A stretch of 56,469 nt of DNA, from the NCBI GenBank assembly GCA_021849505.1, contig JAJZSW010000008.1:1-56469 (forward strand). The letters are read 5' to 3'. Source of the DNA: Pseudomonadota bacterium (GTDB lineage Bacteria; Pseudomonadota; Gammaproteobacteria; Burkholderiales; Rhodocyclaceae). Shown here piece by piece: positions 1 through 56,469 of the stretch. Numbering within the stretch: the stretch's first letter is position 1; each line of letters starts with the position of its first letter. Position numbers and translations under genes: made by a program. The notes under the pieces were generated by a model, which worked only from the letters and a program-made list of their open reading frames with translations, was not told the origin of the DNA and did no database searches.

Positions 1-146
1 ACGAGTGCCGTTACGTCGAGGAACCCTCCTGCTACGACATGTTCTTCGTCAGTACGAACCTCGCCGACAAGGTGGTCGATGTGCGCGTCGATGCCGGCAC
101 GACGGCCTCGGACCATCAGCCGGTGCTGCTGGAAATGCGGGATTAG
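1..146 (+). CDS. 3' end of an endonuclease/exonuclease/phosphatase-family protein (partial)
   Basis: Only the last 47 codons are inside the window; the frame is open to the left edge and stops with TAG at 144-146. The visible tail ends in SDHQPVLLEMRD. The SDH triplet followed by a hydrophobic strand is the usual C-terminal catalytic signature of the EEP superfamily (Mg-dependent phosphodiesterases such as DNases and sphingomyelinases). Substrate and length cannot be judged from this fragment. It is on the same strand as hypC, 32 bases upstream, and is probably unrelated to hydrogenase maturation. Confidence 0.65.
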   Translation, partial: ECRYVEEPSCYDMFFVSTNLADKVVDVRVDAGTTASDHQPVLLEMRD

Positions 147-178
147 AATCACGCCGCAGCGATTAAAGGAGAACCCTC

Positions 179-430
179 ATGTGCCTCGCCATCCCCGCCC
201 GCGTCGTCGACATGCCCGATGAGGAAACCGCCATCGTCGATCTCGGCGGCGTGAAGAAGGCGATCTCGCTGGCGCTTGTCGAGGACGTGACGGTCGGGGA
301 CTACGTCATCGTGCATGTCGGCTTCGCGCTCAACAAGCTGAATCCGGAAGAGGCCGAAAAGACGCTCGCCCTGTTCGCCGAGATGGGCGAACTGGTTGCC
401 GCGCAGGATGGCGTGACGGGCGCCGCATGA
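179..430 (+). CDS. hypC: [NiFe]-hydrogenase maturation chaperone HypC
   Basis: This 83-residue protein begins MCLAIPARVV. The N-terminal MC(L/I)AIP motif carries the cysteine with which HypC binds HypD and the hydrogenase large-subunit precursor while the Fe(CN)2CO group is assembled and delivered. The rest is the small beta-barrel and helical tail typical of HypC/HypG/HupF, at family length. An AAAGGAGAA ribosome binding site lies just upstream (about 165-173). The stop overlaps the hypD start in an ATGA junction, so the two are translationally coupled. It is cytoplasmic. Confidence 0.95.
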   Translation: MCLAIPARVVDMPDEETAIVDLGGVKKAISLALVEDVTVGDYVIVHVGFALNKLNPEEAEKTLALFAEMGELVAAQDGVTGAA

Positions 431-1536
431 AGTACATCGACGAGTTCCGCGACGGGGAGCTCGCGCGCGGACTGGCAGCCGCGATTGGAGCGGCGGTGCA
501 GCCGGGACGCGAATATGCCTTCATGGAGTTCTGCGGCGGCCATACGCACGCGATCTCGCGCTATGGCGTGACCGACCTGCTGCCGGCCAGCGTGCGCATG
601 GTGCATGGGCCGGGCTGCCCGGTCTGCGTGCTGCCGATCGGCCGCATCGACATGGCGATCGAGCTGGCGCTCAAGCACCGGGCCATCCTCTGCAGCTACG
701 GCGACTGCCTGCGCGTGCCGGCCTCGGACGGCCTGTCGCTGCTGAAGGCCAAGTCGCAAGGCGGCGACATCCGCATGATCTATTCGGCGGCGGATGCGCT
801 CAACATCGCCCGCGAGAATCCGACGCGCGAGGTGGTGTTCTTCGCCATCGGCTTCGAAACGACCACGCCGCCGACGGCGGTGGTGATCAAACAGGCCGCG
901 CAGGCAGGCCTGAAGAATTTCAGCGTGCTGTGCTGCCACGTGCTGACGCCGGCGGCGATGCATTGCATCCTCGCTTCGTCCGAGGTGCATCTCGACGGTT
1001 TCGTCGGTCCGGCGCACGTCTCGACCGTGATCGGCAGCCGGCCCTACGAGGTGTTCGCGGCGCAGCACGGCAAGCCGGTGGTGATCGCCGGCTTCGAGCC
1101 GCTCGACGTGATGCAGGCGATCCTGATGCTGATCCGGCAGGTGAATGACGGCCGCAGTGAAGTCGAGAACGAATTCACGCGCGCGGTGACGCGCGCTGGC
1201 AACCTCAAGGCGCAGGCGCTGGTAGATGCCATCTTCGAGCTGCGCCCGAGCTTCGAGTGGCGCGGACTGGGCAGCATCGCAAAGTCGGCGCTGGCGCTGC
1301 GGCACGAATACGGGTCCTTCGACGCAGAGCAGCGCTTCCACCTCGAATACCGGATCGTGCCCGACCACAAGGGTTGCGAATGCGGCGAGATCCTGCGCGG
1401 CGTCAAGGAGCCGCGCGCCTGCAAGCTGTTCGGTACCGTCTGCACGCCCGAGAACCCGGTCGGTTCCTGCATGGTGTCGTCCGAGGGCGCCTGCGCGGCC
1501 CATTATTCTTTCGGACGTTATCGAAGCACGCCATAA
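427..1536 (+). CDS. hypD: [NiFe]-hydrogenase maturation protein HypD
   Basis: This is a 369-residue cytoplasmic Fe-S scaffold on which the Fe(CN)2CO moiety is built together with HypC and HypE. Visible family motifs are CGGHTHAISRYG near residue 37, GPGCPVCVLP near residue 61, GFETTTP in the middle domain, and a cysteine-rich C-terminal [4Fe-4S] region (CECGEILRG and CKLFGTVCTPENPVGSC). Length is normal. It starts inside the hypC stop. The usual next gene hypE is absent: the hydrogenase structural genes follow after a 122-base gap with its own promoter elements. Confidence 0.96.
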   Translation: MKYIDEFRDGELARGLAAAIGAAVQPGREYAFMEFCGGHTHAISRYGVTDLLPASVRMVHGPGCPVCVLPIGRIDMAIELALKHRAILCSYGDCLRVPASDGLSLLKAKSQGGDIRMIYSAADALNIARENPTREVVFFAIGFETTTPPTAVVIKQAAQAGLKNFSVLCCHVLTPAAMHCILASSEVHLDGFVGPAHVSTVIGSRPYEVFAAQHGKPVVIAGFEPLDVMQAILMLIRQVNDGRSEVENEFTRAVTRAGNLKAQALVDAIFELRPSFEWRGLGSIAKSALALRHEYGSFDAEQRFHLEYRIVPDHKGCECGEILRGVKEPRACKLFGTVCTPENPVGSCMVSSEGACAAHYSFGRYRSTP

Positions 1537-1537
1537 G

Positions 1538-1566
1538 GGGTAGAAGCTACGCCTTTACGGGTAGAA
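1538..1566 (+). repeat. Pair of GGGTAGAA direct repeats upstream of hybO
   Basis: GGGTAGAA occurs at 1538-1545 and again at 1559-1566, 21 bases apart start to start, which is two helical turns. The pair lies just upstream of the FNR-like palindrome. The spacing is compatible with cooperative binding of an activator, but no known regulator consensus is recognised. Confidence 0.35.
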
Positions 1567-1581
1567 ATTAAATCTATCGCC

Positions 1582-1597
1582 TTTGACCCGGGTCAAA
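1582..1597. promoter_or_regulatory. FNR/CRP-family palindromic operator before the hyb operon
   Basis: TTTGACCCGGGTCAAA is a perfect 16-bp palindrome. Its TTGAC-N4-GTCAA core differs from the FNR/Anr consensus TTGAT-N4-ATCAA at one base per half-site. The centre is at 1589.5. With the -10 element at 1619-1624 and a start near 1631, it would sit at about -41.5, the class II activator position. Anaerobic or low-oxygen induction of the hydrogenase by an FNR/Anr/Dnr-type regulator is the natural inference. Confidence 0.6.
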
Positions 1598-1618
1598 TTC
1601 CCATACAACTCATGGGCC

Positions 1619-1624
1619 TATAAA
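1619..1624 (+). promoter_or_regulatory. Candidate -10 element of the hyb operon promoter
   Basis: TATAAA lies 30 bases downstream of the centre of the palindromic FNR-type site and about 7 bases before the predicted start near 1631. No good -35 hexamer is present, as expected for a class II activator-dependent promoter. A GAGGAG ribosome binding site at 1644-1649 precedes the hybO ATG at 1659. Confidence 0.5.
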
Positions 1625-1658
1625 ACACCTCGTAAACAACCACGAGGAGCGGGAGACC

Positions 1659-2825
1659 ATGAGTGCATCCATCTTCGATCTCGACAGAGAGAGTTTCACC
1701 GTTGCCGAACAGCGGCTCCACATGCCGCGGCGCGAATTCCTGCAATTCTGCACCACCGTGGCGGCGACCCTCGGCTTGCCGGCCGGCGCCGAGGCGGCGG
1801 TGGCCAAGGCGGTCGAATCCGCCAAGCGTCCGCCGGTGATCTGGCTCCACTTCCAGGAATGCACGGGCTGTTCCGAATCGCTGTTGCGCGCCGAGCATCC
1901 AACGCTTGAGAAGCTGATTCTCGACGTCATTTCGCTCGACTACCACGAGACGCTGATGGTGGCTGCCGGTCACCAGGCCGAGGCGGCGCGCAAGGCGTCG
2001 ATGGCGGCCAACAAGGGCAAGTATGTTCTCGTCGTCGAAGGCGCGATTCCCACCAAGTTGAACGGCATTCACTGCAAGGTCGGCGGCCATACCGCCATCG
2101 AAATGACCAAGGAATGCGCGGCCGACGCCGCGGCGGTGATCGCCATCGGGTCCTGCGCCTCCTGGGGCGGCATGCCTTCGGCCGACCCGAACCCGACCGG
2201 CGCATCGAGCGTCGCCGAGGTGCTCGGCAAACCGGTCGTGACGATTCCCGGCTGCCCGCCCAACCCCTACAACTTCCTCGCCACGGTGGTGCATTTCCTC
2301 ACCTTCGGCACGCTGCCGGCGGTCGACAAGCTCGGCCGCCCGCTGTTTGCCTATGGTCGCCTGATCCACGAAAACTGCGAACGTCGCGCGCACTTCGACG
2401 CCGGCCGCTTCGCGATGCAGTTCGGCGACGAGGGCCACAGGAAGGGATATTGTTTGTACAAGCTCGGCTGCAAGGGCCCGGAAACCTGGGCCAACTGCCC
2501 GACGCTGGGCTTCGGCGACGCCGGCGAGAACAACTGGCCGGTGGGCTGCGGTGCGCCCTGCTTCGGCTGCAGCGAGAAGGGCGTCGGCTTCACCAAGCCG
2601 ATCCACGCAATGGCGAAGATGGCCAACGTGACGCCGCCGCTGCAATATCCGCGCATCGAGGAACGCATCGGCACGGGCTCCAGCTTCGCGAGCGCGGCGG
2701 CGCTGGCCGCCATCGCCGGGGCGGCCGCGGGCGGCGCGGCGATGCTGGCGAAGAATCTTGGCTTGTCGCATCAGGCCGCGGAACAGGAAAAGAAGAGCGG
2801 CCAGAAACCCAAAGCGGAGGCTTGA
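1659..2825 (+). CDS. hybO: Uptake [NiFe]-hydrogenase small subunit, Hyb type
   Basis: This 388-residue electron-transfer subunit of a periplasm-facing group 1 hydrogenase carries [Fe-S] clusters that take electrons from the NiFe site. A Tat signal lies near residues 23-50 (RREFLQFC followed by a hydrophobic stretch). The mature part starts with the proximal-cluster motif ECTGCSESLLRAEHPT. Later cysteines (CERRAHFDAGRF, GYCLYKLGCKGPE, and CGAPCFGCSEKG) fit the other clusters. A small-residue-rich C-terminal helix near residues 343-365 probably anchors the enzyme in the membrane. Sequence and gene order resemble E. coli Hyb (group 1c). It is the first gene of the hybOABC run. Confidence 0.95.
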   Translation: MSASIFDLDRESFTVAEQRLHMPRREFLQFCTTVAATLGLPAGAEAAVAKAVESAKRPPVIWLHFQECTGCSESLLRAEHPTLEKLILDVISLDYHETLMVAAGHQAEAARKASMAANKGKYVLVVEGAIPTKLNGIHCKVGGHTAIEMTKECAADAAAVIAIGSCASWGGMPSADPNPTGASSVAEVLGKPVVTIPGCPPNPYNFLATVVHFLTFGTLPAVDKLGRPLFAYGRLIHENCERRAHFDAGRFAMQFGDEGHRKGYCLYKLGCKGPETWANCPTLGFGDAGENNWPVGCGAPCFGCSEKGVGFTKPIHAMAKMANVTPPLQYPRIEERIGTGSSFASAAALAAIAGAAAGGAAMLAKNLGLSHQAAEQEKKSGQKPKAEA

Positions 2826-2826
2826 A

Positions 2827-3840
2827 ATGAAAAGCCGTCGTGAATTTCTAAAACGTGCCGTCACCGGTGCTGCAATAGTCGGTGCCGGCGCGACGGCATC
2901 AGGCGCAGTGCTGGCGCGCGAGACGCACAAGGTGCCCCCCGGCGGGCTCGGCCTGCTCTACGATGCGACGCTGTGCGTCGGCTGCAAGGCCTGCGTGGCG
3001 GCCTGCAAGGAAGCCAACGGCAACCCGCCCGAATTCAACACGGTCGACCAGCTTTGGGACACGCCGCTCGACACCAGCGGCTACAGCTTCAACATCATCA
3101 AGATGTACCGCAACGGCACGATGGAAACGAAGGATGCCGAGAAGAACGGCTACGCCTTCATGAAGACCTCCTGCCTGCATTGCGCCGATCCGAGCTGCGT
3201 GTCGGCCTGCCCGGTCTCGGCGATGATCAAAAATCCCGTCACCGGCATCGTCACGTACAACCCGGACAAGTGCATCGGCTGCCGCTACTGCGTGGCGGCC
3301 TGCCCGTTCGGCATTCCGAAGTATCAATACGACGATCCGCTCGGCCGCATCGGCAAGTGCGAGTTGTGTGTCCATCGGCACAAGGACGGCCATTACTCGG
3401 CTTGCGCCGAGGTCTGCCCGACCGGCGCGACGCTGTTCGGCAAGACCTCCGACCTGCTGGCCGAAGCCAGGCGGCGCCTCGCCCTCAAGCCCGGCGAGAT
3501 CACCACCTATCCGCGCGGCCGGCTCGGCGATGCGGCGGCGCCCAACGTGAATTGGCGCGTCGAACCCGACCAGACCTACGAGGGCGCGGTGGGCAACTAC
3601 CAGCAGCACATCTACGGCGAAACGGAGTACGGCGGCACGCAGGTGCTCAAGCTTTCCGGCGTGCCCTTCGAAAAGGTCGGCATGCCCAAGCTGCCGCCCT
3701 ATTCGTCGGCGGCGATGTCCGAGACGATCCAGCACACCCTGTATGGTGGCCTGATCATGCCGGTCGCCGTGCTCGGCGCACTGGCCTGGATCGCCAAGCG
3801 CAATGTCAAGCCGGAGGCGGAGGAGGAAAACGAGTCATGA
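2827..3840 (+). CDS. hybA: Hydrogenase-associated periplasmic ferredoxin-like Fe-S subunit HybA
   Basis: This 337-residue protein has a Tat signal (SRREFLKR followed by an alanine/glycine-rich hydrophobic segment) and four cysteine clusters, including CVGCKACVAACKEA, CLHCADPSCVSACP, CIGCRYCVAACPFG and CELCVHR...CAEVCPTGA. These are typical of the four-[4Fe-4S] HybA/NrfC/DmsB family. A C-terminal membrane helix follows near residues 305-325. It passes electrons from HybO to HybB. The ATG at 2827, one base after the hybO stop, is chosen because it directly precedes the Tat motif. The stop overlaps the hybB start. Confidence 0.94.
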   Translation: MKSRREFLKRAVTGAAIVGAGATASGAVLARETHKVPPGGLGLLYDATLCVGCKACVAACKEANGNPPEFNTVDQLWDTPLDTSGYSFNIIKMYRNGTMETKDAEKNGYAFMKTSCLHCADPSCVSACPVSAMIKNPVTGIVTYNPDKCIGCRYCVAACPFGIPKYQYDDPLGRIGKCELCVHRHKDGHYSACAEVCPTGATLFGKTSDLLAEARRRLALKPGEITTYPRGRLGDAAAPNVNWRVEPDQTYEGAVGNYQQHIYGETEYGGTQVLKLSGVPFEKVGMPKLPPYSSAAMSETIQHTLYGGLIMPVAVLGALAWIAKRNVKPEAEEENES

Positions 3841-4991
3841 GAATCCTGCATCATGCCAAGCCCGCTCCCGTCGGCGGACCGCTGCTCAACGCGGTGACCC
3901 TGACGGCGGGCATCCTGGTCGCCATCATGGCGGCGATTCTCGTGGTGCGGTTCTTCTACGGCCTCGGCAGCGTCACGAACCTGAACGACGGCTATCCCTG
4001 GGGCATCTGGATCGTCGTCGACGTGATGATCGGCTCGGCCTTCGCCTGCGGCGGCTTCTCCGTGGCGATGCTGGTCTATATCTTCAACAAGGGCGAGTAT
4101 CACCCGCTGGTGCGGCCGGCACTGCTGGCGAGTCTGTTCGGCTACACGCTGGCCGGCGCGGCGGTGATCGTCGACCTCGGCCGCTGGTGGAACGTCTGGA
4201 ACATGTACTGGCCGTGGTCGGCGAACCCGAACTCGGTGATGTTCGAGGTGGCGATCTGCATCACGCTCTACATCCTGGTGATGTGGATCGAGTTCGCGCC
4301 GACCTTCTTCGAGAAGCTTGGCATGAACGCGGCCAAGCGCCGGCTGTCGAAGATCATGTTCATCATCATCGCGCTCGGTACATTGCTGCCGATGATGCAC
4401 CAGTCCTCCCTCGGCACGCTCTGGGTGGTGCTCGGCTCGCAGGTGCATCCCCTCTGGCAGACGCCGGTCGTCCCTCTGCTGTTCCTGCTGACCGCCATCA
4501 TCATCGGCTATGCCGTGGTGCTGTTCGAGTCCTGCGTCGCTTCGGCCGCCTACCGGCGCAGCATCGAGATGCATCTGCTGACGCCACTGGCCAAGGTGAT
4601 GCTCGGTCTCGTCGCGGTCTATATCGCGGTGCGCTTTGCCGACCTGATCTGGCGCGGCGCGCTCGGACTGGCCTTCGGGATGACGCTCGAAGCCGTGATG
4701 TTCTGGTTCGAAATGGCCTGCTTCATCGGCGTCTTTCTCGTCATCGGCAGCGAAGTCCAGCGACGCAATCCGGCCCGCCTGTTCGTCGGCGGCATCATCA
4801 TCATGCTGGGCGGTGCCCTGCTGCGCATCAACGGCTTTCTGATCGGCTACGACACGGGCGGCGGCTACCAGTACTTCCCGTCGCTGACGGAGGTGCTGGT
4901 CACCGTCGGCATGTTCGCGATCGAAGTCATCGGTTACATCGTCATCACCCGCCGCTTCCCGGTCCTGCCCCGGGAAGAAGCCCACGCCTGA
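3837..4991 (+). CDS. hybB: Hydrogenase membrane subunit HybB (NrfD/PsrC family)
   Basis: This 384-residue integral membrane protein has about ten hydrophobic helices and no haem-ligand pattern, as expected for the NrfD-type quinone-reactive subunit that passes electrons from HybA to the quinone pool. Characteristic stretches include GYPWGIWIVVDVMIGSAFAC and WWNVWNMYWPWSANPNSVMF. The start is the ATG in the ATGA overlap with hybA. Downstream, hybC follows with a short leader and a CTGGAG ribosome binding site. Confidence 0.93.
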   Translation: MRILHHAKPAPVGGPLLNAVTLTAGILVAIMAAILVVRFFYGLGSVTNLNDGYPWGIWIVVDVMIGSAFACGGFSVAMLVYIFNKGEYHPLVRPALLASLFGYTLAGAAVIVDLGRWWNVWNMYWPWSANPNSVMFEVAICITLYILVMWIEFAPTFFEKLGMNAAKRRLSKIMFIIIALGTLLPMMHQSSLGTLWVVLGSQVHPLWQTPVVPLLFLLTAIIIGYAVVLFESCVASAAYRRSIEMHLLTPLAKVMLGLVAVYIAVRFADLIWRGALGLAFGMTLEAVMFWFEMACFIGVFLVIGSEVQRRNPARLFVGGIIIMLGGALLRINGFLIGYDTGGGYQYFPSLTEVLVTVGMFAIEVIGYIVITRRFPVLPREEAHA

Positions 4992-5006
4992 TTGCTGGAG
5001 AACAAC

Positions 5007-6713
5007 ATGAGCAAGAGAATTACCGTCGATCCCATCACCCGCATCGAAGGCCACCTGCGCATCGACGTCGATGTCGATGGCGGCAAGGTGAACAAGGCGT
5101 GGTCCTCCGGCCAGATGTGGCGGGGCGTCGAACTGATCCTGCAGGGCCGCGACCCGCGCGATGCCTGGTCGATCACGCAGCGCATCTGCGGCGTGTGTAC
5201 GACGGTGCATGCGATCGCCTCGGTGCGCGCCGTCGAGAACGCGCTGCAGCTCGAGGTGCCGCTCAACGCGCAGTACATCCGCAACCTGATCATGCTCGCC
5301 CATGCGGTGCATGACCACATCGTGCACTTCTATCACCTCTCGGCGCTCGACTGGGTCGATGTCACCTCGGCGCTCAAGGCCGATCCCGACAAGACCGCGG
5401 CGCTGGCCGAGAGCCTCTCGCCGTGGAAGCTCAACGGCAGGCACGAGATGCGCGCCGTCAAGGAGCGCCTCGCCGGCTTCGTCGGCGGCGGCCAGCTCGG
5501 CATCTTCACCAACGGCTACTGGGGCCACCCGGCGATGAAGCTGCCGCCGGAAGTCAATCTGCTGGCTGTTGCGCATTACCTGCAGGCGCTGGAAGTGCAG
5601 CGCAAGGCGAACAAGATCGTCAGCATCCTCGGCGCCAAGACGCCGCACATCCAGAACCTTGCCGTCGGCGGCGTGGCCAACCCGATCTCCACCGATTCGC
5701 AATCCGTATTGACCGTCGAACGCCTGCTGGCCATCAAGGGCTGGATCGACGAGTTGGCCGATTTCGTCAAGAACGTGTACCTGATCGACGTCGCGGCGGT
5801 CGGCGCCTTCTATGCCGACTGGACCAAGTACGGCGCGGGCGTCACCAACTACCTGTCGGTGCCGGATCTGCCGCTCGACACCAAGGGCACGCAGTTCGCG
5901 CTGCCCGGCGGCTATATCGACGCCGGCGACGTTTCAAAGTTCAAGCCGATCGTCAGCTTCAACGACGACTTCTGGGGCAAAGGGGTAGAGGAGTCGGTCA
6001 AGCACTCGTGGTACGAGGATGGCAACAAGAAGCCGCTGCATCCCTACCAGGGCGAGACCAAGCCGAACTACACCGATTTCCAGGACGCCGGCAAGTATTC
6101 CTGGCTCAAGTCGCCGACCTTCTATGGCAAGCCGGCCCAGGTCGGTCCGCTCGCCCATGTGCTCTGCATGTTCGCCGCCGGCCACGAGCCAACCAAAAAG
6201 TACGCGACACTCGCACTCGACACCGTGTCCGCGCTGGCCAAAACCAAGGTCGGCATTGATGCCTTGCATTCCACCATCGGCCGCCATGCCGCCCGTGCGG
6301 TGCGCTGCGCCGTGATGGTTGATCAACTGAACGATCAGTGGGGTTTGCTCATCAACAACATCGCCAAGGGCGACACCAAGACCTTCAACGCGCCGGTGTT
6401 CCCGAAGGGCGAGGCCATGGGCGTCGGTTTCCACGAAGCGCCGCGCGGTGTGCTCTCGCACTGGGTCGTCATCGACAACGGCAAGATCAGGAACTACCAG
6501 TGCGTCGTGCCCTCGACCTGGAATGCCTGCCCGAAGAACGACAAGGACGAGATGGGGCCGTACGAGGCATCGCTGATCGGCAATCCGATCGCCGACCCCG
6601 AGAAGCCGCTGGAAGTCCTGCGCACGGTGCATTCGTTTGACCCTTGCATCGCCTGCGCCGTGCATCTGACCGATACGGAAAACGAGCAGAACGTCACGAT
6701 CAAAGTTGTTTGA
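5007..6713 (+). CDS. hybC: Uptake [NiFe]-hydrogenase large subunit, Hyb type
   Basis: This 568-residue catalytic subunit has the L1 motif RICGVCTTVH near residue 58 and the L2 motif DPCIACAVH near the C-terminus, providing the four cysteine ligands of the NiFe site. After the L2 histidine comes a 15-residue tail, LTDTENEQNVTIKVV, which the endopeptidase encoded next door should remove after nickel insertion. The ATG at 5007 is chosen over an in-frame TTG at 4992 because the GGAG at 4997-5000 fits it and MSKRITVDPITRIEGH is the family N-terminus. The subunit is exported with HybO through Tat. Confidence 0.96.
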   Translation: MSKRITVDPITRIEGHLRIDVDVDGGKVNKAWSSGQMWRGVELILQGRDPRDAWSITQRICGVCTTVHAIASVRAVENALQLEVPLNAQYIRNLIMLAHAVHDHIVHFYHLSALDWVDVTSALKADPDKTAALAESLSPWKLNGRHEMRAVKERLAGFVGGGQLGIFTNGYWGHPAMKLPPEVNLLAVAHYLQALEVQRKANKIVSILGAKTPHIQNLAVGGVANPISTDSQSVLTVERLLAIKGWIDELADFVKNVYLIDVAAVGAFYADWTKYGAGVTNYLSVPDLPLDTKGTQFALPGGYIDAGDVSKFKPIVSFNDDFWGKGVEESVKHSWYEDGNKKPLHPYQGETKPNYTDFQDAGKYSWLKSPTFYGKPAQVGPLAHVLCMFAAGHEPTKKYATLALDTVSALAKTKVGIDALHSTIGRHAARAVRCAVMVDQLNDQWGLLINNIAKGDTKTFNAPVFPKGEAMGVGFHEAPRGVLSHWVVIDNGKIRNYQCVVPSTWNACPKNDKDEMGPYEASLIGNPIADPEKPLEVLRTVHSFDPCIACAVHLTDTENEQNVTIKVV

Positions 6714-6720
6714 GCACTCG

Positions 6721-7197
6721 ATGAAAGCCGTGGTGCTGGGCGTCGGCAATGTGATCCTGGCCGACGAAGGGGTGGGTGTGCGTGTCATAGAAGCGCTGGA
6801 GCGCGATTACACGGTACCGGAGGGGGTGACCGTCATCGACGCCGGCACCTCGGGCATGGAAATGCTCGAGGACATGTCCGACCTCGATTTCCTGCTGGTC
6901 GTCGATGCCATTGCCGCCGGCAAGGCGCCGGGCGAACTGGTGCAGCTGCGCGGCGACGCGGTGCCGGTGTTCTTCCGCCGCAACCTCTCGCCGCACGGCA
7001 TCGGCCTTTCGGATGTGCTGGCGTCACTCGAATTTCTCGGCGCCGAGCCGAAGGAAACCGTCATCCTCGGCGTGCAGCCGGCCTCGCTGGAGCTCTCCAC
7101 CGAGCTGACGCCGCTCATTGCCGCGCGCGTGCCGGAACTCGTGGCGCAGGTGGTCGATGAACTGACGCAACGCGGCCTTGCGCCGACGCGCCGCTGA
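6721..7197 (+). CDS. hybD: Hydrogenase maturation endopeptidase
   Basis: This 158-residue protein of the HybD/HyaD/HupD family (peptidase M52) removes the C-terminal tail of HybC after nickel loading. The N-terminus VLGVGNVILADEGVGVR contains the conserved GxGN and acidic nickel-sensing residues. DAGTSGMEMLEDM and VVDAIAAGKAPGE match other conserved blocks. It starts 7 bases after hybC. The stop codon's last base is the first base of a dispersed repeat copy that fills the whole gap to hybE. Confidence 0.93.
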   Translation: MKAVVLGVGNVILADEGVGVRVIEALERDYTVPEGVTVIDAGTSGMEMLEDMSDLDFLLVVDAIAAGKAPGELVQLRGDAVPVFFRRNLSPHGIGLSDVLASLEFLGAEPKETVILGVQPASLELSTELTPLIAARVPELVAQVVDELTQRGLAPTRR

Positions 7198-7221
7198 AAG
7201 TCGGCGCTGGCAGGACGGCAC
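7197..7221 (+). repeat. Dispersed 25-bp repeat, copy 1
   Basis: AAAG followed by a near-perfect core (TCGGCGCTGGCAGGACGGCA, one change from consensus) plus C. It starts in the hybD stop codon and ends exactly at the hybE ATG, so it is the entire spacer. Its G-to-A change creates AGGA, 7-10 bases before the hybE start, the only possible Shine-Dalgarno there. Confidence 0.85.
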
Positions 7222-7686
7222 ATGTTCGCGGAAAACCCCAGCGCGCAGGTCGAGGCGACCTTCCGCCGCATCCAGGCCGAACGCATGGCAGGGCTGCCGC
7301 TGCTCAATCCGGCGCTGGAGGTCGCGGGGCTGGGTTTCGCGCGCCATGAAAACGACTGGCGCGGCGTGCTGGTGACGCCCTGGTGCGTCGACCTGCTGCT
7401 GCTGCCCGCGACGGCCGACTGGCCGGTGCCCGGCCCGCACGAGCGGGTGTTCCGGCAATACGCCGCGGGCAATTTCGCCTTCCTGCCCAACTACGAGGAA
7501 GGGCTCGGCGACTACCTGATCTGCGCGCTGATCCACGACATGAAGCAGTTCCCCGATCAGGAAACCGCGCGCATGACAGCCCAGGCCTGCCTGATCGCGC
7601 TCGATCTCGCGCCCGGCCAGCCGCAGCCCGATGCGGCCGCACCCAGTTCATCCGCCCGCCGCAAATTCCTGTCGCTGGGCAGCTAA
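7222..7686 (+). CDS. hybE: [NiFe]-hydrogenase assembly chaperone HybE
   Basis: This 154-residue cytoplasmic protein belongs to the HybE family, which in E. coli interacts with hydrogenase-2 precursors before Tat export. Diagnostic stretches are MAGLPLLNPALEVAGLGF, GVLVTPWCVDLLLLPA, AAGNFAFLPNYEEGLGDY and FPDQETARMTAQACL. The C-terminus ends in an alanine/proline/serine-rich tail (ARRKFLSLGS). It lies between hybD and hypA, as in E. coli hyb. There is no spacer other than the dispersed repeat copy that ends at its start codon. Confidence 0.9.
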   Translation: MFAENPSAQVEATFRRIQAERMAGLPLLNPALEVAGLGFARHENDWRGVLVTPWCVDLLLLPATADWPVPGPHERVFRQYAAGNFAFLPNYEEGLGDYLICALIHDMKQFPDQETARMTAQACLIALDLAPGQPQPDAAAPSSSARRKFLSLGS

Positions 7687-7695
7687 AATCCAGCC

Positions 7696-8037
7696 ATGCA
7701 TGAAATGTCGCTCGTCGAGGGCGTGCGCGAGCTGATCGAGGACGCCGCGGCGCGCGAAGGCTTTTCCCGCGTGAACAGCGTACGCGTCGAGATCGGCCAG
7801 CTCAGCGGCGTCGAGCGCGAGGCCTTCGAGTTCTGTTTCGACCTGGCGATGCGCGACGGCATCGCCGCTGGCGCGCAGCTCGAAGTGTTGGCCACGCCGG
7901 GGCGCGGGCGCTGCCCGGCCTGCGGCAGGGAAACGGCGCTGGCCGTCGTCTATGATCCATGCGAGCATTGCGGCACGGTCCCGGTCGCCGTGATCGGCGG
8001 CACTGAGATGCGCGTCATCGACCTTGAAGTGGAGTGA
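7696..8037 (+). CDS. hypA: Hydrogenase nickel incorporation protein HypA
   Basis: This 113-residue protein starts [10 protein letters not shown]; His2 is the family nickel ligand. The zinc site is made of CPAC and CEHC near residues 74 and 94. It works with HypB to load nickel into the large-subunit precursor. Length is normal. It follows hybE by 9 bases and nearly abuts hypB, consistent with one operon. Confidence 0.95.
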
Positions 8038-8042
8038 ATGAA

Positions 8043-8843
8043 ATGTGTACGACTTGCGGTTGCGGCGAAGGCGAAACGAAGATCGAGGGCCAGAATATGG
8101 GTGATGGCCTGCAGCATGCCCATGTGCACACGCATGCGGACGGGACGACGCATAGTCATCCCTACACGCCCGCGCACACCCATGCCCGCACCGTCAAACT
8201 CGAACAGGACATCCTGGCCAAGAACAACGCCTACGCCGCGCAGAACCGCGCGCGCTTCGCCGCGCAGGGCATCCTCGCGCTGAACCTCGTTTCCAGTCCC
8301 GGTTCGGGCAAGACGACGCTGCTGGTGAAGACCATCGAGGCGCTCAAGGGGAAGGTCGGCATCGCCGTGATCGAAGGCGACCAGCAGACCAGCCACGATG
8401 CCGAGCGCATCCGCGCCACCGGCGCGCCGGCCGTGCAGATCAACACCGGCAAGGGCTGCCACCTCGACGCGCACATGGTCGGCCATGCGCTGGAACAACT
8501 GCCGCTGGCCAAGGGCGGCGTGCTGATGATCGAGAACGTCGGCAACCTCGTCTGCCCGGCGGCCTTCGACCTCGGCGAGGCAGGCAAGGTGGTGATCCTC
8601 TCGGTGACCGAAGGCGAGGACAAGCCGCTCAAGTATCCGGACATGTTCCGCGCGGCGCGGCTGATGCTCGTCAACAAGTGCGACCTGCTGCCCTACCTGC
8701 AGTTCGATGTGGACCAGGCGATCGCCTACGCGCGCCGCGTCAATCCGCTGATCGAGGTGATCCGCGTTTCGGCGACGACGGGCGAGGGCATGGTCGACTG
8801 GCTGGCCTGGATCGAGAAGGGTGCTGCAGCCGTTCGTGGCTGA
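8043..8843 (+). CDS. hypB: Hydrogenase nickel incorporation GTPase HypB
   Basis: This is a 266-residue GTPase. The N-terminus MCTTCGCG is the high-affinity nickel motif, and residues 20-50 are histidine-rich (HAHVHTH and further His residues), suggesting nickel storage. The P-loop is [11 protein letters not shown], with later blocks [16 protein letters not shown] and NKCDLLPY. The ATG at 8043 is preferred to an upstream in-frame GTG at 8034 because HypB proteins begin MCxxCGC. The 3' end overlaps the predicted hypF start. Confidence 0.94.
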
Positions 8844-11079
8844 TGCCATCCGCATCAGGGTAACGGGCGTCGTCCAGGGCGTCGGCTTCCGGCCCTTCGT
8901 CTGGCGGCTCGCGCACGAACTCGAATTAGCAGGCTGGGTAAAAAATGACGCGGCCGGCGTCGAGATCCATGCGGAAGGCGCAGCCGCAGCATTGAATGAA
9001 CTCGAGCGGCGCGTCCGCGACGAAGCGCCGCCGCTGGCACGCGTCGATTCCGTATGGGTGCGACCGGTCGCGTACGAAGCCACTGCCGGGTTCGCGATCA
9101 TCGCAAGCTCGGGCGGCAGGGTCAGCACGGCGATCGGCCACGACACCGCGCCCTGCGCGGCCTGCCGCGCGGAACTGTTCGATCCGGCCAATCGCCGTTA
9201 TCGACATCCCTTCATCACCTGCACGCATTGCGGGCCGCGCTACACGGTGACGCGGCGCCTGCCCTACGACCGGCCGCAGACCAGCCTCGCACCCTTTCCG
9301 TTCTGCCCGGACTGCCAGCGCGAATACACCGACCCGGCCGACCGGCGCTTCCATGCCGAGACGACCTGTTGCCCGAACTGTGGCCCCCGCTTGTCCTTGC
9401 GCGATGCCGCCGGCCAACCAATTGAAGGCGATCCGATCGCGCAGACGCTGGCGTTGTTGAAGGCCGGCAGGATCGTCGCGATCAAGGGGCTGGGCGGTTT
9501 CCACCTCGCCTGCGATGCGCGCAAGGCCGCGACGGTTGCATGCCTGCGCGAGCGCAAGCAGCGCGAGGAAAAACCCTTCGCGGTCATGCTGGGTGCCGTC
9601 TCGCCGGCACTGACTTTCGCGCAATTGACGGGCGATGATGTCGCGCTGCTGGAAAGCCCCGAGCGCCCCATCGTGCTGCTGCCGAAACTGCCGGCGACGG
9701 ATGCCTTGCTGCCCGGCTGCGCGCCCGGCCTGCCCGAAATCGGCCTGATGCTTCCGGCGACGCCGATCCAGTATCTGCTTTTCCATGACGCGCCGGACAT
9801 GGTGCTGGTGATGACCAGCGCCAATCCACACGGCGAGCCGCTGGTGATCGGCAACGCGGAGGCGCTGCAGCGGTTGGCCGGCATCGCCGATGCCTTCCTG
9901 CTGCACGACCGTGACATCGTTGTGCGTTGCGACGACAGCGTGCGGCGAGGGACAGGATTCGTTCGCCGGGCGCGGGGTTATGTCCCCCGCAAGATCAGTC
10001 TGCCCCGGGCTGTGCCGCCGGTGATTGCAGTCGGCGGCTGGTTCAAGAACACGATCTGCGTCACGCGCGGCGACGAGGCCTTTGTTTCGCAGCACATCGG
10101 CGATCTCGACAATGCCGCCGCCTGCGGCTTCTTCGAGGAGAGCGTCGCCCACCTGCTGCACATCCTCGATGTCGAACCAGCGATCGTCGTGCACGACCTG
10201 CACCCGGACTTCCATTCGACGCGCTTCGCCGCGGCCTTCGCGGCGGAACGCGCCATCCCCGGGCTCGGCGTGCAGCATCACCATGCGCACATCGCCGCGG
10301 TGTGCGCCGAGCATGGCGTGAGGGAGCCGGTGCTCGGCGTGGCACTCGATGGCGTGGGACTCGGTTCTGATGGCACGGCATGGGGTGGCGAACTGCTGCG
10401 TGTCGAGGGCGCGCGTTTTGAACGACTGGGGCATCTGCGCCCGCTGGCGCTGCCCGGGGGCGATATCGCGGCGCGCGAGCCCTGGCGCATGGCGGCGGCG
10501 GCCCTGCACTTGCTCGGACGTGGCGACGAAATCGCGCGGCGTTTCGCCGATGAACCGGCCGCGCCGATGCTGGCAACCATGCTGGAGCGGGGCATCAACA
10601 GTCCGTTCACTTCAAGTGCCGGCCGGCTGTTCGACGCGGCAGCGGGCCTGCTCGGCGTGCGGCGGCGCGCCAGCTTCGAGGGACAGGCGGCGATGCTGCT
10701 CGAAGGGCTGGCGGTCCGGCACGGGGCGATTGGGGCGTGTCCCGACGGCTGGCGCATTCGGGACCAAATCCTCGATCTGCTGCCCATGCTGGCACATCTC
10801 GAGGACTGCGAGGATGCCGCTGCGGGCGCCGCCTGGTTCCATGCGACGCTGGCCGCGGCGCTGGTCGACTGGCTTGCCGAAGCCGCCGGGCGGACGGGCA
10901 TCCGCCGGGTGGCTGCTGCGGGCGGCTGCCTGCTCAATCGTCTGCTGTCCGCCGCATTGCGTGCCGGGCTGGCGGCGCGCGGCCTCGAACTGCTGGAAGC
11001 GCGGGCATTGCCGCCCAACGATGGCGGCCTGGCGCTCGGTCAGGCGTGGGTGGCGGTTAATTCGGCGGCAGGAGCCTGA
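8821..11079 (+). CDS. hypF: Carbamoyltransferase HypF (cyanide ligand synthesis)
   Basis: This 752-residue protein makes the carbamoyl group that becomes the cyanide ligands of the NiFe site. Domains in order: acylphosphatase-like ([14 protein letters not shown], residues 5-95), two zinc-finger units ([30 protein letters not shown], about 110-200), a YrdC-like domain (from about 215), and the Kae1-like carbamoyltransferase with HHHAH near residue 486. The start is a GTG at 8821 inside hypB; GTG at 8836 is an alternative. The last 23 bases overlap the convergent GGDEF-EAL gene. Confidence 0.95.
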
Positions 11080-13516
11080 ATTCGCCGGGCGGGTGCGCCA
11101 GTCCGTGGCCCAGCGCGAACTTCTCGAATTCGCCGGCTTCGAGTGCCGGCGTGCAAATATAGCCCTGATATTCGTTGCAGCCGGCGGCGACCAGGAAGTC
11201 GCGCTGCTCGATCGTCTCGACGCCTTCGGCGATGACCTTGAGGCGCAGCGCATCGGCCATCTGGATGATGGCGTTGACGATGGCGGTATCGCTCTCGTCG
11301 CGGGGCAGGTCCTGGATGAAGGAGCGGTCGATCTTGACCTTGTGGATCGGGAAGCGCTTGAGGTAGGACAGGCTCGAATAGCCGGTACCGAAATCGTCGA
11401 TCGCCAGCCGCACGCCTAGCGCGGCCAGCAGCTCGAGGCGGCGCAGCGTTTCGTCCACATCCTGGATCAGGATGGATTCGGTCAGTTCCAGCTCCAGCAG
11501 GCCGGGCGGCAGCGCATGCTTCTTCAGCGTCCGGTCGATGCGCTCGACGAAGTCGGCTTGCTGGAACTGCAGGGCCGAGACGTTGATCGCCATCATCAGC
11601 GTCAGTCCTTTGGCGTTCCAGTCCGAGCATTGCCGCACGGCTGCGTCGAGTACCCAGTTGCCGATGCTGACGATGACGCCGGACTCCTCGGCGATCGGGA
11701 TGAACTGGGCAGGCGCAATGTCGCCGAGTTCGGCATCGCGCCAGCGCAGCAGGGCTTCGGCACCGAAAATCGCGTTGTCGCGGAAGCGTACCTGCGGCTG
11801 GTAGTGCAGGCGGAAGCCCGTGTCGGGCGCGGGGTTGCTGAGTGCCTGGCGCATTGCGTGGTCGATCTTCATGCGCGACAGCAGGCCGACGTTCATCTGG
11901 CGCTGGTAGAAGCGGAACCCGGCACGGCCGCGTTCCTTGACGTGGTACATCGCGGCGTCGGCGTTCTTGATCAGGTCGTCCATCGTCTGCCCGTCGTCGG
12001 GATAAAGCGCGATGCCGATGCTGCAGGTGAGGGTGAAGGACATCTCGTCGATCACGAAGGGCTGGGCGAGCCGGTTGAGGATGCGCCGGGCGATGATTTC
12101 CGCGCCGCGCGCATCGGTCTTGTGGAGCAGGATCAGGAATTCGTCGCCGCCGAGCCGCGCGGCCGTATCCACCTGGCGCAGGCAGTCCTTGATGCGTTCG
12201 GCGACATCGACCAGCACGCGGTCGCCGAACATGTGGCCGAGCGAATCGTTGATGTGCTTGAAGCGGTCTAGATCGAGGAACAGCAGCGCGAAACCGACCT
12301 TCTCGCGATGGGCGAGCCCGAGGGCGAATTCGATGCGCTCGGTGAGCATCAGCCGATTGGGCAGGCCGGTCAGCGCGTCGGTGTAGGCCAGTTCCTCGAT
12401 GCGCTTGCGGGCATTGACGGTCTCCGACAGATCCTTGAAGAAGCCGATGAAGTGCAGCAGTTTGCCGTTGTTGTCGGACACGCGCACGAGCGATGCCTGG
12501 CAGGGCAGGGTGTTGCCGGCGCCGTTGCGGTGCCAGGCTTCGCCTTCCCAATAGCCGTTTTCCTGCAATTGGGCTTCGACCTGGGCGACGAAGTGCTCCC
12601 GCGAGACCATGTCGGAGAGGATGTCATAGGTGTTCCTGCCGAGCAGTGCGGTGCTGCCCTGGCCGGTGAGACGCTCGCAGGCGGGGTTGACCGCCTTCAG
12701 TGTCTTTTCCGGATCGGTGACGAAGATCGCGTCGAGGCTGGCTTCGAAGACCTTGGCGGCGATTTGCAGGCGCGCCTCGTCGGCGAGCCGCTGGGTGATG
12801 TCGCGGTAGGAATAGACGCGGCCGATCGGCCGGCCGCGCGCGTATTGCGGCAGGGTCACGCGTTCGAGAATCTTCCCGGTGCGCAGCAGCAGCGTGTCGG
12901 TCGCTTCGAGCAGGGGCGAGCGGGCGATGGCGGCGAGGCGGGCGGCGTAGGTGGTGGCATCGACGACGTTCTGCGCCATCCAGGCGTGGATGGCGCTGTC
13001 GTTGCGCTGGGTCATCAGTTCCTGCGGCAGGTTCCAGAGGTCAGCGTAGCGCTGGTTGTAACCGCGGATGCCGCCGTCGAGATCGGTGACGAGGATGCCG
13101 TCGGCCGTCGATTCGAGCGTGGCGCGCAGTTCGGCGACGAGCTTTTCGAGCTCGCTTTCGATGCGCCGTTCCTCGGACTGGTCGCGGATGCCGACGACGA
13201 AGATGGCGGCGGAATCGTTGAGCATGACGCGGCTGACGCGGCGCTCGACCGGCACCGCCGTGCCATTGGCATGCAGCAGCAGCGTTTCCGAGAGGATGTG
13301 GTCCGAGAGGCCGGCGGCGACGTCTTCCCAGAAGTAGATGTCTTCCGGTGTGGCGGCGAGGTCGACGACCGGCTTGCCGACCAGGCTGTCGGCGGGCACG
13401 CCGAGCAGATCGGCGGCGACGCGATTGACGGCGAGCACACGCAGCTCGAGCGCATCGACGATCCAGACAGCCTCGATCATCCCTTCGATGAGCGGTTGCC
13501 AGGTCCGCCTGTTCAT
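11057..13516 (-). CDS. PAS-GGDEF-EAL cyclic-di-GMP synthase/phosphodiesterase
   Basis: This 819-residue cytoplasmic protein has no clear membrane helix. Three PAS-like regions (about residues 8-130, 140-255 and 265-375) precede a GGDEF domain with an intact RLGGDEF and an RQVD inhibitory site five residues before GGDEF. A full EAL domain follows (FGAEALLRW, NVSALQF, ELTESILI, DDFGTGYSSL, KIDRSF and EGVET). Both activities look possible. The signal sensed is unknown. The ATG overlaps the stop of the upstream HD-GYP gene (ATGA), so the two form one operon. The 3' end overlaps convergent hypF. Confidence 0.92.
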   Translation of the reverse strand: MNRRTWQPLIEGMIEAVWIVDALELRVLAVNRVAADLLGVPADSLVGKPVVDLAATPEDIYFWEDVAAGLSDHILSETLLLHANGTAVPVERRVSRVMLNDSAAIFVVGIRDQSEERRIESELEKLVAELRATLESTADGILVTDLDGGIRGYNQRYADLWNLPQELMTQRNDSAIHAWMAQNVVDATTYAARLAAIARSPLLEATDTLLLRTGKILERVTLPQYARGRPIGRVYSYRDITQRLADEARLQIAAKVFEASLDAIFVTDPEKTLKAVNPACERLTGQGSTALLGRNTYDILSDMVSREHFVAQVEAQLQENGYWEGEAWHRNGAGNTLPCQASLVRVSDNNGKLLHFIGFFKDLSETVNARKRIEELAYTDALTGLPNRLMLTERIEFALGLAHREKVGFALLFLDLDRFKHINDSLGHMFGDRVLVDVAERIKDCLRQVDTAARLGGDEFLILLHKTDARGAEIIARRILNRLAQPFVIDEMSFTLTCSIGIALYPDDGQTMDDLIKNADAAMYHVKERGRAGFRFYQRQMNVGLLSRMKIDHAMRQALSNPAPDTGFRLHYQPQVRFRDNAIFGAEALLRWRDAELGDIAPAQFIPIAEESGVIVSIGNWVLDAAVRQCSDWNAKGLTLMMAINVSALQFQQADFVERIDRTLKKHALPPGLLELELTESILIQDVDETLRRLELLAALGVRLAIDDFGTGYSSLSYLKRFPIHKVKIDRSFIQDLPRDESDTAIVNAIIQMADALRLKVIAEGVETIEQRDFLVAAGCNEYQGYICTPALEAGEFEKFALGHGLAHPPGEFRLLPPN

Positions 13517-14904
13517 GCGGCGAATTCGATTTCGCGGGCGTTGCGCGCGCGCTCGAAGAAGTAGCAGATGCGCTGGCGCGGCGACAGGTAGTCGAACGCG
13601 GCCTTCGGCAGCTGCAGCGGCTTCAGGCTGCGGCGGATGCCAAGTTCCCCGGCTTGCTCGAGATCCTCGACCGGCGCTTCGTCGCGCGGTACGCTCGGCT
13701 CGTGGATTACGACGTTCGGTTTGAGCGGCCGCGCCGCGTTGACCGAAACCACCAGCGCCAGACGGCCGTCGGACAGCTCGACCACCGAGCCGGGCGGATA
13801 GACCCCCATCATGCGGATGAAGGGCATCAGGACCTTGTTGTCGAACTGCTGCCGCATCTGCGCGAAGATCAGCGCCAGTGCCTCGTGGGGCGTGATGGCC
13901 TGGGCCGGATTGCCCGGATTGCAGAGGTTGTCGTAAAGGTTCACCAGCGCAACGATGCGCGCCAGCGGCGCGATCTGCTCGCCGCTCAATTGGCTGGGGT
14001 AACCGTGCCCGTCCGCGAGTTCGTGGTGCTGGGCGATGATGGCCAGCTCCTCGGGCCTGAGCTTCATGCGTTTGCCGATGGCGACGCCATGGGCGACATG
14101 CTCCTGGTAGAGCCGACGTTCCGCTGAGGTATACCGGCTGTCCATCCATCGCAGTTGTTCCGGCAGCATGGTCAGGCCGATGTCGTGGAGCAGGGCGCCG
14201 CTGCCGAGGATGTCCAGCTGGGCGGTATCCAGTCCGAGGGTCTTGCCGAGCAGAAGCGAGATCACGGTCACATTGACCGAATGTTGCGAGGCGCGCTCGC
14301 CGATGCTTTCCGACAGCAGGCGGATCGCCGTCTCTTCCTGCGCCAGCATCTTGCCGACCATGTCGCCGACCAGCTCTGCCACCTGCGTGCGGGCGGTTTC
14401 CGGCTGGTTGCCGATCTGCTCGATGACCTGGCGATAGGCGCGCGAGGCGGTGGTAAATTCGCGCTCGCAGAGTTCGAGGCTCTCGCGCTGGGCGTGGAGC
14501 TTGTCGCGGCGCTGACGCCGCTCTTCGGCCAGCGCGGCGGCCTCTGCCGCGACAGCTGCCGCGATCGCCTGCCGCGCAGCCGCGGCGGCTTCGACGCTTC
14601 CTCCGGCAGCGGACTGCCCGGTTGTCGTGGCTGGGGCTGCCGTCCCGTCAGCACCGACTTCTCCGTCCGCCTGCCCGGCCGCGGGTGGCGGCTCGCTTCC
14701 CGGCTCGGGATCGCTCTTTTCCGGCGACCAGCGGATGCGTTTCACCCCCAGCTTGATCAGCGTGTCGATCTGGTCGCGCGAACTGATCTTGAAGCTGTTG
14801 AGCGCAAACGGATGCTTGATCCAGCCCAAATCGACATAGACGTACGTGCCGATGTGCACATCGTCGATATCGATGAATTGGGCTTCGCTGTCCTGGGTGG
14901 CCAT
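13513..14904 (-). CDS. HD-GYP phosphodiesterase with N-terminal DUF3391-like domain
   Basis: This 463-residue protein has three parts. Residues 1-70 (FIDIDDVHIGTYVYVDLGWI) resemble DUF3391. A 70-180 linker is rich in Ala, Gly, Pro and Glu with coiled-coil character. An HD-GYP domain follows with LLHDIGL, HVAHGVAIGKRM, QHHELADGHGYP and VALVNLYDNL. HD-GYP enzymes hydrolyse cyclic-di-GMP. The linker contains EVGADGTAA, encoded by a degenerate copy of the dispersed repeat. It is the first gene of a pair with the GGDEF-EAL gene. No Shine-Dalgarno is obvious, and an inverted repeat lies 13 bases before the start. Confidence 0.9.
   Translation of the reverse strand: MATQDSEAQFIDIDDVHIGTYVYVDLGWIKHPFALNSFKISSRDQIDTLIKLGVKRIRWSPEKSDPEPGSEPPPAAGQADGEVGADGTAAPATTTGQSAAGGSVEAAAAARQAIAAAVAAEAAALAEERRQRRDKLHAQRESLELCEREFTTASRAYRQVIEQIGNQPETARTQVAELVGDMVGKMLAQEETAIRLLSESIGERASQHSVNVTVISLLLGKTLGLDTAQLDILGSGALLHDIGLTMLPEQLRWMDSRYTSAERRLYQEHVAHGVAIGKRMKLRPEELAIIAQHHELADGHGYPSQLSGEQIAPLARIVALVNLYDNLCNPGNPAQAITPHEALALIFAQMRQQFDNKVLMPFIRMMGVYPPGSVVELSDGRLALVVSVNAARPLKPNVVIHEPSVPRDEAPVEDLEQAGELGIRRSLKPLQLPKAAFDYLSPRQRICYFFERARNAREIEFAA
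14637..14661 (-). repeat. Dispersed 25-bp repeat, degenerate copy 2
   Basis: Four mismatches to consensus over 25 positions, inside the variable linker of the HD-GYP gene, where it encodes EVGADGTAA. It could be an old copy or a coincidence of composition. Confidence 0.45.
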
Positions 14905-14917
14905 GATCTGCAGCAGT

Positions 14918-14940
14918 ATTACGGCTCGTGCGGCCGTAAT
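14918..14940 (-). promoter_or_regulatory. Inverted repeat in the leader of the HD-GYP gene
   Basis: ATTACGGC and GCCGTAAT form a perfect 8-bp stem around a 7-base loop. It ends 13 bases before the HD-GYP start codon and has no T-run, so it could be an operator or a translation-controlling hairpin rather than a terminator. Confidence 0.4.
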
Positions 14941-14976
14941 CTTGAGGGCAAAGGAAGAAACTCCCTCCCCGCCCGT

Positions 14977-15008
14977 CCGGATATATTACTAAAGTAAAGT
15001 AAATCCGG
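14977..15008. repeat. Inverted repeat after the last gene of the dsr operon
   Basis: CCGGAT (14977-14982) and ATCCGG (15003-15008) flank an AT-rich interior containing TTACT/AGTAA. It lies between the SUMT stop and the HD-GYP leader. It may slow or protect dsr transcripts at their 3' end, but lacks a T-run. Confidence 0.35.
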
Positions 15009-15014
15009 TGACGT

Positions 15015-15809
15015 TCAGGAGCGGTTTTTTTCGAACCAGGCCAGCTTGTCCCTGAGCCGGACGACTTCGCCGACGATGATCAGGGTCGGCGCCTTGAGGC
15101 CGGCGGATTCGGCCAGAGCCGGCAGCGTCGTGAGCGTGCCGGTCACCGTGCGCTGGTTCGGCGTGGTGCCCTGCTGCACGATGGCCGCCGGCCAGTCGGC
15201 GGGCAGTCCGTGGGCAATCAGCTGGTCGCAGAGGTAGGCCAGTCCGTGCAGCCCCATGTAGATGATGACCGTCTGGCGGCGGCGCGCCAGCCCTGGCCAG
15301 TCGAGGTTCATGCTGCCATCCTTGAGGTGGCCGGTGACGAAGACGCAGGCCTGGGCGTAGTTGCGGTGCGTCAGGGGGATGCCGGCATAGGCGGCGACGC
15401 CGGCCGCCGCCGTGACGCCCGGCACGACCTCGAAGGGGACGCCGTTTTCGCGCAGGGTTTCGACTTCCTCGCCGCCGCGCCCGAAGGTGTAGGGGTCGCC
15501 GCCCTTGAGGCGGACGACGCGCTTGTTGGTTCTGGCCAGTTGTACCAGCAACTGGTTGAGGTCGGCCTGCGGCACGGCGTGGTTGCCGCGCTGCTTGCCC
15601 GCGTAGATGCGCTCGGCGGCGGGATTGACGAGCGCGAGGATCGCGTCCGAGACAAGCTGGTCATACACGAGAATGTCCGCGTCGCCGATGATGCGCAGCG
15701 CGCGCAGCGTCAGCAGTTCCGGATCGCCGGGACCGGCGCCGACCAGATAGACGGTCCCGCGGACTGCGGCACCCCGACTGGGGAGATTGGGCGGTAGGTC
15801 GATCGTCAT
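15015..15809 (-). CDS. cobA: Uroporphyrinogen-III C-methyltransferase (SUMT)
   Basis: This 264-residue enzyme methylates uroporphyrinogen III to precorrin-2, the first committed step to sirohaem. Motifs: [62 protein letters not shown] and VIYMG. The ATG at 15809 is chosen because it directly follows the dsrR stop. Placed at the end of dsr, it would supply precursor for the sirohaem-type cofactor of DsrAB, which DsrN is thought to amidate. The CysG oxidase/chelatase half is missing, so other enzymes must finish the ring. Confidence 0.92.
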
Positions 15810-15810
15810 G

Positions 15811-16197
15811 TCAGCTGCAGCCCCCCGACGTACCGGTGCTACCACCACCACAGCCGCCGCAGCCGCTGCTGCGGCTTGCGCAACCGCCGCCCTGGGGTGG
15901 ATCGTTCGGATTGTTGAAGATGAACTGGAATTCCCCGGGGTGCAGTTCGACGAAATCGAGCGTCGCGCCGGCCAGCAGTTCCTGGCTGCGCGGCGAGATC
16001 AGCAGGGTGACCCCGCAGGATTCGATCACCGCGTCTTGCTCGCGTTCCTCGTCGAAGCCCATGCCATAGACGATTTCGCCGTCCTCCACCTTGGCCGCGA
16101 CGCGCAGGCTGGTGAGACCGGGTGGTTCAGCGTCTTCCTGTTGCGCGGCGGCGGCACGCAGGATTTGTTCGGCGGCGGAGGGGGTCAGGTTGAACAT
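15811..16197 (-). CDS. dsrR: DsrR, A-type Fe-S carrier-like protein
   Basis: This 128-residue protein has an IscA-like fold region (residues 1-100: [48 protein letters not shown] and FIFNNPNDP). The tail is rich in glycine and cysteine (SGCGGCGGG and SGGCS). The DsrR known from Allochromatium vinosum is IscA-like without the three cluster cysteines and affects dsr gene expression. Here the cysteines are concentrated in the unusual tail. It overlaps the end of dsrN by 13 bases and directly precedes the SUMT gene. Confidence 0.85.
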
Positions 16198-17597
16198 GAT
16201 GTGGTCTCTCGGGTCAGGGTGGAACAGTTTCTCGCGAACTGGATGAAACGGGCCGGCCAGTTGCAGCCGGCCGTGCTGCGTAGATGGGTGTAGGACGCCA
16301 GCAGGTTGTGGCGCAGGATGCCGTCGTGCCGGCCATCGATGCCATGGCCGCGCTTGACCGTGTAGGCGTAGCGCGTATCCGCCGGCAAGCCGCGAATCTC
16401 GGAATAGTGGAACTCGTGGGCGTGCAGGGGGTGGCAAAAGTCGGCGCTGGCGGGGCGGCACCAGGGGTGATCCTGCGTCGGCTCGATGACGACATAGCCG
16501 CGGCCGACAGGTTTCTCGTGCATCAGGATGTCCCCCGGGATGACCCCGACCATCGGACGGGCCTTGCCATGCCAGGCGATCGACTGTGCCAGATACATCA
16601 GGCCGCCGCACTCGGCGTAGGTCGGCAGCCCGTTCTCGATCGCGCTGCGGATATCGCTGCGCAGACTCGTATTGGCGGCAAGATCGTCGAGGAAGGATTC
16701 GGGAAAGCCGCCGCCGATGAAGAGCGCATCGCAGGGCGGCAGCCGGGAATCCTTGAGGGTGTCGAAGGGGACCAGCTTGGCGCCGGCGGCGGCGAGCGCT
16801 TCGAGGTCGTCGGTGTAGTAAAAGCCGAAGGCGGCATCGCGGGCAATCGCCACACGCAGGCCGGGCTGGACAGGCGCGACCCCGGCCGGCGGGGCGGCGA
16901 GCGGAACGTTCGTCGCGGTGATGGCGAGCAGGCGCTCAAGGTCGACCTGGCGGGCGACGCGTTCAGCAATGGCGGCGATGGTCTGCTCCGCGTGGGCGGC
17001 CTCGTTGGCGGGCATCAGGCCGAGATGGCGCTCCACGACGGCAAGCCGGGCATCTTCATGCACGGCGCCCAGCACCGGCACATCGGTGTAGTGCTCGACG
17101 ACGGCGCGCAGCTTGGCCTCGTGGCGGCTGCCGCCAAGGCGGTTGAGAATCACGCCGGCGATGCGGATGTCCGGTTCGAAGGCCTGATAACCGAGGATCA
17201 GCGGCGCGATGCCGCGCGTCTGGCCGCGCGTGTCGAGCACGAGGATCACCGGCAGGTCAAGCAGGCGGGCAAGGGCGGCGTTGCTGTTGCTGCCGTCGAG
17301 CGCCAGACCGTCATAAAGCCCCTTGTTGCCTTCGACGAGGCAGACGTCGGCGTTATGACCATGGGCGAATTGCGCCTTGATCTCGTCGTGCGGAGAAAGG
17401 AAGAAATCGAGGTTGCGGCAGCCGCGTCCGGCGGCGCGACCCAGCCAGAGCGGGTCGATGTAGTCGGGCCCCTTCTTGAAGGGTTGCACCGTCAGGCCGC
17501 GCGCGCGCAGGGCGGCCGCGAGGCCGATGCTGAGCGTGGTCTTGCCCGAGGATTTGTGCGCGGCGGAGATCAGGAAACGATGCATGGAGCGCTGCAT
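16185..17597 (-). CDS. dsrN: DsrN, cobyrinate a,c-diamide synthase-like sirohaem amidase
   Basis: This 470-residue CobB/CbiA-family glutamine-dependent amidotransferase has a P-loop ATPase half (SAAHKSSGKTTLSIGLA, KKGPDYIDPLW, VEGNKGLYDG) and a glutaminase half with AECGGLMYLA (nucleophile Cys) and HAHEFHYS. In dsr loci it is proposed to amidate sirohaem to the siroamide used by DsrAB. Near residue 393 the segment WCRPASADFC is encoded by a dispersed repeat copy read antisense, just before the conserved HEFHYS block. ATG at 17597 is used; ATG at 17585 is equally possible, and neither has a clear ribosome binding site. Confidence 0.9.
   Translation of the reverse strand: MQRSMHRFLISAAHKSSGKTTLSIGLAAALRARGLTVQPFKKGPDYIDPLWLGRAAGRGCRNLDFFLSPHDEIKAQFAHGHNADVCLVEGNKGLYDGLALDGSNSNAALARLLDLPVILVLDTRGQTRGIAPLILGYQAFEPDIRIAGVILNRLGGSRHEAKLRAVVEHYTDVPVLGAVHEDARLAVVERHLGLMPANEAAHAEQTIAAIAERVARQVDLERLLAITATNVPLAAPPAGVAPVQPGLRVAIARDAAFGFYYTDDLEALAAAGAKLVPFDTLKDSRLPPCDALFIGGGFPESFLDDLAANTSLRSDIRSAIENGLPTYAECGGLMYLAQSIAWHGKARPMVGVIPGDILMHEKPVGRGYVVIEPTQDHPWCRPASADFCHPLHAHEFHYSEIRGLPADTRYAYTVKRGHGIDGRHDGILRHNLLASYTHLRSTAGCNWPARFIQFARNCSTLTRETTSCST
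16437..16461 (+). repeat. Dispersed 25-bp repeat, copy 3 (inside dsrN)
   Basis: AAAG plus core with a single A-to-G change (GGGGCGGCAC at its 3' end). It lies antisense within dsrN, in frame, encoding CRPASADF in a loop region of the glutaminase half. Confidence 0.8.
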
Positions 17598-17606
17598 GTT
17601 GCCCGG

Positions 17607-17628
17607 GGAATCCCCTTGCGGGGATTCC
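17607..17628 (-). promoter_or_regulatory. Intercistronic hairpin between dsrP and dsrN
   Basis: GGAATCCCC and GGGGATTCC make a perfect 9-bp stem. On the transcribed strand the loop is GCAA, a GNRA tetraloop. It lies between the dsrP stop and the dsrN start with no T-run, so it is better read as an mRNA-stability or processing element than as a terminator. Confidence 0.55.
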
Positions 17629-17643
17629 GCCGTGCAGGATGCT

Positions 17644-18849
17644 TCAGTCGTGCAGTGCGCCGCTGGCCTGCAGCTTGGCGATGTCGTCCTGCGGCATGAA
17701 GGGCAGGACGCGCACGGCGATCAGGGTCAGCAGGAAAGCCACGCCGAACCCGCCGACGCTCAGGAGTATCTCGGGCATGCTCGGCACGTAATTGTCGATA
17801 TGGCCGTCGAAGAAGGTGCTCTTGACCTCCATGCCCGGGAACATGTCGAGCGGATAGGCCTGCCCGCCGATGATGAAGACGTAGAGGAAGCACAGGCCGC
17901 CGACGATGGTCAGCAGGGCGGCGGCCGTACCGGCGCCGGCACTGCGCTGCATCGAGGGCACGAAGAGCAGCAGCAGCGGCACGATTGTGCCAAGCACGAC
18001 GAAACCGCCCCAGAACAGCTGCGGGAAGATGCCGCCGCTGAGCAGGATGAACTGCTCGAAATCGGTCTGCTTGGCGTAATAGATGTTGGTCAGGTGATAG
18101 ACCAGCACGAAGTAGAACACCGCGGCGATGAACACGCCGAGCAGGCCGTTGAGGCGCTTGCGGATCGACTCGTGCAGTTCGGCGCCATGCCATTTGTACA
18201 TCGCGCTCTGGAACAGCAGGAAGGCCGCCAGGCCCCAGGCGAATGACATGATGATGAACATCGGCGCGATCACGGCCGAGTGATAGGCTTGACGGGCGAC
18301 CACGAAGCCGAAGATGGAGCCGGTACCGGTCGTCATGACCAGGCGCCAGATGAAGGCGGCGACCCCGACGGGCTTGGAGTAGGCGTACATCTTCCGGTCC
18401 ATCAGCATCCAGACGTAGAGGCCGACGAGGCCGAAGAACACCGGATAGAGCACCATGTTCCACCCGAAGACCGAAGTCCAGTTGACATGAGTCATGGCGA
18501 TGACCAGTCGGTCTGCGCGGCCAAGGTCGAGCATGATGACGAACAGGCCGGCGGCGAGCATGGTGATCGCCAGCAGGCCGGAGAGTGGTCCGCGCGACTT
18601 GTAGGCCTTCTTGCCGAAAACGGTGCCGATCGAGGCGACGTTGAGCACGCCCGAGGCGGCGACGATCAGGAAGATGGCGAAGACATGCGGCAGGCCCCAG
18701 AACACCTGGTTGTTCATGCCGGTGACGTGGTGGCCGCTGGTCTCCATGTACAGCGCCGCGCCCAGGCCGAGCAGGCTGATCAGGGCGCCGATGCCGGCCA
18801 GGGCGTAGAAGCTCGGGCCTTCCAGACGATTAGTGAGTGCGGTTTGCAT
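17644..18849 (-). CDS. dsrP: DsrP, NrfD-family membrane subunit of DsrMKJOP
   Basis: This 401-residue integral membrane protein has about ten helices and no haem ligands. It is the NrfD/HybB-type quinone-interacting subunit of the DsrMKJOP transmembrane complex. Recognisable parts: GMNNQVFWGLPHVFAIFL near the N-terminus, LDLGRADRLV and VNWTSVFGWNM. It lies 5 bases after dsrO. Together with DsrO and DsrJ it forms the JOP module, which connects periplasmic redox carriers to the quinone pool. Confidence 0.94.
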   Translation of the reverse strand: MQTALTNRLEGPSFYALAGIGALISLLGLGAALYMETSGHHVTGMNNQVFWGLPHVFAIFLIVAASGVLNVASIGTVFGKKAYKSRGPLSGLLAITMLAAGLFVIMLDLGRADRLVIAMTHVNWTSVFGWNMVLYPVFFGLVGLYVWMLMDRKMYAYSKPVGVAAFIWRLVMTTGTGSIFGFVVARQAYHSAVIAPMFIIMSFAWGLAAFLLFQSAMYKWHGAELHESIRKRLNGLLGVFIAAVFYFVLVYHLTNIYYAKQTDFEQFILLSGGIFPQLFWGGFVVLGTIVPLLLLFVPSMQRSAGAGTAAALLTIVGGLCFLYVFIIGGQAYPLDMFPGMEVKSTFFDGHIDNYVPSMPEILLSVGGFGVAFLLTLIAVRVLPFMPQDDIAKLQASGALHD

Positions 18850-18854
18850 GATGG

Positions 18855-19598
18855 TCAGATTCCCTGATAACGCACGCCGAGATTGAGTTTCAGATCGCCG
18901 CGCACCTGGGTGGTTTTCTCATTGGCGATGCGTTGAGCGATTTCACTCGCGGGATCGTTGAGATCACCGAACAGCATGGCGCCTTCCGGACAGGATTCGA
19001 CACAGGCCGGCTTCAGGCCCTTGTCGACCCGCTGGACGCAGAAAGTACAGGATTCGACGCAGCCCTGGCCTCGCGGCACTTCCGGATTCTGGTTCGTGAG
19101 CGGCAGATGGACCAGCGAGCGCGCCTTGTAGGGACAGGCCAGCATGCAGTAGCGGCAGCCGATGCAGGTGTGACGATCGACCAGCACGATGCCGTCGGCG
19201 CGCTTCATCGATGCGCCCGTCGGGCAGACATCGACGCAGGGCGGATGGGCGCAATGCTGGCAGAGCATCGGCAGGGAGTGCTCCTGGCCGGTCTTGGGAT
19301 TCTTCAGATCGATCTTGCGGATCCACTGCGAGCCCTGCCGCGCATCCTTAAGGGTTTCGTTGATGCCGTTTTCGGTGTTGCAGGCCTTGACGCAGGCATC
19401 GCAACCGCTCGCGCACTTGGTCGTGTCGATCAGCATGCCCCAGCGCACCTTCCCGGAGGCACCCTGGGAGGGAGTATTTGCTTCCGAAACTTGAATCAGG
19501 TGCAGGCCCGGGGCAAGGGCAAGAGTTCCTAGACCGGCGCCCGCAACGGCGGCGGTGCCGACAAAATTGCGACGAGACTTGTCTTGCGGTTGGCTCAT
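18855..19598 (-). CDS. dsrO: DsrO, periplasmic Fe-S subunit of DsrMKJOP
   Basis: This 247-residue ferredoxin-like protein has a Tat signal (KSRRNFVGTAAVAGAG). Cysteine motifs include CASGCDACVKACNTE, CQHCAHPPCVDVCPTGA, CIGCRYCMLACPYKA and CTFCVQRVDKG...CVESCPEGA, compatible with several [4Fe-4S] clusters. It is homologous in layout to HybA in the same window. It overlaps the end of dsrJ by 4 bases. Confidence 0.94.
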   Translation of the reverse strand: MSQPQDKSRRNFVGTAAVAGAGLGTLALAPGLHLIQVSEANTPSQGASGKVRWGMLIDTTKCASGCDACVKACNTENGINETLKDARQGSQWIRKIDLKNPKTGQEHSLPMLCQHCAHPPCVDVCPTGASMKRADGIVLVDRHTCIGCRYCMLACPYKARSLVHLPLTNQNPEVPRGQGCVESCTFCVQRVDKGLKPACVESCPEGAMLFGDLNDPASEIAQRIANEKTTQVRGDLKLNLGVRYQGI

Positions 19599-19981
19599 GG
19601 TTTTACTCCCGCAGCCTCGGCATGTTTATATCCGGCCTTCGGTTGATGGCATTGCCAGCAATCGACTTTTACCGCGGCATAGGTGTGGCAGCTTTCGCAG
19701 AAACCATCCTTGCCGAGCACCGATCCGGTCGTCTTGCTGGCATGGCAATCGATGCAGCCGTTCAGACTGGCTTTCTCGCCGCGGATCCCCTGGCGCAGGG
19801 TGCGGTCACGCGTGTGATTGAGCATCTTCATGTGATTGACGCGCATTTCCGCCGTCGGCGCGATGCACTGACCGGGATTCTCGATTATCACGTTCGGTTT
19901 CGGCGCGCCTGCAGTGGCAAAAACGGGGGCAAGCAGCAGGATCGCCGCTAGACCGACGAGCATCCGTTTCATGATGGCCAT
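19595..19981 (-). CDS. dsrJ: DsrJ, periplasmic triheme cytochrome c
   Basis: This 128-residue protein has an uncleaved or cleavable N-terminal hydrophobic signal (MKRMLVGLAAILLLAPV) and three CxxCH haem-binding sites: CIDCH, CESCH and CWQCH. That is the family number. A strong AGGAGG sits only 3 bases before the ATG at 19981; the in-frame ATG at 19972 gives a longer spacing and is an alternative start. It is part of the DsrMKJOP complex. Confidence 0.94.
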   Translation of the reverse strand: MAIMKRMLVGLAAILLLAPVFATAGAPKPNVIIENPGQCIAPTAEMRVNHMKMLNHTRDRTLRQGIRGEKASLNGCIDCHASKTTGSVLGKDGFCESCHTYAAVKVDCWQCHQPKAGYKHAEAAGVKP

Positions 19982-20008
19982 ACTCCTCCTTACCCCTTGT
20001 GTGCTGCG

Positions 20009-21973
20009 TTATTCACCAAGACCCATCTGGATGTAGCCGGTCGGGCAGACATCGTGGCAGATATGGCAGCCGATGCACTTGTCGTAATCCGTCGCGACAT
20101 AGCGGCCCGTGGTCGCCTCGGTCTTCTTGACGCGATAGACGGCCGTCTGCGGACAGTACATGACGCAGTTGTCGCACTCGAAACACAGGCCACAGCTCAT
20201 GCAGCGCTTCGCTTCGGCAACGACCTGCTTGTCGTCGAGCGGATCGAGGCGCTCCTCGAAGTTGCCCAGCGCGGACTCCTTGTTGAGGTGCGTGATGTGG
20301 CGCTTGTTGCGCGGGGTGTATTGGAAGTGGCCGAGGAACAGCTCGGTGTGCGGGATGATGTAACGGTCCGAGCGGTTGTCGTAGTTATGCACGGATTTCG
20401 TCGCATCAGTGCCGCGCACCGGTTCCTTGACCTCTTCGAGAGGCAACCCTTTTTCAACGTACTTGCGCATCAGGTCGAAGACATGGACATCGACCTTCGG
20501 ACGCCGGCCGACTTCGAGACCCTGCAGATGTTGATCGATACCGTCGGCCGCAATCGCGCCATGGCCGATCGCGGTGGTCAGCAGGTGGGGGCGAATAACG
20601 TCGCCGCCGGCATACACGCCGGGCTTGCCCTGCACCTGGTAGTTCTTGTCGGTACTGACCATGCCCTTGCCGTTGTTGAACTCTTCCAGGCCGACCAGAT
20701 CGACCGTCTGTCCGATCGCGGAGACGATCAGGTCAGCGGGGAGATCCTTCTCGGTGCCTTCGATGGGCTTGATGTCGAGGCGGCCGCCGACCATCTTGGC
20801 TTCGCACTGCTTGACGCGCAGGGCTGTGGCGCGACCATCGCCGCCCTTGATGACGGCGACCGGCATCCAGCCTTGCATGATTTCGATGCCTTCGGACTGG
20901 GCGTGTTCAAGTTCCTGCTTGCTGGCGGTCATGAAGACCGAAGTCAGCACGACATCGGCTCCCTGGCGGTTGGAAATGCTGGCGACGTCCTGAGCCAGTT
21001 GGCCGGCAATGGCACCCTCCCAGTCGGTGGGCCTGACGGTATCGATATGACCGAGACGACGGGCCACCGTAGCGACGTCCATCGAGGTATCGCCACCCCC
21101 GACCACGACCACGTTTTTGCCGACGGTCTTGAGGCGGCCGTCGTTGAAGGCCTTGAGGAAGGCGGTGGCGGTCACGACGTTGGAAACGTTGTCGGCACCT
21201 TCGGCAGGCAGGGCGCGACCGCCCTGGGCACCCAGGCCGAGGAACACCGCGTCGTAGTCCTTGCGGATCTGCTCCATGGTGATGTCGACGCCGATCTTGC
21301 ACTTCAGCTTGGCTTCGACACCCAGGTTGAGGATGCGCTGGATTTCGGCATCGAGAACGTCGCGCGGCGTACGATAACCCGGGATGCCATAGCGCATCAT
21401 GCCGCCGAGATGCTCATGGTCGTCGAAAATGGTGCAAGAGTGACCCTTCAGGGCCAGTTGGTAGGCGACCGACAGGCCGGCCGGACCGCCGCCGATGACG
21501 GCAACCTTTTTGCCGGTCAGCTTCTCGGGCTTCTTGAATTGCAGGTTGTTCTTGATTGCATACTCGCCGAGGTAGTGCTCGACGGAGTTGATGCCGACGT
21601 GGTCTTCGACCTGATTGCGGTTGCAGCCGCTTTCGCAGGGCGCCGGGCAGACACGGCCCATCACGGCGGGCAGCGGGTTGGCTTCGGTCAGGCGGCGCCA
21701 GGCATATTCCTGCCAGGGCATGACGGGCTTGCCGTCAGCGCCGACCGGCGGCTTCTCGATGCCGCGCACGATATTGAGATAACCACGGATGTCTTCGCCG
21801 GACGGGCAGGAACCCTGGCAGGGTGGTGTCGACTGGATGTAAGTCGGGCACTTGTAGGACCAGCCAGCTTGGAAAATCTTTTCTTGCGCCCGTTTGTAGG
21901 AGTCCGGTTTTTCACCGTCCTTGTACATGCGGAAGGTCAACTTTTCGCTATTAGTTTCGGGGGTCGCTGACAT
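20009..21973 (-). CDS. dsrL: DsrL, NAD(P)H:acceptor oxidoreductase with ferredoxin domain
   Basis: This 654-residue iron-sulfur flavoprotein resembles the small subunit of glutamate synthase. Layout: N-terminal [4Fe-4S] region (PPCQGSCPSGEDIRGYLN; CPAPCESGCNRN), FAD site VAVIGGGPAGLSVAYQLAL, NAD(P) site VVVVGGGDTSMDVATVARRLG, and C-terminal ferredoxin clusters (CMSCGLCFECDNCVMYCP; CIGCHICHDVCPTG). DsrL partners DsrAB and is essential for sulfur oxidation in A. vinosum. Its presence with dsrEFH points to the oxidative pathway. Confidence 0.95.
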   Translation of the reverse strand: MSATPETNSEKLTFRMYKDGEKPDSYKRAQEKIFQAGWSYKCPTYIQSTPPCQGSCPSGEDIRGYLNIVRGIEKPPVGADGKPVMPWQEYAWRRLTEANPLPAVMGRVCPAPCESGCNRNQVEDHVGINSVEHYLGEYAIKNNLQFKKPEKLTGKKVAVIGGGPAGLSVAYQLALKGHSCTIFDDHEHLGGMMRYGIPGYRTPRDVLDAEIQRILNLGVEAKLKCKIGVDITMEQIRKDYDAVFLGLGAQGGRALPAEGADNVSNVVTATAFLKAFNDGRLKTVGKNVVVVGGGDTSMDVATVARRLGHIDTVRPTDWEGAIAGQLAQDVASISNRQGADVVLTSVFMTASKQELEHAQSEGIEIMQGWMPVAVIKGGDGRATALRVKQCEAKMVGGRLDIKPIEGTEKDLPADLIVSAIGQTVDLVGLEEFNNGKGMVSTDKNYQVQGKPGVYAGGDVIRPHLLTTAIGHGAIAADGIDQHLQGLEVGRRPKVDVHVFDLMRKYVEKGLPLEEVKEPVRGTDATKSVHNYDNRSDRYIIPHTELFLGHFQYTPRNKRHITHLNKESALGNFEERLDPLDDKQVVAEAKRCMSCGLCFECDNCVMYCPQTAVYRVKKTEATTGRYVATDYDKCIGCHICHDVCPTGYIQMGLGE

Positions 21974-22008
21974 CGTCGTCTCCGTAATTATCGAGTTGCG
22001 TTTCGTAT

Positions 22009-23550
22009 TTATTGCTCGTTGCCGAGGCGTATCGCGGTGCTAACCAACTGGTGTACTCCTCCCACCAGTCGCATGTTGAAACCGTAGTAGGGCAGAACCT
22101 TGGTGAATTGTGCCTTGCAGATCGCGCAGATGGTCGCCATGAAGTTGACGCCATGCTGGTCGACCACCTGCTGCAGCGCTTCCATGCGCGGGAAGGCGCC
22201 CTTGATGCGGGCTTCGACGAGTTCGTCGGTCAGGATGCCGCCGCCACCGCCGCAGCAGAAGGTGGCTTCGCGGATGGTATCCGGCGCCATTTCGACATAT
22301 TTGTTGGCCACCGCCTTGATGATGTTCCGCGGGATTTCGAACTGGCCGCCAGGATAGTCGCCCATGCGGGAGGCTCGCGCCACGTTGCAGGAATCGTGGA
22401 AAGTAATGATGCGGTGATCGTTGGCTTCCTTGTCGAACTGGAGACGGCCCTGCTGGATCAGATCCCAGGTGAATTCGCAGATGTGCGACGGCTGCTTGTA
22501 GCGCGGGTCGAGCTGCTTTTGCAGTTCGATGGCGAAGGGATCGTTGGCGCCGGCACCCAGACCACTGAGCGTGTTCCAGAAGGCGTAGGCAATCCGCCAG
22601 GCATGGCCACATTCGCCGACGACGATGCGTTTCACCCCGAGTTCGAGGGCAGCCTTGCGGATCCGCAGGGCAACCTTGCGCATCATCTCGTAGTCGCCGT
22701 CGAACATGCCGAAGTTGCCGGCTTCCGACGCGTAGGACGAGAGCGTCCAGCTGATGCCGGCGGCGTGGAAGACCTTGCCGTAGCCGATCAGGCTTTCGAT
22801 GTGCGGTTCGGCGAAGAAGTCGGCGGATGGAGTCACCAGCAGGACTTCGGCGCCCTGGACATCGAGTGGATACTTGATGTCGAAACCGGTGTCCTCTTTC
22901 AAGTCCTCTTCGAGACCTTCCAGCGTGTTTTCGAGCGCCGGACCCGGCAGGCCGAGGTTGTTGCCGATCTTGTTGACCTTGCCAAGAATCTCGTTCGTAT
23001 ATTTCTGGCCGTAACCGACGGTATCGAGGATATTACGTGCCGCCATGGTGACTTCGGCCGTATCGATGCCATAGGGGCAGAACACGGAGCAGCGCCGACA
23101 TTCGGAACATTGCCAGAAGTAGGTGTACCACTCGTCGAGCAGTTCCTTGGTCAGATCCTGCGCGCCAACCAGGCTCGGGAACATCTTGCCGGCGAGCGTG
23201 AAATAGCGACGATACACCGAGCGCATCAGCTCCTGACGTGCGACCGGCATGTTCTTCGGATCGTTGGTGCCGATGAAGTAGTGGCATTTGTCGGTGCAGG
23301 CACCGCAATGCACACAGGAGTCCATGAACACCTTGAGCGAGCGGTATTTGCCAAGCAACTCGCCAAACTTGCCGATGGCCTTGTCGTGAGTGACCTGCCA
23401 ATCCTCCGCGAGTTTGGTTTGGTAGCCGAGGGCTTCCTGGATCTTCTCACTGGCTACGTGTGGCCGCGAGTGCGCCATCGCACCAGCCTTGATGGCCGGG
23501 ACTTCAGGGTAGTCGCGGTACTTGGGAATCGGAAACTCAAGATCGGCCAT
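22009..23550 (-). CDS. dsrK: DsrK, HdrD-like Fe-S subunit of DsrMKJOP
   Basis: This 513-residue cytoplasmic subunit related to heterodisulfide reductase HdrD has two ferredoxin motifs (CVHCGACTDKCHY near residue 74 and CSECRRCSVFCPYG near residue 138). A CCG domain with CCGGGGGIL near the C-terminus would hold the noncubane cluster acting on the DsrC trisulfide or disulfide. The ATG at 23550 directly follows the dsrM stop and begins MADLEFPIPKYRDYPE, the usual N-terminus. Confidence 0.95.
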   Translation of the reverse strand: MADLEFPIPKYRDYPEVPAIKAGAMAHSRPHVASEKIQEALGYQTKLAEDWQVTHDKAIGKFGELLGKYRSLKVFMDSCVHCGACTDKCHYFIGTNDPKNMPVARQELMRSVYRRYFTLAGKMFPSLVGAQDLTKELLDEWYTYFWQCSECRRCSVFCPYGIDTAEVTMAARNILDTVGYGQKYTNEILGKVNKIGNNLGLPGPALENTLEGLEEDLKEDTGFDIKYPLDVQGAEVLLVTPSADFFAEPHIESLIGYGKVFHAAGISWTLSSYASEAGNFGMFDGDYEMMRKVALRIRKAALELGVKRIVVGECGHAWRIAYAFWNTLSGLGAGANDPFAIELQKQLDPRYKQPSHICEFTWDLIQQGRLQFDKEANDHRIITFHDSCNVARASRMGDYPGGQFEIPRNIIKAVANKYVEMAPDTIREATFCCGGGGGILTDELVEARIKGAFPRMEALQQVVDQHGVNFMATICAICKAQFTKVLPYYGFNMRLVGGVHQLVSTAIRLGNEQ

Positions 23551-23551
23551 G

Positions 23552-24274
23552 TCAGTTCTTCTCGATCTGGGCGGCCCACGCTGCCAGATGGCGTTTCTCG
23601 CGCGGGTTGTCGGCCTGGTTGCGGGTCGGGCTGAAGAATACGCCCGGGGCATGCAGCAGCTTGCTGAAGGGGAACAGGATCAACAGCAACGCCACAAGAA
23701 GCAGGTGGATGATGAGTGCCGGATGGGCAGGCAAGGGGTTGATCTCGAAGACCATCAGGCCAAGGAAGAAGGCCTTGACAGCGACGACATCGACGTGCGA
23801 GACGAAAGTCATGGCTGCACCCGAGATACCGATGCCAATTAGCAGAGCCAGCCAGAGATGGTCGGAGGGCGTCGTGATGTAGCGAATACGTTCGACGAGG
23901 AAGCGGCGCGCCCAGAGGCCACCCAAGCCAGCGATCATCATGAAAGCGGCATATTTGCCGAAGGGCTGGAAGAAGAGCAGCCAGGCAGGAATCGGGTCGA
24001 TGAAGTAGCGCAGGTGGCGCACCAGCACGAGGAAGAGGCCCATGTGGAACAGCCAGCCGAACAGCCAGATCCACAGGTTGCCCTTGAACAGGCTTTCGAA
24101 CAAGACGACTTCCCGGGTCATGCGGAAGGCGACTCCCGTCGTCGTGGTCGGGGCCGGCGTCGTGGGAATCGACAGTGGCGCCGGTGTGCGGGCGAAGTCG
24201 TAGATCTTGTAAGCCAGGCCGACGACGAACAGGGCGGTAGCCAGGTAGAACAGGATCGCGAAGAACAGTGTCAT
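23552..24274 (-). CDS. dsrM: DsrM, NarI-like cytochrome b subunit
   Basis: This 240-residue membrane protein has five to six helices and histidines placed as in the NarI/DsrM haem b family (FHMGLFLVLVRHLRYF, HVDVVAVKAFF, PAHPALIIHLLL). It is the quinone-side partner of DsrK. It is shorter than some DsrM proteins of sulfate reducers but fits sulfur oxidisers. It is separated from dsrC by 147 bases that contain a dispersed repeat copy and no gene. Confidence 0.93.
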   Translation of the reverse strand: MTLFFAILFYLATALFVVGLAYKIYDFARTPAPLSIPTTPAPTTTTGVAFRMTREVVLFESLFKGNLWIWLFGWLFHMGLFLVLVRHLRYFIDPIPAWLLFFQPFGKYAAFMMIAGLGGLWARRFLVERIRYITTPSDHLWLALLIGIGISGAAMTFVSHVDVVAVKAFFLGLMVFEINPLPAHPALIIHLLLVALLLILFPFSKLLHAPGVFFSPTRNQADNPREKRHLAAWAAQIEKN

Positions 24275-24366
24275 GGACGAGGCACCACAGCGAACACAGC
24301 AATCAAAGGCGCAACGATACCCGCGTCAAGCCACGACATTTCCGGAGGCCTGTCGGCAACGCTGCG

Positions 24367-24391
24367 AAACTCGGCGCTGGCGGGACGGCAA
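24367..24391 (+). repeat. Dispersed 25-bp repeat, copy 4 (dsrC-dsrM spacer)
   Basis: AAAC followed by an exact core TCGGCGCTGGCGGGACGGCA, then A. It lies 30 bases beyond the dsrC stop, antisense to the dsr genes, in the largest gap inside the dsrC-dsrR part of the operon. The rest of the gap (24275-24421) shows no gene. Confidence 0.85.
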
Positions 24392-24421
24392 GCAAGCCAT
24401 CCCGCAGCGCATTGCTACTGT

Positions 24422-24754
24422 TTAGACGCAGCCGGTCGGCTTCGGCAGGCCGGCGATCTTGCACGCCTGCTTGGCCGGGCCGTAGGGGAACAGCTCGTAC
24501 AGATATTGGCTGTTGCCCTTGTCGGCACCGAGCTTTTTGCCGATCGCCTTGGTCAGCACGCGCACAGCCGGGGCGATCTGGAACTCGTTATAGTAGTCGC
24601 GCAGGAAGTTGATGACTTCCCAGTGGTTCTCGGTCAGATTCACGCCTTCCTGCTGGGCGAGGAAGCCCGCGACATCTTCGTTCCAGTCGCCGAGGTTGAC
24701 CAGATAACCCTCTTCGTCGGTTTCGTAGCTCTTGCCATTAACTTCGATAGCCAT
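24422..24754 (-). CDS. dsrC: DsrC, two-cysteine sulfur carrier
   Basis: This 110-residue protein shuttles sulfur between DsrEFH/TusA and DsrAB-DsrMKJOP. The C-terminal arm reads KQACKIAGLPKPTGCV, with both redox cysteines: Cys98 and the penultimate Cys109, ten residues between them. This is the full functional DsrC pattern, unlike TusE or the paralogue encoded at 29535-29873. It is in the canonical place between dsrH and dsrM. Confidence 0.97.
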   Translation of the reverse strand: MAIEVNGKSYETDEEGYLVNLGDWNEDVAGFLAQQEGVNLTENHWEVINFLRDYYNEFQIAPAVRVLTKAIGKKLGADKGNSQYLYELFPYGPAKQACKIAGLPKPTGCV

Positions 24755-24787
24755 TTTTTGTCTCCTGGTTGATTGATTGTGATTGGG

Positions 24788-25081
24788 TTACAGCCATGAC
24801 TGGCAGGTTTTGTTATCCGCGACGAGATCGACAAAGCCGGCGTAATCGACAGCGGTGATGCCGTCCATCACGCGGTCGGCGATACCGCGCGCTTCAAGGT
24901 CGACGGTCAGGGCGTAAAACTTGAACTTGCCCATGGCACCCTTGATCTTGTTTTCTTCAGCACCGCCCTTGACGGCCGCATAGACGCCATCCTCGATCAG
25001 AAGGATGGCACCTTCGCCAGTTGCCAGCACGGAATCCAGAGCGGGACGGTCGTATGGGGACTTGTTGATGATATGCAGCAT
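24788..25081 (-). CDS. dsrH: DsrH, sulfur relay subunit (TusB family)
   Basis: This 97-residue protein starts MLHIINKSPYDRPALDSVL, typical of TusB/DsrH. It forms the DsrE2F2H2 hexamer that hands sulfur to DsrC. A cysteine is present near the C-terminus (NKTCQSWL). It sits 10 bases after dsrF. Confidence 0.93.
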   Translation of the reverse strand: MLHIINKSPYDRPALDSVLATGEGAILLIEDGVYAAVKGGAEENKIKGAMGKFKFYALTVDLEARGIADRVMDGITAVDYAGFVDLVADNKTCQSWL

Positions 25082-25091
25082 GTTGGTATCC

Positions 25092-25454
25092 TCAGAACGA
25101 CAGGAGAACGTCCTGCTCTTCCATCAGCTTGCCGATGTCGGCACGGGAGAGCACTTCGACAGGCACGGCGAGATCGTCAGCAGTCAAGCCGCGTTCCGCC
25201 AGGGCTTCCTGGGAAACGTAAAGCTTGGTAACGTCATAATCCTCCAGCGCGCCCCAGGTCTTTTCGAATGCCTTGACCTCGATCCCCTTGGTGTTGTGGC
25301 CCTTCTTCAACTGGAAGACGCCATCGTCAAGGAAGGCCAGCGAGACATCCTGCTCGAAGGCCGCGGCGATCAGCACCACTTCCAGTGCTTCCCAGGCGTA
25401 GATGGTGCCGTAGGGCGCCTTGCGATTGACCATCATGAATTTCTTGGTAGTCAT
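25092..25454 (-). CDS. dsrF: DsrF, sulfur relay subunit (TusC family)
   Basis: This 120-residue protein starts MTTKKFMMVNRKAPYGTIYAWEALEVVL and has the acidic FLDDGVFQLKKGHN segment of TusC/DsrF. It is the structural subunit of DsrEFH. It is spaced 11 bases from dsrE and 10 bases from dsrH. Confidence 0.93.
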   Translation of the reverse strand: MTTKKFMMVNRKAPYGTIYAWEALEVVLIAAAFEQDVSLAFLDDGVFQLKKGHNTKGIEVKAFEKTWGALEDYDVTKLYVSQEALAERGLTADDLAVPVEVLSRADIGKLMEEQDVLLSF

Positions 25455-25465
25455 CTTGGGTCCCC

Positions 25466-25858
25466 TTAGTCGCCGAACACGACCAGGCGGTCGGACTGGA
25501 TGCCGGCTTCGATCAACTGACCGAGACCGGAGATGCGGAAGCCGGGCGCCAGGTTGGTGGCATCCTTGCCGTTGCGCTTCATCTCGCCGTCATCGACGAT
25601 GCCGCGGCGCTGGGCGGCGGCGACACAGACCACGAGGTCGAGGTTGTTTTCCTCGGCCAGCTTCGACCAGCGGTTGATGATGTTGCGGTCATCCTGCGGC
25701 GGCGTGGTGAGACGCGTGGCATTGTTGACGCCGTCGTGATAGAAGAAGATGCGAAAGATCTCGTGGCCCTTCGCCAACACCGCCTTGGCAAACTGATAGG
25801 CGGTGTCGGAGGACTGGTGCGTGTACGGACCTTCGCTGACCAGAATCGAAAACTTCAT
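25466..25858 (-). CDS. dsrE: DsrE, sulfur-binding subunit (TusD family)
   Basis: This 130-residue protein starts MKFSILVSEGPYTHQSSDTAYQFA. The conserved active cysteine is in DLVVCVAAAQRRG near residue 79; it carries the persulfide passed to DsrC. dsrEFH is found in sulfur oxidisers and not in ordinary sulfate reducers, a main argument for the direction of this pathway. Confidence 0.95.
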   Translation of the reverse strand: MKFSILVSEGPYTHQSSDTAYQFAKAVLAKGHEIFRIFFYHDGVNNATRLTTPPQDDRNIINRWSKLAEENNLDLVVCVAAAQRRGIVDDGEMKRNGKDATNLAPGFRISGLGQLIEAGIQSDRLVVFGD

Positions 25859-25871
25859 TGTGCAAGGATCC

Positions 25872-26945
25872 TTAGAAGCGGACGTGGGCCGAAGCGTTCA
25901 GGTTGTAACGGCTGCCGCGCCAATCGTCGATCATGTACTTGGTGAAGGGCAGGCCGGTCTTTTCGAAGAAACGCGGCCAGCCGATGCGCTCGATCCAGTC
26001 GGCCATACGCTCCCACGGACGGGCGTCCGCCTTGTAGACCATCAGGATGTTCTTGACGATCGCATTGACCTCGGGCCAGCGCGGTGCATTGTTGGGCAGG
26101 CCGGCGGCAACCATCTTGTGGAAGGACGGCTTGCTGCGGGCGTTGGAGTTCTTGCCGCCCACCCAGATCGCCAGCTTGGAATGCTCCGGATCGTTGATCT
26201 GCATCGGGGGGCAGGGGGGATAGCAGGCGCCGCAGCAAATGCACTTCTTCTCATCGACTTCAAGGCTTGGCTTGCCATTTACCAGGGCGGGACGGATGGC
26301 TGCGACCGGGCAGCGTGCAACGACGGTCGGACGCTCGCAAACGTTGGCGACCATGTCGTGGTTGATCTTCGGCGGCTTGGTGTGCTGGATGACGACAGCG
26401 ATGTCGGCCTGGCCGCCGCAGTTGATTTCGCAACAGGAGGTGGAGAGCCGCACGCGGTTGGGCATCTCTTCCTTCTTGAAATCATCGAACAGGGCATCCA
26501 TCATCGACTTGACCACGCCGGAAGCGTCGGTGCCGGGGATGTCGCAGTGCAGCCAGCCCTGGGTGTGGGCAACCATCGAAACGGAGTTGCCGGTGCCGCC
26601 GACGGGGAAACCGTTCTTCTCGAGTTCGGCGATCAGCGGAGCAACCTTCTTTTCGTCAGAAACGATGTATTCGATGTTGGAACGGATAGTGAAGCGGACG
26701 CGGCCTTCGGCGAACTGGTCGGCGATGTCGCAGAGCTTGCGAATCGTGAAGACGTCCATCTGGCGGGCGGTTCCGGCACGCACGGTCCAGACTTCATCGC
26801 CCGTGTTCGCGACGTGGTGCAACACGCCGGGACGCGGACGATCGTGGTATTTCCAGTTGCCGTAGTTGGCGGCGAGCTTCGGGTGGAGGAATTTCTTGTT
26901 GTCGAGGAAGTACTCGACCGGCTTGCGCGCTTGAGGTTGAGCCAT
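25872..26945 (-). CDS. dsrB: Reverse dissimilatory sulfite reductase beta subunit
   Basis: This 357-residue subunit has a sirohaem/[4Fe-4S] region with STSCCEINCGG and a C-terminal ferredoxin insert CICCGACYPPCPP. DsrA2B2 oxidises DsrC-bound sulfane sulfur to sulfite in sulfur oxidisers. It is separated from dsrA by 112 bases that hold a 9-bp hairpin. Confidence 0.97.
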   Translation of the reverse strand: MAQPQARKPVEYFLDNKKFLHPKLAANYGNWKYHDRPRPGVLHHVANTGDEVWTVRAGTARQMDVFTIRKLCDIADQFAEGRVRFTIRSNIEYIVSDEKKVAPLIAELEKNGFPVGGTGNSVSMVAHTQGWLHCDIPGTDASGVVKSMMDALFDDFKKEEMPNRVRLSTSCCEINCGGQADIAVVIQHTKPPKINHDMVANVCERPTVVARCPVAAIRPALVNGKPSLEVDEKKCICCGACYPPCPPMQINDPEHSKLAIWVGGKNSNARSKPSFHKMVAAGLPNNAPRWPEVNAIVKNILMVYKADARPWERMADWIERIGWPRFFEKTGLPFTKYMIDDWRGSRYNLNASAHVRF

Positions 26946-27012
26946 GAATCGTCTCCGAGTAATTTAGTCGTGAATTGTTGCTATACGAATAGGGTTTTCA
27001 GCCTGGCCGTGA

Positions 27013-27036
27013 ACCGGATTCCTGAATGAATCCGGT
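27013..27036 (-). promoter_or_regulatory. Intercistronic hairpin between dsrA and dsrB
   Basis: ACCGGATTC and GAATCCGGT make a perfect 9-bp stem with a 6-base loop, in the 112-base dsrA-dsrB gap. There is no T-run. It may mark an mRNA processing or stability point that sets dsrA and dsrB levels. Confidence 0.5.
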
Positions 27037-27057
27037 CCGGGCCTGAGGCGAAATGAC

Positions 27058-28353
27058 TTAGGCTGCAGCCTTCTTGGCGTTGATCCTGGCGACCTCTTCG
27101 TCCCAACCGCCGGTATTGACGTAGGGATTCGAGCGCGGGCAATTGACCATGTTCGCGTCCACATCCACATCGATGCCTTCGAGGAAGTTGGCCAGGCCGA
27201 TACGTTCGATCATCTCGCCGGTGCGCTCATGCTCGAGGGCGTTTTCGGCGAAGAAGTCGATGATGGTCTGGCCCAGTTCGACGAGTTTCTCGTAGTCCTC
27301 TTCCTGCTTCAGCGACATGAAGGGGACGATCACCGTGCCCAATGTGGCGCCGATCTTGAGGTGGCCGTGGCCGCCGACGAGGATGGTCGCACCCTTGTCC
27401 TTGCCCGGACCGAGGGCGCCGGTCATGACGTTGATGCAGTGCATGCAGCGCACGCAGTCCTTGTTGTCCACTTCGAGCGACTGGCTGTCGTTCAGGGCGA
27501 CGGCGCTGATGTGGGCATCCTTGCGCACGTCCTTGGTCTCCTTGACCTGGAGGGCGCGCGTCGGGCACATGCTGACGATGTCGTTGATCAGTTCATTCAT
27601 GCCATGCTTGGCGAACCACTTCTTGCCGAGCGCGTCATCGGTCTTCATGTTGTCGCGCCAGGTGCCGATGATCGCCATGTCGGAACGCTGGATGGCGTTC
27701 ATGCAGTCATTGCCGCAACCGGAGAACTTGAACTTGAACTTGTAGGGCAGGGCGGGACGATGGATGTCATCGAGGAAGCGGTTGACAACCATCTGGTGAG
27801 CCTTGGCTTCGTCGTAGCATGACTGCTCGCAGCGGGCTGCGCCGACGCAGGACATGCCGGTGCGGACGGAGGGGCCGGCGCCGCCCATGTCGAAACCCAT
27901 CTGGTTGATTTCGTCCCAGGCGGGCTGGACGTTCTCGGTTGTACAGCCCTGCAGCATGATGTCGCCCGTCTGGCCATGCAGCGCGATCAGGCCGGAACCG
28001 TACTTTTCCCAGATGTCGCAGAACTTGCGCAGGGTTTCGGTATCGTAGTGCATGCCGGGAGCGGGCATGATGCGGAGGGTGTGGAACTCGGCGGCATCCT
28101 TGAACTTGGGCTCGCCTTTTTCATCCTTGATTTCGGTGAAGCGGGGAATGACGCCGCCGCCGTAACCGAGCACACCGACCGTACCACCCTTCCAATAACC
28201 TTTGCGGGTCTTGTAAGAGTGCTCGAGATGGCCGAGCAGGTCGACGACGTAATCCTTGTCCTTCGCCAGACGCTTCAAGCCGGTGACAAAACTGGGCCAG
28301 GGGCCGGACTCGAGTTGGTCAAGCAAAGGGGTAGCGTGAGGCTGTTTGGCCAT
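27058..28353 (-). CDS. dsrA: Reverse dissimilatory sulfite reductase alpha subunit
   Basis: This 431-residue catalytic subunit has sirohaem-cluster ligands in SCVGAARCEQSC and SGCGNDCMNA, plus the inserted ferredoxin motif DCVRCMHCINVM. TRKGYWKGGTVGVLGYGGGVIPRF is characteristic near the N-terminus (residues 50-74). It is the first gene of dsrABEFHCMKLJOPNR, preceded by a GAGGAG ribosome binding site. The oxidative assignment rests on gene content (dsrEFH, dsrL) and not on this sequence alone. Confidence 0.97.
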   Translation of the reverse strand: MAKQPHATPLLDQLESGPWPSFVTGLKRLAKDKDYVVDLLGHLEHSYKTRKGYWKGGTVGVLGYGGGVIPRFTEIKDEKGEPKFKDAAEFHTLRIMPAPGMHYDTETLRKFCDIWEKYGSGLIALHGQTGDIMLQGCTTENVQPAWDEINQMGFDMGGAGPSVRTGMSCVGAARCEQSCYDEAKAHQMVVNRFLDDIHRPALPYKFKFKFSGCGNDCMNAIQRSDMAIIGTWRDNMKTDDALGKKWFAKHGMNELINDIVSMCPTRALQVKETKDVRKDAHISAVALNDSQSLEVDNKDCVRCMHCINVMTGALGPGKDKGATILVGGHGHLKIGATLGTVIVPFMSLKQEEDYEKLVELGQTIIDFFAENALEHERTGEMIERIGLANFLEGIDVDVDANMVNCPRSNPYVNTGGWDEEVARINAKKAAA

Positions 28354-28402
28354 GTTATCTCCTCGTAGGTGACTGTTGGGAACTGATGATCGCTAGGGGT
28401 GC

Positions 28403-28420
28403 ATCGGATTCCGATTTTTT
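28403..28420. promoter_or_regulatory. Palindrome plus T-run in the dsrA upstream region
   Basis: ATCGGA-T-TCCGAT at 28403-28415 is an odd palindrome, followed on the + strand by TTTTT. Just upstream of it on the dsrA strand, GATAAT occurs twice (in GATAATCCGAACCTGATAAT), the nearer copy being a plausible -10 for dsrA. The palindrome could be an operator near the dsrA start site. Confidence 0.35.
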
Positions 28421-28474
28421 GCCATTATCAGGTTCGGATTATCTTTGGCACCATACCTCCGGCAGGTAGAATAG

Positions 28475-28534
28475 CCGCATTCGAGGGATTAGGTGAACCT
28501 ACCCGAAGGGAGTATGGGGTTTTCCCCGATGCGG
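28475..28534 (+). ncRNA. Candidate structured RNA element in the leader of the 28619 gene
   Basis: Closing helix CCGCAT-t-CG (28475-28483) with CG-ATGCGG (28527-28534) encloses two hairpins. One is GGG-at-TAGG, loop TGAA, CCTA-CCC (28485-28504). The other is GGGG, loop TTTT, CCCC (28516-28527), which shares one base with the closing helix. The single-stranded joiner is GAAGGGAGTAT. This looks like a small three-way junction. No known riboswitch consensus was recognised. The complementary strand could also fold, so it might belong to the dsrA leader instead. Confidence 0.35.
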
Positions 28535-28618
28535 TGATGGCCCCCTGGAGCTTGTGGTGCGATAGTCCATCCCCATCTTTGGCAGCATTATTCTATTCCG
28601 GCGGCGAGCCGACCAACC

Positions 28619-28879
28619 GTGGACAAGATTACCAGCCTTGACAAGTTTCGTGTGCCCGTGGGCAACCAGGAAATCGAATTGCAGCAGATCGAATTCGCAG
28701 CCGGTGGCATACCGTTTCTCCGTTTGCGCATTCGCGAGCACCGCCGTTTCACGATTTTCGATGTTGACCCGGTGACGGCGGCACGCTGGGCCGAAATCAT
28801 GGCTGCCTGGTCGCGCCAGCAACTGGAAGCCGCGGCAAACCCGCTGCCGGGAGGCGGGCTGTCCTGTGACGAACCCTGA
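28619..28879 (+). CDS. Small unknown protein linked to dsr (86 residues)
   Basis: A GTG-started frame begins MDKITSLDKFRVPVGNQEIE. It contains RLRIREHRRFTIFDVDPVTAARWAEIM in the middle and a poorly conserved tail ending GGGLSCDEP. There is no signal peptide, membrane helix or metal motif. The family is not recognised. The next gene's GTG start lies inside its last codons, so it is probably co-translated with the Cmx6-like gene. The start codon has no strong ribosome binding site, and transcripts would carry the folded leader upstream. Confidence 0.65.
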   Translation: MDKITSLDKFRVPVGNQEIELQQIEFAAGGIPFLRLRIREHRRFTIFDVDPVTAARWAEIMAAWSRQQLEAAANPLPGGGLSCDEP

Positions 28880-29489
28880 AATGGTCGATCTCCAGTTCGT
28901 GCTTCAGGGCAGAAGTGTCCCGCTGGATTATGCTGATGCCTTGTGGCAGGCGATCCGGGCAAGCTTGCCCTGGCTGGACAACGAGGCACTGGCCGGCGTC
29001 CATCCCCTCTATGGCCTGAGTCCCGGACGCGGCGAGTGGTATCTCTCGCGGCGCTCGCACCTGAATTTGCGCCTGCCGCACGAACGGGTCCCGGACGCCC
29101 GGGCTCTGGTGGGTGTTCAGCTTGATCTGGCGGGGGTGAGCATCGAGGTTGGCAAGGTGACCGAGAAAGCAATTACGCATACCCCGGTCCTCTATTCAAA
29201 ATTTGTCACCCTCGATTCGGCTGCAGCCGGTTTGCCGGATGAGGCTCAGTTTTATGCAGGCTGCCTGGAGGAATTGGGCAGGCTGGAGCTCAAACCCCAT
29301 TCGGTGCTCTGTGGCAAACGGCAAATTGCCCAGACATCCCAGGGAACCTTGCACGGATTCAGTCTGATGGTGACAGGACTCGACGAAGCCGCGACGCTGT
29401 GCCTGATGAAGCACGGACTCGGCATCGAGCGCAAGCGCGGCTGCGGCATTTTCGTACCGCACAAGTCCAATCCGGCAGACGGCAGCTAG
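28866..29489 (+). CDS. Cas6/Cmx6-like RAMP protein, stand-alone
   Basis: This 207-residue protein fits the type I-MYXAN Cas6/Cmx6 family of CRISPR RNA endoribonucleases. Evidence: start MVDLQFVLQGRSVPLDYADALWQAI, then GVHPLYGLSPGRGEWYLS, SRRSHLNLRLPHERVPDA and ARALVGVQLDLAGVSIEVG, an alternating beta pattern (TPVLYSKFVTL), and the glycine-rich C-terminal loop LGIERKRGCGIFVPHKS. No CRISPR array or other cas gene is in the window. It is followed after 45 bases by a DsrC paralogue. GTG at 28866 is used; ATG at 28881 is possible. Nuclease activity here is untested and could be lost. Confidence 0.75.
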   Translation: MTNPEMVDLQFVLQGRSVPLDYADALWQAIRASLPWLDNEALAGVHPLYGLSPGRGEWYLSRRSHLNLRLPHERVPDARALVGVQLDLAGVSIEVGKVTEKAITHTPVLYSKFVTLDSAAAGLPDEAQFYAGCLEELGRLELKPHSVLCGKRQIAQTSQGTLHGFSLMVTGLDEAATLCLMKHGLGIERKRGCGIFVPHKSNPADGS

Positions 29490-29534
29490 AATGATTCGAA
29501 AAATTCATCTCAACTCATAGCCAAGGAGGAAATC

Positions 29535-29873
29535 ATGGGTATCGTTATCAATGGTGAAGAAAAAGAAGTCGATGATTACGGCTATCTGCTGGAACCCGAC
29601 TACAGCGAAGAGGCCGTGCAGGCTTTCGCCACAGCCGAGAACATCACGCTGACCGAGCAGCACTGGAAGGTCATCAACTACCTGCGGCAGAAATATCAGG
29701 AAGAAGGCCATACGCCCAACATGCGCAACCTGGTCAAGGGGCTGCAGGACGAAGACGTGTTGCCCGAAGCTGATACCAAGCTGCTGTTCGATCTTTTTCC
29801 GGATGGCGGCGCGGCCAAGCAGGGCTGCCGGATTGCCGGACTGCCCCAGCCGAAGGGCAAGGGTGGTTATTGA
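29535..29873 (+). CDS. DsrC-like protein with a single C-terminal cysteine
   Basis: This 112-residue DsrC/TusE-family protein has an AAGGAGG ribosome binding site. The fold core aligns with DsrC (GYLLEPDYSEEAVQAFA, LTEQHWKVINYLRQKY, LFDLFPDGG). The C-terminal arm KQGCRIAGLPQPKGKGGY keeps Cys98 but replaces the terminal Cys109 region with Lys, Gly and Tyr. It thus cannot form the intramolecular DsrC disulfide. TusE keeps the opposite cysteine. A regulatory or accessory sulfur carrier (RspA-like) role is inferred. A dispersed repeat copy follows its stop. Confidence 0.88.
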   Translation: MGIVINGEEKEVDDYGYLLEPDYSEEAVQAFATAENITLTEQHWKVINYLRQKYQEEGHTPNMRNLVKGLQDEDVLPEADTKLLFDLFPDGGAAKQGCRIAGLPQPKGKGGY

Positions 29874-29879
29874 TCCCGC

Positions 29880-29904
29880 AAAGTCGGCTCTGGCGGGACG
29901 GCAC
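29880..29904 (+). repeat. Dispersed 25-bp repeat, copy 5
   Basis: AAAG plus core with one change (TCGGCTCTGGCGGGACGGCA) plus C, starting 6 bases after the DsrC-like stop and ending 6 bases before the next gene's ATG. No ribosome binding site is seen apart from this element. Confidence 0.85.
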
Positions 29905-29910
29905 TGAATA

Positions 29911-30519
29911 ATGGCCATTCGCCTGAAAACCAAGTTCCACACCAAGGGCCAGCGCTCGCCTGCGACGCTGGCCTCGGTGGTGGCCGTGTTGGCGTGGAAG
30001 CTCGCCATCGAGTCGATCAAGCGCATGCGCAAGGCCGACTACGACATCGATCCGGGACGCCAATACTTCGACTTTGTATGCGAATTCCTTGCTTTTCTCG
30101 CAGTGTCCGCCGACCGCGTCGCCTATCGTGAGCTGGATGAGGCGGCGCGCGTGGAATTCACGACCGTGATGACCAGAAACATTGGTCGCTTCGTCGAGGA
30201 AAACAACATCATGCTGCTGGGCGAGGCCGTGCCGGGCGAGTCGCAGCGCCATTTCATCGACCTGTTCAACCGTCGTGCCGGAGAGTACGCCGAGTTCGAC
30301 TACGACGAAAGAGGGCCGGATTTCGGTTTCAAGCGTTTTTTCGCCGCCTGTCTGCGCGACGTGCTGCCCGAGAAGGACAAGCTCTGGGTGGTCGATCAGG
30401 CGATGGATATCGAGGCACCGGAAGCCCTGAAGATGCTGGAAAAGACCCTTGCCGGTCTTTTCAACCCGGAACAGGCGAAGAGCGAGCGGCGGCAGGATCT
30501 GCGCGGCTCGATCGACTGA
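29911..30519 (+). CDS. Unknown 202-residue protein in the dsr-linked cluster
   Basis: Starts MAIRLKTKFHTKGQRSP. It is largely helical in appearance. Notable parts are ASVVAVLAWKLAIESIKRM (possibly an amphipathic helix), DFVCEFLAFLAVSADRVAY, and a charged C-terminal half with GFKRFFAACLRDVLPEKDK. There is no signal peptide or known catalytic motif, and the family is not recognised. It is co-directional with the DsrC-like gene and the dioxygenase; gaps are 37 bases (mostly a repeat copy) and 11 bases. Confidence 0.7.
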   Translation: MAIRLKTKFHTKGQRSPATLASVVAVLAWKLAIESIKRMRKADYDIDPGRQYFDFVCEFLAFLAVSADRVAYRELDEAARVEFTTVMTRNIGRFVEENNIMLLGEAVPGESQRHFIDLFNRRAGEYAEFDYDERGPDFGFKRFFAACLRDVLPEKDKLWVVDQAMDIEAPEALKMLEKTLAGLFNPEQAKSERRQDLRGSID

Positions 30520-30530
30520 GAAGAAACAGG

Positions 30531-31409
30531 ATGGCCGGTCCCTACGACCTGAACGATGCCCGCGCCTATGCCGCATGGCGCGAACAGAAACTCGATACCG
30601 CGCCACGGCGCATCGAAGACATCGTCGTGACGCTGGATGACCCGCGTCAGCTCAAAACCGCTGAACGCGCCAGTCTCGTCGATCTCAACCAGCGCTGCAA
30701 CATGGCGATCTACGTCAGCAAGACCGGCACCGATCCCGACAAGGAGATTCCGCGCCGGCTCGGCCAGCAGCTCGGCATGACGACGCTCGATGGTCACTGG
30801 CTCACCGACAACGACGGCATTTCGCCGATTTCCGTCACGGGCGCCGAACAGCGTGGCGAGCGCAAGGAATTCATTCCCTACACCGACAAGCCGATCCGCT
30901 GGCACACTGACGGCTACTACAATACGCCCGAGCGTACGATCCGCGGCCTGCTGCTGCATTGCGTACAGAGCGGCGCGACCGGCGGTACGAACCAGCTGCT
31001 CGACCACGAGATCGCCTACCTCCTGCTGCGCGACGAAAATCCTGACTATATCCGTGCGCTGTCGGCGTCCGATGCGATGACGATTCCGCCGCGCACCGAC
31101 GACCAGGGCGTGGCGCGGGATGCGCAGTCCGGACCGGTCTTTTCCGTCAATGACGACGGCACGCTGCACATGCGTTACACGGCCCGCTCCGTCAGCATCG
31201 CATGGAACGCAGCGGCGGTCGCCGCGCGCACGACGCTCGAGCGCATCCTCGCGACGCCGACGCCGTGGACCTTCCACGGCCGACTCGAGCCCGGCATGGG
31301 GCTGGTCTGCAACAACGTCCTGCACGACCGGAGCAGTTTCACCGAAACGCCCGAAAAGCGGCGCCTGCTCTATCGTGCCCGTTACTACGAGCGCATCGCT
31401 GCCCGCTAA
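30531..31409 (+). CDS. TauD/TfdA-type Fe(II)/2-oxoglutarate dioxygenase
   Basis: This 292-residue protein has the iron facial triad His125-x-Asp127 (IRWHTDGYY) and distal His265 (NNVLHDRSSF), followed by RRLLYRARYYERI supplying the 2-oxoglutarate arginine. The N-terminal 90 residues carry a family-specific cap (DLNQRCNMAIYVSKTG). The substrate is unknown. TauD itself releases sulfite from taurine, so an organosulfur substrate is tempting beside dsr, but nothing in the sequence proves it. It ends the + strand cluster next to a GGGGG-TTCG-CCCCC hairpin. Confidence 0.85.
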   Translation: MAGPYDLNDARAYAAWREQKLDTAPRRIEDIVVTLDDPRQLKTAERASLVDLNQRCNMAIYVSKTGTDPDKEIPRRLGQQLGMTTLDGHWLTDNDGISPISVTGAEQRGERKEFIPYTDKPIRWHTDGYYNTPERTIRGLLLHCVQSGATGGTNQLLDHEIAYLLLRDENPDYIRALSASDAMTIPPRTDDQGVARDAQSGPVFSVNDDGTLHMRYTARSVSIAWNAAAVAARTTLERILATPTPWTFHGRLEPGMGLVCNNVLHDRSSFTETPEKRRLLYRARYYERIAAR

Positions 31410-31416
31410 CCGCTTC

Positions 31417-31432
31417 AGGGGGTTCGCCCCCT
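31417..31432 (+). terminator. TTCG-loop hairpin after the dioxygenase gene, with adjacent TATAAT
   Basis: AGGGGG, loop TTCG, CCCCCT: a very stable 6-bp stem with a UUCG tetraloop, 8 bases after the stop. It lacks a T-run. TATAAT at 31432-31437 directly follows and could be the -10 of the HDOD gene whose ATG is at 31467. Confidence 0.5.
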
Positions 31433-31466
31433 ATAATCGCCGGGTCATCCTTACTGGTAGCTGGCA

Positions 31467-32336
31467 ATGCCGCAGTTGTCCCCGGAACTCGAGCGCAGGC
31501 TGACCACGGCCGTCGATCGCATGCCCGCCTTTCCGAAGAGCGTGCAGACGGTCCTCGAAATGACGCGCAACATCAATTGCCTGCCCAAGAGCCTCGTCGG
31601 CGTGATCGAGAAGGATCCCGTGATGACGATGAAGATCCTGCGCGTCATCAACTCGGCCTACTACGGCCTGCCCAACAAGATCAGCTCGGTCGGCCAGTCG
31701 GTCGTCTATCTCGGCATCAACACCATCAAGAACCTCGCGCTCTCGTTCGCGGCAGTCGGCATCCTGCCGCGCTTCAACACGGCCGGCTTCGACGTCCAGC
31801 GCTATCTGCTGCATTCGCTGACGGTCGGTTCGGTCGCGCGGCTGCTTTGCGAAAAGTACGCACGCTCTGAGGCCGATCCGGGTGACTGCTATGTCGCCGG
31901 CCTGCTGCATGATTTCGGCAAGGTGGTGTTCGCCCAGTATATGTCTGCCGAATTCATCCAGGCACTGGGCATTGCGACAGATTCCGGCAAGCCGCTGCAT
32001 GTCGCCGAGACCGAGGTCATCGGCGCGGATCACGCCTATGTCGGCGCCTTGCTGGCAAAGAAATGGCAGTTCGGCGCGGCGCTGGTGGACTGCATCCGCG
32101 ACCATCATGCGCTCGATGTCGAACCGACCCCGATGCTCGACTGCCTGCGCATGGCAGACGCCATCTGCCGCAAGCATGCCTTTGGCGATTCCGGCAATCC
32201 CTGGCGCGACGAGGAACTGGCGCAATTGCCCACCCGTTTCGGCGCTGACCTCGAGGCGGTTGTTGCTGCACTGGGCGACCTGAACAAGCATGTCGAGGAT
32301 GCGCGGGCCTTTGCGCAGATCGGTACGGAAGGGTAG
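31467..32336 (+). CDS. HDOD domain protein
   Basis: This 289-residue cytoplasmic protein has an HDOD domain covering about residues 15-215 (DRMPAFPKSVQTVLEMT, LRVINSAYYGLP, VYLGINTIKNLALS, AGLLHDFGKVVF). HDOD proteins relate to HD phosphohydrolases and usually act in signalling without proven catalysis; here the HD pair in LLHDFGK is kept. It is 3 bases upstream of the metallo-beta-lactamase-fold gene, so co-expressed. No regulator domain is attached. Confidence 0.88.
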   Translation: MPQLSPELERRLTTAVDRMPAFPKSVQTVLEMTRNINCLPKSLVGVIEKDPVMTMKILRVINSAYYGLPNKISSVGQSVVYLGINTIKNLALSFAAVGILPRFNTAGFDVQRYLLHSLTVGSVARLLCEKYARSEADPGDCYVAGLLHDFGKVVFAQYMSAEFIQALGIATDSGKPLHVAETEVIGADHAYVGALLAKKWQFGAALVDCIRDHHALDVEPTPMLDCLRMADAICRKHAFGDSGNPWRDEELAQLPTRFGADLEAVVAALGDLNKHVEDARAFAQIGTEG

Positions 32337-32339
32337 GCG

Positions 32340-33221
32340 ATGAAAGTGAAGATGTGGGGCGTGCGCGGCTCGATCCCGGCGCCGGGACCGCGCACCGTGC
32401 GCTACGGCGGCAACACCACCTGCATCGAGGTGCGCAGCGACGACGACAGCCTGGTCATCCTCGACGCCGGCACCGGCATTTTCCCGCTCGCGCAAAGCCT
32501 GCTGGCGCGTCTGCCGGTGCAGGCCAACATCTTCATCACCCATACGCACTGGGACCATATCCAGGGCCTGCCCTTCTTCGTACCGCTCTACATTCCCGGC
32601 AATCAGGTATGCATCCATGGCGCATTCGACCTCGTCTCGATGCAAGGCATCGAGCAGGTGATGAATGTGCAGTTGCAGTACAGCTATTTCCCGATTCGCG
32701 AGGCCGAGCTGAAAGCCGGCATCGAGTACGTGACCTTGACCATTGGCGAGTCCGTCAACATCGGCGATGCGCGCGTGACACCGGTGCTGTTGAACCATCC
32801 GGTCACGGATCTCGGCTACCGTATCGAGTGCAACGGCAAGTCGCTGTTCTTCACCGGTGACCACGAGCCCTGGCTCAATATCTATGCGCCGGAAGATGAC
32901 GAGTACGCCGAATACCAGGCGATGGTCGAGCAGCGTCAGGCCGAGCTCGACGCCGCGATCGGCCCGGTCGATCTGCTGATCGTCGATACCGCCTACACGC
33001 AGGCAGAGTACCCCCAGAAGATCGGCTGGGGTCACGGTACTTACGATACCGCGATCGCCATGGCCCGACGCATCGGTGCCAAGCGTCTGCTCTGCACCCA
33101 CCACGAACCGACGCGCAGCGATGATGATCTCGAGAAGGTGTTCGCCGAGGCGCTGGCGCGTCATCCCGATCCGGGCTGCGAAATCCTTCTGGCCAGCGAG
33201 GGGCTGGAGATCGTGCTCTAA
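32340..33221 (+). CDS. Metallo-beta-lactamase-fold hydrolase
   Basis: This 293-residue protein starts MKVKMWGVRGSIPAPGP, followed by RYGGNTTCIEV and the zinc motif THTHWDHIQGLPFF. Further metal ligands are likely in LNHPVTDLGYR, FTGDHEP and CTHHEPTR. This subgroup is often found beside HDOD or response-regulator genes and resembles cyclic-nucleotide phosphodiesterase-like members; the substrate is unknown. Its TAA stop overlaps the stop of the convergent J-domain gene. Confidence 0.85.
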   Translation: MKVKMWGVRGSIPAPGPRTVRYGGNTTCIEVRSDDDSLVILDAGTGIFPLAQSLLARLPVQANIFITHTHWDHIQGLPFFVPLYIPGNQVCIHGAFDLVSMQGIEQVMNVQLQYSYFPIREAELKAGIEYVTLTIGESVNIGDARVTPVLLNHPVTDLGYRIECNGKSLFFTGDHEPWLNIYAPEDDEYAEYQAMVEQRQAELDAAIGPVDLLIVDTAYTQAEYPQKIGWGHGTYDTAIAMARRIGAKRLLCTHHEPTRSDDDLEKVFAEALARHPDPGCEILLASEGLEIVL

Positions 33222-34639
33222 CCGAGCATGTCGAGTTCGGCCTGGGCCTGTGCGATTTGCAGGTCAAGACGCTGCGCCATTTCTCCCAGCAGATCGCGAC
33301 CCTGCCGTTCGGCCATGCGCGCGGCGGTAAACAGTTCGTAGAGTTTCGATCCGTAGAGCCGGTCGAGTTCGGCCGTGATGGCGGCAATGCGTTGCCTGAC
33401 TGCCGCGAGTTGTGCCGCGAGTGCCTGCAGGCTGGCAGAACCCGGCGCTGGCGGGACGGCACCAACCGGCATTTCGTGCTGTCCTTCAAGCCAGAGGCTC
33501 AGCACTTCTTCAAGTGCGGCGACATCGCCGGCGCGATAGGCACGATTGGCCTCGCTCATCAGCTGGGTGCGCCAGGCGCGGTCGACTTCGTCGCTGGCAC
33601 GGTCGGGGTGGATTTTTTGCGCGAGCTGGCGGAAGCGCTTTTTCAGGTCGTCGCCCGGGGCAAAGCGGGCCGTTTCATTCTGTGCTTCACGTGCTTCATA
33701 GGCATTGTGCTCGCGCCGCGACTGCTCGGCGCGGGACTGGGCGTTTTGTGCAGCCTCATGCAAGGCGGCATCTTCGGGCTGGCGCTCCATCCGCGCCTGG
33801 GCAAGGTCAGCGTGGATACGGTCAATTTCCGTCATGCGTCCGGCGATCAACTCGTGATAGCGTGTGGTGAATATGGCGAGCTCGCCTTGGGCGGTGGCCA
33901 GTTCAAGTTCCAGTTCCGCCAGCTCCTGGCCGAGCACATCGAGCTCGGCACGCAGGCGAAGGGTCTCGTCGGAGGGTGCCAGCGTCGTTCCGCTGCTAGC
34001 TACGCCGACTGACAGCAGCACAGTGTGGCGGGCACCGGGCCAGGCCGTGCACAGCGAAGCGGGCAACGGTCCGGATTGAACCAGCATCACCCAGTCGGTC
34101 GGCACGGGATGGCGTTGCGCGATCGGCCACGGACCAATGCGCACCGGGAACAGGTCAAGGATGCCGGTCGGAGGTGCTTCGCGTTCGAGGCCGCGCGTCG
34201 TCCACGCAAGGCTGGCGCGCCAGAGCGCATCGTCCAGTTGCAGACGCGAACGCATGGCAACCCAGGCCGCGCCGTCGCTGTCCGCGGCGGCGCGGGTCAG
34301 CCGGCTTTTCAGCAGCGCGAGCGTGGCACGCAAAGCGATGTGGCTCGCATGGTCCGCGCCCGGCAGAACCAGGCATAGCGGGCGCAGCCGCAGGTCGAGG
34401 GCATTGGAAATCTCGGGCAGCAGGCTGTCGTCGGCGGTGACGATCCAGAGCGTGCGCTCGCGCACCAGGGCCGCGGCGGCTAGCGCCGCCAGCGCGCCGA
34501 CGGCGACGGACGGATCCGCAAGCGGCACGGCGACATCGAAAGTCAGCCCTGGCGCGGCGGCACCCGCAGGCGCGCGCGCTCCGTCGAAGTGTCGCAGCCA
34601 GTCGGCGAGGGTCGCGGCGATGTCGGGGGCGCAGTCCAT
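33218..34639 (-). CDS. J-domain protein with flanking coiled coils
   Basis: This 473-residue protein begins MDCAPDIAATLADWLRHF. Residues 1-210 are an unrecognised domain. Residues 225-325 are rich in Glu, Ala and Arg and look coiled-coil. A J-domain lies at about 327-375 with helix II KKRFRQLAQK and the HPDR loop that stimulates DnaK. A second helical region follows to the C-terminus. A proline-rich linker, AVPPAPGS near residue 393, is encoded by a dispersed repeat copy. No dnaK or grpE is nearby. The client is unknown. Confidence 0.75.
   Translation of the reverse strand: MDCAPDIAATLADWLRHFDGARAPAGAAAPGLTFDVAVPLADPSVAVGALAALAAAALVRERTLWIVTADDSLLPEISNALDLRLRPLCLVLPGADHASHIALRATLALLKSRLTRAAADSDGAAWVAMRSRLQLDDALWRASLAWTTRGLEREAPPTGILDLFPVRIGPWPIAQRHPVPTDWVMLVQSGPLPASLCTAWPGARHTVLLSVGVASSGTTLAPSDETLRLRAELDVLGQELAELELELATAQGELAIFTTRYHELIAGRMTEIDRIHADLAQARMERQPEDAALHEAAQNAQSRAEQSRREHNAYEAREAQNETARFAPGDDLKKRFRQLAQKIHPDRASDEVDRAWRTQLMSEANRAYRAGDVAALEEVLSLWLEGQHEMPVGAVPPAPGSASLQALAAQLAAVRQRIAAITAELDRLYGSKLYELFTAARMAERQGRDLLGEMAQRLDLQIAQAQAELDMLG
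33438..33462 (+). repeat. Dispersed 25-bp repeat, copy 6 (inside the J-domain gene)
   Basis: GAAC then CCGGCGCTGGCGGGACGGCA and C; three mismatches, all in the first five bases. It is antisense to the gene, in frame, and encodes GAVPPAPG in the linker after the J-domain. Confidence 0.75.
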
Positions 34640-34702
34640 GCGGCATTCTAGTCGGCGGTTCGTAGTAAAGTGCGCGCTGTGACTTGATCTGGAGGGTGGA
34701 GC

Positions 34703-35308
34703 GTGTTTTCGATCATTCAGGCCGCAGGATGGCCGATCTGGTTTCTGCTGGCGACATCCGTGATTGCCGTCGCGTTGATCATCGAGCGCAGCGCCACATT
34801 GCGGCGTGCCAAGATCGTGCCGGCCGGCCTGCTGCAGAGCACGGTCGCGGAATTTCGCCGTGGCGGCGCAAGCGCTGACCTGCTGAAACGGCTCGATGCG
34901 CATTCGCCGCTCGGCAAGGTGTTCGCCGCCGGCCTGCGCAATGTCACCAGTTCCCGCGAGGTGATGAAGGAAGCCATCGAGGAGGCCGGACGCGGGGTGG
35001 CGCACGAACTCGAGCGTTTCCTGACCAGTCTCGGCACCATCGCCTCGATGAGCCCGTTGATGGGCCTGTTCGGCACCATCGTCGGCATGATCGAAATATT
35101 CGGCTCGGGGACCGGCGCCGGCCACAACCCGCAGCAGCTCGCCCATGGCATTTCCATCGCGCTTTACAACACCGGCTTCGGACTGCTGATCGCCATCCCG
35201 GCGATGATCTTCTATCGTCATTTCCGTGCCTTCGTCGATAGCTGTGTGATCGAGATGGAGCAGCAGGCGCTCAAGCTCGTCGAACAGGTACATGGGGAAC
35301 GCCAGTGA
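34703..35308 (+). CDS. exbB: ExbB/TolQ-family proton channel subunit
   Basis: This 201-residue membrane protein has three helices: residues 8-27 near the N-terminus, and two in the MotA/TolQ/ExbB core (LGTIASMSPLMGLFGTIVGMI and ISIALYNTGFGLLIAIPAMI). It starts with GTG after GGAGGGTGGAG. It overlaps exbD by 4 bases. The pair powers outer-membrane processes through TonB or TolA and is commonly placed upstream of lpxK in betaproteobacteria. Confidence 0.9.
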   Translation: MFSIIQAAGWPIWFLLATSVIAVALIIERSATLRRAKIVPAGLLQSTVAEFRRGGASADLLKRLDAHSPLGKVFAAGLRNVTSSREVMKEAIEEAGRGVAHELERFLTSLGTIASMSPLMGLFGTIVGMIEIFGSGTGAGHNPQQLAHGISIALYNTGFGLLIAIPAMIFYRHFRAFVDSCVIEMEQQALKLVEQVHGERQ

Positions 35309-35718
35309 ATTTCCAGCGAGGTCGCGCCCGCGATGAGCCGGAGATCAACCTGATCGCCATGATCGACGTTCTCCTGGTGATCCTGATCTTCCTCATGGTC
35401 ACCACGACCTATTCGAAGTTCGCCGGCCTCGAGATCAATCTGCCGACGGCGGATGCCCAGGCGCAGCAGGACAAGCCGAACGAGATCGACGTGGTCGTCA
35501 TGGCCAGCGGCAGCGTGATGATCAACAAGGCACCCGTGTCCGGCGGCGTCGAGATGATCGCCCAGTCGTTGCGGAATGCCGCGGCGGGTGGCGAGCCGGT
35601 GGTGGTGATCAACGCCGACGCCAAGGCGGCGCACCAGAGCGTCATCGATGTCATGCAGGCTGCGCGCAACGCCGGCCTGACCCACATTTCCTTTGCCACC
35701 CAGCAAAAGGCGCAGTGA
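35305..35718 (+). CDS. exbD: ExbD/TolR-family subunit
   Basis: This 137-residue protein has one N-terminal helix (IDVLLVILIFLMVTTTYSKF) with the conserved aspartate in NLIAMIDVLL that takes part in proton translocation. The periplasmic domain follows. It starts with GTG overlapping exbB, and its end lies within the predicted 5' end of lpxK. Confidence 0.92.
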   Translation: MNFQRGRARDEPEINLIAMIDVLLVILIFLMVTTTYSKFAGLEINLPTADAQAQQDKPNEIDVVVMASGSVMINKAPVSGGVEMIAQSLRNAAAGGEPVVVINADAKAAHQSVIDVMQAARNAGLTHISFATQQKAQ

Positions 35719-36718
35719 GGCCCTGACCAGGGTCTGGCGCGGGCGCGGCCCGCTCGTCTGGCTGCTGCTTCCATTCGGAGTGCTGTTTTTCGCGATCGCT
35801 GCGCTGCGGCGGCTCGCCTACCGCCTTGGCCTGTTCAAGTCGGAGCGGCTTCCCGTGCCGGTCGTGGTCGTCGGCAACATCATCGCCGGCGGCGCAGGCA
35901 AGACGCCGCTGACGCTGTGGCTGGCGCAGCGCCTGGTCGCGGCGGGCCGCAAGCCGGGGATCGTCAGCCGCGGCTATGGACGCGACAGCGATGACATTCG
36001 CAAAGTCGGCGCCGGCGCGACGGCACTCGATGTGGGCGACGAGCCGCTGCTGCTTGCCCGCCGCTCCGGCTGTCCTGTCTATGTCGGGTCCGACCGTGCC
36101 GCGGCGGCGCGTGCGCTGCTGGCCGCGCATCCGGACTGCGACCTGATCCTTTGCGACGATGGTTTGCAGCATTACCGATTGCAGCACGATGTCGAAATCG
36201 CCGTCATCGACCGGCGCGGGATGATGAACGGCTGGCCCTTGCCCGCCGGACCGCTGCGCGAACCGGCGAGCCGTTTGGAACATGTAGATGCCCTGGTGCT
36301 CAACGATACGCTGCATGCGCCGCTGAGCAGCGTGCCGACCTTCGCGATGCGACTGGCCGGGCAACGGTTCTATCGCCTCGACGATCCGCGCATCACATGC
36401 GCGGCAAGGGATCTGGCCGGACAAACCTTGCATGCAGTGGCCGGCATCGGCGAGCCGCAACGCTTTTTCGACCATCTCGCGACTCTGGGTTTGAAAGCGG
36501 AACACCATGCCTTTCCAGACCATCATCGCTATCTCGCCGCGGACCTGAAATTTGCCGGCAATGCGCTCCTGATGACGGAAAAGGACGCGTTAAAATGCGC
36601 CGGCCTTTGCGCATTGCCGATCTGGGTCTTGCCGGTCGATGCCGTCGTCGAACCCGATCTTGCCCGCCACGTTCTGGACATTCTGGAGAAGAACACCAAT
36701 GGACCCGCGCCTGCTTGA
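35693..36718 (+). CDS. lpxK: Tetraacyldisaccharide 4'-kinase
   Basis: This 341-residue lipid A pathway kinase has an N-terminal membrane helix ([21 protein letters not shown]), a P-loop variant [40 protein letters not shown] and [13 protein letters not shown]. The start is uncertain: a TTG at 35693 inside exbD is the only usual start codon before the helix. The segment KVGAGATAL before DVGDEP is encoded by a dispersed repeat copy at a point where family members vary. It overlaps the downstream Trm112-like gene. Confidence 0.9.
36002..36026 (+). repeat. Dispersed 25-bp repeat, copy 7 (inside lpxK)
   Basis: AAAG plus core with two changes (TCGGCGCCGGCGCGACGGCA) plus C, in sense and in frame, encoding KVGAGATA. 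The peptide is low-complexity, so convergence is possible, but 23 of 25 bases match. Confidence 0.65.
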
Positions 36719-36875
36719 AATCCTCGTCTGCCCTCTGTGCAAGGGCCCGCTCGACTATCGCAAGGATGCCGCCGAACTCGCGTGCAAGGCCTGCCGGCTG
36801 GCCTTCCCGATCAAGGACGACATCCCGATCATGCTCGAGGACGAAGCACGCCAGTTCGGTCCCGAAGAAGGCTGA
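36699..36875 (+). CDS. Trm112-family small zinc protein
   Basis: This 58-residue protein, [20 protein letters not shown], has CPLC and CKAC pairs forming a likely zinc site and ends with [15 protein letters not shown]. This family (YcaR-like) is regularly found between lpxK and kdsB. The start overlaps lpxK; the stop is one base before kdsB. Confidence 0.9.
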
Positions 36876-36876
36876 C

Positions 36877-37641
36877 ATGTCCTTCCGCGTCGTCATCCCG
36901 GCGCGTTATGCTTCGACGCGGCTGCCCGCCAAGCCGCTCGCCGACCTGGCCGGCAAGCCCATGGTGGTGCGCGTCGTCGAGGCGGCCCTGCAGAGCGGCG
37001 CCGAGGAAATCATCGTCGCTACCGACGATGCGCGCGTGAGCGCGGCGGTTGCTGCGCATGGCCACGTCGCCGTGATGACGCGCAGCGACCATGCCAGCGG
37101 CACGGACCGCATCGCCGAAGTAGCCGCCCAGCGCGGCTGGGCTGACGATGCCATCGTTGTCAATCTGCAGGGCGACGAACCCCTCATCGAGCCAGCCCTG
37201 ATCGCCGCAGTGGCCCATGCGCTCGATGCCGACCGCGCCGCGAGCATCGCCACGGCAGCTCACCGCATTCACGGCATGGCGGAGTTTCTCAATCCGAATG
37301 TCGTCAAGGTCGTTACCGCTGCGAGCGGGCGCGCCCTCTATTTTTCCCGTGCGCCGATCCCCTGGCACCGCGACGGCCTCGCACAGCAGCGCGATACGCT
37401 GCCCGTGGAACTCATGGTGCGCCGCCACATCGGTCTGTATGCTTATCGCGTGGATTTCCTGCGTCGCTATGGCGAATTGACGCCCGCGCCGATCGAGCAA
37501 TGGGAGGCGCTCGAGCAACTGCGCGCCTTGTGGCATGGCTTTCACATCCATGTCATCGATTGCGCTTATGCTCCGGAGGCGGGCGTCGATACCCCTGCTG
37601 ATCTCGAGCGCGTCCGCAAGCGTTTTGCTGCGCCGCACTAA
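36877..37641 (+). CDS. kdsB: 3-deoxy-manno-octulosonate cytidylyltransferase
   Basis: This 254-residue enzyme activates Kdo as CMP-Kdo for lipopolysaccharide core synthesis. Motifs: [19 protein letters not shown] (nucleotide binding), [26 protein letters not shown], and [13 protein letters not shown]. Length is normal. It is the last gene of the exbB-kdsB run. Confidence 0.95.
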
Positions 37642-37675
37642 TCACGACGGCTATCTTGGGATAGATAAAATCTAG

Positions 37676-38401
<726 letters not shown>

Positions 38402-38421
38402 GCGACGGGGGACGAGGACAC

Positions 38422-39690
38422 ATGGCTATCAAGAAAATGAACGCGTTCTACGCGCAGTCGGGTGGCGTCACCGCCGTCATCAACGCCTCCGCCTGCGGGG
38501 TGATCGAGACCGCGCGCAAGCACAAGGACAAGATCGGCAAGGTCTACGCTGGCCGCAACGGCATCATCGGTGCGTTGACCGAAGACTTGATCGACACCAC
38601 CAAGGAGTCCGCCAGCGCGATCGCCGCCCTGCGTCACACGCCGTCCGGCGGTTTCGGCTCGTGCCGCTACAAGCTGAAGTCGCTCGAAGCCAACAAGCGC
38701 GAGTACGAGCGCCTCATCGAGGTGTTCAAGGCGCACAACATCGGCTACTTCTTTTACAACGGCGGCGGCGATTCGGCTGATACCTGCTACAAGGTATCGC
38801 AGCTGTCCGAGAAGCTCGGCTATCCGGTGCAGGCGATCCACGTGCCCAAGACGGTCGACAACGACCTGCCGATCACCGACAACTGCCCGGGTTTCGGCTC
38901 CGTCGCCAAATACATCGCGGTATCGACACTCGAAGCCACCTACGACGTGCGCTCGATGTGCGCGACCTCGACCAAGGTGTTCGTGCTCGAGGTGATGGGC
39001 CGCCATGCCGGCTGGATCGCCGCGGCGGGCGCGATGGCCTCCACCAAGGATACGGAGCTGCCGATTGTCGTGCTGTTCCCCGAAGTGCTGTTCGACCAGA
39101 AGAAGTTCCTTGCCAAGGTGCAAAGCCTGGTCAAGAAGTTCGGTTTCTGCACGGTGGTCGTGTCCGAGGGCTGCCACTGGCCCGACGGCAAGTTCCTCGC
39201 CGAACAGGGTACGCGCGATGCCTTCGGCCACGCCCAGTTGGGCGGTGCCGCGCCCGTCGTCGCCAACATGATCAAGGATGCCCTCGGCTACAAGTTCCAC
39301 TGGGGCGTTGCCGACTACATGCAGCGTGCCGCGCGTCATATCGCCTCGAAGAGCGACGTCGACCAGGCCTATGCGATGGGCAGGGCGGCCGTCGAGTTCG
39401 CCCTCAAGGGCCACAACTCGGTGATGCCGACCGTCGAGCGCGTTTCCAGCAAGCCGTACAAATGGAAGGTCGGCATGGCCCCCTTGTCCAAGGTTGCCAA
39501 CGTCGAGAAGATGATGCCGAAGAACTTCATTACCAGCGATGGTTTCGGTATCACCGACAAGTGCCGCGAGTACCTCGCCCCGCTGATGAAGGGCGAGGAT
39601 TATCCGCCGTATGGCGCCGACGGGCTGCCGAAGTACGTGACACTCAAGAATGTCGCGGTGGCGAAGAAGTTACCGGAGTTCAAGCTTTAA
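38422..39690 (+). CDS. pfp: Pyrophosphate-dependent 6-phosphofructokinase
   Basis: This 422-residue PfkA-superfamily enzyme reversibly phosphorylates fructose 6-phosphate. Phosphoryl-donor motifs point to PPi: GGGDSADT in place of the ATP-type GGDGT, and PKTVDNDLP with Lys as in PPi enzymes. MGRHAGW is the substrate loop. The gene ends at a strong terminator and is followed by the membrane pyrophosphatase gene, coupling two PPi-using steps. Confidence 0.9.
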   Translation: MAIKKMNAFYAQSGGVTAVINASACGVIETARKHKDKIGKVYAGRNGIIGALTEDLIDTTKESASAIAALRHTPSGGFGSCRYKLKSLEANKREYERLIEVFKAHNIGYFFYNGGGDSADTCYKVSQLSEKLGYPVQAIHVPKTVDNDLPITDNCPGFGSVAKYIAVSTLEATYDVRSMCATSTKVFVLEVMGRHAGWIAAAGAMASTKDTELPIVVLFPEVLFDQKKFLAKVQSLVKKFGFCTVVVSEGCHWPDGKFLAEQGTRDAFGHAQLGGAAPVVANMIKDALGYKFHWGVADYMQRAARHIASKSDVDQAYAMGRAAVEFALKGHNSVMPTVERVSSKPYKWKVGMAPLSKVANVEKMMPKNFITSDGFGITDKCREYLAPLMKGEDYPPYGADGLPKYVTLKNVAVAKKLPEFKL

Positions 39691-39714
39691 GCAGTTGTTT
39701 CTGGCAGGCAAGGG

Positions 39715-39747
39715 CCGCATCCGAGGCCGGTCTGGGATGCGGTTTTT
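39715..39747 (+). terminator. Rho-independent terminator after pfp
   Basis: CCGCATCC and GGATGCGG form a perfect 8-bp stem around a 12-base loop, followed by TTTTT, 24 bases after the pfp stop. Confidence 0.85.
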
Positions 39748-39786
39748 GATGGTGTTTCGCAGTTTTTTCCTTGAAAAGGGGGGTGT

Positions 39787-41883
39787 ATGTCTGAAGGTCT
39801 GATATTTGCACTGGTCTGTGCCGTTGGCGCTATTGCCTACGGTCTAATTTCTACCCAGTGGATTCTAGGGCTGGCAACCGGCAACGACCGTATGCGGGAA
39901 ATTTCCGCGGCGGTTCAAGAAGGTGCGCAAGCCTATCTGAAGCGCCAATACACCACCATCAGCATGGTGGGTGTGGCGCTGGCGGTGGTGATCTGGATTT
40001 TTCTGGGTACCGCCACGGCTGTCGGCTTCATCCTGGGCGCAGTACTCTCGGGCCTGGCTGGCTTCATCGGCATGAACGTTTCCGTGCGTGCCAACGTGCG
40101 CACCGCCGAAGCGGCAAAGGGCGGCATCAACACCGCGCTTAACGTCGCCTTCCGTGGTGGTGCCATCACCGGCATGCTGGTGGTTGGCCTCGGACTTCTG
40201 GGTGTGGCCGGTTTCTACGCCTATCTCAAAGCGACCACTGCGGCCGACGTCCCGATGGCCACGCTCCTGCATCCGCTGATCGGCCTCGGTTTCGGTTCAT
40301 CGCTGATCTCCATCTTCGCCCGTCTTGGCGGCGGCATCTTCACCAAGGGTGCCGACGTTGGCGCCGACCTGGTGGGCAAGGTCGAAGCCGGCATTCCGGA
40401 AGACGACCCGCGCAACCCGGCCGTGATCGCCGACAACGTCGGCGACAACGTCGGTGACTGCGCCGGCATGGCCGCCGACCTGTTCGAGACCTACGCCGTG
40501 ACCATCGTCGCGACCATGCTGATCGGTGCTCTGGTGCTCACGGGCTTCGAACAGCAGGCCGTGATCTATCCGCTGGTGCTGGGTGGCTTCGCGATCATCG
40601 CGTCGATCATCGGTGCGATGTTCGTCAAGCACACGCCAGGCCAGAAGATCATGACTGCGCTCTACAAGGGCCTGATCGTCGCCGGCATCCTGGCGCTGGT
40701 CGCCTTCTACCCGATCACCACCTACTTCCTCCCTGACAACATTCTCGATAACGTCTTGGGCATCAGCGGTGGCAGCCATATGCGTCTGTATGGCGCGGCA
40801 GTGATTGGTCTGGTGCTGACCGGTTTGATGGTCGTGATCACCGAGTACTACACGGCAACCGAGTACGCCCCGGTGCGGCACATCGCCCAAGCTTCGACCA
40901 CCGGCCACGGCACCAACGTGATCGCCGGCATCGGCGTCTCGATGCGCGCTACGGCACTGCCCGTGCTGGCGGTCTGCGCCGCCATCTGGGCGTCTTACCT
41001 GCTCGGCGGTCTCTATGGCATTGCCATCGCCGCGACTTCCATGCTGTCGATGGCCGGCATCATCGTCGCGCTTGACGCTTACGGCCCGATCACCGACAAC
41101 GCTGGCGGCATTGCTGAAATGGCCGAACTGCCGAAGGAAATCCGTGACGTGACCGACCCGCTCGACGCCGTGGGCAACACCACCAAGGCGGTGACCAAGG
41201 GTTATGCAATCGGTTCCGCCGGCCTGGCCGCGCTGGTGCTGTTTGCCGACTTCACCCACGCGCTCGAAGCCTTCAAGCCGGGTGTCAAGTTCCTGTTCGA
41301 CCTGTCCGATCCGGCCGTCATCATCGGCCTGTTCGTCGGCGGCATGGTGCCTTATCTGTTTGCCGCCATGGGCATGGAGGCCGTCGGTCGCGCCGCCGGT
41401 TCCATCGTCGTCGAAGTGCGTAGGCAGTTCCGCGAGATCAAGGGCATCATGGAAGGCAAGGCCAAGCCGGAATACGGCACCTGTGTCGACATGCTGACCA
41501 AGGCCGCGATCAAGGAAATGATGATCCCCTCGCTGTTGCCCGTCCTCGTCCCGGTTATTGTCGCCGTGAGCATGAACTTCCTCATGCCCGACGTGAACGG
41601 CGTCGGTGCGGGTGTGCGTGCGCTCGGCGGCGTGCTGATGGGTACCATCGTGACCGGCATCTTCGTCGCGATCTCCATGACCACCGGCGGTGGCGCATGG
41701 GACAACGCCAAGAAGTACATTGAAGAAGGCAATTTTGGTGGCAAGGGCTCCGACGCGCACAAGGCTGCGGTGACTGGCGACACCGTTGGCGATCCCTACA
41801 AGGATACGGCCGGCCCCGCGGTTAACCCGCTGATCAAGATCATCAACATTGTGGCACTGCTGATCGTGCCGCTGGTTGCATAA
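39787..41883 (+). CDS. hppA: Membrane-bound proton-translocating pyrophosphatase
   Basis: This 698-residue protein has about 16 helices. Catalytic loops: [20 protein letters not shown] and [18 protein letters not shown]. The segment [20 protein letters not shown] has Lys at the position that marks potassium-independent proton-pumping enzymes (Ala there marks K-dependent ones). It would store energy of PPi hydrolysis as a proton gradient or make PPi from it. Confidence 0.95.
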
Positions 41884-41902
41884 GCAACCTGGCTTCAAGC
41901 CG

Positions 41903-41935
41903 AAGGGCAGTCCCGGCAACGGGACTGCCCTTTTT
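41903..41935 (+). terminator. Rho-independent terminator after hppA
   Basis: GGGCAGTCCCG, loop GCAA, CGGGACTGCCC and TTTTT: an 11-bp perfect stem closed by a GNRA loop, 21 bases after the stop. The A-run on the left gives weak activity for the convergent murJ strand too. Confidence 0.9.
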
Positions 41936-41947
41936 CTATGGGTGTTG

Positions 41948-41972
41948 AAACTCGGCGCTGGCGGGACGGCAC
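41948..41972 (+). repeat. Dispersed 25-bp repeat, copy 8
   Basis: AAAC plus an exact core plus C. It sits between the hppA terminator and murJ; its last base is the final base of the murJ stop codon on the other strand. Confidence 0.85.
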
Positions 41973-43510
41973 TATGCCGTGCCTTGACGCCGGAAATCGC
42001 GCAGACGAAAGCCCAGAGCCCAGAGTGTGGCGAAATAGGCAGCAGCACCCGCGATTACCAGCGCGGATAGATGGGCCACGCGCGTCCAGGCCGGCGCAAT
42101 CAGCCAGTCCGCTTCCTTGCCCATGCCGAACCAGAGCGTTGCGGCAAGTACCATGAGCGCGATGGCGATTCTCAGGCCAAATTTAGTCCAGCCCGGTTGC
42201 GGCACATAGACGGCACGCTGGCGCAGGCCGCGGAACAGCAGCGCGGCATTCAGGCATGCCGCGAGTCCGATCGACAAGGCCAAGCCAGCATGCTTGAGCG
42301 GCACGATGAAGGCGAGGTTCATCGCCTGCGTCGCCAGCAGCGTGATCAAGGCGATCTTCACCGGCGTCCTGATGTTTTGCTGCGCGTAGAAGCCCGGGGC
42401 GAGCACCTTGACGAGGATCATGCCGATCAGGCCGATGCTGTAGGCTACTAGCGCCTCGCGCGTCAGCAGCACATCATTGGCAGTGAAAGCACCGTGCTGG
42501 AACAGCGTGGAAAGCAAGGGGACGCCGAGCATGGCGAGGCCGAGGGCGGCCGGCAGGGTCAGCAGGATAGTGAGCCGCAGACCCCAGTCGAGCAGTGCCG
42601 AGAATTCCTGCGGCTGGCTGCTGCTGTGGGCGCGCGCGAGGCTGGGCAGCAGGATCGTGCCGAGCGCGGCGCCAAGGAGGCCGGCGGGGAACTCCATCAG
42701 CCGGTCGGCGTAATAGAGCCAGGAGACGCTGCCGGACGTCAGGAACGACGCGAAAATGGTGTTGATCAGCAGGGAGATCTGCGCGACCGAGACACCCAGC
42801 ACGGCGGGCGCCATCAGTTTCATCACGCGGCGCACGCCGGGGTCGCCGGGGGCGAAATCGAAGCGGGGCAGCATGCCGATCCGCTGCAGCGCCGGCAGCT
42901 GAATCGCGAGTTGCAGCAGGCCGCCGAGGAACACTGCCCAGGCCAGCACCATGACAGGCGGATCGAAATACGGCGCGGCGAACAGCGCCATGCCGATGAA
43001 GGAGAGGTTGAGCAGTGTCGGCGTGAACGCGGGCAGGGCGAAGCGGCTCCAGGTGTTGAGAATGCCCGCCGCCAGCGCGACCAGCGCCATGAACAGGATG
43101 TAGGGGAAGGTGATGCGCGTGAGTGCGACCGTCAGCGCGAACTTTTCGGCATCCGCGGCGAAGCCGGGCGCGGAGATGTAAATCAGCGCCGGGGCGCCGA
43201 TGACGCCGAGCGCGGCGACGCCCAGAACGACGAGGAACAGCAGTGTGGCGACACGATCGACCAGTGCCTTGGTCTCGGCCTCGCCACGCCGGTTGCGGTA
43301 TTCCGCCAGCAGCGGCACGAAAGCCTGCGAGAAGGCACCCTCGGCGAACATGCGCCGCAGCAGGTTGGGCAGGCGGAAGGCGACGAAGAAGGCATCGGTG
43401 AGCATGCCGGCGCCGAAGGCCCGGGCGATGACAAAATCGCGGACGAAACCGAGGATGCGTGACAGCAGCGTCAGGCTGCTGACGGTGGCCAGGGTGCGCA
43501 GCAGGTTCAT
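41972..43510 (-). CDS. murJ: Lipid II flippase MurJ
   Basis: This 512-residue MviN/MOP-family protein has about 14 membrane helices and flips the peptidoglycan precursor lipid II. The N-terminus [22 protein letters not shown] and the segment [20 protein letters not shown] are family hallmarks. The ATG at 43510 is chosen by that N-terminus. It is divergent from rpsT, the common betaproteobacterial arrangement. Confidence 0.95.
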
Positions 43511-43580
43511 GATGAGTGAAGCAGGTTCATGGGAGCGGATGTTAGCCTTGCACCTGCTTTTCCAAGCGCGGAAAAGCACC

Positions 43581-43609
43581 TTGCATTGACGTGCAACTCC
43601 TCATATAAT
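43581..43609 (+). promoter_or_regulatory. Predicted sigma-70 promoter of rpsT
   Basis: TTGCAT at 43581-43586 and a perfect TATAAT at 43604-43609 are separated by 17 bases. Transcription should start near 43616, giving a leader of about 42 bases before rpsT. Confidence 0.7.
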
Positions 43610-43657
43610 GCTCCGCTTTCCGATTAACGATTACCTAACTGAGCTGAGCTTCGACAC

Positions 43658-43918
43658 ATGGCCAATACCGCCCAAGCCAAAAAACGCGCCTTGCAGGCAG
43701 TCAAGCGTCGCGCCCACAACATGAGCCTGCGTTCCGAGCTGCGCACCGCGATCAAGAAGGTGCGGAAGGCCGTTGTCGCCGGCGACAAGGCAGCCGCCCA
43801 GGCAGTCTTCAAGGAATCCCAGAGCGTCATCGACTCGATCGCCGACAAGAAGATCATGCACAAGAACGCGGCTGCCCGTCACAAGAGCCGCCTCTCTGCC
43901 GCGATCAAGGCGCTCTAA
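43658..43918 (+). CDS. rpsT: 30S ribosomal protein S20
   Basis: This 86-residue basic helical protein, [21 protein letters not shown], with [17 protein letters not shown] and a C-terminal [18 protein letters not shown], is typical S20. It binds 16S rRNA in the small subunit. It has its own promoter and terminator, thus is monocistronic. Confidence 0.98.
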
Positions 43919-43942
43919 GCAGTCTGGAAACATCCGGAGTCA

Positions 43943-43979
43943 GGCGCGGGTGCCGCAAGGCGCCCGCGCCGTTTTCTTT
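43943..43979 (+). terminator. Rho-independent terminator after rpsT
   Basis: GGCGCGGGTGCC, loop GCAA, GGCGCCCGCGCC (one T-G wobble in the middle) and GTTTTCTTT, 24 bases after the stop. Confidence 0.88.
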
Positions 43980-44001
43980 ATGGCTGGATCGAAACGAAAT
44001 C

Positions 44002-44030
44002 TATACAGTCTGCGGATTTTCACTTATGAT
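44002..44030 (+). promoter_or_regulatory. Candidate promoter of argDFG
   Basis: TATACA (44002-44007) and TATGAT (44025-44030) are 17 bases apart. The -10 overlaps the palindrome ATGATCAT. The start would fall near 44037, a few bases before the leader terminator at 44049-44089. Confidence 0.45.
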
Positions 44031-44048
44031 CATTTTCCCGCATCAAAC

Positions 44049-44089
44049 CACGACGGCGGCCTGGATTGCCTCGGCCGCCGTCGTGTTTT
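44049..44089 (+). terminator. Terminator-like hairpin in the argD leader
   Basis: CACGACGGCGGCC and GGCCGCCGTCGTG form a perfect 13-bp stem with an 11-base loop, followed by TTTT. It is 40 bases before the argD start and after the candidate promoter, so it could act as an attenuator of argDFG or end a very short transcript. It is separate from the rpsT terminator. Confidence 0.6.
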
Positions 44090-44128
44090 CCGGATGCCGA
44101 ATCATTGTTTGAAACCGCGGAGCGGATC

Positions 44129-45301
44129 ATGTCGCACCTGATGCACAACTATGCCCGGCAGGCCGTGGCATTCACCCATGGCGAGGGCTGCCAGCTGTTC
44201 GACGCGCACGGCCGGCGCTATCTCGATGGCCTGGCCGGCATCGCCGTCAATACGCTGGGCCACAATCATCCCCGTCTGACGGCTGCACTCGAACGCCAGT
44301 TGCATCGCCTCATCCATACCTCGAATCTCTATCAGGTTCAGGAGCAGGAGGCGCTTGCCGACCGGCTGGCCCTGTTGTCCGGTATGGACGAGGCATTCTT
44401 CTGCAATTCCGGTTGCGAAGCCAACGAGGCGGCGATCAAGCTGGCGCGCCTCTACGGCCACAAGAAGGGCATCGAAAACCCGGCCATCATTGTCATGGAA
44501 CAGGCTTTCCACGGCCGCACGCTGGCGACGCTTTCCGCCACGGGCAACAGAAAGGTGCAGGCCGGTTTCGAGCCGCTCGTCCCCGGTTTCGTGCGCGTGC
44601 CCTTCGACGATCTCGGCGCGATCGAGCAGGTCGCCGCCAACAACGCCAATGTCGTCGCCGTGCTGTTCGAGCCGGTGCAGGGCGAGGGCGGCATCAACAT
44701 CTGTCATGATGAATTCATGCGCGGCCTGCGCCGCATCTGCGACGCCAAGGGTTGGCTGTTCATGGTCGACGAGGTGCAATGCGGCATCGGCCGCACCGGC
44801 CAGTGGTTCGCGCACCAGCACGCCGGCATCAAGCCCGACGTGATGACCCTGGCAAAGGGCCTCGGTTCCGGCGTGCCGGTGGGTGCCTGCCTGACCGCGG
44901 GTGCAGCGACCGGCGTGTTCAAACCGGGCAATCATGGCTCGACCTTCGGCGGCAATCCGCTGGCCTGCGTCGCGGCATTGATGACGCTGACCGTGCTGGA
45001 GGAGGACAACCTGCTGACCCGCGCAGCCGTGTTGGGCGAGCGCATCCGTGCGCGTTTTGCAGCGCAGTTGGCGGGCCAGGCAGGAGTCGTCGATATCCGC
45101 GGCAGCGGCCTGATGATCGGCATCGAACTCGATCGTTCTTGTGCAGCATTGGTGGCGTCAGGACTGGAAGCGGGCATCCTGATCAACGTGACCGCCGAAA
45201 AGGTGATCCGCCTGCTCCCCCCGCTGGTGATGAGCGATGCCGAGGCCGACGAACTGGTCGATGGCGTCGTGACGCTGGTACGCCGCTTCCTGGCCGGTTG
45301 A
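44129..45301 (+). CDS. argD: Acetylornithine aminotransferase
   Basis: This 390-residue class III PLP aminotransferase works in arginine synthesis (N-acetylglutamate semialdehyde to N-acetylornithine). Motifs: LDGLAGIAVNTLGHNHP, FFCNSGCEANEAAIKLAR, FEPVQGEGGI, VDEVQCGIGRTG and the PLP lysine in TLAKGLGSGVPVGA. The ATG at 44129 gives MSHLMHNYAR. It is 10 bases upstream of argF. Such enzymes may also act in lysine synthesis. Confidence 0.93.
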   Translation: MSHLMHNYARQAVAFTHGEGCQLFDAHGRRYLDGLAGIAVNTLGHNHPRLTAALERQLHRLIHTSNLYQVQEQEALADRLALLSGMDEAFFCNSGCEANEAAIKLARLYGHKKGIENPAIIVMEQAFHGRTLATLSATGNRKVQAGFEPLVPGFVRVPFDDLGAIEQVAANNANVVAVLFEPVQGEGGINICHDEFMRGLRRICDAKGWLFMVDEVQCGIGRTGQWFAHQHAGIKPDVMTLAKGLGSGVPVGACLTAGAATGVFKPGNHGSTFGGNPLACVAALMTLTVLEEDNLLTRAAVLGERIRARFAAQLAGQAGVVDIRGSGLMIGIELDRSCAALVASGLEAGILINVTAEKVIRLLPPLVMSDAEADELVDGVVTLVRRFLAG

Positions 45302-45311
45302 GGAGGACAGC

Positions 45312-46229
45312 ATGAAAACACCACGCCATTTCCTGCAGTTCAAGGATTTGAGCCGGGCCGAGTTCGACTACCTGTTCACGCGCACGCGCGCGATCAAGCA
45401 GCAGTTCAAGGCTTACCAGAAATACTGGCCGCTTGAGGATCGCACCCTGGTGATGATCTTCGAGAAGGCCAGCACGCGCACGCGCCTGTCCTTCGAGGCC
45501 GGCATGCACCAGCTCGGCGGGGCGGCGATCTACCTCAATACGCGCGACTCGCAGCTCGGCCGCGGCGAGCCGGTCGAGGATGCGGCCGAGGTCATCTCGC
45601 GCATGAGCGATGCGGTGATGATCCGTACCTTCGAGCAGAGCATCGTCGAGCGCTTCGCCGCCCATTCGCGCGTCCCGGTCATCAACGGCCTGACCAACGA
45701 ATACCACCCCTGCCAGATCATGGCCGACATCTTCACCTACATCGAGCAGCGCGGTCCGATCCAGGGCAAGACCGTGGCGTGGATCGGCGATTCGAACAAC
45801 ATGTGCAACACCTGGCTGCAGGCAGCCGAGCTACTCGACTTCAACGTGCATGTTTCGACGCCGCCCGGCTACGAGGTCGAGCCCGAGCGTGCCGGGCTCT
45901 ACGGCACCGACCATTTCGAGCAGTTCGCCGATCCGCTTGAGGCGGCGCGTGGCGCCGACCTCGTCACCACCGACGTGTGGACCTCGATGGGTTTCGAGGC
46001 GGAGAACGAGACGCGCATCAAGGCCTTCAAGGACTGGCAGGTCGATGCCGAGATGATGCAGGTGGCGGATCCGCAAGCGGTGTTCATGCACTGTCTGCCA
46101 GCGCATCGCGGCGAAGAAGTGGCGGCGGAGGTGATCGACGGGCCGCAGAGCGTTGTCTGGGACGAGGCCGAGAACCGGCTGCACACCCAGAAGGCGCTGC
46201 TCGAGTTCCTGATCCTGGGCAAGGTTTGA
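45312..46229 (+). CDS. argF: Ornithine carbamoyltransferase
   Basis: This 305-residue enzyme makes citrulline from ornithine and carbamoyl phosphate. Motifs: [14 protein letters not shown] (carbamoyl phosphate), [11 protein letters not shown] and [13 protein letters not shown] (ornithine). Length is normal. A GAGGA site precedes the start; argG follows after 17 bases. Confidence 0.96.
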
Positions 46230-46246
46230 GCATAAGGAGTGCTGTG

Positions 46247-47503
<1,257 letters not shown>

Positions 47504-47517
47504 GATCACCGTAGCGC

Positions 47518-47739
47518 ATGGAAGGCACGCTCTTCGGATTTACCGAAGCACAGATCGCCGGGTTCGGAGTCACCTTCGGGCTCGGCGCCTTCATGCTCTA
47601 CATGCTGTTCATCATCGGCGAACTGGCCTATCGTTCGAAAGCCGGCAAGATCGGCACCTTTGCGCTGTTCTTCGTGCTGGCCTTCGGCATGCTGGGCTTC
47701 GTCGCCAAAACCATCATCGAGAAACTGTGGGGTATCTAA
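47518..47739 (+). CDS. Small two-helix membrane protein (DUF2788-like)
   Basis: This 73-residue protein begins MEGTLFGFTEAQIAGFGVTF. It has two hydrophobic helices, about residues 15-35 and 45-66, joined by SKAGKIG. It resembles the DUF2788 family of short proteobacterial membrane proteins with no known role. It ends directly before ppnP. Confidence 0.8.
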   Translation: MEGTLFGFTEAQIAGFGVTFGLGAFMLYMLFIIGELAYRSKAGKIGTFALFFVLAFGMLGFVAKTIIEKLWGI

Positions 47740-48051
47740 ATGAGCCAGTTCGATAATGTCTCCGTCGTCAAGAAGGCCAACGTCTATTTCGACGGCAAGT
47801 GCGTGAGCCATACCGTGCAGTTTCCCGACGGCACCAAGAAGAGCGTCGGCGTGATCCTGCCGGCCACATTGACGTTCAACACCGGTGCGCCGGAAATCAT
47901 GGAAACCGTCGCCGGAGCCTGCCGCTACAAGCTCAAAGGCGAGGACTGGAAAGCCTGCGGTGCAGGCGAGTCCTTCAAGGTGCCGGGCAACTCGTCCTTC
48001 GACATCGAAGTCACCGGCGAACCCTACCATTACGTTTGCCACTTCGGCTAA
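47740..48051 (+). CDS. ppnP: Pyrimidine/purine nucleoside phosphorylase
   Basis: This 103-residue cupin-like protein of the DUF1255/PpnP family cleaves nucleosides with phosphate. Family blocks: [40 protein letters not shown] and [13 protein letters not shown], ending in YHYVCHFG. Length is normal. The start codon follows immediately on the DUF2788-like stop. Confidence 0.92.
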
Positions 48052-48063
48052 GCGGAGTACGCC

Positions 48064-48558
48064 ATGCCCTCCTTCGACATCACCTCCGAAACCGACTTCG
48101 TCGCGCTGAAGAATGCCGTCGACGTGGCGGGGCGCCACATCGGCAACCGCTACGATTTCAAGGGCACGAGCGCCAAGGCCGAGCTCAACGAGAAGGACAA
48201 GCTCATCACGATCTGGGGCGATTCCGAGTTCCAACTCGGCCAGGTGAAGGACATCCTGTTTCCGGAATTGGAGAAGAAGGAGCGCGAGAGCACCAAGCGC
48301 CTCGATGTCGGCACGGTCCAGGTGGTCTCGGGCAACAAGGCCAAGCAGGAACTCAAGATCAAGACCGGCATCGAGCAGGAACTGGCGAAGAAGATCGTCA
48401 AGCTGGTCAAGGACAGCAAGCTCAAGGTGCAGGCGACGATCCAGGGCGACGCGGTGCGCGTCACCGGCGCCAAGCGCGATGTACTGCAGGAAGCCATCGC
48501 GCTGGTGAAGAAATCGGTGACGGATTACCCGCTGACCTACGGTAACTTCCGCGACTGA
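48064..48558 (+). CDS. yajQ: YajQ-family nucleotide-binding protein
   Basis: This 164-residue protein has two ferredoxin-like lobes: MPSFDITSETDFVALKNAVD, RYDFKGTSAKAELNEKD, RLDVGTVQVVSGNKAKQELK and a C-terminal KSVTDYPLTYGNFRD. The Xanthomonas homologue binds cyclic-di-GMP, making it a possible effector for the GGDEF/HD-GYP module in this window. A dispersed repeat copy starts 3 bases after its stop. Confidence 0.94.
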   Translation: MPSFDITSETDFVALKNAVDVAGRHIGNRYDFKGTSAKAELNEKDKLITIWGDSEFQLGQVKDILFPELEKKERESTKRLDVGTVQVVSGNKAKQELKIKTGIEQELAKKIVKLVKDSKLKVQATIQGDAVRVTGAKRDVLQEAIALVKKSVTDYPLTYGNFRD

Positions 48559-48561
48559 ACA

Positions 48562-48586
48562 AAAGTCGGCGCTGGCGGAACGGCAC
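48562..48586 (+). repeat. Dispersed 25-bp repeat, copy 9
   Basis: AAAG plus core with one change (TCGGCGCTGGCGGAACGGCA) plus C, filling most of the gap between two convergent stop codons (yajQ at 48558 and the amidotransferase at 48591). Confidence 0.85.
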
Positions 48587-48590
48587 CTTC

Positions 48591-49286
48591 CTATTCCAAA
48601 CCGCCAATCCAGCGCGCGTAGAGGCGGTCGGCGGCGACGCGCATCGCGGCAATGCGGGCATCGATCCGCTCATACATCTCTTCCGGTCGCTGCACCGAGG
48701 GTCCGGGTACTGCATTCTCCTCGGCCCACTGGCGATTCCAGAGGCGGATCATCGCTTCGGTCATCTCGACGTGGCATTGCATGCCGAGATGCGGACCCAT
48801 GACGAAGGCCTGATTTTCGCAGTACGCGCTGCGCAGGATGCGTGTGGCGCCCGGCGGAATCGCGAAGGTTTCGCCATGCCAGTGGAAGGCCGCGAAGCGT
48901 TCCAGGTCGCCGAGCCAGTCGCGGGCGGCCGCGTCGGTCGCCATGACCTCGCCCCAGCCGAGTTCCTTGACCGGATTTTTCGTGACGGCGCCGCCGAGGG
49001 CCTTGCTGATCAGCTGCCCTCCCAGGCAGTGGCCGATGACGGGCACCTTGGCCGCGACGGCGGAGCGAATCAGCTCGAATACCGGCGGCAGCCAGGGGAG
49101 GTCGTCGTTGACGCTCATCGGGCCGCCCATGAAGCACAGGCCCGCATAGTCGGTGCAGGTCGGCGGCGGCGCTGCACCGGCATCGACGGCGATCAGCTGC
49201 CACGGAATGGCATGGGCGTCGAGGAAGCTGGCAAAATAGCCGGGACCTTCCCCGGCGGAGTGACGAAAGATGGCGATGGGCTTCAT
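48591..49286 (-). CDS. Type 1 glutamine amidotransferase-like protein
   Basis: This 231-residue protein starts MKPIAIFRHSAGEGPGYFAS. It has the nucleophile elbow GHCLGGQLISKALGG and a catalytic histidine region AFHWHGETFAIPPGA, as in GuaA-like class I glutaminases without a synthase domain. Targets are unknown. Its ATG shares the palindrome CATG at 49284-49287 with the likely start codon of the divergent aspartic protease gene. Confidence 0.85.
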   Translation of the reverse strand: MKPIAIFRHSAGEGPGYFASFLDAHAIPWQLIAVDAGAAPPPTCTDYAGLCFMGGPMSVNDDLPWLPPVFELIRSAVAAKVPVIGHCLGGQLISKALGGAVTKNPVKELGWGEVMATDAAARDWLGDLERFAAFHWHGETFAIPPGATRILRSAYCENQAFVMGPHLGMQCHVEMTEAMIRLWNRQWAEENAVPGPSVQRPEEMYERIDARIAAMRVAADRLYARWIGGLE

Positions 49287-49938
49287 GTGCGGCGGAATCA
49301 GAATCAAACTGGGACATTGTATGGCGATCCTCGCCGGGCTTTGGTCCGCCCCGGCCGGCGCTGCCGATCTCGCGCTCGTCGGCCTGATGTCCGACAAGGC
49401 GATGGTGGTGATCGATGGCGGCAAGCGGCAGACTCTGGCACTGGGGGGCGCTGCCGTCGATGGCGTCAAGTTGGTTGCGGTCGAGCCGGGCGCCGCGGTC
49501 TTCGAAATCGACGGCAAGCGACGGCGCATGCAGATCGGGCAATCGGTGGTCTCGGCGGCCAAGGCGGAGAAGCCCAGTCTGGTGCTGGCCGCGGACGGAC
49601 AAGGACATTTCTTCACGCCGGGCAGCATCAACGGCGCGTCGATGCGCTTTCTCGTCGATACCGGCGCGACCTTCATTTCGCTCGGTGCCGGCGATGCCCG
49701 GCGGGCGCGCATCGACGCAACCAGGGGCACGCCCGGCATGACGATGACCGCGAACGGCGCGGTGCGTGTCTGGCGCGTGCGGCTGGCCAGCGTCAAGGTC
49801 GGCAACATCACGCTCCATGACGTCGATGCCACCGTGCATGAGCACGACATGCCGATCGTGCTGCTCGGCATGAGTTTCCTCAATCGCATGGAGATGCGGC
49901 GCGACGGCACTGCGCTGACCCTGACGCAGCGATATTGA
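49285..49938 (+). CDS. Exported retropepsin-like aspartic protease (TIGR02281 type)
   Basis: This protein of 217 residues from ATG at 49285 has a signal peptide-like start (RIKLGHCMAILAGLWSAPAGAAD). The single-chain aspartic protease motif FLVDTGATFISL lies near residue 126, and the second half contains MPIVLLGMSFLNRMEM. The motif family works as a dimer. The start is uncertain: ATG at 49321 would leave only a short signal. The protein is probably periplasmic. It is 2 bases upstream of the Nudix gene. Confidence 0.82.
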   Translation: MCGGIRIKLGHCMAILAGLWSAPAGAADLALVGLMSDKAMVVIDGGKRQTLALGGAAVDGVKLVAVEPGAAVFEIDGKRRRMQIGQSVVSAAKAEKPSLVLAADGQGHFFTPGSINGASMRFLVDTGATFISLGAGDARRARIDATRGTPGMTMTANGAVRVWRVRLASVKVGNITLHDVDATVHEHDMPIVLLGMSFLNRMEMRRDGTALTLTQRY

Positions 49939-49940
49939 GG

Positions 49941-50540
49941 ATGGCCCTGTCAGAATCGCTCACCGCCGACTGGCTGCGCCAGCGTTTTCCGCTGGCATGG
50001 CCATCTGTGGTCGTGAGCGAGGCGCCGCTGCAGCTGCGCGAACCGGTCGCGGCCGCCGTGCTGGTGCCGATCGTCGTGCGCCAGAGCGGCTTGACGGTGT
50101 TGCTCACCCAGCGGACCGCCCACCTGCGCGATCATGCCGGGCAGATCAGCTTCCCCGGCGGGCGGTGCGAGGCCGGGGATGACTCGCCGATCGCCACCGC
50201 CTTGCGTGAAAGCAGCGAGGAGGTCGGCATCGAACCGCAACAGGTCGAGGTCCTCGGCACCTTGCCGGACTATTTCACCGGCACCGGCTTTTGCGTGACG
50301 CCGGTGGTGGGGCTGGTACTCCCGCCGCTGAATCTGCGCCTCGACGATTTCGAGGTGGCCGACGTCTTCGAAGCGCCGCTGGAATTCCTGCTGGACGGCG
50401 CCAATTACCGGCGCGAGTCGCTGGAGATCGCCGGCCAGATGCGCACCTACTGGGCGGTGCCATGGCAGGAGTATTTCATCTGGGGGGCGACCGCCGGCAT
50501 GCTGGTGTGCCTGCGCGAATCCCTGCTCGGCACGGGGTAA
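49941..50540 (+). CDS. Nudix hydrolase, coenzyme A pyrophosphatase-like
   Basis: This 199-residue protein has the Nudix box GGRCEAGDDSPIATALRE followed by SSEEVGIE and the CoA-type segment LLTQRTAHLRDHAGQISFPG just before it. The ATG at 49941 is chosen over a TTG two codons earlier. It likely cleaves CoA or related dinucleotides. Cytoplasmic. Confidence 0.88.
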   Translation: MALSESLTADWLRQRFPLAWPSVVVSEAPLQLREPVAAAVLVPIVVRQSGLTVLLTQRTAHLRDHAGQISFPGGRCEAGDDSPIATALRESSEEVGIEPQQVEVLGTLPDYFTGTGFCVTPVVGLVLPPLNLRLDDFEVADVFEAPLEFLLDGANYRRESLEIAGQMRTYWAVPWQEYFIWGATAGMLVCLRESLLGTG

Positions 50541-50607
50541 GTCGGCGGCAAGGGGAGTGTGATATCTTCGGAAGGTCGCTGCGCGGCAGCGAAACCTGCC
50601 CTCGTCC

Positions 50608-51543
50608 ATGACCCTTCTCAGCCTTCTTTGCGTCCTCGTTCTCGAACAGTTCAGGGCCCTGCCAGCCGCGCAGTTGCGCGCCGCGCAAACCGCCTATGCG
50701 CATTTCCTCGAGCGGCGCTTCAATGGCGGAGAGTACCGGCATGGCTTGATCGCCTGGATCGCCGGGGTCGCCGTACCGACGCTGCTGGTGCTGGTCCTGC
50801 ATCTCGTGCTGAGCCAGGTGCATCCGGTCCTGGCCTTCGCCTTCGACGTGCTGGTGCTCTACTTCCTGCTGGGCTTTCGCCAGTTCAGCCATTACTTCAC
50901 TGACATCCAGCTGGCGTTGCGCATGGGCGAGCTCGAGCGGGCGCGGCACCTCCTTGCGGAATGGCGCGGGCAGGGCGCCGAACGACTGTGCTCCGCCGAC
51001 ATTGCCCGCCTCGCGATCGAGCAGGGCATTCTTTCCTCGCACCGCCATGTCTTCGCGCCGCTGTTCTGGTTTCTCGTGCTGGGTCCCGCAGGCGCCGTGC
51101 TGTACCGTTTCGCCATGGTGGCCGCGGAATACTGGCCCCGCACGGGCGGGCCGCTCGACCGGCATCCGTCGTTCGGTGAGTTCGCCCGCCGCGCTTTCGA
51201 GGTGCTCGACTGGCTGCCCGCGCGCATGACGGCGGCAACCTTCGCGATCGTCGGCGATTTCGAGGATGCCGTGTATTGCTGGCGCACGCAGGCGAGTCAA
51301 TGGGCCGATGCAGCGTCCGGTATACTTCTTTCGAGCGGTGCCGGCGCGCTGGGAATCCGGTTGGGTTTGCCCCTGCCGGAAGCTGGTGAGTTGGGCGGCA
51401 TCGTGGCGCGTCCCGAACTGGGACTGGGCGACGATGCCGATGTCGATCATCTGCAAAGCGCCATCGGGCTTGTGTGGCGGGCCCTGGTGGTATGTCTGTT
51501 GTTGCTTGCCCTGCCGACGGTTGCCAGCTGGGTGGGCGCTTGA
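50608..51543 (+). CDS. CobD/CbiB-family membrane protein
   Basis: This 311-residue protein has four to five helices (start MTLLSLLCVLVLEQFRALP; later GLIAWIAGVAVPTLLVLVL and LFWFLVLGPAGAVLYRFAM). It resembles the CobD/CbiB group, whose members catalyse adenosylcobinamide-phosphate formation, and the related AmpE-like proteins. No other cobalamin gene adjoins it, so its true role is uncertain. Confidence 0.75.
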   Translation: MTLLSLLCVLVLEQFRALPAAQLRAAQTAYAHFLERRFNGGEYRHGLIAWIAGVAVPTLLVLVLHLVLSQVHPVLAFAFDVLVLYFLLGFRQFSHYFTDIQLALRMGELERARHLLAEWRGQGAERLCSADIARLAIEQGILSSHRHVFAPLFWFLVLGPAGAVLYRFAMVAAEYWPRTGGPLDRHPSFGEFARRAFEVLDWLPARMTAATFAIVGDFEDAVYCWRTQASQWADAASGILLSSGAGALGIRLGLPLPEAGELGGIVARPELGLGDDADVDHLQSAIGLVWRALVVCLLLLALPTVASWVGA

Positions 51544-51589
51544 TCCTGTAACCATCCCCAAACCATTTAATAATATCCAGGAGTGGAAC

Positions 51590-52774
51590 ATGTCCAACAA
51601 GGAAGTCGTAGTACTGAGTGCGGTGCGCTCGGCCGTGGGTGCCTTCGGCGGTTCGCTGAGCACGCTTGAACCCGCCGAACTCGGCGGGCTGGTGGTCAAG
51701 GAAGCCATTGCGCGCGCCGGCGTCGATCCCAAGCAGGTCACCTTTGCCACGGTCGGCAACTGCATCCCGACCGAAGTGCGTTATCCCTACGTCGCGCGCG
51801 TGGCGACCATCCAGGGCGGCATGTCGATGGACTCCACCGCCTTCGCTGTAAACCGCCTCTGCGGCTCCGCCCAGCAGGCGATCGTCAACGTGGCACAGGC
51901 CATCATGCTGGGCGATGCCGATTTCGGCATCGGCGGCGGCGTCGAAGTGATGTCGCGCGGCGCCTACCTGTTGCCGGCACTGCGTTCCGGCGCGCGCATG
52001 GGCGACACGCAGGCCATCGACGCGATGGTCGCCGTGCTGACCGACCCGTTCGGCGTCGGCCACATGGGCGTGACCGCGGAAAACCTCGCCGCCAAGCACG
52101 GCATTACGCGCGAGGAGCAGGATGCCTTCGCCGTCGAGTCGCAGGCGCGCGCCGCCAAGGCCATCGCCGAGGGCCGCTTCAAGTCGCAGATCGTGCCGAT
52201 CACGCTCAAGACCCGCAAGGGCGATGTCGTGTTCGACACCGATGAGCATCCGAAGGCCGGTACGACGATGGAAACCCTCGCGAAAATGCGGCCGGCCTTC
52301 AAGAAGGACGGAACGGTGACGGCCGGCAACGCCTCGGGCATCAACGACGCCGCCGCCTTCCTCGTACTCGCCGATGCCGCCAAGGCGGCCGCCGGCGGCC
52401 ACCAGCCGATCGCGCGTCTGGTCTCCTACGCCATTGCCGGCGTGCCGAACGACGTGATGGGCGAGGGACCGATTCCCTCGTCGAAGGTCGCGCTGCAGAA
52501 GGCCGGTCTGACCCTCGACAAGATGGACGTCATCGAGTCGAACGAGGCCTTTGCGGTGCAGTCGATCACGGTCGCCAAGGGCCTCGGCCTCGATCCCGCC
52601 AAAACCAACGTCAACGGCGGCGCGATCGCGCTCGGTCACCCGGTCGGGGCGACCGGCTCCGTGATCGTCACCAAACTGCTGCACGAAATGATCCGCGTCA
52701 ATGCCAGGTACGGCATGGCGACGATGTGCATCGGCGGCGGTCAGGGCATCACGACGATCTGGGAAAGGATGTAG
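51590..52774 (+). CDS. Acetyl-CoA C-acetyltransferase (thiolase)
   Basis: This 394-residue enzyme has all thiolase residues: the acyl-accepting Cys in VNRLCGSAQQA (about Cys90), NEAFAVQ, the GHPVGATG histidine and the CIGGGQG cysteine. It could work in beta-oxidation, polyhydroxybutyrate synthesis or aromatic degradation; no neighbour decides this. A CAGGAG site precedes the ATG, and a strong bidirectional terminator follows. Confidence 0.93.
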   Translation: MSNKEVVVLSAVRSAVGAFGGSLSTLEPAELGGLVVKEAIARAGVDPKQVTFATVGNCIPTEVRYPYVARVATIQGGMSMDSTAFAVNRLCGSAQQAIVNVAQAIMLGDADFGIGGGVEVMSRGAYLLPALRSGARMGDTQAIDAMVAVLTDPFGVGHMGVTAENLAAKHGITREEQDAFAVESQARAAKAIAEGRFKSQIVPITLKTRKGDVVFDTDEHPKAGTTMETLAKMRPAFKKDGTVTAGNASGINDAAAFLVLADAAKAAAGGHQPIARLVSYAIAGVPNDVMGEGPIPSSKVALQKAGLTLDKMDVIESNEAFAVQSITVAKGLGLDPAKTNVNGGAIALGHPVGATGSVIVTKLLHEMIRVNARYGMATMCIGGGQGITTIWERM

Positions 52775-52791
52775 ACACGCCGCGGTACAGA

Positions 52792-52835
52792 GACGAAGGG
52801 CCACCCGGACAAATTGGGCGGCCCTTCGTCATTTT
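52792..52835. terminator. Bidirectional terminator between convergent genes
   Basis: GACGAAGGGCC and GGCCCTTCGTC form a perfect 11-bp stem around a 17-base loop, with ATTTTG after it. It separates the thiolase gene from the convergent monooxygenase-like gene. Confidence 0.75.
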
Positions 52836-52860
52836 GTGCCGTCCTGCCAGAGCCGACTTT
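52836..52860 (-). repeat. Dispersed 25-bp repeat, copy 10
   Basis: On the - strand: AAAG plus core with two changes (TCGGCTCTGGCAGGACGGCA) plus C. Its first base is the last base of the stop codon at 52860-52862. It is the only well-conserved copy oriented this way. Confidence 0.82.
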
Positions 52861-53312
52861 TATGCGGCTTGCAGGTAGCGCTCCTTGGCGGCGCGGGCCT
52901 CGGCGGCCTCGGCGGGCGAGTAGGCCTTGCCCGACCACAGCATGCGGTAGGCGATTTCCTCGTTGCCGTTCTCGCAGAGTTCAAGCACCTGCTTGAACAG
53001 CGGCTGGAAGGTGTCGCTGCGGTGCGAGGCTTCGTGCTCCTCGAACGAGCGCCAGAAGGTGATGATCAGCGCCTCGCGATCCTTCAGCGGATTCGCGACC
53101 GCCTGGCCGATCGTGCTGCCTTCGTTCGATACCTGTCCGCTGTTGAGGACGACCATCCCGCCGACGAAGCCGGTGTCCGAATGGTAGGTCTTGACGTTCT
53201 CGCAGAGCAGGGCAACGCGTTCCTCGAGATCTTCCACGCTGAATTGCGGCTTGAGGATGACGCGGTTGACGGTGACGACGCCGTCGCTGTCGAAGTTGGG
53301 GATGAAGGACAT
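52860..53312 (-). CDS. Antibiotic-biosynthesis-monooxygenase-like protein (ABM fold)
   Basis: This 150-residue protein starts MSFIPNFDSDGVVTVNRVIL. The stretch ALIITFWRSFEEHEASHRSD, followed by FQPLFKQVLELCENG, resembles ABM-type dimeric ferredoxin-fold proteins, a group containing monooxygenases and haem-degrading enzymes. The match is moderate and no function is claimed. The ATG at 53312 is chosen because a GGAG precedes it. The stop overlaps a dispersed repeat copy. Confidence 0.65.
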   Translation of the reverse strand: MSFIPNFDSDGVVTVNRVILKPQFSVEDLEERVALLCENVKTYHSDTGFVGGMVVLNSGQVSNEGSTIGQAVANPLKDREALIITFWRSFEEHEASHRSDTFQPLFKQVLELCENGNEEIAYRMLWSGKAYSPAEAAEARAAKERYLQAA

Positions 53313-53412
53313 CTGGTTCTCCTGTCGGGGTTGGGTGAAAAAATTGTTGATGTGTCTATAAGATGATGCTGATCTGGTAAAGTTCAAGTCAAATCAAAAC
53401 CCTACAGAGAAT

Positions 53413-53976
53413 ATGGACGAATCGAACTTCACCGAGGAAACCCTCGCCAGTGAGCAGGTTTTCGACGGTAGGCTGCTCAAGGTGTTCTCCGACAAGGTGC
53501 GCTTACCCGATGGCGTGGAGTCGGTGCGCGAGTATGTGAAGCATCCCGGTGCCGTGGTGGTGATCGCCGTGCTGGACAACGGCAAGCTGCTCTTCGAGCG
53601 GCAGTATCGCTATCCGCTGCGCGGGGTGTTTCTCGAAGTTCCCGCGGGCAAGATCGATCCGGGCGAACACATCCTTGACACGGCGCGGCGCGAACTGCGC
53701 GAGGAAACCGGCTACAAGGCGAAAACCTGGCGTCACCTCGGGACGATGCATCCATGCATCGGTTATGCCGACGAACGGATCGAGATCTTCTGGGCGCACG
53801 GGCTGACGTTCGTCGGCGCCGAACTCGATCACGGCGAGATTCTGGAAGTCACCGAGATGAGTGTCGCCGACGCACTGCTGGCCGTGCGCGATGGCGAAAT
53901 CACCGATGCCAAGACCATCACGGCGCTGCTCTGGGCCGAAAAAATACTCTCGGGGGCATGGCCGCTCACGCTGTAA
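53413..53976 (+). CDS. nudF: ADP-ribose pyrophosphatase-like Nudix hydrolase
   Basis: This 187-residue protein has the Nudix box AGKIDPGEHILDTARRELRE followed by ETGY, and the ADP-ribose group signature of the preceding strand (FLEVPAGK). GTMHPCIGYADERIEIFWA matches the NudF/ADPRase family. It hydrolyses ADP-ribose to AMP and ribose 5-phosphate. Confidence 0.9.
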   Translation: MDESNFTEETLASEQVFDGRLLKVFSDKVRLPDGVESVREYVKHPGAVVVIAVLDNGKLLFERQYRYPLRGVFLEVPAGKIDPGEHILDTARRELREETGYKAKTWRHLGTMHPCIGYADERIEIFWAHGLTFVGAELDHGEILEVTEMSVADALLAVRDGEITDAKTITALLWAEKILSGAWPLTL

Positions 53977-54042
53977 AGAATCTGGACGACCGGCATGCCA
54001 CGGTAGAATGCGCCCTTACGTTTGCGGAGTGATCAAACCCTG

Positions 54043-55293
54043 ATGGATGCCCCCGCCGAGTTCCGTCCCGCGCTGCCGGAAGTGGACACCGACGAGCGCA
54101 CGCGCCTGCAGGTTCTCGACATCTTTTCCGAGGTCTCGGCGAATCTGGCCGACGAAGATGACGTCGAAGAGTTGCTCGGCCGCTTCCTCGGCACCATGTT
54201 GCGGCTCGCGAAGGCCAGCGCCGGCGCAGTGCGCGTGGTGACCACCGACGGCCAGCACATGCGGCTGGTCGCGGCACGCGGACTGCCGCATGAGGTCGTC
54301 GAGCGCGAGCGGCTGGTGCCGATCGATTGCGGTCACTGCGGCGGCGCGCTCGCCGACGATCACTCGCGCTACGAGATCGACCTGAATGTCTGCGCGAAGC
54401 GGACCCAGCACCCTTACTTCGGGCGCGACTGCCAAGCCATGGTGGTCGTCCCGCTGCAGCATGGCGGGCGCCTGCAGGGCACCTACAACCTGTTCCTGCC
54501 CGAGCGCTTCGAGCTGCCCGAGGAGGTTGCGCTGCTGTTCAAGTCGATCGGCGAGCACCTCGGCATGGCGCTCGAGAACGCGCATCTCAAGCGCGAGAAC
54601 CTGCGGATCAAGCTCATGAACGAACGCCAGATGATGGCGGCGGAGGTTCATGACTCGCTCGCCCAGACGCTCGCCTACATGAAGATGCGCATGGCCTTGC
54701 TGCAGGATGCCCTGCACGATCCGGCCGGCGTCAGCGAGAACGCCGTCAACAAGTATGCGGGTGATCTCGGCCAGGCGGTCGACGAGGCCTACCGGCAGTT
54801 GCGCGAACTCCTGGTGCAGTTCCGCAGCCGCATGAATCCGATGGGACTGCAGCAAGCCTTGGCCGGCGTGGCGAAGAGTTTCCAGGATCGTACCGGCATT
54901 GCTCTCGAATACCGCAACCGCGTCGTCGACCTGCGCCTCAGCGTGGACCAGGAAGCACAGGTGTTCTTCATCGTGCAGGAGGCGCTGGCCAACGTCGGAC
55001 GGCACTCGGGCGCTTCCGTCGCGACCCTGACCCTCGAGGGGGCGGGCGATCACTACGTCGTCACGATCGACGACAATGGTCGCGGCGGACAGGGTTTCTT
55101 CGCCATCGCCAACCGTACCGGCGGCTTCGACGAGCATCCCCACCTGCGCGACCATTTCGGCCTGTCGATCATGCGCGAACGCGCACGGCTGATCGGTGGT
55201 CGCGTCGAAGTGTCCAATCTGCCCGCGGGAGGCTTCCGCGTGCGCCTGACTTTTCCCGCGATCGGGCCGATCAACAACAGGGTTGCCGCATGA
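54043..55293 (+). CDS. GAF-domain sensor histidine kinase, NarX-like
   Basis: This 416-residue cytoplasmic kinase has no membrane helix. Residues 25-185 form a GAF domain with cysteines at 96, 99, 117 and 130 (CGHC plus two more). The HisKA_3 dimerisation block AAEVHDSLAQTLAYMKMRM contains the phosphorylated histidine, and an HATPase with VQEALANVGRHSGAS and DDNGRG follows. ATG at 54043 is chosen over an in-frame TTG at 54022. It overlaps the response regulator gene by ATGA. The cysteines may sense redox state or hold a cofactor. Confidence 0.9.
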   Translation: MDAPAEFRPALPEVDTDERTRLQVLDIFSEVSANLADEDDVEELLGRFLGTMLRLAKASAGAVRVVTTDGQHMRLVAARGLPHEVVERERLVPIDCGHCGGALADDHSRYEIDLNVCAKRTQHPYFGRDCQAMVVVPLQHGGRLQGTYNLFLPERFELPEEVALLFKSIGEHLGMALENAHLKRENLRIKLMNERQMMAAEVHDSLAQTLAYMKMRMALLQDALHDPAGVSENAVNKYAGDLGQAVDEAYRQLRELLVQFRSRMNPMGLQQALAGVAKSFQDRTGIALEYRNRVVDLRLSVDQEAQVFFIVQEALANVGRHSGASVATLTLEGAGDHYVVTIDDNGRGGQGFFAIANRTGGFDEHPHLRDHFGLSIMRERARLIGGRVEVSNLPAGGFRVRLTFPAIGPINNRVAA

Positions 55294-55961
55294 CCGAAAA
55301 CGAAAAGATTCGCGTATTGCTCGTCGATGACCATACGCTGTTCCGCAAGGGCCTCGCCGAACTGCTCGAACAACGCGGCGCAATCCAGGTGGCCGGCATT
55401 GCCGGCAACGGCGACGAAGCCTTGCATATGCTCAAAGCCACGGCACCGGATGTCGTCATCACCGATCTCAACATGCCGCCGCACGGCGGTCTGGCGCTGT
55501 TGCGGCAGATGCGCGCCGAGGGCTGGCGCGGGCCCGTCTTGGTGCTGACGGTCAGCGATGACCAGGATGACCTCGCCAGCGCCATGGGCGCGGGTGCGCA
55601 GGGCTATCTGCTCAAGGACATGGAACCGGACGACGTGGTCGATGCCGTGCAGCGCGCGGTGCGCGGGGAAACCGTCGTAGCGCCGGCGATGACGCTGAAA
55701 CTGGTGCATCTGCTGCAGGGCGGGCCGCAGCCGCCGAAGATCGATGCCCTGCAGCACCTGACGGCCCGCGAGCGCGAAATCCTAGATTATCTGGCGCAAG
55801 GACTGTCGAACAAGGCCATTGGCCGCGCACTCGACATTAGCCACGACACCGTCAAGCTCCACGTGCGCCATATCCTCGCCAAGCTGAATCTGACCTCGCG
55901 GGTCGAAGCGGCGGTCTTCGCCGTCGAGCAGAAGGCCGTGCATCAGGTCAAGACGCGCTAG
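55290..55961 (+). CDS. NarL/FixJ-family response regulator
   Basis: This 223-residue protein has a receiver domain with LLVDDHTLFRKGL, the phospho-acceptor Asp in VVITDLNMPPHGG and Lys in GYLLKDMEP. A LuxR-type helix-turn-helix output follows (LTAREREILDYLAQGLSNKA, HDTVKLHVRHILAKL). It is the partner of the upstream GAF kinase. Targets are unknown; nitrate or redox control is plausible by family. Confidence 0.94.
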   Translation: MTENEKIRVLLVDDHTLFRKGLAELLEQRGAIQVAGIAGNGDEALHMLKATAPDVVITDLNMPPHGGLALLRQMRAEGWRGPVLVLTVSDDQDDLASAMGAGAQGYLLKDMEPDDVVDAVQRAVRGETVVAPAMTLKLVHLLQGGPQPPKIDALQHLTAREREILDYLAQGLSNKAIGRALDISHDTVKLHVRHILAKLNLTSRVEAAVFAVEQKAVHQVKTR

Positions 55962-55971
55962 CGCCAGCTGA

Positions 55972-56418
55972 TTACTTGTCGCGGATCTCGCCGATGTCGA
56001 AGATCGCATCGGCTGCGCGGCGCCGGCGCCGGTTTTGGGCGAGCACCATGCCGGCTGCACCCACGATGCCGCCTCCCAAAATCGACAGGACGATCTGCGG
56101 GATCGCCCAGTCGGATTTCTGCTGGCTTTCCTCGACGAGCCGCAGCCGCTCCTTCTCGATCGCCAGCATGCGGTCTTCCATGCGCAGGATGAGTTCCTTC
56201 AGCTCGTTGTAGGCCTGTTCAGCCTGTTCGAGGCGGGCAGTGAGTTCGGCCTGCCGGGCAAACGTGTCCGCTGCTTGATCCGCCAAACGCGCCTCGGGAG
56301 AGCCGGGCTGCGGGGGCTTATCGTCACCGCCCCCGCCGCTGCTGATCTGCAGCCGGTCCTGAAGAATCTCTCCGGCCGTGCAGGCGTTGGCTGGGGAGGG
56401 TGTCGTGGTCACCGGCAC
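55972..56418 (-). CDS. Unknown coiled-coil protein with C-terminal membrane helix
   Basis: This 148-residue GTG-started frame has a Gly/Pro-rich N-terminal part, a long coiled coil (about residues 48-100, rich in Glu, Arg and Leu, including LEQAEQAYNELKELILRMED), a membrane helix (WAIPQIVLSILGGGIVGAAG) and a basic tail QNRRRRRAAD. An in-frame stop lies upstream at about 56446, so the start is within the window. Possibly it is a signal-anchored SH3-less TIGR04211-like protein; the family is not certain. Confidence 0.6.
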   Translation of the reverse strand: MPVTTTPSPANACTAGEILQDRLQISSGGGGDDKPPQPGSPEARLADQAADTFARQAELTARLEQAEQAYNELKELILRMEDRMLAIEKERLRLVEESQQKSDWAIPQIVLSILGGGIVGAAGMVLAQNRRRRRAADAIFDIGEIRDK

Positions 56419-56469
56419 GGTCGACGATGTGCGGCCATATCTTGCTCACGCAGCGGTGGTCGTCGCGCC

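Follow-up and report, generated by a model that had tools for sequence, protein, structure and literature searches.

DNA uptake tags that label self DNA have, to our knowledge, been reported from just two other families of bacteria so far. The DNA uptake sequence (DUS) of the Neisseriaceae is about 10–13 bp long, is known as the 10–12-mer GCCGTCTGAA with a CTG core, and is read by the minor pilin ComP. Inverted pairs of DUS are reported to be common. The uptake signal sequence (USS) of the Pasteurellaceae consists of a 9-mer core and AT-rich downstream blocks. Two other kinds of short dispersed site are relevant. Rickettsia palindromic and REP elements are short dispersed repeats, some of them in genes, and Chi and KOPS are short sites found by the hundreds in genes and gaps, with an orientation that is skewed relative to replication. 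Passages of two papers on DUS describe core-genome, permissive-site and dialect behavior similar to that reported below (PMC2397512, PMC3630211), and passages of two papers on USS describe a long discontinuous motif on both strands with dialects and intragenic copies (PMC12616744, PMC2346458). We found no paper in the open-license literature that links an uptake sequence or natural transformation to Rhodocyclaceae or Sulfuritalea.

The window analyzed here is the whole 56,469-nt stretch of contig JAJZSW010000008.1. An earlier note on this DNA described a dispersed repeat of about 25 bp and listed ten sites. The repeat is real: all ten sites were confirmed, and the counts are far above chance. 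The 24-mer AAAGTCGGCGCTGGCGGGACGGCA occurs 504 times in the source genome compared to 0 for a reversed control, which places the genome count, a check that the note had proposed, far from the chance value. Core matches in the whole source genome number 294 forward and 257 reverse; the reversed pattern gave 1 and 0. The 20-base core was found 12 times in the window with up to three mismatches, versus 0.02 expected from shuffles. Mismatch thresholds were mostly our own choice (3, 5 or 6), genes were called with a simple custom script and not a standard program, and G000 is a draft assembly. Tag words top the 12-mers ranked by frequency in the stretches from the source genome and from the complete congener G017; in the G002 stretches, a CRISPR-like array outranks them.

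The logo is bipartite, AAAGTCGGCGCT ... ACGGCA, and its sharp edges define a unit of 24 bp. The trailing C of the repeat as first described is a weak preference only (53% in the source-genome stretches). Each site holds about 36 bits, as estimated from a selected set of sites. The soft positions of the logo coincide in two species, the flanks are flat, and the tag decays unequally by position. The tag is not palindromic, and no Rfam family reached its gathering score in the window. The view that the repeat has almost no palindrome and is not a usual REP or terminator is supported.

Fourteen copies of the 24-mer with up to four mismatches lie in the window, 11 on the + strand and 3 on the − strand, and no copies with five to seven mismatches were found there. 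The ten listed sites are all present, and four weak copies had been missed. These are at 1281–1304 (+, three mismatches) within a hypD-like gene (427–1536), at 2875–2898 (+, four mismatches) within a 4Fe-4S protein gene (2758–3840), at 9594–9617 (−, four mismatches) antisense within a hypF-like gene (8821–11079), and at 34539–34562 (+, four mismatches) antisense within the ORF at 33218–35293. The same ORF carries a second antisense copy at 33438–33461 (+, three mismatches). Copies with a single mismatch, all on the + strand, are located at 7197–7220, sharing the last base of the gene at 6706–7197; at 16437–16460, antisense within a cobB-like gene (16185–17597); at 29880–29903, in a 37-nt spacer separating two genes; and at 48562–48585, 3 nt behind the gene at 48064–48558. 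Of 18 aligned genomes of the genus, 13, the source genome included, have the 29880 copy at this position and in this orientation. Two copies have the exact core, as the note had stated, with the 20-base cores starting at 24371 and 41952. Both are AAAC variants on the + strand; one (24367–24390) is intergenic, and the other (41948–41971) lies between convergent pyrophosphatase (39787–41883) and murJ (41972–43579) genes. The latter follows a terminator-like hairpin and a T run and is found in 9 of 12 aligned spacers. Copies with two mismatches are located at 36002–36025 (+), in frame in lpxK where the peptide reads KVGAGATA, and at 52837–52860 (−), at the 3′ end of the − strand gene at 52860–53387. 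A degenerate copy at 14638–14661 (−, three mismatches) lies within a weakly supported ORF without a Pfam match. The two − strand starts had been given as 52836 and 14637, each of which extends the 24-mer by one base at its low end; the other listed positions stand.

The 24-mer is probably a DNA uptake sequence, a putative self tag for the DNA-uptake machinery of the type IV pilus. The observations behind this reading are that the tag is abundant and symmetric between the strands, that its logo is bipartite, that its copies are evenly spaced and permissively placed, that those in genes mostly arose in place, that dialects follow genus, and that pilins and ComEC are present. The absence of inverted pairs in the source-genome stretches, the gain and loss of copies as blocks, the non-specific machinery genes, and a 24-bp length that exceeds the DUS or USS core count against it. 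The tag is like the Neisseriaceae DUS in numbering hundreds to thousands of copies across the two strands, in its permissive core-genome sites and its genus-level dialects, and in a host that belongs to the Betaproteobacteria and has a ComP-family pilin. The DUS ATGCCGTCTGAA and the reverse complement of the tag have the 7 bases TGCCGTC in common, a run that 2.1% of letter shuffles reach and that came from one of three words tried. Unlike the DUS, the tag is 24 bp and bipartite, does not match the 10–12-mer with its CTG core, lacks the GTCTGAA context, and does not form inverted pairs in the source-genome stretches. It resembles the Pasteurellaceae USS in being long, discontinuous and present on both strands, with dialects and intragenic copies. 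It differs from the USS in that its flanks lack AT-rich blocks and that USS hosts are Gammaproteobacteria. The longest runs in common with the extended Hin- and Apl-USS are 5 and 4 bases, which 30% and 83% of shuffles reach.

Judged from the genome sequences, we consider it fairly likely that the tag represents a third, separately evolved family of uptake sequences in Rhodocyclaceae-type Betaproteobacteria, comprising Sulfuritalea relatives, at least five further genera, and two or more further dialect groups. The family would be defined by a 24-bp two-block motif, AAAGTC-N12-ACGGCR, with a genus-specific middle; it would be read by a minor pilin and would confine transformation to exchange within lineages of environmental bacteria that have been little studied. 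If environmental bacteria do hold a third case, with one congener free of the tag and several dialects in a single family, such tags would have evolved again. The genomes could then be compared in the search for the receptor, and genome data could reveal which lineages exchange DNA.

The even, genome-wide distribution, the constant spacing of a bipartite, protein-site-like logo, and dialects that could mirror a co-evolving binder would also fit a binding site of a chromosome-organizing or recombination protein, like Chi, KOPS, matS or the site of a nucleoid protein, selected at hundreds of places. We regard this explanation as unlikely. The earlier note had raised a chromosome-orientation motif on the grounds that eight of nine good copies face the same way. 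This count holds in the window, but genome-wide there are 269 copies on one strand versus 235 on the other, + and − being arbitrary contig strands in this assembly; the strand bias in the window is local, and across the genome both strands are about equally used. The complete genome of G017 has 61 exact copies, 26 on the + strand and 35 on the − strand, and neighboring exact copies have the same orientation in 30 of 60 cases. Their positions are compatible with a uniform distribution (KS p 0.21). The orientation contrast was also maximized over splits into two arcs, each containing between one third and two thirds of the copies, with origin and terminus not mapped; 63 of 200 shuffles reached the same value. 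With no orientation or regional bias in G017, the chromosome-orientation proposal is not borne out, and the tag is in this respect, and in its much greater length, unlike Chi and KOPS. In sampled stretches of three genomes, 154 of 270 neighbor pairs agreed in orientation (p 0.024; 55 of 91 in the source genome), a count that is partly double because G002 and G017 have sites in common; this is at most a weak local tendency. Copies are about 4 kb apart and more evenly spaced than chance (CV 0.66–0.79), with 11 gaps below 1 kb seen in the source-genome stretches versus 19.2 expected (p 0.03). Other evidence counts against a protein-binding site: the information per site far exceeds the need for marking 500 sites, housekeeping genes tolerate altered peptides to host the tag, and the tag is missing from the congener G006.

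It is improbable that the tag belongs to the miniature mobile elements (RPE-, REP- or MITE-like) and copies itself into new sites. The sharp 24-bp edges are consistent with such an element, but the flat flanks indicate no shared terminal or target sequence, and the positionally unequal decay argues against it. Compared to the counterparts in the tag-free congener G006, none of 35 coding sites shows a gain of 7–9 residues, the size of an 8-codon insertion; this lends no support to a transposed element in genes. There is no net length change at 23 of the 35 sites, and local identity is 33% against 62%. These 35-site counts are not independent, because some genes contribute sites from more than one genome and G002 and G017 share many sites. 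At the lpxK site, length is constant in 15 of the 17 genomes that cover it fully, the tag-free G006 among them. These data suggest that coding copies mostly arose in place, and that in genes, unlike palindromic Rickettsia or REP elements, the tag mostly replaces rather than lengthens sequence. Protein coding alone does not account for the repeat.

Intergenic copies are gained and lost as blocks, a point in favor of a mobile element. Among 15 aligned targets without a copy, 8 have gaps of 24–45 nt: 6 of the 8 intergenic targets and 2 of the 7 targets in called genes. The gaps at the two coding targets measure 24 nt and 32 nt, and the one of exactly 24 nt involves a paired hairpin version of the tag. 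This version occurs six times in 400 kb of G017 and once in G002. At the two window sites examined, tagged and tag-free spacers differ in length by about 35–45 nt, with one tag-free 164-nt spacer as the exception. Copy conservation between G002 and G017 is 0.86–0.90 compared to 0.87 for the flanks, so copies are no better kept. Only 1 of 99 orthologous G002/G017 gaps has the tag on one side only, giving no power for a length test, and the source-genome stretches, which have little overlap with those of G002 and G017, could be aligned to them at two sites only. No two good copies lie within 100 bp of each other in the source-genome stretches that were searched for inverted pairs. Weak opposite-strand partners within 70 bp accompany 3 of 100 copies in the source genome, 7 of 81 in G002 and 9 of 100 in G017, compared to about 8% by chance.

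The placement of copies relative to genes is permissive. Intergenic enrichment is 2.5- to 2.9-fold; in the source genome, 30 of 100 copies are intergenic compared to 10.5% of positions. Convergent gaps hold 10 copies versus 3.2 expected (p 0.0009), and a stop codon lies within 30 nt upstream of 26 of the 35 source-genome copies that have an upstream stop. Another 62 of the 100 copies are within genes, 30 sense and 32 antisense. A 3′-end RNA or DNA element, such as part of a terminator or an mRNA stability or anti-read-through signal, is barely plausible: the copies close behind stops and in convergent gaps and the 41948 copy behind its hairpin would fit it, but most copies lie within genes in either orientation, the motif is non-palindromic, and the window has no Rfam match at gathering score. 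Coding copies are mostly in four of the six frames, and the other two hold 12 of 174 in three genomes. Protein segments like KVGAGGTA that are repeated across tag-bearing genomes reflect the DNA tag and not protein function. Copy density is lower outside conserved DNA (0.200 and 0.120 versus 0.265 and 0.234 per kb, raw values with no significance test). The copies thus show the core-genome, permissive placement and the intergenic excess expected of uptake sequences.

If the 24-mer is an uptake sequence, it would be recognized by the type IV pilus uptake machinery, probably via a minor pilin, and tagged DNA of close kin would have an advantage over foreign DNA in uptake and recombination. New copies may arise by mutation or short recombination tracts, and they would spread by transformation because fragments bearing them would be imported more often. 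The ComEC family (PF03772) was detected in 55 of 61 genomes and PF16732 (ComP_DUS) in 53 of 61, the source genome included in both cases. The source genome has 13 pilin-motif matches and a pilin with a ComP_DUS domain, which is encoded on contig C7 next to other pilins. The type IV pilus and ComEC machinery is present in the host and is not specific to tag bearers: ComEC and ComP_DUS also occur in tag-free relatives, including G006, and no gene was found to track the tag. In a search for the receptor by presence and absence, neither PF16732 nor ComEC follows the tag.

The 24-mer is present in 122–661 copies in 17 of 18 congeners and in 0 copies in G006. Rich sets (100 or more copies) were found in 28 of 249 family genomes from six genera, and other dialects are present in further genera. 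The G026 dialect ends in ...GGCG, the G028 dialect AAAGTCAGTCCY... has 253 copies and a control of 0, and the G086 dialect is AAAGTCGACGCTGG. Tag differences follow genus in the genomes compared. We did not detect a tag-like over-represented 12-mer in G033 (100 kb), G036 (80 kb), G006 (381 kb) or G019 (46 kb). The whole-genome count shows G019 to be tag-rich although its 46-kb sample is blank, so a tag can escape detection in a short sample. G023 carries a different, REP-like repeat.

The dispersed repeat described in the earlier note is genuine. In the window, the core TCGGCGCTGGCGGGACGGCA occurs 12 times at three or fewer mismatches compared to 0.02 expected from shuffles. The 24-mer tag (AAAG plus the core) occurs 14 times at four or fewer mismatches, 11 of them on the + strand, and the window scan found none at 5–7 mismatches. 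The window is contig C146 of a source genome of 2.75 Mb in 161 contigs. Core matches in that genome number 294 forward and 257 reverse, with the reversed pattern giving 1 and 0; the 24-mer has 269 and 235 matches on the two strands, compared to 0 for its reversed control. The strand bias proposed for the repeat holds for the window contig (11/14 on the + strand) but not genome-wide, where the strands are about equal. The complete tag-rich congener G017 has 61 exact copies, 26 on the + and 35 on the − strand. Their positions fit a uniform distribution (p 0.21), neighbouring copies share orientation in 30 of 60 pairs, and no two-arc orientation split is conspicuous, the best contrast being equalled by 63 of 200 shuffles. 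Orientation agrees in 154 of 270 neighbour pairs in the sampled stretches of three genomes (p 0.024), and therefore neighbouring copies may have a weak local tendency to share orientation.

A logo was built from 109 copies (six or fewer mismatches) in 456 kb of the source genome and 91 copies in 400 kb of G002, another tag-rich congener. In both genomes the edges are sharp at 24 bases and the flanks are almost flat. The blocks AAA(G)TCGGCGCT and ACGGCA are firm, and the centre between them is softer. Positions 16 and 17 are the most variable, along with 4 and 18, more so in G002. The information per copy (five or fewer mismatches) is ~36 bits, a figure inflated by the selection threshold. Judged from sequence, this position-specific pattern resembles protein recognition rather than uniform decay of inserted copies.

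The tag is abundant in 17 of 18 congeners (122–661 copies) and absent from the congener G006. The family survey found at least 100 copies in 28 of 249 genomes, all in six genera (g1, g2, g9, g62, g70, and g88), and 37 or fewer in every other genome. Elsewhere in the order, 28 of 291 genomes had any match, with a maximum of 5. Among the exact 24-mer matches listed, most named contigs belong to Rhodocyclaceae MAGs, Sulfuritalea, and Sulfurisoma; a small number come from elsewhere, including Azonexus, Casimicrobiaceae, and gammaproteobacterial MAGs. The nearest named contig among those compared is Sulfuritalea sp. CROMO_A_203 (89.3% over 7.9 kb). Two otherwise tag-poor family genomes have clustered copies, 5 of 7 good copies at G123:C1:1461265-1502266 and 6 of 16 at G097:C104:13081-19610; these clusters may be imported tracts or, in the draft G097, contamination.

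Other genomes use dialects of the tag. In G026 the form is ...ACGGCG, position 9 is either C or T, and 155 kb contain 33 copies. G028 has AAAGTCAGTCCYGGCGGGACGGCG in 253 copies; six searched congeners have 211, 157, 152, 135, 93, and 2 copies, and the reversed control gave 0 in 17/17 searched genomes. G086 has AAAGTCGACGCTGG; 74 kb of this genome contain 14 AAAGTCGACG sites, and the 9-mer AAAGTCGAC was observed 14 times versus 0.58 expected. The AAAGTC-N12-ACGGC frame is largely retained, and the centre varies by genus. DNA uptake sequence (DUS) dialects are described as concerted changes over hundreds of sites (PMC3630211), a pattern that the genus-wise changes of the tag resemble. Two weak window copies (9594-9617 and 34539-34562) start with AAAGTCAG, resembling the G028 dialect, and may reflect either foreign-dialect imports or drift.

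Placement was scored for copies with five or fewer mismatches using genes called by our own simple script. Coding, edge, and intergenic copies number 62, 8, and 30 in the source-genome stretches (10.5% of positions fully intergenic), 52, 4, and 25 in G002 (11.6%), and 60, 6, and 34 in G017 (13.5%). Coding copies are near parity between sense and antisense (30 versus 32 in the source-genome stretches). Two of the six frames are rare across the three non-independent genomes (sense phase 1, 4/174; antisense phase 1, 8/174), and the most frequent encodes the bland peptide KVGAGGTA. Convergent gaps are over-represented among intergenic copies in the source genome (10 versus 3.2 expected, p 0.0009), with 11 versus 5.8 in G002 and 14 versus 6.3 in G017. 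Among copies having an upstream stop, it lies within 30 nt for 26/35, 13/23, and 17/35 in the source genome, G002, and G017, respectively. Spacing is evener than random (CV 0.66–0.79), with 11, 7, and 11 gaps below 1 kb versus 19.2, 15.4, and 22.5 expected in the same order. Tag density is slightly reduced outside the DNA that G002 and G017 share as conserved. Two window copies lie in a 691-aa ORF at 33218-35293 (−), for which Pfam and NCBIfam searches gave no match at the thresholds applied.

The window copy at 36002 lies in lpxK. Its site reads KVGAGxTA or a variant across the genus and AVSDQTTA in the tag-free G006. Of 17 genomes that cover the site in full, 15, including the source genome and G006, have the same site length, and it is greater in G005 and G013. 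Protein alignment to 381 kb of G006 was possible, by our criteria, for 35 of 312 coding copies, some of which are one gene sampled in several genomes. Net length was unchanged at 23 sites, longer by 1–6 aa at 8, and shorter by 7–9 aa at 4; none of the 35 was 7–9 aa longer, as an inserted 24-mer requires. These comparisons suggest that coding copies mostly arose in place. Windows at tag sites are gap-free in 63% of cases, versus 93% for other places in these alignments, and identity around the sites is 33% versus 62%; therefore, coding copies occupy tolerant, indel-prone places.

The copy at 29880 lies in a spacer between two genes; 13 of 18 genomes carry it between this gene pair with constant orientation, although the remaining spacer sequence is mostly dissimilar. 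The five tag-free spacers measure 3, 3, 12, 24, and 164 nt. The copy at 41948 lies between the convergent pyrophosphatase and murJ genes behind a terminator-like hairpin. Among 12 aligned spacers (seven more genomes with a broken match were left out), the 9 with the tag at six or fewer mismatches average 147 nt and the 3 tag-free ones average 102 nt. Of 15 aligned targets without a copy (13 from G002 versus G017, 2 in the source genome), 8 have 24–45 nt gaps, 6/8 of the intergenic targets and 2/7 of those in called genes, one of the latter being 24 nt. Copies can therefore arise or disappear as blocks, chiefly outside genes, and insertion, deletion, or recombination tracts may each be responsible. 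Many recent neisserial DUS are likewise reported to arise through recombination, not point mutation (PMC2397512). At several of the block gaps the tag is in a head-to-head hairpin version. This version has 6 occurrences in 400 kb of G017 (e.g., G017:C1, 209050-209170; one occurrence is a tandem pair) and one in G002, and is absent from the source-genome stretches.

The 24-mer is best explained as a candidate uptake sequence, because of its mostly in-place genic origin, use of both strands, tolerant sites, even spacing, and genus-wide change. It would work like DUS and the Pasteurellaceae uptake signal sequence, although by sequence it belongs to neither. The introduction of a 2025 article names such tags in only two families (PMC12616744). 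The source genome has a ComEC family match (contig C145), 13 type IV pilin-motif matches, and a pilin-like gene cluster on C7 in which a 132-aa protein matches PF16732 ComP_DUS at 42 bits (cut-off 27.3). The ComEC and ComP_DUS families also occur in tag-free relatives and are therefore a sign of ability, not specificity.

Two other repeats were encountered. G002:C1:175072-179173 contains 59 exact copies of ATCAGGGCATGTTTCCTAC, 65–73 nt apart, which looks like a CRISPR array; ATCAGGGCATGTTTCCTAC is absent from the G017 and source-genome stretches. In G023, a separate REP-like repeat around CTGTGGGAGCTTGCTGTGGGAGC is over-represented.
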